A stretch of DNA of 64,000 nucleotides, from NCBI RefSeq assembly GCF_932294415.1, contig NC_065542.1:41257942-41321941 (forward strand). Direction: 5' to 3'. The position numbers and the translations under genes are program-made. The notes below the pieces were generated by a model that was not told the origin of the DNA, searched no databases, and worked only from the letters and a program-made list of their open reading frames with translations. Positions 1 through 64,000 of this stretch are shown here, one piece after another (position 1 is the stretch's first letter; each line of letters starts with the position of its first letter). The stretch comes from Quercus robur. Taxonomy: Eukaryota; Streptophyta; Magnoliopsida; Fagales; Fagaceae.

Positions 1-422
1 CACCTTCATCAATCGTTACACATTAAAAAAGAATAAACACAATAATGGTAAACCCTAGAAACTCATTTCGTACCTGATATAGAGGAAAAACCAAGTTTCA
101 TCTTCAACACAACTCCTCCTTGCTTGCAAGTGTTCGGGGATTAATCTTTGGCAATCAAAGTAAAGAGAGAAAGGGATTATGGGTTTGGGGATTTTTTAGG
201 GTTTGAAGGTAGAGAGAGGGAGAGAGCTCAGTCCTTTTTTAGGGTTCTAATTGTGTTCTAATTTTGGCTTATATAGTAAATGAGATTTTCTAACGGAAAG
301 GGCAGAGGTGGGTAACGGGGGTCTAACGGAGCCCACCTCAGGTGGGTTAAGTGACAACTTTTAAACCACGGGTGGACATTGTTAAAACGGGCCAAACCAC
401 AGGTGGGTAAATTGCAATTTCC
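1..422. mobile_element. MULE-type element, right end only (rest lies left of the window)
   Basis: The last ~190 bases, read on the minus strand, match the terminal inverted repeats of three other MULEs here (ends near 1524, 25583/31193 and 45930/47292). Shared marks are an ACCCACCTGTGGTTTG block near the tip, then CCACCCGTGGTTTAAAA, then a CCGTTACCCACCTC block. The tip is at about 422. The interior (1-230) has no recognisable gene. Its target duplication would be bases 423-431 (tatttttaa); the matching copy should lie outside the window. Confidence 0.6.
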
Positions 423-1524
423 TATTTTTAATATAAATCAGAACATAACATGAATCAAAAACACAAACTATTGAAACTTTTCCTCACAAGCCCTAGAAAC
501 ATGAAAACCCACCTTCTTCTTCTTCTCCAAATCCTAAGAAATTGAAATTCACACTCAGTCCCCTTATCTGCATCTTATTCTTATTCCTCAACTTCCCACC
601 GCCACACTAGTTCAACAGAAGACAACTTTGGACTATTTGCTAATGTACTGCACTATTTGCTTGTCTGCATGTCCATTGGAGATCAATTCTTCGAAATAGC
701 TAGAACAAGCTTTGTATTTCTTCTACTATGTGGACTGGGTTAGATAGATCATAGATGAGGCCCTCTAGATATCTCCCAGCATTACAATAACGTCGTTTCC
801 GAGCCCCCTTTATTCTCTGGCAATGTCCTTGTATCCTACCCCAACGATTTTCTCAGCTTCCAAGTCGCATTTTTCTCCAGCAGCGTCGGATTCTTCAACC
901 GAACCACTGAGTTCGAGATATCTCTCTCCTTCGACCTCTCATATATAAAAAACACCACCTTCCACGACGTTCACAAGGTCAAAGCCACCCTGTACATTTG
1001 AGACCCATGGAAGTACTCTATTTTTGGTCGACGACATTTAGGAAGTATTAGTTATTGGAAAAACGATTCGATGTTTTCAGTTAATGGGTATTGGTCAAAA
1101 TCTTCTGGGAAGCTCTGTAGGGTCAGATTAAGGAAGAGTTATGTTGGTTCGTTTAGTTCAAAATACCCAGATGTTGTTCTTAAGCTTAATTATTCAAAAA
1201 ATAATAGCATTTATGGTAGTTTGATCGGTGGAACATTAGAATGTTTGCATATGAAAAACGATTATAATTACTTTGAACCGATTGTGATATTGGGGTTGTC
1301 TCAGAATTTCTAGGGCTCGTGAGGAAAAGTTTCAATAGTTTGTGTTTTTGATCCACGATATGTTCTGATTTGTATTAAAAATGTGTTTTTCTAACGTCTA
1401 AGGGTGAGGTGGGTAATGGAGAGCAAACAGATTGAAGTTCAAATGGGCAAAGTGTAAATGATTAAACTACGGGTAGGCAAAGTAAAAATGGGTCATACCA
1501 CAGGTGAGTTTACTATAATTATCC
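423..1524. mobile_element. Pack-MULE-like non-autonomous element, left tip missing
   Basis: Bases 423-510 are an inverted copy of about 1310-1390: both arms share ATCAGAACATA and CACAAACTATTGAAAC, about 90% identical by eye. The right arm continues outward to a MULE-type tip ending ATAATTATCC at 1524. The left arm stops at the tip of the neighbouring element, so the outer ~140 bases of the left TIR are absent here, as expected if that neighbour inserted into it. Between the arms lies a decayed host-gene fragment (766-1313). There is no transposase. Confidence 0.65.
766..1313 (+). pseudogene. Captured DUF2921-family gene fragment
   Basis: One reading frame from about 766 to the tag at 1311 resembles the N-terminal extracellular part of plant DUF2921 membrane proteins. 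Visible marks are VKATLYI, GYWSKSSGKLC, VVLKLNYSKN, GGTLECL and NYFEPI. DUF2921 proteins normally continue into a multi-helix membrane region, absent here. The frame carries one internal stop (tga after VKATLYI, near 999), so it is not a working gene. It sits between the inverted arms of a MULE, which suggests transduplication. The family call is from recalled motifs; a profile search against PF11145 would settle it. Confidence 0.6.
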
Positions 1525-2248
1525 ATTTTTTTTAAATAGAAAAGTGTCTTAGTTATCATAAATTTTCACCTCAAATTGTTAATCTATAATTTTTTAAGAT
1601 TCTCATAAGCTAACAAACTCAAATCTATTTGTGAAAAAAATAAGATCCAAAGAGAGAAATTATTCTAATTTTTGTAGTAGTCATTTTGTAGTTAGCACTG
1701 ATTCATATTAAATCCACTGATGCATTCAAATAATCTCCAACTTCCAGAATTAGTTCATGGAGTACTATTTATTATAAAGTTTTAACTACAACATGTGCAT
1801 AACTTACCCGATTGGTAACATTGTACTGTAATTTTATAAAATAGTTAAATAGGGCCAAATAATACCATTGTGATCCAAAATTTTGGTATACATATACTAG
1901 TTATGCCAAACATCAAATCCAAGAATTTCAATCCAGCATTAGGTTCAAGGAGTGGTACTTAAAATTTCTATAATTTGAAAATTCATTTAACTCGAGAAGC
2001 ATGATAAATTCCAATAATCATTCATCCATTTTCATAGTAAAACAATAAACGCATGTTTGCTTTTAGGTAGCACACAAGTATATGCAAGTTCTACTTAATT
2101 CATTGTCTAGAGTTAATATACATCTAACTTCTAGCTATTATCTTCGAGTTGTTTTTGTTGGTCCTTGATGTGGATGGCAATGTCGTTAGACTAGGAATCA
2201 CATACGTAGATTTGAGTCTGTAGAGAAAGAGAAACTGTGTAAGTATTA
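1525..2248. other. AT-rich intergenic DNA, no gene seen
   Basis: No coding potential, RNA gene or terminal repeat was recognised. It separates the Pack-MULE from the target duplication of the LTR element. Confidence 0.6.
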
Positions 2249-2253
2249 ATATG

Positions 2254-2563
2254 TGTTAGAGATATATTAGACATATTAGCCCAATGTAATAGGCCCAAGC
2301 CCACTCCTGCTTGTACTAGTAGTCTAGGGTTTAGTCGCCTATATATAGTCATGTTAGAGTTCATTTTAACAGAGGTTATTGTACTACACTTTTACATAAT
2401 AAAGATGTAGCCCTTAAGGCATTCCTCCGTGGATGTAGGCCAACAAGGCTGAACCACGTAACCCTCGTGTTCTCGATGTCCTATTCTATGCTTCCCCTTC
2501 TGCATCCACTCTAGCATATATAACGTAGTATAACACATTGCGTTGCTAATAATATATTTAACA
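2254..2563 (+). repeat. 5' LTR of the short LTR element
   Basis: TG...CA bounded, with tatatata-type promoter sequence in the middle and an aataaa signal near 2397. It pairs with 3581-3890. Confidence 0.88.
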
Positions 2564-3580
2564 TGATATTAGAGCCAAACTTTGTTCTTGGCATCAAACA
2601 AACGCTCTAGCAAGCAAAGAAGATTATCACGTGCACACCACCATCTGAAGTCACACATACTTGCTTGCTAAATCTAGACTCCATAGCATCTTATAGCCAC
2701 CATGGCTCAATGCTGTGTCCAAGATCCACAAACTCAAGCAGACTCGTGACATCAATCTCAGATTTGTGCAAAACAAGCCTTCCTTTCGAGAAACCAACTA
2801 TATAACCATGCTTCTCGGCCTTCCGTGTGGAAAACCCAAAACTCCGGTCACCTTAAGCCACCTCATGTGCCCACATGCACTACTTGAACATTCGGACACA
2901 ATCCCACGCACCGCCGAAGGTTCTCCACTACTAGATCAAAATTTGGCTACACGAGCTGCCATGAAAGCCTTGCAGTTAGATGATCTACATAGCTTGAGAA
3001 TCTGGGACTCATACGATGTTACATGCGCCTTCACGCACTGCCCGGTTTTCTGTTTCTCCTTTACGTGCCAGAGGACATCTCACGTTCTAGCCACGCGCTG
3101 AAAATACTTGCTGATCTCATCTAACGTCATCACTCCACGTCAACAGCCATGCAAGCACGCCCACGTCAGCTTGATCCACGTTAGCCCTAGCTACGTCCTT
3201 AGCCACGTAGCTTGCCACGTCAGCAGTGTCACCACGTTAGCACCACGTCACCTAGTTGACTATTGACCCGGACCGACCCGAACAGGACCACTCGGATTTG
3301 ACCCGTGAGCACTGACCGTTGACTTTGATATTCGGTTGACTTTGGCTTTTGCGTTGACTATTGACCAAACGTCAAAATTTTCGAAAGGGCCTATCTTGCT
3401 CAGTTTTTCACGTAAATTTCAATTTTGGACTCCGTTTCTTCATTTGAAGCACCAAAATGGGTCAATTGGCATATTCTTCATTATGGTTTCTTCAAAGGCA
3501 TTTCTCAAGGCATCTCTAAGGGATCTTCTCATGCTTATCCAACCTCAAGCCTTTATCGAAGCCTTTGGTTTGAGGGAGGG

Positions 3581-3890
3581 TGTTAGAGATATATTAGACA
3601 TATTAGCCCAATGTAATAGGCCCAAGCCCACTCTTGCTTATACTAGTAGTCTAGGGTTTAGTTGCCTATATATACTCATGTTAGAGTTCATTGTAACACA
3701 AGTTATTGTACTACACTTTTACATAATAAAGATGTAGCCCTTAAGGGATTCTTTCGTGGATGTAGGCTGACAAGGCTGAACCACGTAACCCTCGTGTTCT
3801 CAGAATCCTATTCTATGCTTCTCCTTCCGCATCCACTCTAGTATATACAACATAGTATAACACATCGTGTTGCTAATAATATATTTAACA
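3581..3890 (+). repeat. 3' LTR of the short LTR element
   Basis: Same length and ends as 2254-2563, about 92% identical by eye, followed at once by the ATATG duplication. Confidence 0.88.
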
Positions 3891-3935
3891 ATATGGAAGC
3901 CACCTACTTCTATAATCGTTCAAGGTGCCCTTCCA

Positions 3936-4209
3936 ATAGAACCTTCTTGGATTGGGAGAACTTATAGGATAATTTTCTCTAGGAACTGTATTTGGACTCC
4001 CCAATAATGGCCATGGCCACATTTGATACGATTCAACTTGTACCTAATTGTATTGAAGCTAAAATCTCAATAAGGAGGAGTGTAAGAGGCAAACGTCCAA
4101 CGGACGAGTTGAATAATATCGAGGGTGGCCATAGCCATTATTAGGGAGTCCATGTATGTTTCCTAGAGAAAATTATCCTCAAGCCCTCCCAAACCAAGAA
4201 GGTTCTATA
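3936..4209. repeat. 85-bp inverted repeat with ~104-bp spacer (fold-back or MITE-like)
   Basis: Arm 3936-4020 is the inverted copy of 4125-4209. Shared blocks are ATAGAACCTTCTTGG, GGATAATTTTCTCTAGGAA, GGACTCCC and AATAATGGC. I could not fix terminal motifs or a target duplication. It has no gene. Confidence 0.7.
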
Positions 4210-4371
4210 AGAGCTTATATTACTTAGGAATAGTAGTCTTTGTGGTGGGCCTTTTTTTGCAACTCTAGGCTAGACTGTCTCCTGCCATGTTACGGCTGAA
4301 TGGTTCTGGGGTAGAAGAGTCGGGACTAGCTTGATTGCAACACACCCCAAGACAGCTTGTGCATAATCTAG

Positions 4372-6066
4372 AACCCCTTTGTTGGGATCTTGGACACATG
4401 CCCACGACATAGGATGCTGTTACAAAAAATTTATGGCAGACAGGTGTAATATGACAAAAATAAGAAGAATATGTTTACTACCAGCCAAAAAACAAGAAAA
4501 CTAAATCATTTTCTTAGTAAAGGTGGAAATAATACAGTGATATAAATGTGGCAGAAATGAGATAATAACAACAATAAAAAGAAAAGGAAATAATATTAAT
4601 GCTTGATCAATAACAGGAAGAAAGATTAGTCTCCTATGCTTGATTGCTCAACGGGGCCAAGTCTAGGAAGAGAACCATTTTTCAATGCGGGCAATTTCAC
4701 AGGGAAGTCTCACCACAGAAATTGCTCACTTTGAGAAAATGGGCCTAAATGGCTTATCCTCGAATTCCTTAATCCTTACTAGAAAACAGGCTATTAGAGG
4801 GAGAGAAGGGAATAATCTATTGGTCCATGCCCACCATCATACTCTTGCTCACTCTCTATTTTTCCTTTTTGATTCCTTTTTCCTTTCTAAGTTTCCTATT
4901 TTCTCTCTTATCTTTCACTCCTTTTCTTACTTATTTTTCTCTTGTTTTATCTCTTGTGTTTTCCTTCCCCCTTCTTTTGTTCTCCTCCGTTGTCCCCACT
5001 ATGCACGGCTAAGGTCCTTTTTATACTACCTCCCATGATGAGTTTTTACTATTTTACCCTTTGACTGCTTTTGTCTTGATATAGGTGTCATTCCCAGACC
5101 ACCCACTGATATGTCGGCTACCTAGCTATCACCACTTACCTGTGCTGGCCGTGCTACATTCCATTTATTGACAAAAGAGTTTTATTTTTCTTTCTTGCTT
5201 TCCGTGGCATTCCCATCTGAATAAGGGTAGACATTCTCTCTTACTAACCCCTATGGCATGCACCTAGTGATTAAGTTCATCTTTCCATCTTTTGGGTGGT
5301 ATGTCATCCCAGCAGAATATTTCCCCCAAAAGAGCTTGAGCGGGAATCCTAGAATAGGCTTTTCCCTTCTCCCCACCGCCAAAACATACCCTCTTTTACC
5401 TTTGACCTATGGCCCACCACTACTGTATTGGCTGGGTAAAAATGGGTAGTGCCTGATCCTTGTGCATGCTCCACTTCCATGTGTGTCCATAGCTTGTCTG
5501 TTGTTCATGCGTTTGCCATGACCTAGGGCCTTGTCTGGCCTTTGCTGCACGTTTTGCTACTCACTCTTGACCTCTTGTGGAGTGGATGAGTCACTGGATT
5601 TTCATTCTTTATATCTTGCCTCCTCCCTGGGCTGGGTCTTGCTTGGGCATAGGCCTTTCCTTCTTTAATCCAACCCATATCTCTTTGTGGGTCGGCCGAC
5701 ACCTTTGCCATGTCGTCTCGTTGTTTTTGCCATGTTATCATTTGACTTGTGCTTGATGGGCCTCTTTTGGGCCTGCTGTACACTTTCCTTTTGCTTAGTT
5801 CCAGTAGCCCAGTACTATCATTGGGCTTGTACTCACACTGTTTTGGGCTTCCTTGGCCCATTTTATTCCTTTGGGCATGCTCGACCTGTTTCATTTCCTC
5901 AAGTTTCCCTAACCCATTCCAATCCTTCATTCCCATGAGCTTTTGCTAAGTCTTTTGGGCTTCCTCAGCCCAAATTACCATATTCTTTACTTTCGAGGTT
6001 TATAAGCTTTTCCACTAACCCCATTTACTTAGTTTCTTCTTCAGGGCTCTTTCGGCCCATTTTTAC
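4372..6066. other. Pyrimidine-rich dispersed-repeat-like stretch, probably retroelement-derived
   Basis: No coherent gene is present; the open frames are low-complexity. The style (runs of ttgggc and gccca, TGTTGGG at 4380, TATCAACA at 6299 and 6556) recalls a large plant LTR, but no partner LTR, primer site or target duplication is visible. I leave it as an unclassified repeat. Confidence 0.35.
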
Positions 6067-6580
6067 TTGCTTTCAATTTCTTATAAGGTCCATGGGTTTA
6101 CTACTTCTTTCTTCGGTCTCCTTTGGGCCCGCTTGCTTTCTTTGAGACCCTTTTTACTATTTTACAGGCCTATGGACCATTATTTCTGCCATTCGGGCTT
6201 AATGATTTTCTTCTCACTTTGTTAATTCTTCTTTCTTATTCCCTCCCATATTGTTGGGCTTCGTCCTATTATTGGGCCTCTTTGCTAAAGTGGGTATCAA
6301 CAGTCTTTATTACCAAGAATTGCTTGCTTTCAATTTCTTATAATGCTCATGGGTTTACTACTTCTTTCTTCGGCCTCCTTTGGGCCCGCTTGCTTTCTTT
6401 GAGGCCCTTTCACTATTTTATAGGCCTATGAACCATTATTTTTGCCATTCGGGCTTAATGATTTTCTTCTCATTTTACTAATTCTTCTTTTTTATTCCCT
6501 CCCATCTTGTTGGACTTCGTCCTATTATTGGGTCTCCTTGCCAAAGTAGGTATCAACAGTCTTTATTACCAAGAATAAAA
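6067..6580 (+). repeat. Tandem duplication, two copies of ~257 bp
   Basis: Copy 1 (6067-6323) and copy 2 (6324-6580) both start TTGCTTTCAATTTCTTATAA and end with the same TATCAACAGTCTTTATTACC block, about 92% identical by eye. They lie in the repeat-like stretch above. Confidence 0.85.
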
Positions 6581-6897
6581 TGTGTTGTAATGAAATAACT
6601 AAACTTATTCATAAGTTTGGTTGTGACTTGTGAGTTGTAACATTAGAATCAAACTTAAGATATATTTTAGGAAATATCTTACTCATACAATTATATTTTC
6701 TAAAAAACAATATTTTTTTAAACTTGAGAGAGATATTGGTTATTTTTTGGATATTTTTTATTTTCATAGTTGTTATATACATATGGAAAGTTTGTTTATT
6801 TGGAAATATATTAATTTAAGAAACTATTACATCTACTAAGGAATAACTATTACAACCATTTTAGTTATTCCTCATTTTAAAGAATAGCTATTCTGAA

Positions 6898-7420
6898 GGA
6901 TGACAAAATTCGACACGACTCGCAAACCCGACACGACTAAACCATTTATAAATAGGTCATGAGTTGAGGTTAAATGGGTTCGGGTCATATTCTAGTTGGC
7001 ATGGCTAACCCGTTTAATAAATGTGTCGTGTTTGTGTTCAACATGTAAACCCGTTTGACTCGTTTAGGTTATAAAGGTATTAAATTTTGTTATTATTGTT
7101 TAATTTTTTGTTGTAATTATATGTTTATTATTATATTTATGATTGTAATTGTATTTTAATTTTAGATATATAGAAATTGATAATAGGTTATTCAGGTCAA
7201 GTATGACCTATTAATCAAATAGGTTATTAAATAGGTCATTTGTATTAAATTTTACATGACTTGTTAATTAAATAGGTTAAACATGTCGGGTTGGGTTAGG
7301 GTTAGGGTTAAGGACTCTTGACACGTTTACTAAACAAGTTGGGTTTGGGTCAATCCATATAGTCGAGTACTCATGGCTCGACACAGTACAAACCCAACTA
7401 GCGAACACAAATTGCCACCC
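6898..7420. mobile_element. hAT-like MITE of the CGACACGAC/GGGTTCGGGTC type
   Basis: The left tip GGATGACAAAATTCG and right tip (inverted) GGGTGGCAATTTGTGTTCG match. The interior is full of Gac-acgac and gggtt-type degenerate inverted copies, as in non-autonomous hAT elements of woody dicots. No transposase. A clean 8-bp duplication was not found: similar atagctattc stretches lie on both sides but are offset. Confidence 0.6.
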
Positions 7421-8017
7421 ATAGCTATTCATAAGGAATGACTATTCCCTATAATAAAAACATAACCAAATTACCGAATAGCTAAACCTTGAAATAACTA
7501 TTATATTACAGTGCCTATTACAGTTTACCAAATGTACCCTTATAGTTTACAATTACTTTGGTTTGGTGTGATTAATACTTACCAAAATTTCTCTCTCTAC
7601 ATAGTCAAATCTCTACCTTCGTGATTCCCAGTCTAAAGATATTGCCATCCACATCAAGGACCAAAAGTTTCTTAGTTATTCCTTTCTGTAATTATCTTGT
7701 GTGTGGAATACTAGAATTACACACACCCAAACCAAATGAATGAAAAAGTGTTTGAAGAATGCTGGACACATGTCTTCCAATAAATAAATAAAGATACATG
7801 TCAAATATTGAATTAGACTTCAACCTTGCTTGATCAAATATTAGGAGCTCTTTCCTCCTAAATTTTTATTAATCACCACTAGGTGTAGCAAACTTGGGGA
7901 ATTGGACCCAAAACTAGAAATTAAGAAGACAACTCTTGGGAGAGGAGGAAGAAAGAGAAGGAGGTTGGGTGGAGTGGTCGCTTAATGAAAAGGAGGAGAT
8001 TAGAAAAAGTGTCATGC

Positions 8018-8178
8018 TTTTTTTTGAGAGAATTTCAACCTATGACGTTCACTCTTGATAATAACTTTTTACCATCAAACTAAGACATCAATTGATTTTT
8101 GGTATAGGCGGGGATTGAACCCCGAATTTCTTATTCAACCATTAGAGACTTTACCAGTTAAGTTAACTGGAACCCACA
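8018..8178 (-). mobile_element. Au-type SINE, near full length
   Basis: Read on minus: tRNA-derived head GTGTGGGTTCCAGTTAACTT..., an A-box-like AACTGGTAAAG, a B-box GGGGTTCAATCCCC, then a body ending GAAATTCTCTC and an A tail (T run at 8018-8025). This order matches the Au SINE of flowering plants. Flanks aaagtgtcatg and aaaatgttatg may be an eroded target duplication. SINEs are transcribed by RNA polymerase III and mobilised by LINEs. Confidence 0.85.
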
Positions 8179-9177
8179 CAAAATGTTATGTTTAAAAGAG
8201 TAAGAGTTAGGTTTTTTGGTCTATAAAAAAAATAGCCTACTCAATTAGTAATTTCACTTATTTATTTGACTCGCCAAGAGCCTTATAGCTTAATTGATTG
8301 ACACACCTTAATGTTTCCAATGAAAAAATCTAAGATTCCAGCCTCCATCCTCTCCTTTATTGTAACTATCGAATTTATCCAAAATATATATATATATATA
8401 TATATATTTAACTCAGAATGCTAATTATACCTACTTAAATTCCTTGGATCCAAGTTTTACTTAAGTAAATGGTCAACATGCTTCTTAAAATAATATTTAA
8501 TTTCTAAGTTATGTCAAAGTGCACTTAGGTTACCTAAGGTTTTGTACCCATTTAAATTTTAACTTTTCTATTTGTTGATAAGTTACATACACATCTAAAC
8601 AGTCTTTAAACCACTACATCACCTTTTAACCAATTATTATGGGAGAAGAAAAGAAAAAAAGTAGAGGATAACACAAAATAATATTGGTAAAAGTAGTACA
8701 AAAAAGATATGTCAATTAAGGAAATAACAGAGAGTAAAATTTCAGATAAAATAAAATAGAAGAAAAAAGTAATTTAAGTGATAGGCTGTTATGGATTGGC
8801 AAAAAAGTAATTTAAATTGTGAATTTAAATTTGACTCAATAACAACTTACCATATGTGATTTGTTGTGAAAATATTGTGGACGTAGCACTTCTCAAAAAA
8901 ATATGACCATCTCTAACCAATCAGTTGAGGTTTTACAGCGGACTCCATAAATTTTGGGACTATACTTTTATTGTTGTTGTATTATAGGAGAAGAAAGTAA
9001 CAAACTATATAGGTGAAAATTGTGATTAACTTATTACAAGGGTGTTACAATATTTTAATCCGATGATCAAGTTTATGAGTAGAGTAGGTTTGACTGGGAT
9101 TTGTAACAGGATGAAAAAAAAAAAAATCTAAGATGACAACAAGTTTAAAAATATACGGACCCAAATGAAGTTATAAC

Positions 9178-9208
<31 letters not shown>

Positions 9209-9790
9209 GAGAAAGAAGTTATAACAACTTGAGGTCCAGAAAAATGTATTCGAGTGCGGTTAGCAGAAAATATCACTACGGCCCAACTGACCCAAATTCC
9301 GGATAACTATGGACTCTTTTTTGTTTTTGAGAAGGAGATAAATATGGACATGAGGAGCCGACAGGGCCCATTTTTAATCTCATTAATTATTATTATTATT
9401 TACCTAAAAACTTTAAACTTTTTATGAACACATATGACAATATTGTATTAAGATACAATATTTTTACAAAATATTGATGTGATCAACTTTTTATTGGTTT
9501 TCATATAGATTCACTATTAATATCGCTTTTTTATTTATCAATAATCACTCACCACATCAGCAGTTTGTAAAATAGTTTGTATCTATAACATTATTCAGAT
9601 TTTAATAAACAATGAGGCTAAATTGCTAATTAGCTGGACTTTTTTTCTTTTTCTTTTTGGGAACTTATTTAATTTGACCTTGAATTAATTAATTTACAAT
9701 TTTAAAAAAGATTACAAAAAAAGAAAATTATTGTCACAACTTATAATAAATCACCACAATTAGTTGATATATATACATTTACAACCATAT
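8179..9790. other. AT-rich intergenic DNA with repeat scraps
   Basis: No gene seen. It holds an (AT)n run at ~8386-8406, a MITE fragment at ~8777-8900 related to 10782-10938, a long T run at 9183-9209, and a second AT-rich palindrome-like stretch near 9430-9590. Confidence 0.55.
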
Positions 9791-9795
9791 ACAAG

Positions 9796-10502
9796 TGTAA
9801 GGATACAAACATCAAACAGCCCAAGCCCACTTAGAATAGTGAGGATGGTGCAGTTTAACTAGGCTCAAATCAATAGATATTTGTAAGAGAGTGGGTTAAA
9901 CAAAAAAGGAGGGGGCTTAGCTCGAGGACAAAAATAGGGGAGAATAGCTACGAATCAAAGTTGATGTGTATATAAGGCTTATCACAAGCTTGCCCGAGGA
10001 GGCAATTCTTACACAGAATGATACTCTGTTCATGTTCTTCTCTTAATGTTCTTGTTCTAATTCCTCCCTCTCCGATACTTCTTTTTTGGATCCCTCTCAT
10101 CTGGAATTTCCCTTCCCTTGTATACTTCTCAGCATTTCACATCTTGGCCCCTCATCTCCACCTACCCAAATTCTCATCATGACACCTGCCCTCTTAAACT
10201 TCTGATGAAGGTAGTAAAAGGAGCTACTTAGCTGTGAACTCCACTGTTCAGGTCATTTCCTTATCAATGCAGCTGATAAAGCTGTTGCCAGCCATTTAAT
10301 GCAGAGGCAGTAAGCTACTTCTCATTGAAAACTTCCCTTACCCTCCATGATTCTCTCTCCACACCTTGTCCTTCCCAATTGAATCTCCCAAAAGTCCTTT
10401 GTCTCTACTCCTCCTCGAGTGGATTCCCTCTTCGGGCTTATGATGCCTTAATAATAATGATAACAGCTCAATGATCCATTCCTTGGTCCTTGGGCCCCCA
10501 CA
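9796..10502 (+). mobile_element. Solo LTR, 707 bp, with 5-bp TSD
   Basis: It starts TGTAAGG and ends CCCCCACA, and is flanked by the direct repeat ACAAG (9791-9795 and 10503-10507). A TATA-like tatataagg lies near 9970, giving the + orientation. No internal region or second LTR adjoins it, so it is the usual product of LTR-LTR recombination. Family not determined. It is a fossil. Confidence 0.82.
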
Positions 10503-10781
10503 ACAAGTTTTAAAAATAAAATTCCATCATTTTAGGACATTATATTTTTATCCATCTTGTTTGTTAAATAAAATAAATTGATGAAAATAAATCTTAATAC
10601 AAATATTTTTAAAAATATTTCATTATGGAAAAAGATTAAAAATTCGTCCAAACACAAGTACAACATTTAATTTTTTCTTGGGAAAAGCTTTCATTTTAGT
10701 GTTTGTTTTGAAACAATTTATTTAGCTTTTTATTGAATTTTTTATTTATTGAAAATACGGTAGATAAAACTTAAAGAAAAA

Positions 10782-10938
10782 TGTTATGTTCACAATATTT
10801 TCACATCAAATACTAAATGACATATTTTTACTAGCAGATATTGGTAGGTAAAAAAAGTAATTTTAATTGTAAGTTTAACTTATAATTAATAATAACTTAT
10901 CATTTCATATTTGTTGTGAAAATGTTGTAGATGTAACA
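10782..10938. mobile_element. Small MITE with GTTATGTTCACAATATTTTC-type ends
   Basis: The left arm (gttatgttcacaatattttcaca) is the imperfect inverse of the right arm (tgtgaaaatgttgtagatgtaac). The interior keeps gtaatttt and aataataactta blocks, also found in a damaged relative at 8777-8900. No coding content. Confidence 0.6.
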
Positions 10939-10944
10939 GTTCTC

Positions 10945-11400
10945 AAACTGTTTTTTAAAAAATAATTATGATATGTTACCAAGCTTACATCTCGAACATT
11001 TTTAAATTTAAAAGATAAAAACTAAATAAAATAAATAAAAGACTCGTGAAACTCACAAATAATAGGAAAAGAATGTAGGATGAAAGACCATATAGACAGA
11101 TGGCCAAATTAGACACTTATATGGAATGTAAATCAGAAATTTATTTATTTTTTTTATAGTTTTATTTCCTTAATAAAAGCTATTTTATTTTTGGTTTTGG
11201 AGAAACCTTAATAAAAGCTAAAAGGAGATAAAGAAAAGAAAAGATTGAGGTAGTTTAAACTTTAAAGAGTTCTTTTCTTTTTTGATAAGAACTTTAAAGA
11301 GTTCTTATTTTGTTGTGTTTTATTTTTATTTGAAAGAGTGTCTTGGGAGAATGTACCATGTAAAATGTGTTAGTATTTACCCCAACTTCACGTCTCCTTT
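10945..11400. other. ATG9 upstream region
   Basis: AT-rich, with no gene or clear element. A core promoter for ATG9 probably lies in its last few hundred bases, but no single TATA box stands out. Confidence 0.35.
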
Positions 11401-11509
11401 TCTCAACACAAACACCGAAAGAGAGACCCAAACGAAAGCACATAAAAAAAGACAAAACACACACGCACACCGGGACTCCATGTTTCTCATCATTTAAAAA
11501 AAAAAAAAA

Positions 11510-11757
11510 AAATTCAACAAAATTCCTCTTTCTTCCACGCAACCAAACAAACCTCTCCTCTTCTCTGTCTCTCTTCGGTTTCTTCTCTGCTTGAATCAAT
11601 ACCTTGTTGCTTCGTCTTTCTCAAATCAACCTTTGAAATTCATTGATTTTCGTTGTTTTTGCACCAAATTCTTTTCTGGGTACCGTTTAAATTCACTTAA
11701 TCTCCTTTATTTGTTGCTCTCTTGGTCTGGTTACTCTTATTCTTTCGTGGGTCTCAG
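11510..11757 (+). other. ATG9: Probable non-coding 5' leader exon of ATG9
   Basis: CT-rich leader-like sequence (ctctcctcttctctgtctctc) ending in a good donor, CTCAG|GTAATTT, at 11757/11758. The nearest fitting acceptor before the ATG is CACAG|GGGC at 14634/14635. This implies a ~2.9-kb leader intron, 11758-14634. The start of the exon and any further leader exons are guesses; transcript reads would decide. Confidence 0.5.
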
Positions 11758-14120
11758 GTAATTTTTTGTTTTCTGCAGCAAATTTAGTTATACTTGTTGT
11801 ACGGTTCTTTTAACCTATCATGTTGTGCAATCTAATATTATAACTGTTAACTTTATCTCTGAAAATTCGTGGTTATTTTTATTTTTTATGGGTTTGAACT
11901 TTGAAGTGCTTTTTGTAATTTTGCATTTATATGTGTATTTCTGTTTGGCTCCTAGTTACAAAACCCAGCTCCTTTCTAGCTAATTGCGCTTAAAAAGTGT
12001 CAAGGAAACAATCATAGAGTAAGATTGGTCTAGTTTTTGGATTATGTTGGTATGTTGTTGTAGAAAAGTTGTAATTTTTGTACTTTCCTGTGATTACCCA
12101 ATTGGGAATTGGTATATATGTTTATTTATATGCTAAAAGATTATCTGGGTTCTGTTTTATTTCTATATTTCGCTTGGGTTCTAACTCTATAACTGATTTT
12201 ATTTTTTGTAGAGGTTCTGATTGAATTGGCTTTTCTGCGAAACTCAAATTTGAGTCATTGCATTGTCTAGTTTATATCTACTGGTTAGTGAATTATTATT
12301 ATTATTTTTTTAATATGCTTCTTAGTTCTTATAAATTTCTTCCACACAAAAGTTTGGTGAAATGTAGTGTGTTTCAATTCATCATGTTAATGTGCCTGTT
12401 CAAATATTAGCTTGTTCTTAGTATTTGGACTTCATTCTGTTTCATAAGGAAGCCATATTTTCACTTTGCCTTGTTACGTCCTGTGCAGTCATAGTCTCAA
12501 AAGGATTTTTTTTTTTTCAGTTAGTGGGGGTCGGTTTAGGGACAGTTAGGTAATGATGTAAGGTTATGTGTTTCATATACTGATATTTTAAATTAAGAAG
12601 TTAAGACTAGCATTCTTCAAGCATAATAAAATCATATATGTTTCTATTTGGGCTGCGGATTGAAGTGCTTGTAATGGTAATATGATGTACTAGCTGTGAA
12701 CCTGTGTTCCAACTTCCAATGAAGAAATCCCTTCTGCATTGATAAATTGTTCCAGTGAGCCTAAGGGCTACTAATGATATAGAGCTGAATGGGAACTCGT
12801 GTGAAAGCATCTTTTTATTTTTTTATTTTATTTAAAAATTTTTTAATTTGACTGGCTGCATGTTTTGGGAAGTATACATTGCGATTCTATTTTGGAATTC
12901 ATCTATCTCCAGATCCTCATCCTTTTTGGGCATGACATTATAGCAGTTTCTTGCCTCTCTTTCTCTCTTCATGGAGATATTGTATTTGCTCCTTTGTGGT
13001 AAACCAAATCTAACTCGGAAAGATGCTGTGTATTGTCTCATAGAATAAATTAGAAGGCATCACTCTTTCGTATTACTTAACTTTAATTTTAGTATATTTC
13101 CTGTTCTCTTGATGAACAAACTTACCCTTAATTTACATCTTTGTATTGCTACGTTTGCCGGATTGGTAGAGGAAATCCAATTTGTTAGTGGCACTAAATA
13201 AGGTTTTGTTGAATTTTGGATGCTTATTTTTGTCCAAGATTAGTACCAATTTGGGATATGATCTTTGATAAAGAACTACACTTAATGAAAAGGTATCCAC
13301 TGAATTACATTTTCCTATAAAAAGGAAAAAAGGTCTATTATACTAAAGATCTACTACAAATGTTCCTCAGCATTGCATTTTTTTAGAATATGAACCTTTT
13401 GATACGATGCAGCCAGATATATATGATTTTCCCCTCTTTATATATTTTTTTTTCTGACACTTGCATTCTTTGCTTTTGTGTTAGTCATACATACTATTAA
13501 TTACTGGTAGTTCAATGGCTTATGCTTCAATGTGTCTCCTTATCCTTTTTATTATAATACAAGTCTTTATCAGTTTCTAAAGGTTGTGAGATACTTTGTG
13601 AGATTAGGTATCTAAAATGCATGCTATATTCTAGATTGCTTATATGTTGCCTTGTTGTATCCTGAATCCTTTTATTGCTCTTTATGGTGAAAAGATGGCC
13701 TCTCTTATGTTATATTGTGACTTTTTTTTTCCTTTCTTTTTAAAATTTAATTTTATTGGTATCTTACACAAACATCTAAGTGGGTCTTGAATCCATGGCC
13801 TCACCCTCCACCTTATTTGGTGTCAATTGAGTAAGAGCTCATTGGCTCAGGGGAGTGGGGGATTACAGTTTCAATCTAAGGGGAAGCATTATAGGGTAGA
13901 TAGGGGGTAGATTAGGATTTCTAACACAGCTCAAAAGAAAAAAAAGAAAGAAATATATCTTGTGACTCACAAATAAGAAAAAACAGCCATGTGTCGCTTC
14001 CTTTCCTTTTGTTATTAAATTTGATAAGTTAGGGTCATATATCCATCATAATTACAGGCAGGCCTTGGTGTGTGTCTATATATATATTTGGATAAGTAAA
14101 AGATAACTTGTCATTATAAA

Positions 14121-14193
14121 TGGAGATGTGGGGTATTGATCCCCGTACCTCTTGCATGCTAAGTGAGCACTCTACCATCTGAGCTACATCTCC
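14121..14193 (-). tRNA. tRNA-Ala(AGC)-like gene, probably a decayed pseudogene
   Basis: On minus the sequence starts GGAGATGTAGCTCAGATGG, has anticodon loop TTAGCAT (AGC), a B-box-like GGGGATCAATACCCC and ends CATCTCC with A as discriminator. Acceptor and D stems pair well. The anticodon stem has two mismatches and the T stem one. Compared with the usual plant tRNA-Ala(AGC) as I recall it, nearly every change is CG to TG or CA, the footprint of methylated-C deamination. It lies antisense inside the leader intron of ATG9. Function is doubtful. Confidence 0.7.
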
Positions 14194-14730
14194 TTTAAGT
14201 TCTTCCCTACCATCTCTCCCTTCCTCTATCTTAAAGGTGTTAAAATTATATCTTATGATTAAAATTACATCTTATGATTCTTATGCAAAAGAAAAAGAAA
14301 TGCAATATTCTAATTCTTATTACAAGTGCCAGGTTAATACCATTGACTTTCCTGAGTTCTATGTAACATATATATACAAGTTCAATGGCTTAGATTTTTC
14401 TTCCTATGTCTTGTGAAGTTTATAAATTTTGGTTGTTATCCAAAGTAACTAAATTCTTCACGATTTAGACATAATTTGGGATGAATTTGTCATCTAATTA
14501 TTATGGATTACCATCATTTGACTGATTTTATCAACTGATTTTAGTGCATGTTTATTGTGGATCTTCCTGGTATTGTTGTTACTAGTTTTCTTAGTTTTTG
14601 CTGACATGTAAATGATTTTAATTCATGATCACAGGGGCTAATTTGGCATTCTTTACAGAAAATTTCCTTAATAGTTTTAATTGGTTCGGGGAATGGACAG
14701 GCTGTATTTGCCTACTGTCAGTCTTTGTGA

Positions 14731-17700
14731 ATGATGTTCAGTGGGCCAAACGGTGCAAATCCTCTCAGTATATTCAAATGGAAACGGCGTGGTGAATCAT
14801 CTTTGGCAGAAAGCTTGCTTAAGGATGTGCCTCCTGAAATTGAATTGTCTGACTATGGAAGGGTACCACCAAGTCCTGGAAGTGAGAGCCCTTCGGGGCT
14901 TCTTTATGGTGAGAGTTTGAATGTGGAACCGATTGCTGATTTGGACCTGTTCTTTGAAAGGCTTTACAGCTACTATTCTCAGAAAGGGCTTCGGTCAATC
15001 ATTATAAAATGGATATTTGAGCTTCTAATGCTAGCCTTTGTCATTGTTTACTCTGGATTCTTCTTATTAGTAGTTGATTGGAATTTTCTTTGGAATGCGA
15101 AGTGTGGGATGGATGCCATTGAATCTAAAAATAAGCCCTGTGATCTTGTTAAGGAAGCTCTTCATCAACACCCATTAACCCCTCTAACACTCACCAGAGC
15201 TATCATTGTTGGATATTTAGGGTTATTATCCATTTATTGGATCTTTTGTTTTTTGAGGTTTTTTGCTCAATTGAAGGACACTCTGGGGATTCGTCACTTT
15301 TATTGCAACAAGTAAGACTGAGAATAATTTTATCTATATAAACATTGAATGGCTTAAAAGCATTCTTTTGTCTTTTGCCTAAAGTGTCTTTGTTTTTGGT
15401 TTTTTGTTAACTTCATCATTACATTACAATAAGCAAGGTAATTCTCTTCTTGCAGTCTCCATGTTACGGACGATGAAATCAAAACAATGCCATGGGCAAC
15501 AATTCTTGAAAAGGTTGTTCGACTGCAAAGTTCACAGCAGCTTTGTGTGGTTAAGGATCTCTCTGCTCATGATATTGTGATGCGATTGATGCGCAAGGAG
15601 AACTACTTGATTGGAATGCTCAACAAGGGGGTGCTTGCATTCCCAGTCTCCCAGTGGGTTCCTGGTGTTGGGCCAATGGTCAAAATTGGCTCAGATGGAA
15701 GACAACATCGTTTGATACTGACAAAGACCCTTGAGTGGGCCTTAAATTGGTGCATCCTGCAGAGCATGTTTGATCGGTATGTAACATATGTTGCATATAA
15801 AGCATGAATAACTGACTTTGATAAAAGTCTTGAACATATATTCACATGAGATGTGTATATTCAATTTCATACTTACATATTCAGCATGATCTACCTTGTT
15901 AACTTCTGCAATGAGTGCAAGGAAAACAGTTTTCCCTCTCTTTTTTGGAAACATATTACAATATATTTTTTTAAATTATTCAACCAGTCTGATGCATCAT
16001 GCATTAATTGTAAAAGTTGCTAAATTTATCTGGTGGCTTCATTTGAAAAGGTGCATGACAGAATGCTGATGATCCTCTATGCTTTCCATGATCTATGATG
16101 ATTCCATAATTTGAATGTTCTCTTTCTGCAGAAACTTCTGTGTGAAAAGGGACTTTATATCTAATCCTATGACATTAAAGAGAAGGCTGAAGGTTGTTGG
16201 GCTTGCAATGCTTCTTCTTTCTCCATTTATTGCCATATTCATGTTAGTGTTTCTCTTCCTGCGGCATGCTGAACAGTTCTATCATCATCCAAGCATTGCA
16301 TTATCTCGAAGGTGGTCTACTTTGTCAAAGTGGCTTTTTAGGCAATACAATGAGGTAATTATTATTTTATTGCTCTTTTATCAAGATCATCCAAAATTTT
16401 ACCTGTGCTTAAAATATGGGTATGATTCAGTATGCTTGTTATCTTTGTCTGTCTATTACATCTTTTATTGACAGCAACTTTTTTATGTGAATGACATTAG
16501 AATCTTGTCCTTTAACCAAAGAAAAGAATGCTATAATGATGGGAATGAATAGTGATTCAAATAATAAAACTCTAATCATTACCACAGCTTTGTTGTTTTA
16601 TTTATTTATTATTATTTGCTTAGAGAATCTGTGTGATTTTTTTTGCTATAAATTGTGACTTGTACTGAATGTATCATGCTGCAAAGCTTTCAAAGAGAAT
16701 TCTTAGGCAAAATTTTCTGTATAGGAAGTTCGGATGCCTATCATGTGGGTTCCATTAGTCTGACCAGGTGGCACAGGGTCAGGGATGACAGTTAAATTAA
16801 AAACAGAGGTCACAATGGGAATTATGAAGATAATTTATAGGATATATGCAGGCTCACTTGACTGACTTGTAATGTTGAAACATCAAGCTCTTATACCAAA
16901 ATTTACCAAAGGTGATGCAGGAAAAAATTCTCAATTCTCAATTCTCAAGGAATTCGAGAATAAACACAAGAATAGAAAAATAAAAATACACTTAAGAATC
17001 AACACTTAGGCTTGCTTTGAATTATTATCAAGTGAGAGAAACAAAAATTGTGAATTTTTTGCTTTGGGTTGCTTGGAATCAGTATTAAGCTATTGAAGCA
17101 AAAATTTCCAACAAACATATTTGTTACTCAAGCAAAATTCTCTGTATTAGGGTACAATTGCATGCTTATATTGACTACTACGACTAAACTTTAATCCTAT
17201 TTACTTGGGTCAAATTCAAATCATTGATTTACGAAAATAACCTTGATTTTAAGAAATTAATTAAAACATAAAATATAATAATAATAACCTAATTAACAAA
17301 TAAAATTCAATGGACCAATAGAAGAAAAAAAAAGTTGACTACTAAATTTAAGTGAAACTAAATTAAAAAAAAAAAAGTCTTTATGCTTCTTGCATCATTC
17401 TCTCTTGGTTGGAGAAACTTTACCTTGCTTTTGAAGTGTATATGGATAAGAATTTAAAACTCTTGCACTTGTACCAATGCTAGAAGAACCTTTGTTAATA
17501 CTATGAACAGAGAAGTTTTGTGTTCCTCCATATCATAAAATTTGTCTAGAATGATAAATCAATGGGTGAAAAAGTTTTGCAAACAATATCACTGTCTTAA
17601 TCCATGGAGAGCATCATTGTAACAAGCTTTCCACTTCATGCATCATGGAGGGTTGATCAGTGGCAGATGCATCAACACACTTAAACTTTCCACAATATGT

Positions 17701-20700
17701 ATACTCTCTAATTCTTTTCTTTGTTGTTGAAATTTCTCTTTATCACGTAGTGGGAATCTTCCTTCTTAATGATAAGCGATATACTTGGCTCTCCAGCAGT
17801 CGATATTAAGTTCACTGCACGTGTTTGAGATATTCTGATGTTTAGGTTTTGCAACACGTTCTTCTTGTTGCCCTGGTTGTCATTGCTAACATATGATTAT
17901 CGTATTTAATGTGTATCACTTTTTGTTTTTGCACTATTTAAGTGATTACTATCTTTTTTTTCTTTTTTGTACATGTAACAGGTGGACCATTTGTTCAAAC
18001 ACCGAATCAATAGCAGCAGTGTAGAGCATGCGTCTAATTATCTCAAGCAATTTCCTTCTCCTATTATTTCTATTATTGCAAAGTTCATCTCCTTTGTATC
18101 TGGCGGCTTTGCTGCAATTTTGATAATCATTGCATTTCTGGAGGAGTCACTGCTAGAGGGCCATGTACTAAATTCTTACATCTTTTACTTTGATGGTGTA
18201 ATAGACCTTATGTTAAAATTTTGATAATCATAGCTGTTATTATTTATTTATTTGTTCATTTTTGTCTCTCTTTTAAACATGCAGATATTTGGTCGCAACT
18301 TGATTTGGTATGCTGCTGTTTTTGGAGCTATTACAGCTATAAGCCGGTCTGCTGTTACAGATGAGCTTCTAGTCCATGATCCTGAGGGAGAAATGTCTAT
18401 GGTGGTCCAACATACACATTATATGCCAAGGAGATGGCGTAGCAAAGAAAATACTGAGAAGGTCCGCATGGAGTTTGAAACCCTATTCAAGGTAGTCATG
18501 CTTATCTCTTTCTTATACTTCTTCCTCAACCAACCCCCCCACCCCCCCACCAAAAAAAAAAAAAAAAATCCCCCAGCGGTGGTAAATAATAATTTATTAG
18601 ATGAAGAAGAAGGCAATACATTTAAGCAATATGTATAGAATTCCTCAAAAGAATTACATTCTAAAGGATAATTGATATAATGTTAAGAAGTTGTCCAGCA
18701 TAATCATCACAAAAAAGGATAGTGTTGTCCTCAAACAATATGTGTGATATCATCATTTTACCTTTGGTTCCGTCACCAACCTAAATTCCTGCTAGGAGCT
18801 TGCCCTCAACAGTCAACAGCTCTTCTAAAAAACTTAAAGTAATCACCCCCCCCCCCCCCCCCCCCCCCCCCCCTTCCCCCCCCCAAAAAAAGAACATAGG
18901 TGATGATAGATCCCGTGGCCTCTGCCATTAAAACTTTTGAAATAATTAAAACAGATGGAGTGACTTTCACTGATATGGGAAGTCTAACTTAGAGTCTTAG
19001 ATGTGCAAGAAAACCCATTTCTTCCATCTCTCCAAAAGAGGGGGGTTTTCACTCTTCACAGGAGGCGGTAAAGATACCTCGTTAAAGGCAGAGGAGTATC
19101 AGCGAAAACATTCTTCTGGCTCACGAACTGGTCCGTAACTTTCACAGAGAGACAAAGGAGCTCCTAAGTTTTGTGCCAAGTTAGATATTTGCAAGGCGTA
19201 CGACTCCATTCCTTGGGATGCTAGGGCGAATCAGCTACCACGTCCTGGCAAAAAGTCTTACCAAATCTGAATCTATCAACCTACCAAATAAATGTGGCAA
19301 TACCAGTTTACCTGATCATATTTCTTCTCTGTCAAGCTTGCAAATGCCACCACTATAATCTGCCATCTAGACTCTCATTAATGATAAATACCAAATCTAG
19401 AATCGATCAAAAGTCCTCCACAATCAAGCTAATTGGTCAAAAGCCCTTTATATTCTGATCCCTAAGCATTTCTTCGTTCCAAATCTTCAAATCCTCTTTG
19501 AGGGGCTTTCAACTTCTTGGCCGACACAAAGCTTGGCTGTCCTTGAACTTCATAGTTATTCCATCATTTTTGAACATTTTCCATGAAACCCTCCTTGGGC
19601 CACATATTTTTGAACCTAAATTTGCTCTTACCCCTTTTCAGTCCTCCACAATCAAAGGAGGATCAGGGAATGATTAGAAACAGGTGTAGGAAGAAGTTGT
19701 ACATCATCTGAAAATTGTTCTTCCCATCCAACAGAAGCTAAGAATCTGTTTACGTGAGACATGAAGGCTGATCTTGGTTATTTGACCAAGTATATGAGTC
19801 ACCTTCAAGTGAAAAATCTGAAAATTCTACCATAGCTACTTTAAATTTGTCACAGCAAATCTCTCACCAAGAAACTGCATCACTTTAAAGTCCCTTGTTC
19901 GGCACCACTGCACCCTCCATCTATCTTTACCTTTTTTGCATTTCTTCCCACAAACCAGTTCTCACTTAATCATTATTTGGGCAATGCACCCCACCTAATA
20001 CCCAAACTAAATAATTGTCAACATTTTGAACAAGCAAAGCACTGAAAAATTCCCTATCAGAACTTTATCTTCTCCACAACCTTTTGATCCCACATTAAAG
20101 GAGTGCTGCCTGCAGTCACATTGGCTTCACAATTTACCCAATCCATATAAGGACCCCTCCACAAACTTCTAACCATATTCTTGGAAATTTCTCACTATTG
20201 GTTTCTTGAAGACAAACCACATCCTCCTTCCATTCCTTAACATATTTTTCACCACTAATCTTTGTTCTGTATTATTTACCCCTTTTAACATTTTGTAGAA
20301 TCATCTTCAGCTTCATTTTGGACAAAGCAACAAACCAGAAATCTTTTTATTTTCCCCTCTGCCGCTGCCCTGCATAATCTGAGCAATATAGGAAAATTAT
20401 TGGATACTCCGGGAGTATACTCCCTCCCTCTCACATAGGGGTGAGTCCCATGGAAATTTCTCACTATTGGTTTCTTGAAGACAAACCACGTCCTCCTTCC
20501 ATTCCTTAACATATTTTTCACCACTAATCTTTGTTCTGTATTATGTACCCCTTTAACATTTTGTAGAATCATCTTCAGCTTCATTTTGGACAAAGCAACA
20601 AACCAGAAATCTTTTTATTTTCCCCTCTGCCGCTGCCCTGCATAATCTGAGCATTATAGGAAAATTATTGGATACTCTGGGAGTATACTCCCTCCCTCTC

Positions 20701-23150
20701 ACATAGGGGTGAGTCCCATGGAAATTTCTCACTATTGGTTTCTTGAAGACAAACCACGTCCTCCTTCCATTCCTTAACATATTTTTCACCACTAATCTTT
20801 GTTCTGTATTATGTACCCCTTTAACATTTTGTAGAATCATCTTCAGCTTCATTTTGGACAAAGCAACAAACCAGAAATCTTTTTATTTTCCTCTCTACCA
20901 CTGCCCTGCTCCATCTGAGCATTATAGGAAAATTAGTGGGTAGTCCAGGAGTATACTCCCTCCCTCTCACATAGGGGTGAGTTTCGTGCTAGGTGGGACT
21001 CACCTCTATGTGAGAGGGAGGGAGTATACTCCCGGACTACCCAATAACAACCAAGCATCATAACTAACAGAAGAGACTAAGTTCTGCAACTCCTTATTTC
21101 CTTTTACAGAACCAGGGGCCCTCTGGTTGGAGCCATCATTGCCTTTCTCAGAAATTATGATTCCTGGATGGATTGAGAAAAGAAAAAAGAAAAAAGAAAA
21201 AAGAAAAAGAAGAATAAGATTTTATGAGCTTCAAGTTGGCAAACCAAAGATAATATTCATTGTTTATTAGAAAAAAGGATTTTTAACTATTTCTGTACTC
21301 ATGAAACTCCCTCCCTCTCTCTGATGCAGTACACTATAATTATGCTACTTGAGGAGATGGCCTCAATTTTCCTCACTCCATATCTACTAATGTTTGTGGT
21401 CCCAAAGGTTGTCTCAGTTCCTTATATCATTTTACTTCTGCACCATAAATGTTAGTTTTTGAACTGACTTGTTCTGCATATATATGTTGCAGCGTGTGGA
21501 TGACATATTGCAGTTCATTGCAGATTTTACAGTGAATGTTGAAGGTGTTGGTCATGTCTGCAGGTTGTTCCTCTGTTTTGATTTGGCATTTTGGCACTAA
21601 CGATCTTGAGGCTTTATTTATCTTTTATTTTTTTGGTTCTCAACATTGACAAGATACGCTTTTCTTTCTCTTTCCTGATCTTTTGACAGTTTCAGCGTCT
21701 TTGACTTTCAAAAGCATGGCAATAGCAATTATGGTTCACCATACAATGCACCTCGCACTGAGAGGAGTTCCCAAGGGAAGATGGAGAAATCATTTTTGAG
21801 GTATGATCGTATACGTATCTATGTTTCTCTGTTGGATTGATAAAAAAGCCAAGAATATTCTCTGTGCAGTTGTCACTGTCTTTTAACTCTCTCTCTTTCT
21901 CCGTTCCCTTTTAAATATAAATTTGACAAATGAGATTAAACCTCAACAACGCTGCAAGCCCCAGTACTGCTGTAACTATGATTCCTTCTTTCATCTCTAT
22001 CTCCATTTCCTTTTCTTCCTCGGTTTTGAACTAGAGAATCCAAAATTTCATGTCTATGATTAATTGGGTTTTATGATTTATTTTTTGGTAAGTAAAAAAA
22101 AAAGAAAAAAAAGAATCAGAAACCCAATTAATCATAGCATGAAGGAAGATGATGAGTGGGGGAATGGTTATGATAGTAAGCTAGACGTTGGAATATAGCA
22201 GCAGTCACTTCCATGTGTAATTTATGAAGTTGTGGTTATCATGGTGCATTGTTGAGTGACAATGCAGTTTTCAAGTTATGTTTTCAAGTTATTATTTCCT
22301 ACTCCTGCTCATTTTTCACTCTTCCTGTCCTGGTTGCAGCTTTCAGAGTAGCTACCCTTCGTGGGAACCAAATGCCCTGGGAAACCAGTTCCTGTCAAAT
22401 CTTAGAACTTTCAGGGAGCAAAGGCTGCAAGGACAGGGAAATAGACAGGCATATTCTCCTTCAAGAATGTGGCGAGGGAGCCCCATTTTTAGAGGCCATG
22501 GAGACAGACCCAACTTTCCACATAATAGTCCCGGAAATGGCTATAGGTTGAGTCCGCTGTGGCTAATTGATGCAGATCAAAAGAATCATCCGTATCTTCT
22601 TGATTGGTATTATACCTCACAACCTAACCACGTGACTGGTAGCTCCAGAGATGGTCCACTAGAACCTTTTGAAGCTACTGAGCAACATCCTGGAGATTAT
22701 TGGATGCCATCCAACTTGACTCCAAATGAACCGAGGTACGCAGAATACTGGGGTGACCAGTTTGGGGATCGAACTCAATCTCATCTGAGGGCTTCTACAT
22801 CATCTCCTTTCTTCCGGGATAGTGTACTACGGCATCATGATTCTAGCAATTTGGTAAACCCTACAAGGAGCCATTGGTGGGATAGAAGTGGTCCACATGG
22901 AACACAGCCCCAAACAAGTTTTCTGGAGCCTCCAGATTTCAATCAGCACACTCCAGCTAATTATTATGATAATTTGTCAGAAAGAAGCTCAAACGATCAT
23001 GAGAACTTGCACTGGAGGGATGATAACAAATTATCCCGAACCACTTATATGGATGACTTAGAGGCAGGAGAATTCAATCTTCATTTTGATGATATATATA
23101 GTAGACCTCCGGAAACTCCAAGAATAAATCCAGACACAAGCATAGGGTGA
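14731..23150 (+). CDS. ATG9: Autophagy-related protein 9 (nine coding exons)
   Basis: Coding exons: 14731-15311, 15456-15776, 16132-16354, 17982-18164, 18285-18491, 21330-21407, 21493-21563, 21690-21800 and 22340-23150. All introns are GT-AG and frame is kept throughout, giving 861 aa, close to Arabidopsis ATG9 (866). ATG9 is the multispanning lipid scramblase of autophagy; its vesicles feed the growing phagophore and work with ATG2 and ATG18. Membrane segments fall near residues 93-115, 155-178, 321-344 and 401-428. Conserved blocks include ESLNVEPIADLDLFFERLYS, LMRKENYLIGMLNKG, KTLEWALNWCILQSMFD, LSKWLFRQYNEVDHLFKHR and EGVGHVCSFS. The C-terminal third is hydrophilic and Asn/Ser/Pro-rich, ending in the plant-typical SRTTYMDDLEAGEFNLHFDD block. 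The start is the first of two Met codons (MMFSG). One oddity: exon 5 joins exon 6 as LFK-YTIIMLLEE, where Arabidopsis has LFQYTGMMLLEE. Intron 5 carries a LINE. Confidence 0.96.
16355..17981 (+). other. ATG9: ATG9 intron 3 (1.6 kb)
   Basis: Bounded by GAG|GTAATT and AACAG|GTGG. The middle (about 16,900-17,800) is AT-rich and differs in style from the flanks, so it may be an old insertion, but no terminal repeats or coding remains were found. Confidence 0.6.
18846..18873 (+). repeat. Poly-C tract, 28 C (plus 9 C after TT)
   Basis: Uninterrupted cytosines in ATG9 intron 5, next to the LINE insertion. A second, broken C run lies at ~18534-18550. Length may be unreliable in the assembly. Confidence 0.85.
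19080..20985 (-). mobile_element. L1-type LINE fragments in ATG9 intron 5
   Basis: On minus, from about 20593 down to 19300, decayed ORF2 endonuclease-domain sequence is visible: a start like MKLKMILQNVKG...RLVVKNMLRNGR (L1s have MKI-WNVRGL-N), then DCGGLKRGKSKFRFKNMWPK, typical of plant L1 ORF2, followed by SFVSAKKLKAP. A short piece at ~19100-19225 reads on + as AHELVRNFHRE...LDICKAYDSIPWD, an L1 reverse-transcriptase motif, so two L1 scraps lie head-on. Many stops and shifts; dead. No poly(A) end or target duplication identified. Confidence 0.75.
20182..20985 (+). repeat. Three tandem copies of a 268-269-bp unit
   Basis: Copies begin with TGGAAATTTCTCACTATTGG at 20182, 20451 and 20719. 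The first two are ~98% identical. The unit holds the start of the LINE ORF2 (minus) plus a segment ending in ctccctccctctcacatagg. Junctions share tggaaatttctc microhomology. Confidence 0.92.
20938..21042. repeat. 44-bp inverted repeat (hairpin) closing the triplication
   Basis: Arm 20938-20981 (from gggtagtccaggagtatact) is matched by the inverted arm 20999-21042 with only a few mismatches and a 17-base loop. Each tandem unit carries just the left arm; the right arm occurs once, at the end. Confidence 0.88.
22049..22141. repeat. Short hairpin in ATG9 intron 8
   Basis: CTATGATTAATTGGGTTT near 22053 pairs with aaacccaattaatcatag near 22121, with an A-rich 45-base loop. It lies between exons 8 and 9. 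Confidence 0.7.
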
Positions 23151-24344
23151 TCTGTTTGTTCCCTCCTAAGGTTCTAATAATTGGAATGCACATGGGTTTC
23201 CATTACACTGATGGTGATATCTCTTTTGGTTGTGTAAAGGAAACTATGTATTCTTTGTTGTATATAAATTCATTATGGGGTTAGTTTCTGAATAGGCCTC
23301 AAGGTTGATCTGGAAGGTTAACTAGTTCCAAAGTGTCACCAGAATCCTTCCAAAATTGTAAAAAACTATAAACAAATTATTCTAATAGACTACATTGGGT
23401 TATATTTTAACCCGTATATGAATTTAATAGTGTGGTTCCTGGGCATTTTGAGCACCTATTGATGTCTGTCCTTGTGCACGAGAAAATGGGTGTTTTACCT
23501 GATTGTAATTTGTGAGGGCAGTATTAAGTTTGAGGATAGCTTTGCTTTCAGAAATTATTTGGTATTCTATAATTATAGACGTAGAGTTCCTAGGAGTCGA
23601 ACTATGGTAGGAAAATCCTAAGAATGAATTTAAGAGTGAGAATACCAGGGGCAATTAGCTTATTATGGTATTTATAGAAAATGCTTAGTGTGTCTCTATA
23701 TATATATAATCCTTCTGTTTTTCCTTCTTTGTTGAAACATATTGGCGTTCTATGGCAGTTTTCAAATGGTGAGTTCAATTTCACATTGTCAAGGTTGATT
23801 TGGTAGGCTGAATTACTCTCTTTGTTCCGTGTTTGAAGTCTGTGAGTTTATTTGAATTTTGAACCAATATATACTTTGTTCTTTTACTTTTATAGCTTTC
23901 ATAGATCTTTCTTGCGAGTTGTTACTTCTGTTACAACAGTGAGCTATTCATTCACGACCCTTCTTTAGAAAAGTAAAGGACAATCTTGATTGAAAAGGTT
24001 ATTAGCAAAGAAAGAGATGGGGGAGACTTTGATTTTGTTACAATCAATCCCTATAGCTAAAGTGTTGGAAATAGATGGCAATGTTTTGGTTTGATGGATT
24101 ATAACTTTACAAGAGGTGGGCATGATGGTGGTTGATCCCATTTCTGATTTTCTAGATTTTTATGGTGATATGGTTTTGATTGTGAGCTTATAAACAGGGT
24201 TTTGACAAATACAGTAAAGATGAGTGTGTTATGAGTTTAGTTTAGATACTTGGTGATAATCGGCTATGGTGATGGTGGTGATGGAGAATGAGGCGAAGAT
24301 TATGGTTAACACAAGGTGGAACCCTTGGGTGAAACCTTGGTCTA
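23151..24344 (+). other. ATG9 3' region and intergenic DNA
   Basis: The first ~150 bases are probably 3' UTR (T-rich, with ttgtatataaattca near 23262). Beyond that no gene or element was recognised. Confidence 0.5.
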
Positions 24345-25249
24345 GTTTTTTTTTTTTTTGATGAGAAATACGTGAATTTTATTCAAAAGAAGATAATAAC
24401 ATAGCATACTACAAGTGATTCAATGAAAGGTGGACATTCCTCCATCTCTGTTACAAAAAAATCAATATCTTTAGCATAGACTGCCAAAATATGTGCTGGT
24501 TTGTTGGCTTGTCTACTCACATGTGAGCACTCAAAAGAACAAAAATCTTGGAGTCGAAAGCGTGTCCCAGTGACGATGTGGGCGATAGAAGTCTGGGCAT
24601 CCGTGGGGGTGGCAAGAGCATGTGAGACAGGCTTGAGTTAGTTTCAAAGATGACATCTTTGACCCCTACGTCCCATGCAAAGATAGATGCTTCATCCAGA
24701 GCCTTGGCTTCGGCATCCTTGAACTGTGTGGGCCGAAGATGGGCTTCTTGATACTCCATGAGCAGGAACCGAGCTTTTGCCATTATTTCGTGAGAAGTTT
24801 GGCAAGTGGCACCCATTCCTGTTTTGTTTCTGTTAAACCAGATACCCCATGCAGTCATAACAGTGAGTTCTGGTAGCTCAATCCCCATGTGTTGCGTGAA
24901 GATCAAGTGCCAAAGAAGATCCATGAAGTCCCTGTAGTAGACGCCGTGTCCATCGAAAGGTATATCCGAGGCCTTCCAAGTGTCTTGTGCTACGGTGCAA
25001 TCCCAGAAAAGGTGACTAGTGGTCTCTGGGGCTAGACCAGGTAGGGCTATATATCCAGGACATGTCGGTGGCAGAGGTTGGCTCTTGTAGGGAGGATATT
25101 CTGGCAAGCACGCCAGGTAAAAATCTTGATTTTGTTTGGGACATGAAGGTTCCAGATCCTTCTTCAGAAGCTATTCTGGTTTGTCCCATGAGAAGTCTCC
25201 GTAGTAGGCAAGCTTTGGGTCCTAGATAGTGCCACCTTGTACGCGCTAT
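24345..25249 (-). mobile_element. L1-type LINE, 3' part with poly(A) tail
   Basis: On minus the piece encodes the C-terminal end of a plant L1 ORF2. Visible are a zinc-finger-like RVT-associated segment (NKIKIFTWRACQNILP, then ETTSHLFWDC) and an RNase H-like part (EAKALDEASIFAWDVGVKDV). It ends in an A tail, seen as the T run at 24345-24357. A frame running 25107-24517 is open for 196 aa but lacks a proper start. The LINE continues, after an interruption, at 32133-32390. Confidence 0.82.
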
Positions 25250-26009
25250 TGACTATTGATAATGTCTTAAAATGTATACTTGTTATATATTTATGTGAGC
25301 GTTATCTCCTTATTAATATGCTTAATTTTTATAATTAAGTTATGATTTGCATTGGTCCCTATTATTTATCTTTACATAATTTCTTGAATAAGATATCATT
25401 CATTACGTGTAATTTTCAACTTTCAGGAAATCGTATGAAAAAGATGAGTTTACAAGAGTCTATAAGAGAATGGAGGCCAAACTAGAATTAAAGAGGAGCT
25501 AAAAGACCATGCTTAAATGTCTAAAGAGGTGTAGCCGGAGTGCTTGGGTCGTCTACCATATTTGGAAGCTTCAAATAGGAAAGGGATAATTACACATAAC
25601 CCACCTGTAGTTTGGGCGAAAATCACTTTGCCTACCCGTGGTTTGAAAAGTATCACTTAACTCACCTGTGGTGTGTTTCTGTCACTCTCCGTAACTCACC
25701 TCGGTCTCTGCCGTTACAAAAACACCTTTTAACCCCAAAACAGAACATAACGCGAATCAAAACCCCCAAAACTCAAACACTTTTCAAGAGAGAGACCCGG
25801 GGTGCGATCAGCTTGTTCTTCGTGGTTTGGAGCGTGTGGAGAGGGAGAAAACACTTGTTTTGCATCATCGAACCTAGGCAAGGTATGTGTGACTGCTGTT
25901 CATCTGCATTTGGGTTTGTTCCTGATTTAGGGTTTCAGATTTTGTTCAAGTGTGAACTTATTGTGTGAAAGTCTAAATTTGTACTTCCCAGGAATCGTGT
26001 TATGTTGAG

Positions 26010-26537
26010 ATGTCTTCATCAAGTGGTAATTTCTCGGGTTCATGTGGACATATGTGCAATGAGCAGACTTGTGTTTTGAGAACAAGTTTGAATTTGCACA
26101 ATTTTGGGAGGAGGTTCTTGGGTTGTAGCCGTTATAAGGTTGGTCTTAAGTGTCCTTTCTTTGTTTGGATTGATAACCCAACCTGTCCTCGTGGGAATGA
26201 AACTGCACCTTTGGCTCTAGAGAAGATGTCTAGGCTTCAGACTGCTTTCCAACTTGCAAATGAGAGGGAAAGGACAGCTCTGGAAACGGCAGAAGAAGCT
26301 AGGCAAATGGCAGAAAAGGCTCTTGAAGAGGAAGCCAAAGCCAAGGAGAGGGAGAGAAAGACTCGAATTGTCTGTGCAAAAGCTAAGGAAAAAGCCATTC
26401 TTGCTGAAGAGAAGCAAAGAATGTGGAAGTCTGCATGCATTTTGTCATGGATCTTTTTTGTTATTGTTATGTTGTTGTGTTTTGGCTCAATTGAGTTCTT
26501 TGGAGTGAAGAGACCTAGATTGTTGCCCCTGAAGTAG
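26010..26537 (+). CDS. GRF-type zinc-finger, coiled-coil, single-TM protein carried by the MULE
   Basis: 175 aa. Residues 12-59 form a GRF-type zinc finger: C12, C16, C21, then NFGRRFLGCSR with C39, and KCPFFVWID with C48. Residues 83-140 are a charged coiled coil (ERERTALETAEEARQMAEKA). Residues 141-163 are one membrane segment (ILSWIFFVIVMLLCFGSI). It resembles small plant proteins annotated as At4g04775-like. It lies just inside the left TIR, transcribed inward, and the TIR may be its promoter. The frame is intact. A role in transposition is possible but unproven; it could equally be a captured host ORF that became part of the element. Confidence 0.72.
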   Translation: MSSSSGNFSGSCGHMCNEQTCVLRTSLNLHNFGRRFLGCSRYKVGLKCPFFVWIDNPTCPRGNETAPLALEKMSRLQTAFQLANERERTALETAEEARQMAEKALEEEAKAKERERKTRIVCAKAKEKAILAEEKQRMWKSACILSWIFFVIVMLLCFGSIEFFGVKRPRLLPLK

Positions 26538-26711
26538 TTAATTGGTTAGTAGAAATAGTTATGGCAATGGTGTTAATGAATTTGCATTGTAATAGCACTA
26601 GCCTACTGATGTAATGTTTTGATGTGTCAATGAATGAAGAATTGGTCAATTATTGAGTATTTTGTGCATATCATAACAACCATTCAATGGAAGAAGTAAT
26701 GGTCAATTATC

Positions 26712-26933
26712 AATTTGGCTGTGCATACCATAACAACCATTCCACAATAAAAACTTCTATACACTATATTAGAAAAATATACTTGGACACAATTTGTAGT
26801 AGTAATAAATAAACTTCCATATAATTTGGCTGTGCATACCATAACAACCATTCCACAATAAAAATTTCCATACACTCTATTAGAAAAATATACTTGGACA
26901 CAATTTGTAGTAGTAATAAATAAACTTTCATAT
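26712..26933 (+). repeat. Two tandem copies of a 111-bp unit inside the MULE
   Basis: Copies start AATTTGGCTGTGCATACCAT at 26712 and 26823, about 95% identical. They lie between the GRF ORF and the transposase 3' end. Confidence 0.88.
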
Positions 26934-27014
26934 AATCTAGTTTGGACAAATATTGTTCCATACAAACTGTAATATCACAACTTCCATATAACAACCTGGA
27001 GTGTATTGTACCTT

Positions 27015-27126
27015 AATTACAAAAAAGCACATTCCAAGGCCAGCAGTGATTGTTTTTTACACTAAATAATAATTACAAAAAAGCACATTCCAAGGCTAGC
27101 AGTGATTGTTTTTTATACTAATTGAT
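27015..27126 (+). repeat. Two tandem copies of a 56-bp unit inside the MULE
   Basis: Copies start AATTACAAAAAAGCACATTC at 27015 and 27071; a third, partial copy begins near 27126. Confidence 0.82.
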
Positions 27127-27251
27127 AATTACAAAAGGCCAACAGTGGTCTTCACAAAAAAAAAAAAAAAAAACAAAAGGCCCACATGTTCCCACTAGCT
27201 TTACTTCCAATGCTGGCATGCGTACCCACTAGCTTCATTCATTTCTTGCCT

Positions 27252-30200
27252 TTACTCTTTCCTCTTTCCACCCACTGGATTCATTTTTGGTGGCCTTTGT
27301 GCAGCAAGCTGTCCTCTAGTCCTTATACCACCAGTGCTCCCATTTGCATGTGAAGGCTACAAAATAAAAAATAGATCCACTTGTTAAAAAATATCCTAAG
27401 CTACACAACCATCCAGGACTAAGTTACCAGTGAAGAACTTGGTAAGGTATCCCAGGTCTCCCTAGGTGTGTGAAACTCTGGTTGTGAGGAAGAGAACCAT
27501 CCTGCTCTCTTGTGAGATGGCCTAGGTTGATTTCCTTACTGTGAGGATGAAGGCTGAGTGGCAGACATCATGTTGTAGGTCTGGGTAGGCTGTTGGGATG
27601 GTGGCTGAGGTGCAGGCTGAGGTGCAGATCTAGGTGCAGGCACCCCTTCCCTTACCTGCAACAAAACCCAGTTTCAATACAGTGTTTATTGTAAGTTTAA
27701 AAACAAGTTTTTTTTTTTTTTTTTTTACCATTTAAATCCTAATTACTTACAGCTTTTTCTCTTTGAAGTCTCTGTCTCCTCTGCCATGGTGTCTCCCCAG
27801 TGATGCCAGCCTTGCACCCTCTTGAGTTATGCCCTTCCTTTTTACATTTCCCACATCTTACAGGTCTGTTCTGTCTACTTGCTTTGTAAGGGTTCCTAGG
27901 CTCATCAGAAGCCCTCTTTCTTTGCTTGGGTGGTCTGCCTGGTGGTTTGTATATGTGAGGTGCCAGGGGAGCAGGCTATCCAGTCTCAGCCCATTCTGAC
28001 TGGCCAGGCATGGGAGGAAGTACCTCCTTGTATATCTCCATGTAAGTTTCTTTGAAGTAGCATGGGTGGGTATAGTCTTCTGGTGTCTCAATGTTTGTAT
28101 AAATGGCTGTTATGACATGTTTGCAGGGAATGCCATTTAAATCCCAAGACCTACAGCTACATGTCTTCTTCACCAAATCAACTACATGCCTTTCATACTG
28201 ACTGCCTACCTCATAAAGGAAACTACCAGCTAGGGTAGCACTAAATGCCTTACTTTCAACCTTCAATTTCTCCAACCTATCTTGTATGCTTGGACACAAC
28301 TTTCCAGCATACTTCTGTATCCCTTCCCTTTTTGTGTAAAGCCTAGTCATAAGTCTAACCCTAATCCACTCCAACATTGCCAAGATAGGCTTGTCCCTAG
28401 ACTTCAATATCATTGCATTAAAAGACTCACTCAAATTATTTACCAAACAATCTGTTAAGGCCCTAGGAGTGAAGTGTGACCTTGTCCACTGTGTAGGTGC
28501 AATGTTTGCAAGATACTCATATGCCTTTTCATCCAAATCCCTTATGTACTGCATGCATCTCTCAAACTCCCTTACTGTTGTGGCAGCAACACACCTCCAC
28601 AATGCATCCTTCAGCTCCAATCCCTTGTGATCAACTTTGAAATTGTTGTAGATGTGTTTCACATAGTATCTATGCTCCACGGTAGGGAATAGTGTCTCTA
28701 TTGCAGGTATAAGCCACTGTAAATAAGAAAACAAACAAACAAAACAAGTTAGTTCAGCAAACAAAGTCAACTATTCAAGTGTAACTGAACAAAACAAAAC
28801 TTGCATACCTTTTGCCTATCAGAAATGAAGACCAACTGAAACTCCTCTGGCCTTCTTATATCATCAGCAAAAATTTCCAAAAACCATATCCAAGACTCCC
28901 TGGTTTCTTGTTCCACAACAGCCATGGCTACTGGAAAAATGTTGTCATTTGCATCCTTGACAGTGGCAGATAAGATTTGCCCACCAAATCTGTGCTTTAT
29001 GTGACAACCATCTAAACCTATAAATGACATGCATCCACCTAAAAATCCTACCTTCTGAGCATTGAACCTAACATACATCCTCTTAAATTTTGGCTGGGAA
29101 GTCTCCTCAGCCATTTCTGTCTGCAGTATAACCCTACTCCCCTTGTCTACAGTGGTTATCATTTGTGCATAGTCTCTAAGGACACCATATTGCAGTTGCT
29201 CATCTCCATTTATCAAATCCTTTGCCTTTCTCTTTGACCTATACACTTGGTTTACACTTAGGTCAACAGATAAATTTTGCATCACATGGTTGTGTACACC
29301 ACTCACCTCCCAATTTAGATTTTTGCTAAAATCCTCAATGAACCTCTTAGTAACATAAGCTGATGTTGCTTGGCTGTTTTTGAAAGACTTGGGACAAGTA
29401 CAGTCATCAGTCAAGGTAATTTGAAATGTTAGCTCTCCACTTATTTGAGATGCATAACATCTCCACACACACCCATTCTTGCAGTGAACTGATATCTTGG
29501 TCTTCTCATTAAGCTTGAATTTGATGTCAATAGGTTTTTTGATTGCATACTTCCTCAAAGCAGCTCTGAACACCTTTGCATTAGGGAACTTCATCTCCTT
29601 CTTCAGTACAACATTTCTCATGTCACTCTTAGCATTAAACTCTACTTGCTCAGGTACCTACTCATCATTAGACCCATCCATGCTTACCAAGTCATCCTCA
29701 AGGGCAGGCTCAGCCCACTCAGGGTCTGTGTGGGGTGCATTGCTTGATTCTGGGGCTGTGTGGGGTGCATTGCTTGATACTGGGTTTGTATTGGGAGCAG
29801 AACCTTGTGGAGCTGAGTTTTGAGCAGCAAATACATCATCACCAAAGCCATCCCCCTCTAGGCCTTCATTTAGCCAATCGTTATCATCGTCATCATTATC
29901 TCCTTCAACATTTTGTTCTTCATCTCTTGCATCAATGTCAACATCCTCAACATCTTCTTCATCATCACTCTCATCATTATTCTCATCATCATTCTCATCA
30001 TCTTCATCATCATCACTATCCAATTCTATTTCAACCTTTGCTGCATCACCACTTACATCACCACCTGCATGACCACCTACACCATCTGCCACTCCCCCTC
30101 CATCACCACCTACACCACCATTTGCCACTCCCCCTGCATCAGGATACTCAACTGCCAATGGCTCCACATCTATGTCAGTATAGATTATGATTTTTTCAGC

Positions 30201-30488
30201 ATACCATGCCTTATGAAGGTTAGTCATGTTTACGACATCTGTATCTGTTTCTATGTCTCTTAAATCATGCTGTAGATCACCATCAGGAATTAAATACTTA
30301 TATCTACTGTGTTCCTTAGGAGCACCAACTAGATGGCATAAAGTCCGAATTTCAAAGTAACTCAACTTGTCAGGATCAATCTCTGTCAGTAAACGTACAG
30401 ACCCACCCACATATTGTTTGGTTGGCTCCTCCACAAAACATCCCCCAACATGAATTTCAAGGTCAAATGTGAAGTCAACCATCTGCAA
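27252..30488 (-). pseudogene. mudrA-like: MULE transposase (MudrA-like) with two in-frame TAG stops
   Basis: Read on minus. 30488-~30180 is a PB1-like N-terminal domain (DFTFDLEIHVGG...YVGGSVRLL), followed by a long Asp/Glu-rich linker. Next comes a MuDR-type N-terminal domain (FRAALRKYAIKKPIDIKF), then the MULE DDE domain (FIGLDGCHIKHRFGG and VFISDRQK). A 92-bp GT-AG intron (28717-28808) follows, then WLIPAIETLFP, a SWIM zinc finger (CSCRSWDLNGIPCKH) and a CCHC knuckle (CGKCKKEGHNSRGC). One or two short C-terminal exons reach about 27252, with uncertain joins. Frame is continuous except for TAG codons at 29658-29660, after the linker, and at 27976-27978, between SWIM and CCHC. It probably cuts and pastes the element poorly or not at all now. 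Confidence 0.88.
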
Positions 30489-32132
30489 TTAAAATAAGTT
30501 CATTTGTTTACACACTGACATGCAGAAAGTGACAAGAAGCCAAAAGAGACAACAAGCCAACAAATTGACAACAACACACGGACAAAGGACCATATAAAGC
30601 ACATGCAAAACCAGATTCCCAACAAATTCATAGGGACCACACTACCCACACTTCACAAACAAGTGCAATCATTGACAAATAAACTTGATTCTTTCAGGTA
30701 TATGCATTATAGAAACAAACATAGCAAAATGCATATCCTAAGTGATTCTACACATAAATAGCAAAATGCACATTTAACATACAAAAAAAATTTTATTGTG
30801 CAGATGAATAGCAAAACCTAACTACGTGGGTGGGTCACCATAAAAAAATGACATCAAGAACCCAAATGCAGATGAAAAACAATCACACATACCTTGCCTA
30901 GGTTCGATGATGCAAAACAAGTGTTTTCTCCCTCTCCACATGCTCCAAACCACGAAGAACAAGCCTGATTGCACCTTGGGTCTCTCTCTCAAAAAGTGTT
31001 TGAGTTTTGGGGGTTTTGATTCGCATTATGTTATGTTTTGGGGTTAAAAGGTGTTTTTGTAACGGCAGAGACCGAGGTGGGTTACGGAGAGTAACGGAAA
31101 CACACCTCAGGTGGGTTAAGTGATACTTTTAAAACCACGGGTAGGCAAAGTGATTTTCGCTCAAACCACAGGTGGGTTATGTGTAATTATCCTAATAGGA
31201 AAAGAAATCAAAGAAGTAGAATCTGAAAAGGAAAAATCAGATTTGAGTACTTATCAGTATTTTGGGCGTATCTCTCTCCTCAAAAATCCAATTGACACAA
31301 GACCAGATGGGTTGGAGTCATGAATTAAATATCTACAACTTTCCAGTTTTGAGTTTTTCGAAATTCTCAATTTTTGAAGGCCAAAATTAACTCACAATTT
31401 ACTGCTGTAAACCTGGACGAAATTTAAAATATCAAAAGTTTTATTTTCTTTGAACACTTATACGTTAGGGTTTTGAATGGAGGCTGAACAGGACGAATTT
31501 TTGAGAGAAAACCTTGTATTTTCCTTTCTCTAATGGCAGCCTAAACTCTTTGTTAGGGTTAGGGGTTATGTTTCTTCTATATAGTATGAATATTCAATGT
31601 GATTCTTTCTAGGATTTTATCAACAACATATTTGATTGTTCAATTAGATTTCTTTTGATGTATTAGTCCTTTCATGCTTTCAATAAGTTCAATCATGTTT
31701 TTCTTATTGTTTAGATGAATTTCTAATAGTTTCAAATAGAAATCAGGTTTTAAAGTGAATGAGTTTTTTTGAAAATTTTTCTAACCGCATTATTAATCTA
31801 GGTTATTATGTGTTTTTGAATTGTCTCAGTTCAACTGAATCATAAGTATTTAATTGTATAAGAAAAATAAATTATGAAATATATAATTTCTTAGATCATA
31901 AAGAATTTCATATCGATATAAGGAAACATCTCGATGCCCTTGTATTTACATTATTGATTTAAATTAGTTTTTATTATTATTCTTGTTAACAATCACTTAG
32001 CAAAAGTACTTTTTTTCTTCACCCAAATTGTTATTTAATTATATTGTCTTTGAATTTACCTCGCTCCTTGTGATTTGACTTCGGTACTTCGAGAATTATA
32101 TTGCTACGATCTCCTGCACTTGGGAGTGAGCA

Positions 32133-32390
32133 AGCAACTGTGAAGCTTCTTTTAGGTGTGTAGGCCCAAACTATATGATCTCTCGGTTTGTGGTGGCTTA
32201 GGGGGATGCCATGGATGGAATTGACATCAATTGGAAGGAAGAGTTTGTCAAGCAAAGTAACGTCCCATTCACCAGTTTTCGAGCTTATGAAGGTACTAAC
32301 CTTTGTGTCTGCTGGTAGTAAAACAGGAGGTGACAACACACGGAAGGTTGAAAGCCTTGGGTTAGCAACTCTCTATTGCTAATACATAGA
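32133..32390 (-). mobile_element. L1-type LINE, upstream piece
   Basis: On minus the frame reads GEWDVTLLDKLFLP, then IHGIPLS and DHIVWAYTPKRSFTV, the segment just before the RVT-associated zinc finger of plant L1 ORF2. It joins in register with the piece ending at 25249. The left limit in LINE order is about 32340-32390, where gypsy-derived sequence begins. Confidence 0.75.
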
Positions 32391-32499
32391 TAGATTTCTA
32401 GGAAAGTCAATAATAACTTGTTGATAAGCTATTTTGGAAATAAAGCAACAACAGTTTAAACTCGTCTACAATAATAATGATAAATTCTAAGAGCGCAAA

Positions 32500-35420
32500 A
32501 ATAAAGATTCGGAGAATAAAAGGAAAGGTTCATTCATTAACTTCAAAATATATTACAAGCTACAAAATCTCGGGAAGAAAAAACAAGAAAAGTAAAATCC
32601 TACAACTACTTTTTCTTTTGGGTGGGGATCCTCCTTGGTAGTGGCAGTCTTGGACCGGGCATCCCCATCTGTAGGCTTCTCGGCTACCTTAACCTAAGAG
32701 ATCACGTCCCTAATAGTGAGGGTATCCTCGGACGGAACATCATTGGCTAGAGGAAGGCCCTTTTTACCCATATTTGCTCCAGTAGAGGTCCCAACGTCAA
32801 TGGGAGGATCCTGAGCGCTGGGGACCTGCTCAAGAGAAGGTAAGGGCAAAGCAGCTGAGGAAGGGTCGATTGGGATCTACCTGATGTGTTCTGGGAAATA
32901 TACTCTGTTCGCCCTTCTCAGCTCAGAGTCTACCAGGACCCCTGCACTGTTAAGGGCCTCGTTCTAGGTCACAGTGCAGTAGTCTTTACACACTTCAGCC
33001 ACCTCTTCAGCCAACCTCTGCTCTGTCTGGAGCATCCCCGGCTCATAGGCGGCTATCTTTGCGGACTTAGCAACTTCCTTGACCGCCTGGGCCTTTGCCT
33101 TAGCCTTTTCCAGCTCGGCCTTCGGGCTCAGAACCGTAGCCTTTTCCGTGGCCAGATTCAGCTCCGTGGTGAAGAGAAGCTTGCGCTAGTCCTCAGCCTG
33201 AGTCTTGGCGGTCTTAAGCCTTACCACGGTGCTTAGACATTCGTGCTCGGAGGTTTTGAGCTTCTTGGCCAGCTGGGTCTTCTCCTCCTTGACAGACCCG
33301 AGTGCCTTCTCCACCTCGCGACGGAAATTAGACTCGGCCTTGAATTTATTATGGGTGTTTCTAACGCATTCTTCGGCCACAAAGACTTGTTGAGTGACCT
33401 GCATAAAACAACAAGAGGATTACACCTAAAGAATATATGTGAATGGAAAAGGGAAATGAATTGAAATGCAGACGAAACTATACTCACCATCGCGAGGTCT
33501 CTTTTTAGAGACATAAACAGGTCAGGCTGCCTCATCCACCTAAGGGCATCCATATCCTTTGGAAGGAGGAGGGGCTACTCTAAGGCTTGGGCCAAGTACA
33601 TGGAGTGCCCCCTACTGGATTCCCTTATAGTGGAATCATAGGGAATAGGGGCCCCGTCCATCTCTATCATGGGAGCCCACATGCGCTGTTGACGGCGTAT
33701 CTCAAGGTCGTCTCAGCTCTCCACAGACTTCGACCTCTTATCTTGAGGGTCTTTCGTTTTTTGTTGCTTCGTGCCCCTCTGTAGAGGCATCTCCCCCTCT
33801 TCCAACTCCTGAGGTGGTCTTTTCTTTTTCGGGTCAGGATTGACTCGCGGACCTTGATCAATAGGAGGAGAAGGAGGGGGAAGAGGAAGGTTGGTAGAGG
33901 TTTGGGTCTTAGGAGCTTCAGGTGGAGTTGCTCCCTTACCCTTGTTAGTGATCAAACCCCTTAAGCTCGGCCTCTTCTTAAGATCCATGACCTCTGCTTC
34001 CTCGAAGCTTGTTTCAACGAAAGCAGCGGTCTGTCCTGGCTAATGAGCTGTAGAAAGCCTATCGGACTTGGTCTCGAAGTCCAAAATCTTTACAGGCCTC
34101 TTGGGAGTTTTCTCCTCCTCAACAAAATGGAATTTGTCTATTTCCTTCTTAAGTGACAAGTGTAAGGAGGAGGCTATCCCTTCCGTTGCTGCTATAGCTG
34201 CGAGTGGAACTTGTTGGAGCAGTATTGCAAATTGCGGAGGATTTTGTTGAGCAGGTAATACCATGGGAGGTAGATCCCGCCTGGCAAGGAACCTCGATTT
34301 CGAAATGTCTATCCTAGCAAGGCGGGGGTTACCTGCTCTTAGCGCTTGGCCTGCGTCCTGGTAGATGCGCGACAAAGGCTTGTAACCTAGGATTAGGTGA
34401 GCGGCTCGCAGTTGATTATCCTCGCTCACGAATATCTTTGACCTCAGCAAAAAGTTAAGCCCGGAGACGTTTACAAAGCTAAGCTTCGGAGAAACGTGCT
34501 TTTTATTTGCAAAAACACCCGAGAAGGCAAACATTGTTAAACCAACAATGAACATTATCCGAGGAGGCAAACTATCAAAAATGAATAGAGAGAGCTCAGA
34601 AAACTAAGGTCTCAGTCGAGAGACCCAGTCTTAGGGTACCCAACCTGGTATTCCAGCCCTAACTAGGTAGTGAAGACCATCATGTCATCCCCCAAAAACA
34701 ACTAGGTAATCGTCCTTTATGCCTTTGTTGGACTTTGGGAGGCAGGATATTAGCCTCACCTCATCGGACCGAGATTTGAGGTAATATCCTTCTGAAAGGG
34801 AGTGACACTCGTACAGATGGGCAACATCGTGCCATGTAAGACCAAGGTTCATTTGGTCGTTTAACGCATCTACACATCCTAAGACCCTAAACATATTGGC
34901 TGCACATTGATGTGGACATAACCTATGATTGAGCAGATAGCCCCTAGTTATTCTACCCATAGGAAGTGTCATTCCTCCCTCTATAAAGGCGATTATTGGA
35001 ATAACAACTTCACCCTCTTTTCTATCTATAAGTACACTATCTGGGGGACAGTACTGTAGACCTACTCCTGGGGGGATATGGTACCTGGCCCTAAAGCTCT
35101 CCATGCTAGCCGGGGAATCTACCAAATACTTAAATCTACCCATTTGAACGAGCGGAAATGACGCAGAAAGAAGGCCGAGGAGGATGGCTGAGATTAAAAG
35201 GGAGAATATAAAAGAACAAGAACTTACGGGAATAAGTGTGTTTATCTCTGTTGTTTTTAAAAGACCTTCGAAGAGATCTAAAAAAAAAAAAAAAGGATTC
35301 AAAAGCTTTGCAGTTTAGAGAATTCTGTGAGTTAGAGTGCTGGAGATCACTAGAGAGCTTAAAGATTGGTAAAGTAAAGGGAAGATAAGCTCCCTCAAGG
35401 CTTTATATAGGGAGTGGAAA
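32500..35420 (-). pseudogene. Antisense gene region of the gypsy element
   Basis: On minus, a TATA-like sequence (near 35402) and leader precede a region encoding parts of a protein family common in Fagaceae retroelements. A domain with ARYHIPPGVGLQYCPP and GMTLPMGRITRGYLLNHRL comes first. Next are a PPRIMFIVGLTMFAFSGVF segment, a Pro/Lys-rich linker and a coiled coil. Antisense ORFs next to the 3' LTR are known in Tat-lineage gypsy elements (RIRE2, Grande); their role is unsettled. This copy is broken in several places. Confidence 0.6.
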
Positions 35421-35683
35421 TGAGTGAGAGTTATCCTGCTCAAATTTCCAAGAAGAGGCTCAACCGTTGGATCTAAGCTTCACCGTTGGATCTAGGGGAC
35501 AACACACTGCTTGGAGCAATTAATGACACTTCGTGGGCTGCGAAGCGTCAGGTGTAATCATAATGCACAAAAAACAGAACTTTCACATGTGCGGTCAACA
35601 AATTCAAATGATATTAGCTCTTAGAAAATCAAAACCTCACTTTTCTCTTCGGACGGAAGAAAAATCAAAGTTTTGAGGACTAT

Positions 35684-36454
35684 TGTAGGGGCAAGGGCCC
35701 AGGATCGTATATTGGGCCTTGGGCTTTATCCGAGGACACAAATGGGTCTGAGGAGAAGCAAATAATTATGAGATATTCCCGGACCAGGTCCCATCAGCAT
35801 AGAGAAAATGAAGGGTCGTCCGAGGAGTACATCCTTCTCGGACTTAATGAATAGGGTTCAAAATATATAATCCAGCAATTAAAGTGACCTTCCAAGAAGC
35901 TTCAATGACGTAGATGTACTTCGCGGACACATTAGAAGGAAGAAAACCTAAAAATATCTAAGAGAAGGCTGTCACCACCACATTAAATGCACTGCAGCTA
36001 CTTTTCTGGCCGCATTTATGTGGAGAAGACCTCTGAACAGTGTTATCTTGACTACCGCAACTCATAGAGAGCTAGAGAGGGTGTTTGATGGGACAATCAC
36101 TCAAGTAGGGTTTCGGATGATCAACAAGTGGAGGGTGAAGATTATTTAAAGGAGGATATATAAGGTGAAGGACCCTTTCATGGGGAGGGATCAGAAAAGG
36201 TAGAGAGAAAAGAAACCTAAACCATTCTCATATTCGAGAGTGATCATTATATCCACATTTAACCTCCTCGGAAAAAAATTTATTGATATCAGCATCCTTG
36301 GTTCATGTTTGAACGCCATGCAATTCAACACTAGCCGTTGTCCAATTTATTAGAATCTAGTTTTTTGACCCATTCTTTACAAATTCATTGTATTGGGCCC
36401 CTTGGACCAAGACCCCATACACTTAAGACTTGGGTCTCAAATTATGACCTTACA
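35684..36454 (+). repeat. 3' LTR of the gypsy element (771 bp)
   Basis: Starts TGTAGGGGCAAGGGCCCAGG and ends TTATGACCTTACA. Confidence 0.88.
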
Positions 36455-37169
36455 AATTTTTTATGACCAACTTCAAAATTAAAGGACTATAATAAATTTT
36501 AAATAAAGTTAACAGACAAAAATCACAAATTTCAAACTTCAAAGAGTAAAATGATTTATGGGCAACGTTATCGGACTACAAATGTATTAAACCTGTCCAG
36601 ATAAATAATAGTAATATTATCAATGGGAAAGGCTAAAGGAAGTCACATTTTGTCACCCTTGCTGATCCTGTAGAGGTCAAATATCACATGGGACGAGCAC
36701 ACCAAGAATTTGCTAGATATCCCAATTTAATTTATGAAGATTATAACTGCACAAGATCTCCATGTTAATAGACCGACACTACATATAAAATATTTCAGAA
36801 AGAAAACTTCACCAAATTTTCAAGCTCAGGCTGTGTCTAACATTAATGCCTTCAAGTCAAACCCTTGGCCATCTCTCTCCAAGTGATCTCCGTGTATGTC
36901 TATGGCTATTGGCTATGCATACCAAAAAATAGAAAGCACATGTGCATGTTCTATAGGATCCCCCCCATTCATTCAATGTGTTCTTTTTTTTTTTATTCAA
37001 ATAAATCTTTGACTAAAGTTTACAGCCCCACAATTTTCTTCCACTTGGGGTCTCCCAATAAGCTCTTGTCTCTTTCCACAAGTCTCTCTCTGAATATATA
37101 TTACTGTATCTGATTCACTTGTATGAGTATTTCTATTCAAGATCTTAGTAAAACCATTAGTCAAACCCC
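36455..37169 (+). other. Upstream region of the RING-H2 gene
   Basis: The first ~150 bases hold an AT-rich repeat (caaatttcaaacttcaaagagtaaaatg style) also found outside the other gypsy LTR. The remainder is the likely promoter and leader of the ATL gene; a pyrimidine-rich stretch lies at ~37030-37100. Confidence 0.5.
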
Positions 37170-38270
37170 ATGTATTCCTCTTCATTTTTTGTTCAAACAT
37201 CTCCAATCTCTCATTCAAGCCATTTGCTAATGGCACCAAACCATAAGCGCTTCTACAAACTTGGATCTCAGGTTCTCACACACATAAAAAACCAGGCAAA
37301 CCCAATTCATCAGCCAGCACAGCCTACTTCAGAGTCTGCTTTTCCTATATTAGCCATTGCTGTGCTATGCATCATGGCCACAGCTTTCTTACTAGTTAGC
37401 TACTTTCTTTTTGTGACCAAATGCTGTTCAAACTGGCAAGAAGTTAATCTGCTGAGATGGTTTTCTGTACTGCGAGTCCAAGAAAGTGAAGATCCCTTCA
37501 TAGCCTTGTCTCCAACAATGTGGAATCATGGACTTGATGAATCGGTCATTCGTGAAATCCCAACATGTCAATTCCAAAGAGAAGACGAGGAGAAAAGAGT
37601 GTGTTGTGCAGTTTGTTTGAATGAGTTTCAAGAACAAGATATGCTTAGAGTTCTTCCCAAATGCAGCCATGCATTCCACTTGGATTGCATTGATATATGG
37701 CTTCAAAGCAATGCCAATTGTCCCCTTTGCAGATCAAGCATTTCAGGCAGAAGCCGGTGTCGGATTGATCAGATCATTGCACCAAGCTCTTCACCACAAG
37801 ACTCTCAGCCCCTGTCCCATAGCCACATGAGTAGTGATGAAGACTTTTTGGTTATTGAATTGGGGGGAGAAGATGAAGTTACATTACCACAAAGGCAACA
37901 AGAAAGAAATGATTCACTTCAAGTTTCAGTGCAGCCTAGAAGTCATTCACCAAAGAAGTTGGAAAAGAAGCATGAAAACTTAAAACCAAGAAAGTTCCAC
38001 CATGTTTCAATCATGGGAGATGAGTGCATTGATGTAAGAAAGAAAGATGATCAGTTTTCTATTCAACCCATCAGGAGATCTTTCTCAATGGATTCTGCAG
38101 CTGATCAACATCTTTATTTAACCGTTCAAGCAATCATTCAACAAAAAATGCATCACAACGAGGTTAGTACAAGTGAAGATTGTGATAGCAGAGGTCGAAG
38201 ATCGTTCTTCCCATTTAGGCATGGCCGAGGATCTAGAAATGCAATTCTTCCTATTGAGTGTGAGCTGTAA
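37170..38270 (+). CDS. ATL-family RING-H2 E3 ubiquitin ligase
   Basis: 366 aa, no intron, as usual for ATL genes. A membrane segment lies at residues 58-83 (FPILAIAVLCIMATAFLLVS). The ATL hallmark GLDESVIREIP is at 121-131. The RING-H2 finger has ligands C146, C149, C165, H167, H170, C173, C184 and C187, with PxxC and WLQSNANCPLC intact. The tail has KFHHVSIMGDECIDVR and IQPIRRSFSMDS, matching Arabidopsis ATL1-like proteins. It should transfer ubiquitin at a membrane; targets are unknown. A second Met at 37230 (residue 21, MAPNHKRFYK) has G at +4 and may be the true start, since the first 20 residues look like leader. An ATL1-type member is likely; exact orthology is not claimed. Confidence 0.94.
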   Translation: MYSSSFFVQTSPISHSSHLLMAPNHKRFYKLGSQVLTHIKNQANPIHQPAQPTSESAFPILAIAVLCIMATAFLLVSYFLFVTKCCSNWQEVNLLRWFSVLRVQESEDPFIALSPTMWNHGLDESVIREIPTCQFQREDEEKRVCCAVCLNEFQEQDMLRVLPKCSHAFHLDCIDIWLQSNANCPLCRSSISGRSRCRIDQIIAPSSSPQDSQPLSHSHMSSDEDFLVIELGGEDEVTLPQRQQERNDSLQVSVQPRSHSPKKLEKKHENLKPRKFHHVSIMGDECIDVRKKDDQFSIQPIRRSFSMDSAADQHLYLTVQAIIQQKMHHNEVSTSEDCDSRGRRSFFPFRHGRGSRNAILPIECEL

Positions 38271-40224
38271 TAAGACCTAATTTTATTTACTTTTTCAATT
38301 TTCACATATTTATTTTGTTCATTTTTTGGTTTTAGGGTGGACATGTTGGAGATTTTAACAGGCAATTGAATAGTTACACAAATAGAAGAAACGAGTGTAG
38401 AGTGATTTTAGGCCGAAATCATACATAGTGAGAAAAGTTAGACACAAATGGATTGCTGAAATTTAGGCATGGGTTAGAGAATCATTGCTTAAACATCTAA
38501 GGGTTGATTAGATCGTCCATGTTCTACTTCCTTCATGAATGAGAATGATTGCTTTTATTCTCCTTTTATCAATAGTTGGACACACACGCAATGGAAGTCA
38601 GAGTAGACGGGACCTATATACAATGAGTAACCATAAATGAAATCATTAGAAAGGTTTCCTGGAAATGGTCTCCAATATCTTCCTTCTTGTTAGCAATTAT
38701 ATTAACGTTGGTAAGGTGCACAAGTTATAATATATGTCGAGTTTCAATTAATTATGGCATAACATTTCCTGTGTCTCAGATTTTTTTTTTTTTTTTTTTT
38801 TTCCTTGAAAAGAATGGAGGGGGAAAAAACAGAATGAGAAACAGTGTGTGCGTGCGCGTGTTAATCTCAATTTAACATTCTAAGGAAAAAAAAATAAAAA
38901 AAAGAGCTCATTCTCCAAATCCCTGCATGTTGCCTTTTTAAGAATTGGTCATCAAATATACTCAAGCTAATCTGCTGAGGTCATACCCAAAGCTTATCTT
39001 TGTGGAAAAAGATCCACTAGTATTTTCTTAATCCGTACGTATTAATAATTATGTTTCGTTTCGATACTAAAAAGAAAATAAGTTGTCAGCATATCTCAAT
39101 TTTCAAAAACAGTGATTAATAATCAATTTTTCCTTCTATATTTCCCCAGGAAACAAATGAGAAGTGAAAGTAACAGAGCAGATGTATACTAGACAACATC
39201 ATAACTAGAAACATCATTAAGATATTCCAAGTGATATCCAGAGTTTCATTATCATTACCAACGATGTTTCTTTACCTCTCAAAATAATCATAGCCAACAG
39301 ATGGGTCACAATCACAACCAAAACCAGACTGAAGCACGCTTGGCATACAATCCATTGCTGTCCTACCCGACACACAAAACAGTGACAATGTGGCGCAGAG
39401 CAGTCATTAAGGAGTCTTATTTAAATTTAAATTTATGTAGTGCCAAGTAAGAATCCACTGGCACTATTTCAGAATTTCCTCCTATCGCCCGAAACCACTC
39501 ATGCTCTGGGACTGGGTAAGACTAAGGTCAGACTATGAATTAACCCACAGGATACAACCCCCTTTCCCATTTAGTTCCCTCAAGTATTGGTTCCTTAGAG
39601 AGTCATCCCCTTCCCAGAAAATTTTCTTTTTTTTCGGGTAACCAAAAAAAATAAAATAAAAGGTGAGACTCCACTAGGAGAAGTACATTAGTCTGATTAG
39701 ACTCCTGACATTAACAATGAACTTTCTCAAACGGTCTTTGCAATGCCACAAATAGCCCTATGATACTGCATGTAGTGAAAGAACCCTTAATATAGTTTTC
39801 AAACTTCAGTCACCAGTCAGATCCGTTTGCAGAGTCACAATATGTAATGCGAAAAGTTCATACAATGGCAGTAATAACACGAAGTAGTCTCTCTTATTAT
39901 ATAATTTTCAGTATCATTAAGATTGGATTCATTTTTGTAAACATCAAGGTTGGAATGAGCAGAGATGAAAAAAAAAATAGTATACTTTCAAATTTAGGTA
40001 ACAAAAATCACTAAGTACGCTACATATAGGCACAACAACAGGTTTCAAAAATAGCAAAATTGTGTGGCTTAAATCACTAGCTACATACATACTTTTGAGT
40101 ATATCAAAAAGCAACAACTGGCCCCTCAAAAATTAGGGGATAATGCTCAGTAAAAAAAAAAAAAAGGTAATACCGTGCAACAATGTGCTAGATTACGTAA
40201 AAGATCAGTTTAGGAAAGGAGTCT
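38271..40224. other. Intergenic region between convergent genes
   Basis: 3' flanks of the ATL gene (+) and the TPR gene (-). It contains a T run near 38781-38801, a purine-rich gtgtgtgcgtgcgcgtg stretch near 38846, and no recognised gene or element. The 3' UTR of the TPR gene should occupy the right edge. Confidence 0.5.
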
Positions 40225-43200
40225 CTAATTTGTGCTGGATAGATTTTGACTAACAGGAATATCAGTTTCTGAGCTCCTAGAAGAGACAATAGTGTGAGGT
40301 AAGGGCAAGGCCTTTACAGGATGATTGTTCGGGGATGCACCTCGGGCTTTTTTCTTTAGTTGTTCAAGAAGTCGATGGGCTTCTTTGAATTCATCTTCTG
40401 CACTGGAGCCATGGCTTTCCCAAGCATCAATAACCTGCTGCTGGAATTCTATTGCAAAAGCATAGCTGCACGAAACAAGAGGTAAATTATCTTCATAATT
40501 TCAACCCTAATGTCATAGATAAAAAGGGGCGGGGGGGAATCTCTTAAAAGCTTCTTTTCATGGTTTTTTAATAATTTTTATTTTACTGGGGGGGTGGGGA
40601 GTTAGGTAAATTCAAGGATAAGGATATTGTGAATCTTTTTCATGTTATTTAACCGCTCCCATGATGAATACATGCATGCAGACATGACATTTGCTCTGAA
40701 CATCTATGCATTTTTGTACTAATCTTCACTTAAATACACAATGAGCAAATGATAGGAATAACCCAAGATAAGGTGTCAAAAGAATATGGATTGCTTAACA
40801 AACCTAATTACATTGCAGATTAAATTTAGCAATAGAAATAGAAGAAATCAATGGATATAGAAATGAGCCATAGATTTTTTTCCTTTTTCTTTATTATTAT
40901 TATTATTTTTTTGTGGGGGGGGGGGGGGGGTGGGTGGGATAAGAATAAGCCATGAAAGAAGAAAGTTAAGCAAAACAATCAAATTAAGAATGCTGGATAA
41001 AATCTGTTAATTCGAATGAAAGTTACTCACATATCACAAATCTCTGAGAGAAATACATTATCAGACCTTTCTAGCTTAAAAAATCCACTAAACTGAATAT
41101 TAGTCATAGAGCGCAGGCCACATGTATGAGGAAGATATGCATAACATACTAACAATGCAGGCAATACAACTCCTATCCTTGTAGCATCAGGTTTTTCCCC
41201 ACATTGTTTTTATTGGCAAGTTACATAGGCACCCTGTGAGTTTAGTGGATTTTTTAGCTGTCAAAGGAAGCACATTTCATTTAAGCTAGGGCTCATTGGC
41301 ATAGCATCAGGTTGTTGTAACTAAAAAGCTTAAAGCCATGGTGTTCATGACATGCACATTTGAGGACATGGTGTAATTTAGCACAAATTGAAAAGTAGCA
41401 AGGGAAGAAAATTCAAGGATCTTTAATTTAATAAAAATTTAGAAAACTAATTAGAAAGAAATATTAATTGGGAGTAAATATTTTTCAAATTTTGAATCTG
41501 AGAATACTAAGCAAAACCTAAATTGATGGAAACAAAAGGTAACAATGACATAAAGGTTGGGGCTTCAAGCACTCTGTATTATTGGATGGCTGCATAAGTG
41601 GTCATTCTTTCTCTAAAATGCAGGACCTTGGTGAGTCTCAATTAATTATAATAACAAAAATGACGTACATTGCATTTGGGACCTACCTAGATACTAACAT
41701 TCCTCCATGTGAACCATATATGGTTTCTCTTTTTTCTTCTTTTTTTGATAAGTAAACAATCAATGAAAAAAAAATAATTTTTGGTAATTTAACACAAAAG
41801 ATAGCATTAAGGCTTACTCAAATGCATATTTTGGAAGGGAGAGGGGTAAAGAAATTAATTAATTAAAAACAATCTTTTCAAGACGTTTTTGTTTTGTTGT
41901 GGATTTTCTAACACTAAAATACCAATTGGCATTCAAGTGAAAGGCTTTTTAGTGTCCAGATTGGTCTTATGTGCATTTCCTTTGCTATTAGTTAATAGAG
42001 ATCACTAAGGGTCCAAGTTACAACAAATTTAAAATTATAGGGTGGACACTTGATGAAACTAAATTTTGGGGTTTAATTTAAAACGGATGTGTGTGTGTGT
42101 GTATTCCTACAAAACTGCTCATTCTATATTGCACAGATGAAGTTTCCCTTTGATATCAGCCTCAAGGAAAGGAAGTTATAAGACTTCACAGAATCAAAAA
42201 AGTCATCCTATTATCTAATATATTCAGAAATGCAAGCGATTTCAATAACCAATTAATTAATATAAACACACAAATGAAACCAGACACCAGGAAAAGAATT
42301 CACCTTCCAGTGGCAGCATAAGCTTTTGAAAGGTTCTGACATGCCTCAATCGAATCTGCATGATGAGGACCAAGTGATACATCCATGATGTCCTTTGCAA
42401 CGGCAAACATCTGTGCAGCTGACTGAGGTCTATCTAACTCCAAATATGCTGCCCCCAAATTGTTGTAGATATAACCCACGCCAAAATGCTTGGAACCAAA
42501 GCTTTCCTTCAACCTTTCCGCTGCACTCTCCAAGTAAGGAATAGCCTGTTGCACCTTGCCTGTCAGCAAAAGCAACCATCCTATTCTTGCAGAAACACTT
42601 CCTTCAGAGTGCTGTTCTTGTGGAAGCCTCTCAAGCATAGCCAATGTTCTCTTTAACAATGAAATTGCAGTTTCAAACTCATTCATAGTTTCATATTGCA
42701 TCGATATCTCCGAGTATGCCTCAGCAACTTCCACTGGAGATGTCGTCTCTTTCTTGTCAAGAATTCCACAAGCAATCTCCAAACACCTTTTCGAGTCTGC
42801 AAACTTTTCCTGATGACACATCGCTTTTGCCATTGAGATAAACACCATTGCCCGAGTTTCACTACCCTTATCCATCTCCTGAACAACGCCCTTCAAAGAC
42901 TCAATTGCAGAGTCATACTTCCCCAGTGCAATCTCCATATTAGCAGCATCAATCTTGGCACGGAGTAAATCAGAACTAAGACCCCAATTCTTCAAAACCT
43001 TTTGTGACAACTGATTCTGCTCCAAAGCCATCTTATGCTCCTCCAACCCAGTATAAATAATCCCAAGAAGCCTCCTATCATGTGCAACCTCCACCGAATT
43101 CTGTCCCAATTGCTTCTTATGTATCTCCAACGCCTTCATGCAATATGGCAAAGCCTCCTTAAAGTTCAAAACTGCAACGTATGCTTCTGCCAAATCCCGG

Positions 43201-43997
43201 TGTGATTTACCCAATTCCCTACTATCTTTCTCAAAAGTCGCCTCCTTAATCTCTAAACACTTCCTAAGATTCCCAAGAGCCTCCTCTCTCCTCCCCATTG
43301 CCGTCTTCACATTGGCCAACTCAAGCTGCACTGCATGAAGCACCGGCATAACATCCTCACCACTAAAACCCTCTTCCTCCAGCCTACCCAACAACCTATT
43401 AGCCCTATTAAGGTACCCCAAACTATCATTAAACCTTTTCAAGTTATAATTAGCAGAACCCATCAATTGCAAAGTCATGGCTACAAGTAAAGAAGGTTTA
43501 TCATCTTTATCCAAAGCTTTCAAAGCTCTACTAGCGAAAGATAGAGTCTTTTCAGGGTCCTCACCTTCTTGGTCAAATTTGAGGCCAAGTTTCAAGGAAG
43601 CCAACCCAAGCTCTCCCTCATCAAAAGCTGACTCCATGTCCTTAAAAGCCTTGAGCATTTCCTCAGTGGTTTTTGCAGACTCAAAAGCCTCTTCAAGCTC
43701 AGCTTTTTGATTGACTTTTCTCTGCCTAGAGGACAATTGGGTTGGTCTCTCAACAAGAGTGTCCATATTTCGAAATGGGTTTTTTCTAAATTGGTTGGGT
43801 TTGAAGAATAAGACATGGGTTTTGGCGCAGGGCTTGAGATGGGTGTGTGAGACTAATGGTGAAGAAGAAGAAGAAGAAGAAGAAGGAGGAGGAGGAGAAG
43901 AGGGGTCAGAAATGTAATTTCTGGAAAGAAAAGGGGCAAAGGACTGTGGCTTATGACGAGAGATGTGTGAGAGATATGAGATTGGAGCTTTTCTCAT
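40225..43997 (-). CDS. Kinesin-light-chain-like TPR protein, two exons
   Basis: Exon 1 is 43997-42304 and exon 2 is 40465-40225, joined across a 1.8-kb GT-AG intron (donor GGAAG|GTGAAT, acceptor TGCAG|CTATG) with frame kept, giving 644 aa. Residues 1-75 are rich in Ser, Pro and Arg with no acidic start (MRKAPISYLSHISRHKP), like an organelle presequence. From ~95 to ~560 the protein is a run of tetratricopeptide repeats of kinesin-light-chain style, e.g. SHRDLAEAYVAVLNFKEAL and YNNLGAAYLELDRPQSAAQ. Exon 2 adds a helical, charged tail (EDEFKEAHRLLEQLKKKARG). TPRs bind protein partners; the partner is unknown. It is close to Arabidopsis TPR-like proteins such as At5g53080, from memory. A frame read through the donor would stop at 42300, so exon 2 is easy to miss. 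Confidence 0.92.
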
Positions 43998-44201
43998 GGT
44001 GTAGTTGGAAAAGTTTTTCTGGGATTTGCTTTGGGAGTGATCGTTTGGGATTTGCGTTGCTTAAGTTAAACCCTCGCAGAGGTTTTTTCCCGTGCAATAG
44101 GACAAATCCCAGCCTTCCATTTAATCCAATGGCTAATTATTTTGACACCTCACCTGTCTAGGTTGGCATTCCGTGTCTCACAATGTAGTAAGTAAATATG
44201 C

Positions 44202-44909
44202 GTTCGAAACGTATAAGCAAATTAGCATCTCGAGTTTTAGAAACTTGAGATCCAAATTAAAACTCGACTCTCAAAGACTCACAAAGTGAGTGTTTGGCTG
44301 GATGAGTTGGACAGAAAATGCCACGTAGATCTCGAGTTTTTAAGACTTGAGTTCTAAAAATCAAAACCAAGTCTCTTAGACTCGATTTTGGTACTTGAAC
44401 CAACAATCTCCCGACGAAGAACAGACTTGAAGAAGAACCAACGATCTGACGATGAAGAACTGAGGAATGATTTGACGAGGAAGAACAGAGGAAGAACAAG
44501 AACCCATGGAAGAACACAATGCCTAGGGAACCCACAGAAGAACACGATAAAGAACACGACGGAGCTTCGCTGCCACTGCCTCCGTTGCTCCTGGGTTAGG
44601 GAGATCTGGGTTCGTGTAGGTGTTTCTAATTTGGGATTTCTGATTTATTGTTCAAATTTGTTGTTCCTTCTTGTTTCTTCTGATTTGTTGGTTATTCCTT
44701 CGTGTTTCTATTCTGGTGTTCTTTGTGTTTCTGTTTTGGTGTTCTAATATGTGGTGAAACCTTTTTATGGAACTCGAGTCTTTAAAACTCGAGTTCCACA
44801 CAGGAAATTGAGTTTTAAAAACTCGAGTTCCATGTGGACTTTTTTCCGCTCACACAAACTCGAGTTTTAGACACTCGAAATGCTAGTTTCTAGCATTGTT
44901 TTGAAACGT
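44202..44909. repeat. Inverted-repeat element rich in CTCGAG palindromes
   Basis: Left arm (44202-~44260, with TAGCATCTCGAGTTTTAGAA) and right arm (~44850-44909, inverted TAGCATTTCGAGTGTCTAAA) are related. Inside are repeated AACTCGAGTTT modules at ~44330, 44772, 44790, 44818 and 44858. No transposase and no clean target duplication. Probably a non-autonomous DNA transposon. Confidence 0.5.
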
Positions 44910-45920
44910 GAAAACTAACTAAATTTTTTGATTTTAATGTTATTTGGAAAAAAAAATTCTAACATTTCAGCTTCCCAAAATTTGAATTTCATTGAAACTC
45001 TTTCTTTTCTCTCTCTCACTTCAACTAGGTTCTCTCTTAACCTCCACGCTCTCTGCCTCTCCGTCAACCTGTCGTCTCCACTTCTAGCATACCCAACTCA
45101 GACCCATTAGCAAAAATAGTAACTCACCATCTGAGATCTCGACCCCCGAACACTCGCACCAGTTCAGAGAGAGAGTAAGGAATGGGGTTTGGAGAGAATC
45201 GGGTGTAAAGAGACGTTAATGCTTTTCAAACCCAGATTAGAGAAATTAAGGGTTAGGGTTTGGAGAAAATCGGGAAAGAGAGAAGTTGATGCCTTTTCAG
45301 GTTTGATCTATGGAGGGAAATGAGATTGAGAGACAAAGAAAGAGAAAGAGATTGAGATTTTGGTCAAAGGAGAGAATAAGCCACCATCAAAGGTGGTGGT
45401 TGTGATGAGCTAGCCTTGTCGATTTGGTTCAGAGGGAGATCACCACTCGGAAGGTTTTCTTTTATCTCTATTTTTTTAATAAACTCTGTTTGGTTGCTAG
45501 GAAAGGAAGGAATGTAAATAATGGTGTCACAATTTTGTTGATTGATTTATTGGTGCTGAATTTAATTCTATTTTCTCTTATTTTTTATGGTTTTGGTTTT
45601 TAGCTTAGGAATTGAAATCAAGTCTTATATTGCCTGCATTTTTGTCAATTGTTTAAAAATGCTTAAATCAATTTAATTTGTATTCAATGGGCTTATTATT
45701 AGGTTCGTAATGATGAAAGTTTGAACCTTCATGAGCTATTTGACCAAAACATGAATGTTCAATACATTGAAAAGCTTTCACAGAAAAATTTTGCCAGCAT
45801 ATATTTCCATTAGGAGGTAATTACATAATATTGACTTTAAAGACTTCTTGCAGATGTGTTGTTAAAAAGGCATGCTTTTATTGTGTTGAATGATTCATAT
45901 CGAGTGTCACTTCTTAGATA
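44910..45920. other. Intergenic, no gene recognised
   Basis: Purine/pyrimidine-skewed DNA with aggagagaat-type runs (45130-45380), then AT-rich. No coherent coding frame or RNA gene. Confidence 0.5.
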
Positions 45921-45929
45921 TAGAAGAAA

Positions 45930-46732
45930 TGGATAATTACAGCAAACCCACCTGGGGTTTGGCCCGTTTTCATTTTGCCTACTTGTGGTTTAAAACTTTA
46001 CACTTTGCTCAACTGAACTTCAATCTGTTACCCATCCGTTACCCACCTCTGTTAAAACCAGGGGTAAAAATGTATTTTATCTTCACTGTTATGTCTCTCT
46101 CCTCTAAAAACAAAAAATAACATAAAAAACTCAAACAAACAAGATCAAAGAAGGGGGGTTTTGTACCCATTTCAGATTTTTATATCCCAACCTTTCAATC
46201 AAACCCCTTTATCAAACCAAAACTTAATCCAACGCAAGAAAACCCTCTAGAAAATTCACCCAAACCCACCATTAACAAACCCCCAAAACCAAACCCAACA
46301 TAAAACCCAATCTCATTCACAGATTGAAAGTAGTAGGAGAGAATCAAAGGGTTTCAAATGAGTTCCAGCAAAGGCTAGAGAAAGGTGGATTAGCCATGGA
46401 TTTCTTCGCCCAAACCCCAGACCCATATATCTCGAGCCTTCTCGCCGTTGCTCGCAACTGCCATCACACGATGGTCCAATTGGCCGTTGGTGTTTGGTCG
46501 TTGCTATTTGGCCGTTGGTGTTGGGTCGCTACTACTGTTTGAGCCTTCTCTGTTTGAGTCGTTGCTCGCTTCTGCTAGCATGTGGTGCACAAAACAAAAC
46601 AAGGACTGAACGGCCTGAGAGATCTAATTGGCTGCCATGGCTTTGGCTGTACCTTGTCTGCTGCTCCCACTGCTTGTTTGAAGAGTGAAGAGTGTTCATA
46701 CCTCTATTTTTATTATTTTGGTTTGGCCATTG

Positions 46733-46775
<43 letters not shown>

Positions 46776-47292
46776 ATGGGGGCCATTGAGGTGTTTGGCA
46801 AAAAAAATAGAAATTTAGAATTTACTTCACAACAGAAAAATAAATTTAGTATTTTTTTTTTTTTTTTTGCTTTCAATTAGTGCAATGCTAACTTCAAAGA
46901 ATATCTTTATTATTTATAATTTTATTGCATGATTTTGTTTTTTTCCAATGCTAAATATTTTACAAGAAAGATTAATGTTAATTGTTAAAGAAATAGATCA
47001 TTACACAGAACCATACCCTTGAACTCAACTTTGGAAACATGTGTTGTTGTCTTTGTGCTTGTATAGAGACACAAAACCCTCCAAGCTCTTTCAAAAAAAT
47101 TCAAACCCTAACTTTTTGATTCGTGTTATGTTATGTTTTGTTTGTAAAAGTTGTTTTCTAACGGAAAAGCCAAAGGTGGGTAACGAATGGGTAACGGATT
47201 GAAGTTCAGGTGGGCAAAGTATAAAGTTTTAAACCAGGGGTAAGCAAAGTGAAAACGGACCAAACCCTAGGTGGGTTTACTGTAATTATCCC
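45930..47292. mobile_element. Non-autonomous MULE, 1.36 kb, with 9-bp TSD
   Basis: TIRs of ~150-200 bp start GGATAATTACAG and share AAACCCACCT and ACTTCAATC; they are of the same family as the 5.6-kb MULE. The target duplication tagaagaaa is at 45921-45929 and 47293-47301. The interior (46140-47000) has no recognised gene and a 36-base T run near 46738. Confidence 0.9.
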
Positions 47293-49288
47293 TAGAAGAA
47301 ACTAAATGGGTAGCACAGATGAGCAAATTCTTAATTATACAAAATTTAACTTTTCAGATTTTTAATTGTCCTGGCATCCTCAGAAACTGCTACAGATGCA
47401 GATCATTAGCCATGAAGTTTGTTATACATAATTCCTTTAATGAAAGGGTGTGATGGATCATGGAGCACACAGACCTTTTATTCTAGTTACCTTGGTTGTC
47501 AATGGCTATCAACAACCATTATTCTTCTCTGAAATTTAGCTGTGTATAACTATTATATTTATATATCTATGTTTAACAGCGATTATATTTTTTCTGAAAT
47601 CTGGTTAAAAATGCATGGTACTAATTTTAATGCCACTTTGTCAACATTGGTTACATTGATTCTTTTTCTTGTGAGATCTTTTGTTGCTAAATTTGTTCTG
47701 TATTTTGTGGGATAAAAGAAAAATAGACTAAACAATGATATTATTTTTGTACCTAGCTATAAATTCTGTAGCTCTCCCATATTTCTTGTTATGGTTACAT
47801 AACTATAAGTTCTGCTGTTTTATTGGTGTCCAACATAAGCTAATAGTTTGTTAACTTGGGTTCTCTTCTTATTATCTCTGTTATTGTTGATTGGCTTACT
47901 CAAAGAACTTGGGCATACTGAGCAAATGATTTACAAATTTTGACAAAAGCAATTTAGCTTTTGAAGCTTTTGTACATTCACATTAAATTTTGAGTTTTAT
48001 AAGTTTTTCTTGGGGAAACATTGGCATCTTGAACTGAAGCAAAACATTGAATAAATTTGCTAGTGATATTCAATAGAAAAATAATGCATTGTGAGAACTC
48101 ACAATAACATGCAACTTTATTTTAAGGAACCTTGCAGAATCTTTGCGATGGATTTCTCTAGTTGGTTATAATGTCTATACCTAGTGTTAAGTCATATTTT
48201 TTCTTTTTTTGTTTCCTGTCCTTGTTACTCTAGTTCTTTATCTAGTTGAATTTATTTTTGTTAAAGATATCTTGCTTCTAAAATTTTAAATTGTCGTCTA
48301 TATTAGTCTACCTTTTTGTTTAAAAAATCCTTCGTGTCTTTGTTGACAAGTATCGTAGAAATTCTTTATTCCTTGCTTAATAACTTTGTTTTGTTTAATC
48401 TTGTTTTCTTTCACAATTTTTTTGCAGATGTTTCAAGCCAATACCAGATAAGTAGTACCGATTTTGTGGCACTCCACTTTACAATGAAATATTAGAGAGG
48501 CTAAAGAGTGCCTTCATGAGTCTTTTGGAACAAGGTTTTTTTGGGATCCAATTGAGCAGTCAACTTTCTTTTTCTGAATTGGTAGTGATGGCAATGGAAG
48601 GGCTGCCACAGTTGCGCCGCTTGAGATCATCACAGCACTTGATCTTGAAACATACACTTTATCTCTACCTTTTTTTGCTAGAATCTTGAAACATACACCT
48701 TTTCCCTACAATTTTTGCTAGAATTATGTAATTTGGTGCTAGAATCTTGAAACATACACTTGTATCGAAGTCTATATTTCAATAGAACCCTTGTTGTTGT
48801 GGTTTTGTAATCAAAGTGTATATTTCAATAGAATTTGTACATTTTTAGATTAAATTATTTTGTTTTTTATGTGTTCAGTTTTAAGATTGCAAGATTGCAT
48901 TTGTCACTAAAATTGGTTTGTTGTCTTACCAATTTTGATGAGGGAAAAAAAATACAAATTAAAGATGATAAAGTCTCTTACCATCTTTTTTTATGAAATC
49001 AAAACTACCATAGTTGGCTTGCTAACATTTCAGAAGATAAACCACAAGCATCATTATAGATATGAAAATATTTAGAAAAGAATAATTACATTTTATTCCA
49101 TTCTCTGGGTTAGTACAGTATATAAAGGTTTTTTAATAAATGAATGAGAACACTCATGCGACAAAATTGGACAATACAACAATACAATACATACTCTGCA
49201 AAGTCTTTCGCCTTATTACCTAATTTAAACTAGAAAGGAGGTAGCATATGTTAAATTTGAAACTTCACTAAAATTGAACGATAGCTCC
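47293..49288. other. Intergenic, no gene recognised
   Basis: AT-rich, no convincing coding. A short imperfect repeat of TCTTGAAACATACAC occurs three times between 48643 and 48765. Confidence 0.5.
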
Positions 49289-49296
49289 CTTTATAA

Positions 49297-49489
49297 TGAG
49301 AAATTATACAGTCCTCAAGTTGGACCACGTCATTTGTCCACCATTCCTTTAAAAGACTCCCATCTATTTAAAATTGCTGAGTCGATATTCAATTTTTATT
49401 TAAAACTCCACAATTTTAAACAAGTCGTAATCTTTTACTGGAATGGTGGACCATATCACTTGTCCACCATAAGGACCTTATAATTTCCC
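49297..49489. mobile_element. hAT-type MITE, 193 bp, with 8-bp TSD
   Basis: Inverted ends: left TGAGAAATTATACAGTCCT, right (inverted) GGGAAATTATAAGGTCCT; inner TGGACCA and TGTCCACC blocks also pair. Flanked by CTTTATAA on both sides (49289-49296, 49490-49497). Confidence 0.86.
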
Positions 49490-49497
49490 CTTTATAA

Positions 49498-50453
49498 CCT
49501 TCAAACAATAAGATCACCACAATGAAGAAAGGTAAAGAAAGGTTTTCAACATGACTTAGGATACTTGTCACTCTCATTAACTAACACCTTGCCTTGTATG
49601 CAGCATTTCTTGTAACTATGTTTACAAGAAATCCTTACTCTAAAAATATTAATTTCTTGCATTCAAAAAATAAACAAGATTTGGTACATGACATTGCATT
49701 TTAAAAATGAACAAGATTTGGTACATGTCATTGCATTTAAATATATTAATCACTTGTATATATAATTAATGTTTAACTAGAGGTTACTCAAACATGCACT
49801 TGTACAATCTAACATGTTTAACATGTTTGAGTAGCTTCTTTAGTTACATAAAATTATCCAAAAAAATTGCTACATGTGCAATCAGTCATTTCCAAGGCAA
49901 AGTTGTCCAAAAATATTGTCCATTGTGCAATATATCAAACAAACTGTCCAAAAAATGTTGTCCATCATACTACAAAATCAATATTAGCTTGAAAAAATGT
50001 CAAAAAAATCAAGTTACATTTTTAACTTAAACAAACATGAGAAAATTTTACTACAATTGAACTTACCATTTATTACTTTTTTACATACCAAAAAAGTGTT
50101 GCATTTGTAGGCAAGCATTTGTATTTTCAACACATGGAGTTAGTGCATAATTGAACCTAACTTCATTTCCCTGTGTATATATATAAACAAATAAGTTTAT
50201 TTGATAAACATGTATGATAACATTTATTTTTTACTTGACCAATATTCACAAGATTTGATACTTGAGACGACGATGGTATGGTGGTGGTACTAACAAATGC
50301 TACCAATGTAATCACAATGATTATAAAAGTGTAAGAAATAACTTAGCTACTTATGCCTACAAGACATAAAACATATAAACAGGTAAGTTTATTCAAAATT
50401 CCATGTATGAAAATGTTTACATGTTACCTGACAAACATTTGCATCATTTGATA
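49498..50453. other. Intergenic, AT-rich, no gene recognised
   Basis: Only short low-complexity open frames. Repeated ttgtccaaaaa motifs occur at ~49,900-49,960. Confidence 0.5.
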
Positions 50454-50461
50454 CTTGAGAC

Positions 50462-51053
50462 TAGGGGTATTCACCAAACCGTAAAAACTGCACCAAATAG
50501 TATAACCGCACCACACCACAAGTAATAGTGCACCACACCACACCGCATGGTGCAGTGCGGTTTGCAGTTTTATAATAAGAAAACCGCACAAACCGCACCG
50601 CACCGCACCCTCTCTATATATTAATATATTTATTTATTTTTAATATTAAATATATTATTAATAGTTTGATAAACCTAGTTTTCAAAAAAAAAAAAAAAAA
50701 GGTTTAATAACCCTAGCAAGTGTTGACTAGAAAAGCCAACCCTAAATAAAGAAAAACTAACTCAATAATTTAAAACTTGGCCCAAAAAAAGAGAAAAATT
50801 AGTTTTAGGCTGAGTAGGAAAAGCCCAAAATTTGAAAAATATATCAACTTCAAACCGCATCTTATACATAGTATTGCACATGTGACTACAAAAATGAGGT
50901 GCAGTGCGGTTATAGTTTTGGCTAAACTCTAAACCGCATCACACCGCACATGTGACCGCAAAAACAAGGGGCAGTACAGTTATGATTTTAGCTAAACCGC
51001 ACCGCAAAGTGCGGTGCTAAAAATGGCCCAAAACCGCACCACAAACACCCCTA
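50462..51053. mobile_element. hAT-type MITE with GGTGCGGT arrays, 592 bp, 8-bp TSD
   Basis: Ends are TAGGGGTATTCACC and (inverted) TAGGGGTGTTTGTGG. The target duplication cttgagac lies at 50454-50461 and 51054-51061. The subterminal zones are packed with accgcac/gtgcggt repeats in both directions; the middle is AT-rich. No transposase. Confidence 0.88.
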
Positions 51054-51061
51054 CTTGAGAC

Positions 51062-52580
51062 TATGATGGAGTTAATGTTTTCTAACATCAAAGCCCATTT
51101 GCCTTCTGTATTTTAACCAAAATTCTCATGCATCTTCTAATGTATCGAATTCCATACCAACTCTAGGATTCAAATCTGCATTGGCATCCATGTTTTGAGG
51201 GAATTCTATCGCCACACTATGCAATGAATTAAAAAATACTCTTGTAATTAACAAAAAAAATGTAAAAAATATTACTATAAATATAGAAGAATGAATGTTT
51301 TTCATTGAAAATAAAAGCTGAAAATTTGTGTCCCAATATTGTGCTTATCATACATAAGAATTATGACAAACCAATATATGATCATGAGAGATGATGACCC
51401 AATTGATAAAGGACAGTTTCAAGCTAAAATTTTTTAAGAAACTATTAAAGTGTATCATACCTATACAAAGACAAACATTCAATTATCAAAATTTTTTTTT
51501 CTAAAAAAAAAATGATATTTTCTATCCCTATGACAATAAATTTTTATCACTAAATTCTGACTACAAACTTGAAAGGCAAAGACAAAAATACTACAGTTTA
51601 GACACAATCAGGACCTAAAAGCATAGAATTCAACCAATGTAACATCTAATTAAGTAAAATAGGGATTTTAGCTATATCCCTTGTATCACTAACCATCCAT
51701 TTCTTTAATTTTGCTAGACCTTATTTCACATATCTATTTGAAAATGTGCAAAATTAAAGTTGCAGCAACAAAAAAAAAAAAAAAAAAACTACCCAAAAAT
51801 ATTACTCAAAACAAAACTAAATAATGATTCAATAAATATATATCACTAGTAGAACTAAAATCAAACCCCAACTATCTTGACCCTTGATCCAACTCTCCGC
51901 TTACCCAAAAAATAATTTTTATTTTGATTCAATGTATACAAAAGAGAGAACTCACCTCATTGACTCGTTTGATGTCGGAAACAACCTAGGAATCAAAGAT
52001 GGACCCGCGGTGATTTTGCCATATGGGATTTTGGGGATTTTCTAATGATACATTGGCCAAGTATCGTCGGAACCACCAATCTAGTCAGTGGCTGTGTCGC
52101 TTCAGAGAGACCTTTACTCCATGAGAGTTGAGACAACTTCACACACTTGGAGACAGAGAAAGAGGGAGAGTGTGAGTGTTTGGGGGTTTGGTTTCAAATG
52201 GTAAGTTTCAGTTTTTTCTTTGCTTTTGTTGATGGGTGTGAGTTGGGGCTGCCATGACAATGGGTTGAAGGAGAGGTAGAGAGCAAGGAGGAGGGCAGTT
52301 GCGTAGGAGAGAGAAAAATTTGATTTTATGAAATTATGAACTCAGACCCATCAGGTAAGAATAAACAGTGAGCGGGCTTTGAAAAATTTTAAGGGTGAAA
52401 CAGTCTTTTTCTTACTTGGTGAGGTGTCTAAAAGGCGAAGCAATATTGGAAGGTGTACCCCTCAGAACACTGTTGTTTAGTAAGGAGATGCAAAACAACA
52501 ATGTGTACAATAATTTCCAAAACGACATAAGAGAGGAATTATTAAACTAATAAAGAAAATTTGGAAAAAAAAAAAAATTA
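51062..52580. other. Intergenic, no gene recognised
   Basis: Mostly AT-rich. A less AT-rich stretch at ~51950-52330 could be a gene's leader or a decayed repeat, but no frame supports a protein. Confidence 0.45.
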
Positions 52581-52660
52581 TTGGTGTAAACAAAGATTGA
52601 ACTCCAGATCTCTTATTCAACCATCAGAGATTTTATCAATTAAGCTAACTGGAACCCACC
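52581..52660 (-). mobile_element. Au-type SINE head fragment
   Basis: On minus: GGTGGGTTCCAGTTAGCTTA, then ATAAGAGATCTGGAGTTCAA, the tRNA-derived head of the same SINE family as 8018-8178. The body after the head is missing. Confidence 0.72.
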
Positions 52661-53196
52661 TAATATACTGGACTAAGGTGACTAAGTAAACATATTCGAT
52701 CTTCTGATTTGCTTCTTCTTTTTTTAAATGAAGACAATAATTTCTTTCTTTTTTTTCATTGGGTGACAATTATTATTGTTCAAAATGACAAAACCTCGAA
52801 TGTATGGAATAGAGAAAAAAAAAATTTAGGGAGAGAGGATAAGATCAAGGTACTCATGTTGTATCTTTATTAATAAAACAGGATGTATCTCTTTATAAAT
52901 AAAAGTCTAGTCCATAAATTTTTATGTAGATTAATATTTTTTTTTTTTTTAAATCCAACTTTGGATTACATGTTCTTATATTCTTAACACATACTCTAAA
53001 TTTCTTGCTATATAATTCGTAAACTCATATTTTGTATATAGTTTTTAAAGTATAACAAATTAATTTGAAATTTTTTATCTTATAGATAATATTTTAAATA
53101 AAAAAAAATACATAAGATGGTTATTAATATTATGATGATCATCATAAGCATAGAGGGAATAAGGTGTCAATGTAATCCGTTCGATTTATTATAAAA

Positions 53197-53231
<35 letters not shown>

Positions 53232-53930
53232 TATATATATAGATATATTTATATATATCCAATAGAAATTATCAATTGGTGTAGTATTGATAGAAGTTGT
53301 ACCAAGTTTTTTTTTTTTTTTTGAAATGCATTTGATAGAAAGGTTACCCATCATTCAAAATGATGTTTAGTATCTGTAAAAACCAAAATACTAGGATGGA
53401 TAGTTTCTTTGGTTCCAAATTATGCTTTACCTAAGTTTAATTTTACTATCCTTGAAAAAGATAGTAATATTTGTGTTTTATTAGTCGATATAATTAATTA
53501 TGTGTTTAAATTTAGTTAGAAGACTTAGTGTACTACAAGGCTACACCTAAACTAATTTAACTAAAACTAACCCATATATTATTGGAATGATGATCTTCAA
53601 TATTTACCTTTTTGTGCTCTCCAAAATACGTACCCTAAACATGTCTTTAACACTAGCCATAAAATTTAAATAAGAAATGAGGATGAAATTTAGTAATCTA
53701 CGTTGCAAACACTAGTCATAAAATTGGATTTTTTCTATAGCATAATGATAATATAAGTAACATATTGTAATTAATGAATAAATAAAAATCATATATTATT
53801 GTAGAATCATGTAAAAGTGATGTTGCATTAATTATAACTTGACATCTATAAGTTGGGAAGATTATATAAATCCCTTACAACTTCTTTATTATCTCTTTTA
53901 TTCCATGTAAATTAAATTTCATTATTTGGA
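52661..53930. other. AT-rich DNA with (TA)n
   Basis: (AT)n/(TA)n run at ~53200-53260. No gene seen. Its right edge adjoins truncated gypsy sequence. Confidence 0.5.
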
Positions 53931-53939
53931 ATGGAGGAC

Positions 53940-54240
53940 TTAGGTTCTGTTTAATACTTGAAAGGATGACAAAAGTAATTAATTTCTCCCAAACTTGTGG
54001 TTCGAGGAGCCATGCAGGACTTAGGTTCTGTTTAATACTTGAATGGATGACAAAAGTTATTAATTTCCCCAAAACTTGTGGTTCGAGGAGCCATGCAGGA
54101 CTTAGGTTTTGTTTAATACTTGAAAAGATGTCCGAAGTAATTAATTTCCCCTAAGCCTTTTGTCCGAGGATCCATGCAGGACTTAGGTTTTGTTTAAATA
54201 CTTGAGTAAATAGAGAGGCACGAGGCCTTCATACAATAAA
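53940..54240 (-). repeat. 81-bp tandem repeat, three to four copies
   Basis: TTAGGTTCTGTTTAATACTT-type units start at 53940, 54021, 54102 and 54183. They lie after the integrase end of the gypsy element. Confidence 0.88.
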
Positions 54241-57200
54241 AGAACTTATATAGAAAGGAAATTTTCATTAATAATAGTACCTTTTTAGGTTGTTTACATT
54301 CCAAGGGCATGGTATTACATTCTCATCTAAATCTTCTAGAAAATATGCACCAACACCAGCCACTGGGGTGATGCGATATGGTCCTTCCCAATTTGGTCCT
54401 AGCTTTCCCCATGCTAGATATTTTGCAGTGCCCAAAACTTTCGTCAACACTAAGTCCTCAGGCACTAGTGGCCTCAGCTTTACTTTGGCATCATAACCTT
54501 GCTTAAGTGTGTGTTGGTAGTATGCCAGTTGGACCATTGCTCTTTCCCTTCTTTCTTCAATAAGGTCTAAGCTTTTTTCTAGCAGCTCATTGTTGCTGCT
54601 TGGATAGAATGAACTGGTTTTCAGTGTTGGAAAACCCGTTTCTAGGGGAATAACAGCCTCGGCCCCGTAAGTCATCGAAAAGGGGGTCTTTCCTGTTGAC
54701 TTGCGGGGTGTGGTTCGATACATCCATAGGACATGTGGCAGTTCTTCCACCCACCTTCCCTTCATGTTATCTAACCTCTTCTTAAGTCCGTTCACTATGA
54801 CCTTGTTAACAGCCTCAGCTTGTCCATTCCCCTAGGGGTAGAATATTTATTCGTAATTCCCAATTCACAACAGTACCTCCTGAAGGCTTTACTATCGAAC
54901 TGAAGACCATTGTCTGAGATGAGGGAGTGAGGGACCTCGAATCGAGTAACAATGTTTTTCCAAATGAACTTTTTGACGTCCACATTTCTGATATTCACTA
55001 AAGGTTTAGCTTCTACCCATTTAGTGAAGTAATCAGTGCCAACGAGCAGATACCTTTTGTTCCTTGCTGCCTTGGGAAAGGGCCTGACAATATCCAAGCC
55101 CCACTGAGCGAATGGCCAAGGGCTGGACAGTGGATTAAGGATCCCTCCTGGTTGATGTATGTTTGGCGCAAACCTCTAACACTGGTCACACTTCTTCACG
55201 TATTCAAGTGCTTCTTTCTGCATGTTTGGCCACCAGTAGCCTTGGGTGATGGCCGTATGAGATAAGGACCTGCCTCTCGTGTGGCTTCCACAAATCCCTT
55301 CGTATAATTCCTCTAGGATTATTTCTAAGGCCTTTTGGTGTACGCAGAGTAAGTATGGTCCAGAAAAGGAATGTTTATACAGCTTCTGGTCCTCGGATAG
55401 CCAGAATCGAGAAGCGTTTCTCCGTATATTGTCAGCTTCGGTCTTCTCTTCAGGCAAGATGACTTCCTTTAGAAATAGTACTAGAGGGTCCATCCAGCTA
55501 GCTCCCACTCTGACATTGTGGACATGGATCACTTCTCTCTTCGTCACTGAGAGTTTGTATAAATCTTCCACAAGGATGACCTAGGGCAAACCATGAGCCG
55601 AGGAGGTGGCAAGCGTGGACAAGGAGTCGGCATGTGTGTTCCCACTTCTAGGGATATGCAGTAAGCTAAAAGAATCGAAACGTGACTGTAGGCGTTTAAC
55701 TTGGTCTAAGTATCCCTGCATTCTTTCGTCTCTTGCTTCTAATTCTCCATTCACTTAGCTAATGACCAGTCTTGAGTCCGAGAACATATTTACTGCTTTT
55801 TTGCCTAGTTTCTGAACCATGGACATCCCCTCCAGTAGGGCCTCATATTCAGCCTCATTATTCGTGGCCAAGAAACCCAGTCTTAGCAATTTTTCGATGG
55901 TGATCCTTTTAGGGGAAATTAGAACTAGCCCCACTCCAGAGCCCCTTTGGTTCACTACGCCATCAACATATACTTTCCAGCATGTCAGCCCCTGTAGAGA
56001 GATTGCGCCAACCGATTTTTCATCCATGTCTTGCGTCTTTGCTTCCTCTTCTAACGAGGGTTCAGGGAATTCAGCCACTAAATTTGCGAGGACTTGGCCT
56101 TTGACAAAGGTATGAGGCATGTACTTGATGTCAAAAGCCCCTAGAATCGTGCCCCATTTAGCAACTCTTCCTGTATAATTAGCACTCCGAAGTATGGACC
56201 TAAGTGGAAGCTGGGTTAGAACGATAACTGTGTGTGCCTGGAAGTAATGGGGAAGCTTTCGTGTAGCTTGAACCACCGCTAGGATGGCTTTTTCTAGTGG
56301 TAGGTAGCGGATCTCAGCTTCATGCAATGATTTGCTCATGTAATAGACTGATTGTTGTACGCCATTGTCTATTCGTATTAGCACTAGGCTTATTGCATGA
56401 GAGGCCACAGCGATGTAGCCGAGGTGGTTGCTTCTTGGGAGTGGCAGATGGGTTAACGTTCAGGTGGTGGTAGATGAAACTCGGATCAACCCCTGGGGCC
56501 TCGTAGGTGTCCCACGAAAACATGTCCACGTTTTTTTTTGAGAAACCCAATCAGTTCTTCTTTCTCTTGGGGAGGTAGTTTCGAGCCGACTTGAAAGAAC
56601 TTTTCTGGATTAACGCCAACGGCTACCTTTTCTAGATCTTCACATTTTGCCTCCTTTGTTGATTCATTACCGGACAATGCCGGGGTGGCTGATTGCTAAA
56701 AGCCCCTTCTAGTAGAGGCCGAGGGCTCAGCACTGGGTTGGCGTGAGATAGCGGCCACCATGCACTGTCTGGCCATAGTCTGATTCCTCACAATCTTTTT
56801 AACCTGGCCCTCTGACGGGTACTTCACCTTCTGGTGCAGGGTAGAAGAGACAGCCCCTAGGGCATGTAGCTAAGGTCTAGCCACAATAGCCGTGTAGGGT
56901 GAATAAGCGTTAACTATGATGAAATCCACCTCCACCACGTCTGAACTGGTTTGTATGGGCAATCTGATCTGTCCCTTTGGAATAACGGTCTTTCCCTCGA
57001 AACTTACCAGAGGGGAATCGTACGTCGATAGGTCCTCGAGTTTTAAGTTTAGCCCCTTGTACAGGTTGTGGTACATTACTTCAACAGCACTGCCCTGATC
57101 TACTAGCACTCTCTTCACATCATATCCTCCAATCCTGAGTGTGACTGCTAGAGCATCGTTATGGGGTTGGATGGTCCCGATCTTATCTTCGTCCGAAAAG

Positions 57201-58815
57201 CCTAGCACTGGTGAAGCCTTCTTCTTGGCCTTTTTGGACTCTCGATCGTCATCCTCGGTGGAAAGCCGAGCCACAGACATTACTCTGGAAGGGCAAGAGC
57301 CGGTCCTTCCTGGAGTCGCAAGAATGACATTTATCGTGCCTATAGGAGGTCTTAAGGAGGTGTTTCTCCGGGATTTAGGATTCGCCTATCCTTGTTGACC
57401 ATCGGAATGATGTAGGAGGTGCCTTAATTTTCCTTCTTGGACCAGTTGGTCCAAGTCGTTTCTTAAGTTTCTGCAGTTCTCGATGGTATGCCCCGATTCT
57501 TAGTGGTATTGGCAATACAAGTTTTGGTTGCACTTCATGGGGTCTCCTACCATCTTATTTGGCCATTTGAAGAATGGCTCGTTCTTGATTTTCTCCAAAA
57601 CCTGATGTACCAGTTCTCAGAACACAACATTAATTGCTTACATGTTGGCAGATCTGGATTGCCCTGCAAAGTCTTTCCTCGGCCGGTTGTTGTTGTTGTT
57701 AAATCGGTCCGACTTGAAGTCCCTCCTCTCCTGAGGGAGAACCTTCGCTTTTCCTTTACCTAACTGCTGGTCTTCTTCGACCCTTTTGTACTTGTCGATT
57801 CGGTCCACGAGTTGGTGCAAGTTGGTGACAAGTTTCCTGTTAGGGATTTTCTTAAACCATGCTCAGTTGGGAGGCCACTCTTGAAAGTGCTGATGGCGAC
57901 GTCGTCATAGTTACCCTCTATCTCATTGTACATCTCCCAGTACTTGTCCGAGTAGGCTTTTAGGGTCTCCCCTTCTAGCATGGACAAAGATAGTAGAGAA
58001 TCCAAGGGCCGAGGAACCCTGCTACTTGTGATGAAGCGAGAGCCAAAGGCTTGGGTCAAATGCTTAAAGGAGCTTACGGAATTTGGTTTGAGGCCGTCAA
58101 ACCATCTCATTGCCATTGGTCCCAAGCTGGACACAAATACTTTGCACATCAAAGCCAAATACTTTGCACATCAAAGCCTCGTCTTTGGAATGGATGACCA
58201 TTCTTTGGTTAAACTAGCTTATGTGCTCTACAGGGTCCGTTCGACCATTGTACATAATGAAAGTAGGTTGATGGAATCGTTGAGGAAGCTTAGCCCCTTC
58301 TATCCTGCGTGGGAAGGGTGACTTAGAGATTCGATCCAGGGCCTTGCTCATGGTGTCGTTCACTAGGCCTTTACGGGACGGACTTTTGTGACTGCGTTCA
58401 TGGTGGTGCTCTTCCTTATAAGAAAAGGTCTCACTTGATGGAGTTCTTGACCTTTGCCTATAATTGTCGTCCCCTTCGTCACTAGTATCTGAACTGGAGG
58501 GGGAGAGCTTCCGTGGCGCGCGACGTAGTTTCTTTTTTAAGTCGTCAATCTCCTGCTATAGGGCTTTGTTATCGTCTTGCTTTTGGGATACGTGACTTCT
58601 CACTCTAGAATGGCTTCTACTAGTATGGGTAGTACGTACACTACCTTCTCGACGTTTGTCCTGATCTTTTTCCCGCTCAAGGTTAAGAAAGTTGTCCTAC
58701 CGTTGAGAACTTGCAGGCTCTATCTAGTGTGGACCTGCTTAGTATGGACCTGATCCCATCATGTTTAACTGTTGCACTTACTAAGGCACAAGTTCTCCCC
58801 ACAGACGGCGCCAAT

Positions 58816-59595
58816 TGTAGGGTCACAATTTAAGGCCCAAGCCTTAAGTTTATGGGATCTTGGTCCAAGGGGCCCAATACAATGAATTTGTAGAGAATGG
58901 TCAAAGAACTAGGCCCTAATAAATTGGACAATGGCTAGTGTTGAATTGCATGACGTTCAAACATGAATCAAGGATGCTGATATTAATAAACTTTCAGTCT
59001 GAGGAGGTTAAATGTGTATATAATGATCACTCTCGAATATGAGAATGGTTTAGGTTGCTTTTCTCTCTTTTCTCTCTCCCCTTTTTGATCCCTCCCCATG
59101 AAAGGGTTCTTCACCTTATATATCCTCATTTGAATAATCTTCACCCTCCACTTGTTGATCATCTGAAGCCCTACTTGAGTGCTTGTCCCATCAGATACCC
59201 TCTCTAGCTTTCTGTGAGTTGCGATAGCCAATGTAACACTGTTCAGAGGTCTTCTCCACATAAATGCGTACAGAAAAGTAGCTACAGTGCATTTAATGTG
59301 GTGGTGACAACTTTCTCTTAGATATTTTCAGGTTTTCTTCCTTCTCATGTGTCCACGAAGTACATCTACGTCATTGAAGCTTCCTGGAAGGTCTCTTTAA
59401 TTGCTGGATTATATATTTTGAACCCTATTCATTAAGTCCAAGGAGGATGTACTCCTTGGACGACCCTTCATTTGCTCTATGCTAATGGGACCTGGTTCGG
59501 GAATATCTCATAATTATTTGCTTCTTCTCAGATCCATTTGTGTTCTCGGATAAAGCCCAAGGCTTAATATACGATCCTGAGCCCTTGCTCCTACA
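58816..59595 (-). repeat. 5' LTR of the gypsy element (780 bp)
   Basis: On minus it starts TGTAGGAGCAAGGGCTCAGG and ends TGTGACCCTACA; bases outside it on + are aaatt (59596-59600). Confidence 0.9.
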
Positions 59596-60022
59596 AAATT
59601 CATTTTATTCCCTTAGTCCTTAAGAATTTTGGGTAAATTACGGGACTAAAATGACAAACTTTAAACTTAAAAGATTAAAATAATTTTCTGGACAAAATTA
59701 CTTGACTAAAATGAAAAACTTCAAATTTAAAAGACTAAAATAATTTTTGGGCAAAACTAGCGGATATAAATTACATTTTTGCTTGGAAATTAAATTGGAA
59801 ACTAAGAATATTAACTAAAATAAAATATATAAAAAATCACTAACCTAGCACAATTGTAATAGGAATGTAGGAAGAATATATGAGGCATTTTCAGTGCTCT
59901 TAAAAAATTTGGAGTGAAGCACCTTGAGCTAAAACGGCAGACTCTAATTTAGCAAACACACACAACAGGAGCGAAAAGTTGAAATAATGACATTACATGA
60001 AAATATAATTTAATGATATTTA

Positions 60023-60062
60023 GGTGCGGTTTGGATTTAGAGTTTTCACGTTTTACGCGTTT

Positions 60063-60122
<60 letters not shown>

Positions 60123-60372
60123 CCAGTGCTTGGTGCACTGTTCATGGGACATGAATAGTGCACCAAGGCAAATGAACAGTAAAAAAGAGTGAATAGTAGT
60201 TGTAATATTTGACCTTTCAGCCACTTTTCAGCACACCAGTGGGTCCGTGCACTGTTCACGGGACCCACAAATTTCACTTTTTAGTAACTTTTTCATTAAA
60301 AATGGGTCCTACGGTACTATTCACATATTTAAAAATTATTTTGTTACAGTGTTTTCAGTTTTCAGTCTCTCC
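60023..60372. mobile_element. MITE-like repeat with internal GTGCACTGTTCATG palindrome
   Basis: Starts GGTGCGGTTTGG and ends near GTTTTCAGTTTTCAG, ends typical of dispersed non-autonomous elements. Contains a 17-bp-arm hairpin at 60130-60166 (TTGGTGCACT... one mismatch), a (TC)n run and a long T run. Target duplication not seen. Confidence 0.55.
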
Positions 60373-60539
60373 CCCCCCCCCCCTTTCTTTTGCATCCTGT
60401 CTTTTGTAGATTGGAGTAAGAAATTTACTTCATCCACAAGGGTGTATTTGCATGATATTTACCCAATTTGATTCTATTTTTTGAGCAAAAAGCAAGAAAT
60501 TAAATAATTATTCCAAAAAAGGTGTCAGGCATGATTTAG

Positions 60540-61020
60540 GAGTCTTTTGGCTGAATATTGCTAAAAACTGAGTTTATTGGTGATATAGGTACTATTCAAA
60601 GTTATTTGCAAGAAAAAGTATGAGAGACAGGGAAGATAAGTGATCTGAAGGGGAGGGAGAAAAAATTGAATTTTGGTAATGAGATTATCGAAATTCTTGC
60701 TGCCCAAAGCTACTGCCCAAGTGAGTGTGAAGTGCTCGAAGTGCTAGTGCTAGGTGGAGTGCCCAAAGGGAAACCAATTGTGGCAATCAAGTTGCCGAAA
60801 TTGTAGGGAAGGGAGGAGAGAGAAAATATGAATTATGGCAACCAAAAAAATTGTGGCAATTGATTTGTGGCAATGGCATTGCCGAAATAAAGGGAAAAAA
60901 AAAATTGTAACAATGGTATTGCTGAAATAGAGGGAAAAAAATTGTGGTAATGGAATTGCCGAAATAGGAGGAAAAAAAAAAAAAACAATTTGCGGCACCG
61001 AAAATTGGAGGAGTCAATTA
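60540..61020 (+). repeat. Left TIR of the 3.3-kb MULE, hairpin-module array
   Basis: After ~250 bp of unique TIR come modules such as GTGGCAATCAAGTTGCCGAAAT and relatives, spaced ~35-45 bp by A-rich spacers. Confidence 0.85.
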
Positions 61021-61405
61021 GCCAATCACCTTACCTCTTCCTCTGATTCTTATTCTCCAAAGTACTTGGAATATATTTATTGATCATTCCCAATAAAACC
61101 TAACCTACTGATATCACGCGTAAAATCTATGTCATGGATTCTTTTTTGTCTTTTCATTTCTCCTCTTCGTAATAAAAGGCAAGTACCCTCACGAAAGGAT
61201 TGCATCTCCTCACAAAGTTACATCCTCCAATTGTTCAATTACTCTTTTACTTTGCTTTAGTGTGCACAACTAAGGATTGTAAGTTTTGGGTTAATGTAAG
61301 TTAATGAGCTGCATTTTCAGAATAATGACCAGTATGAGTGGCATATGGATCATGAAAGTGCCCGCCATGTGAATAAATAAATGATGCACTTGGTCCTTCG
61401 TTGGC

Positions 61406-61780
61406 TTATCGAATGGGAAAAACATCTCGGTGGCTTCTTATAGGCTCTACACCCACGTACAACTTTGCACCTACAAATCTATATTGGCAGCCTAACATAT
61501 CGAATATTGCATCGACACCATTATCATCTTCTACCAAAACTTGCTGGTAAATCACAAGATGTGGATGACATTGAAAAGGAAATCTATACCAAACAGTAAG
61601 TTTTGAATCTTCTCTGTTTATATGAAGCATGTATGCTATTCTATCACATAGATTTTCAAATATAACACCCTGGTTTAATGGAAGCATAGAAGGAGGTGGC
61701 CTTTCGTAATAAATCCCATTTTCACCATGTTTAATTATTCCACCGGAATGGATGAGAAAAATGAACAACTTTTCTGCCAT
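61406..61780 (-). pseudogene. MULE-associated transposase N-terminal fragment
   Basis: 124 aa, MAEKLFIFLIHSGG, then GIYYERPPPSMLPLN, LTVWYRFPFQ and DDNGVDAIFDMLG. This is the style of the N-terminal segment of MudrA-like proteins of plant MULEs. No DDE or SWIM region follows, so the element cannot move by itself. Confidence 0.6.
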
Positions 61781-62864
61781 CTACACTAAAACATAACAAT
61801 AGTATTAATATATTAACACTACACATCCATTAAAATGCAATACAATAAGGTAATCCATTAAAAATATTCAATGTTTAAATAGCTAAAGCAGAGAAAATTC
61901 TATTAAAGAGGATTGATTCACTAATAATATATTACTGTCCGTCATAGTAGTTAAAATTATTTTTTGTTTCCCTTTTTTTAAGTAACTTAGCATAACATTA
62001 ACATTTAGAAGGATCTGTTATGGTTACGTTAATTATTTTATGTAGCTCTTCATTTTGCTTCTTTTAAAACAAGACAAATTATATAATGTTCTTATGCATC
62101 CATACGATAATAGATAAATATTTCTAATATCGTACAATTTTCTTTATTATTATTATACCTAAAACTTAGATTTTAAGGTTTATGAGCATATACTAAACCT
62201 TTTTTTTTTTTTTTGGGTTTTCTTATATCATACGTGTATATTATAGGTTAACAAAATAAGTATTTCTTTAAGGAAACTTTATGTTAATTTTGAAATATAT
62301 TTTTGCTATAAGAAATTTTAGGCAAGAATTCATGGACAAATAATTTAAAACATATTATACAAATCAGTTTATGTTGCAAAACACATAATACAAAAATCAG
62401 ATTTGCATGAACAAATAATTTAACAAAAAAATATTTCCATGCTTAGCTATGCCCCTAAAACATATCAACATGAATGTTATAAAAAGAAAAGTAACTACTT
62501 AAGAGATGTAACTCACCTTGTAAGAGATAAAGAACGGATAGATACTTGCAAGTGTTGTTTCTTATAGTTGTTTGTAGAATGTATGGTACACATGAATTGA
62601 AAATGGTTGGTAGAATTATGAGGGGAATAAGAGTGGACAAGAAGGTTGATGGAATTTTTAGGGGAAAAAGAGTAGAAAATAAGATCCGTGAAAACTTCGG
62701 TAACATTAGTGCTGTTTAAATCAGATGCAAGTTTCATATATGTTAAATTCTTAGATTTTAAACTGTATAATTAGATACGTCAATTGACCAAATACAACAT
62801 AACACAGACCAAGATGGGACACTTTGATACAAATAAATTACTTAACTATAAACATATATTCATT

Positions 62865-63030
62865 GCAAAGAATCTTTGTTTCTTTTTTTTTTTTCCTGTT
62901 TACAGTGTGCATATCAATAATTTTTTTCTTCCATAATTTTCTTCCGCAAAGAATCTTTGTAAAAATCTCAGTTTCTTTGTTTTTATTTATAGTGTGCACA
63001 TCAATCACTTTTTTCTTCCATAATTTTCTT
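62865..63030 (+). repeat. Imperfect ~81-bp tandem duplication
   Basis: GCAAAGAATCTTTGT begins copies at 62865 and 62946; both end in cttccataattttctt. Confidence 0.75.
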
Positions 63031-63289
63031 TCATGCATGGATAGGAATCTAATAAGAATCTATGTACTTTTTTTTAGAATAAGAATCAATGTACTTGAAT
63101 CTATCATTATTTGTTTCATAGGGTACTTTTACAATACAAAATGAAAGAACATGATATACACACAAACCAAATTGTTTCGGTAAAAAAAAGCTATGGAAAG
63201 AATAAGAATATGTGTACTTTTTAGAATAAGAATTTAAAATATTTTTTTATTTCAAACAATTCTCTCTCTCTCTCTCTCTCTCTCCTCTA

Positions 63290-63861
63290 ATTTTCAGCAA
63301 CTTCATTGCCACAATTTTTCTTTTTCTTTTTCTTTTCCTTTCATTTCGGCAACAACATTGCGACCTTTTTTTTCCTTTTTTTCCTTCTATTTCAACAAAT
63401 CAATTGCCACAATTTTTTTCCCCTCTATTTCGGAAATGCCATTGCCACAAAATTTTTCCCCCTCCATTTTGACAATGCCATTGCCACATTTTTTTTTCCT
63501 CCCATTTTCAGCAACTTGGTTGCCACAATTCATATTTTCTCTCTCCTCTTCCCTACAATTTCGGCAACTTGGTTGCCACAATTTATAATCCCTTTCGAGC
63601 ACTTCACCTAGCATAGCACCTAGGGCACTTCACGGGCAGAGCTTGGGGCAGTAAGAATTTCGGTAATCTCATTACTGAAATTCAATTTTTTCTCCCTCCC
63701 CCATCACATCACTTATCTTCCCTCTTTCTCATACTTTTTCTTACAATTTCGGCAACGGTGTTGCCGAAATTCACTCCCTTTCCTTATTTTTCCAAATAAC
63801 TTTGAACTGTACTTATATCACCAATAAACTCAGTTTTTAACAATATTCAGCCAAAAGACTC
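63290..63861 (-). repeat. Right TIR of the 3.3-kb MULE, hairpin-module array
   Basis: Inverted partner of 60540-61020. About nine modules are visible, the clearest being GGCAACTTGGTTGCC (63560s) and GGCAACGGTGTTGCC (63750s). Confidence 0.85.
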
Positions 63862-64000
63862 CATGATTTAGATTCTCTTGATTTTTATGATAACTTTACT
63901 ATGAAATTTTAAAATCTTATATATCCATTTTTTTTTTTGGAGAAAATCTTATATATCCATGTTGAACGCTAATTATTGATAACTTTAATTTTCAAAATCT

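Follow-up and report, generated by a model that had tools for sequence, protein, structure and literature searches.

A gypsy retrotransposon very probably split by an inversion of about 21.6 kb that carries RING-H2 and TPR genes in Quercus robur

A segmental inversion in the Oryza glaberrima Orp region split the LTR retrotransposon R16 (Osr14 family) into two fragments, ~4.3 kb of internal element sequence was lost, a deletion flanks the inverted segment at the other breakpoint, and three genes or gene fragments (11.2, b1 and 12.2) were flipped, as comparison among orthologous regions and PCR on accessions showed (PMC3060143). Inversions by breakage and end joining have been described in Drosophila subobscura (PMC7584159). 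The stretch of Quercus robur DNA analysed here (the window; 64,000 nucleotides, positions 41257942-41321941 of contig C38, in an assembly of 785.7 Mb and 42 contigs) very probably holds one gypsy insertion split by an inversion of ~21.6 kb that carries a RING-H2 and a TPR gene. The locus resembles R16 in having a breakpoint within an LTR retrotransposon, two fragments left, internal sequence lost and genes inverted. Unlike R16, where ~4.3 kb was lost, ~155 bases or more are missing here, and whereas the rice inversion was shown by orthologues and PCR, the oak case rests on a target duplication, LTR kinship and a split MITE. It differs from the Drosophila subobscura case in concerning a plant and a stretch of ~21.6 kb, and in being known from the inverted state alone. 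With the rice locus as a close precedent, the oak inversion is another case of the R16 kind. Nothing on the locus itself was found in the literature searched.

The two LTRs of the proposed element lie far apart in opposite orientation. LTR A, the 3′ LTR (35684-36454, + strand), and LTR B, the 5′ LTR (58816-59595, - strand), both have TG...CA ends and are 92.1% identical over 769 aligned sites (K2P 0.085, with LTR B entered as 58817-59595), so that the homologous, opposed LTRs described in an earlier sequence-only reading of the window are indeed present. That reading had also placed only 3′-side element sequence beside the first LTR and only 5′-side sequence beside the second, which the adjoining element sequence bears out: LTR A is joined to 3′-side sequence at ...GGACTAT/TGTAGG, and LTR B is followed by TGGCGCC, which we take to be primer-binding-site-like, and then by gag, RNase H and integrase. 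The five bases outside LTR A (AATTT, 36455-36459, +) are the exact reverse complement of those outside LTR B (AAATT on the + strand, AATTT on the - strand, 59596-59600), as had been claimed, and are read as the two copies of one target-site duplication. The chance of such a 5-base reverse-complement match is 0.16% with whole-window composition, 0.30% with that of the 300-base flanks and 0.47% with that of the 150-base flanks. Matching five bases were seen by eye on both sides of 8 of 20 other LTRs fetched.

The element sequence beside each LTR is complementary in extent. The 3′ internal part (32361-35683, +) starts abruptly after a LINE-like fragment and is colinear with three further copies of the family (L009, L010 and L011); it contains two open frames on the antisense strand (34040-34603 and 34685-35314, -), neither of which matches Pfam. 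The 5′ internal part (53931-58815, -) was recognised through Pfam and comparison with the same three copies, and the Pfam matches on its - strand run in the order Retrotrans_gag (gag, 57760-58170), RT_RNaseH (RNase H, 55755-56459), and Integrase_H2C2 and rve (integrase, 54795-55580). Integrase downstream of RNase H is the gypsy order. No reverse transcriptase domain was found by Pfam in the six frames scanned in the right piece; relative to L010 and L011, 877 bases are missing at 56419-56422, at the place expected for reverse transcriptase. This loss is read as decay of the window copy, and the element is therefore provisionally filed under Ty3/gypsy through its family; the order of gag, RNase H and integrase, the LTRs and the 5-base target-site duplication agree with this. 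The integrase end, an antisense frame and a 22-base LTR word had no confirmed match in the prokaryote and viral contigs scanned.

Comparison with the other copies showed how the two pieces fit together. The left piece, with the 3′ LTR, matches L009 and L010 from window position ~32360 and L011 from 32456, with no break as far as the LTR end. For the right piece, homology to all three begins at 53931-53935 and runs into the element, and left and right pieces are consecutive in all three copies. No 13-base word is common to both pieces when words of one or two letters are left out. Element homology thus starts at ~32361 on the left and ends at ~53931 on the right, so the flipped stretch is placed at ~32361-53930 (21.57 kb); the extent of ~32.4-53.9 kb proposed from the sequence alone stood, and the start of the element was moved from 32390 to ~32361. 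At its inner end the right piece consists of a tandem array with an 81-base unit (53931-54205, -; 3.4 copies), which belongs to the element and is cut by the right breakpoint. The array measures ~570-650 bases in L009-L011, compared with 3.4 units of 81 bases in the window; in L009 and L010 a gap of ~110 bases separates the end of the array match from the point where the left piece starts, and the last clear, full array mark lies 159-160 bases ahead of that point in 3/3 copies. Since the right piece stops within the array, the sequence missing between the pieces amounts to at least ~155 bases and may include several array units. Among the three copies compared, both pieces are nearest to L010: the left (32360-36454) at 89.0%, with 87.4 and 86.5% for the others, and the right (53931-56422) at 90.2%, with 82.8 and 85.6%. 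It is very doubtful that the 81-base array is a fragile site at which copies of the family break repeatedly, seeding small gene-carrying inversions and deletions across the genome; if it were, split copies would be a recurring source of changes in gene order.

LTR kinship was assessed by genome searches and a tree. The search with LTR A returned LTR B first (1081 bits), followed by an LTR at C4:34.10 Mb (1077 bits; best 40 of 4718 candidates), so that B is barely ahead and the result is close to a tie. The search with LTR B returned LTR A first (1079 bits; next 1032; best 40 of 5642 candidates). In a tree of 22 LTRs, made up of A, B and the best 20 of 39 other matches from the LTR A search, A and B group as sisters (bootstrap/SH-aLRT 97/90, and 97/92.8 in another run), the LTR pair of L010 is the sister pair of A and B, and three sets of two LTRs each, matched up by their position (x056-x059, x052-x060 and x064-x069), are recovered as pairs. 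The penalty for forcing A or B with the LTR pair of L010 (x052/x060) is 7.5 log units, and the AU test does not reject this arrangement (p-AU 0.137). LTR phylogeny had been named beforehand as something that could count against a single insertion; with A and B as reciprocal best matches among the candidates scored and as tree sisters, it did not count against it, at the strength that the AU value allows.

The sequence outside the two LTRs provides a second pair of broken ends. R1, to the right of LTR A (36460-36595, +, outer edge approximate), and R2, to the right of LTR B (59624-59790, +, outer edge approximate), are homologous and have the same direction in the window, and each lacks a (-) mate in the window. 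Their alignment score of 129 compares with a maximum of 78 among ~300 random window pairs, and in a test with 500 dinucleotide shuffles their score of 118 exceeded every shuffled value (at most 76). The AT-rich repeat style noticed earlier in both flanks is thus real, standing above random pairs and shuffles, and was identified as a palindromic MITE, of which R1 and R2 are the two lone (+) arms and in which the element sits. When the best 40 of 74 candidates from a genome search with R2 were scored, 39 places besides the window were obtained; both arms were present at 18 of these, ordered (-),(+) in 18/18, the gap between them ranging from -12 to 119 bases, and a single strand only was present at the other 21. 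The common direction of R1 and R2, odd at first sight, is explained by the flank family being a palindromic MITE with a (-) arm followed by a (+) arm: once the stretch is turned back, R2 serves as the (-) arm of a MITE whose (+) arm is R1, with one AATTT between the two.

The flanks rejoined around one AATTT align across the join in 4/4 empty MITE copies fetched, best with L075 (76% over 325 columns) and at 66-71% over 337-392 columns with the other three. Placed separately in L075 in + orientation, the flanks share 6 bases, against an expected overlap of 5, and are in register to 1 base. The corresponding values in + orientation are -15 (L076), -77 (L077) and -20 (L078), so that one of four empty copies is in register, and those in reversed orientation are -10 (L075), -68, -25 and -32; these values are to be read with the loops of the empty copies differing from that of the window's MITE and with palindromes aligning both ways. 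Inspection by eye of the outer ends of the MITE revealed no target duplication of its own. The apparently split MITE is the best new evidence for one insertion cut by an inversion.

The LTR and flank results also bear on the alternative that two separate truncated insertions of one family match by chance. The family is abundant, with 4718 first-look candidates, AT-rich flanks ease 5-base matches, and the second match of LTR A nearly equals B, with an AU test that leaves the other pairing standing. Separate insertions must nevertheless have produced a matching target duplication as well, and two MITE copies must have been hit at about the same point with both proper mates absent (though a single strand is found at 21/39 other places among the best 40 of 74); the two truncations must further adjoin within the element and the LTRs must be mutual best matches. 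Separate insertions are accordingly rated very improbable. One insertion cut by an inversion, the claim first made from the sequence alone, is borne out by the complementary pieces, the matching target-site duplication, the paired LTRs and the MITE arms.

The inversion breakpoints adjoin other repeats on both sides. On the left, a fragment at 32127-32361 (together with 24346-25254, -) is cut off at the breakpoint; it is 75-78% identical to loci at C4:84.57 Mb and C4:84.49 Mb, and the homology stops at 32361. We tentatively take this fragment to be LINE-like, partly from sub-threshold Pfam matches in the frame at 24517-25170 (RVT_3, E 0.11, and zf-RVT, E 0.13, both below the cut-off); 32100-32360 has no match. 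A 1.27-kb high-copy repeat with a MULE inside is inserted at the fragment, and a poly-T stands at the far end of the LINE-like fragment, at 24346. On the right, a middle-repetitive sequence (53755-53930, -) is truncated at ~53927-53930; several other copies of this repeat share sequence further upstream that the window copy does not have. The remainder of the LINE-like fragment was not found at 53930 when two LINE-like loci were compared, and that of the 53755-53927 repeat was not found at 32361 when 10 loci of the middle-repetitive family were compared. These comparisons thus gave no direct sign that the ends left of 32361 and left of 53930 were once adjacent. As neither remainder was found on the opposite side, a loss-free flip does not fit, and either some DNA went missing or the rearrangement was less simple than a single flip.

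A more complex event splitting one insertion, such as the move of an inverted fragment, overlapping inversions or a replication-based rearrangement, would account for these absent remainders and for the missing ~155 or more bases of the element. Two breakpoints, however, account for every piece of the element and the MITE, and losses at the ends are known in the rice precedent too (PMC3060143); the more complex event is considered quite unlikely. A further alternative is that the inversion was LINE-mediated, the broken gypsy element having been joined to the 5′ end of an inserting LINE-like element. The LINE-like homology does stop at the left breakpoint and the poly-T at 24346 does mark the other end of the fragment, but the sequence to the left of the poly-T is not repeated at 53930 (by eye), and the fragment is ~24% diverged from the two nearest copies found, against 8% for the LTRs, so that it is probably older than the gypsy insertion. 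With the poly-T flank absent at 53930 and a fragment that probably predates the element, a LINE-mediated inversion was judged unlikely in the extreme. The simple inversion is the reading followed below.

The junctions were also compared with each other. The longest word common to them within 150 bases is 12 bases long, inverted, and located at 32465 and 53794, ~100 bases off the junctions; a shared word of at least 12 bases was seen in 4/60 random pairs. No long inverted repeat linking the two breakpoints was found within 150 bases of each junction, and no duplications were seen at the junctions. The lack of a long repeat at the junctions argues against recombination between repeats and would point to end joining. 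Assembly error, with a stretch that is not inverted in the plant, could be favoured by one breakpoint lying in a tandem array and both lying beside repeats, but the window has no N bases, no long word is shared at the junctions and the 785.7 Mb are assembled in 42 contigs, making such an error highly improbable. We infer a single two-break inversion by end joining that is present in the plant.

The following course of events is proposed. A palindromic MITE lying ~0.7 kb from the RING-H2 gene would have received a Ty3/gypsy element in its loop, on the present - strand, with AATTT duplicated in the process. At a later time a double-strand break may have occurred within the element, at or just beyond the 81-base tandem array, and a second in other repeat DNA ~21.5 kb off; the intervening stretch would then have been rejoined in reverse with small losses and no long guiding repeat, as in end joining. 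This would have flipped ~32361-53930 with the RING-H2 and TPR genes, so that the element now has its 5′ half at 53931-59595 and an inverted 3′ half at 32361-36454. As the element must have been intact when it inserted, the present gene order would be the derived one. With substitution rates of 2e-9 to 1.3e-8 per site and year, the 8% LTR divergence gives an insertion age of about 3 to 21 million years; the inversion would be younger, because the divergence dates the insertion only. These results suggest that one genome is enough to recognise a small inversion and its derived order, through two nested broken repeats, a retrotransposon in a MITE; no relative would be needed to apply the approach genome-wide.

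Both host genes assigned to the inverted stretch by the sequence-only reading do fall within ~32361-53930 as open frames, given here from stop to stop: the RING-H2 finger gene at 37161-38270 (+; Pfam zf-RING_2, E 3.3e-12) and the TPR protein gene at 42300-44060 (-; Pfam TPR_12, E 8.7e-35). An ATG9 gene lies to the left of the inverted stretch. A genome search for the ATG9 family gave five matches, every one of which falls in the ATG9 gene of the window, and there is consequently no second ATG9 region to compare; ATG9 family matches in the control genomes numbered 0/14. Nothing on gene order around ATG9 was found among the papers listed; in Arabidopsis a TPR gene is presumably also located near ATG9. 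The inversion breaks no gene recognised in the window and is of ordinary size and kind; the split of the element by an inversion is well supported, yet ordinary in kind.

A MULE transposon occupies positions 25584-31192 and is flanked by a 9-base duplication. Long terminal inverted repeats bound the element, with stretches that are 93% and 96% complementary. Between them the minus strand encodes a transposase of the MuDR type, which carries the DBD_Tnp_Mut, MULE and SWIM domains. The duplication, AATAGGAAA, flanks the transposon on each side (25574-25582 and 31194-31202). The host of the insertion is a high-copy repeat of ~1.27 kb, a single repeat that the MULE has split into two parts (25257-25583 and 31194-32138); 8 loci were checked for this split. 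Identity to the longer part was 91-93% among the 39 other matches listed. The repeat is itself enclosed by the LINE-like fragment.

Repeats related to the MULE ends lie at 278-423 and 1379-1524, in the same direction, and at 45931-46051 and 47171-47291, where they form an inverted pair that spans ~1.4 kb and may be a non-autonomous derivative.

Within the apparently split gypsy element, the right piece is short of 877 bases at 56419-56422 relative to L010 and L011, two copies of the same element elsewhere in the genome, and this internal deletion takes out the part where reverse transcriptase would be expected. The two matches flanking it overlap by 4 bases in L010. Open frames antisense to the element are present near the 3' LTR (34040-35314), for which no Pfam match was found; antisense frames at such a position are also known from other plant gypsy families.

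Right of the matches to the host gene ATG9 is a tandem array of three copies of a 268-base unit (20182-20982; 96% matches).
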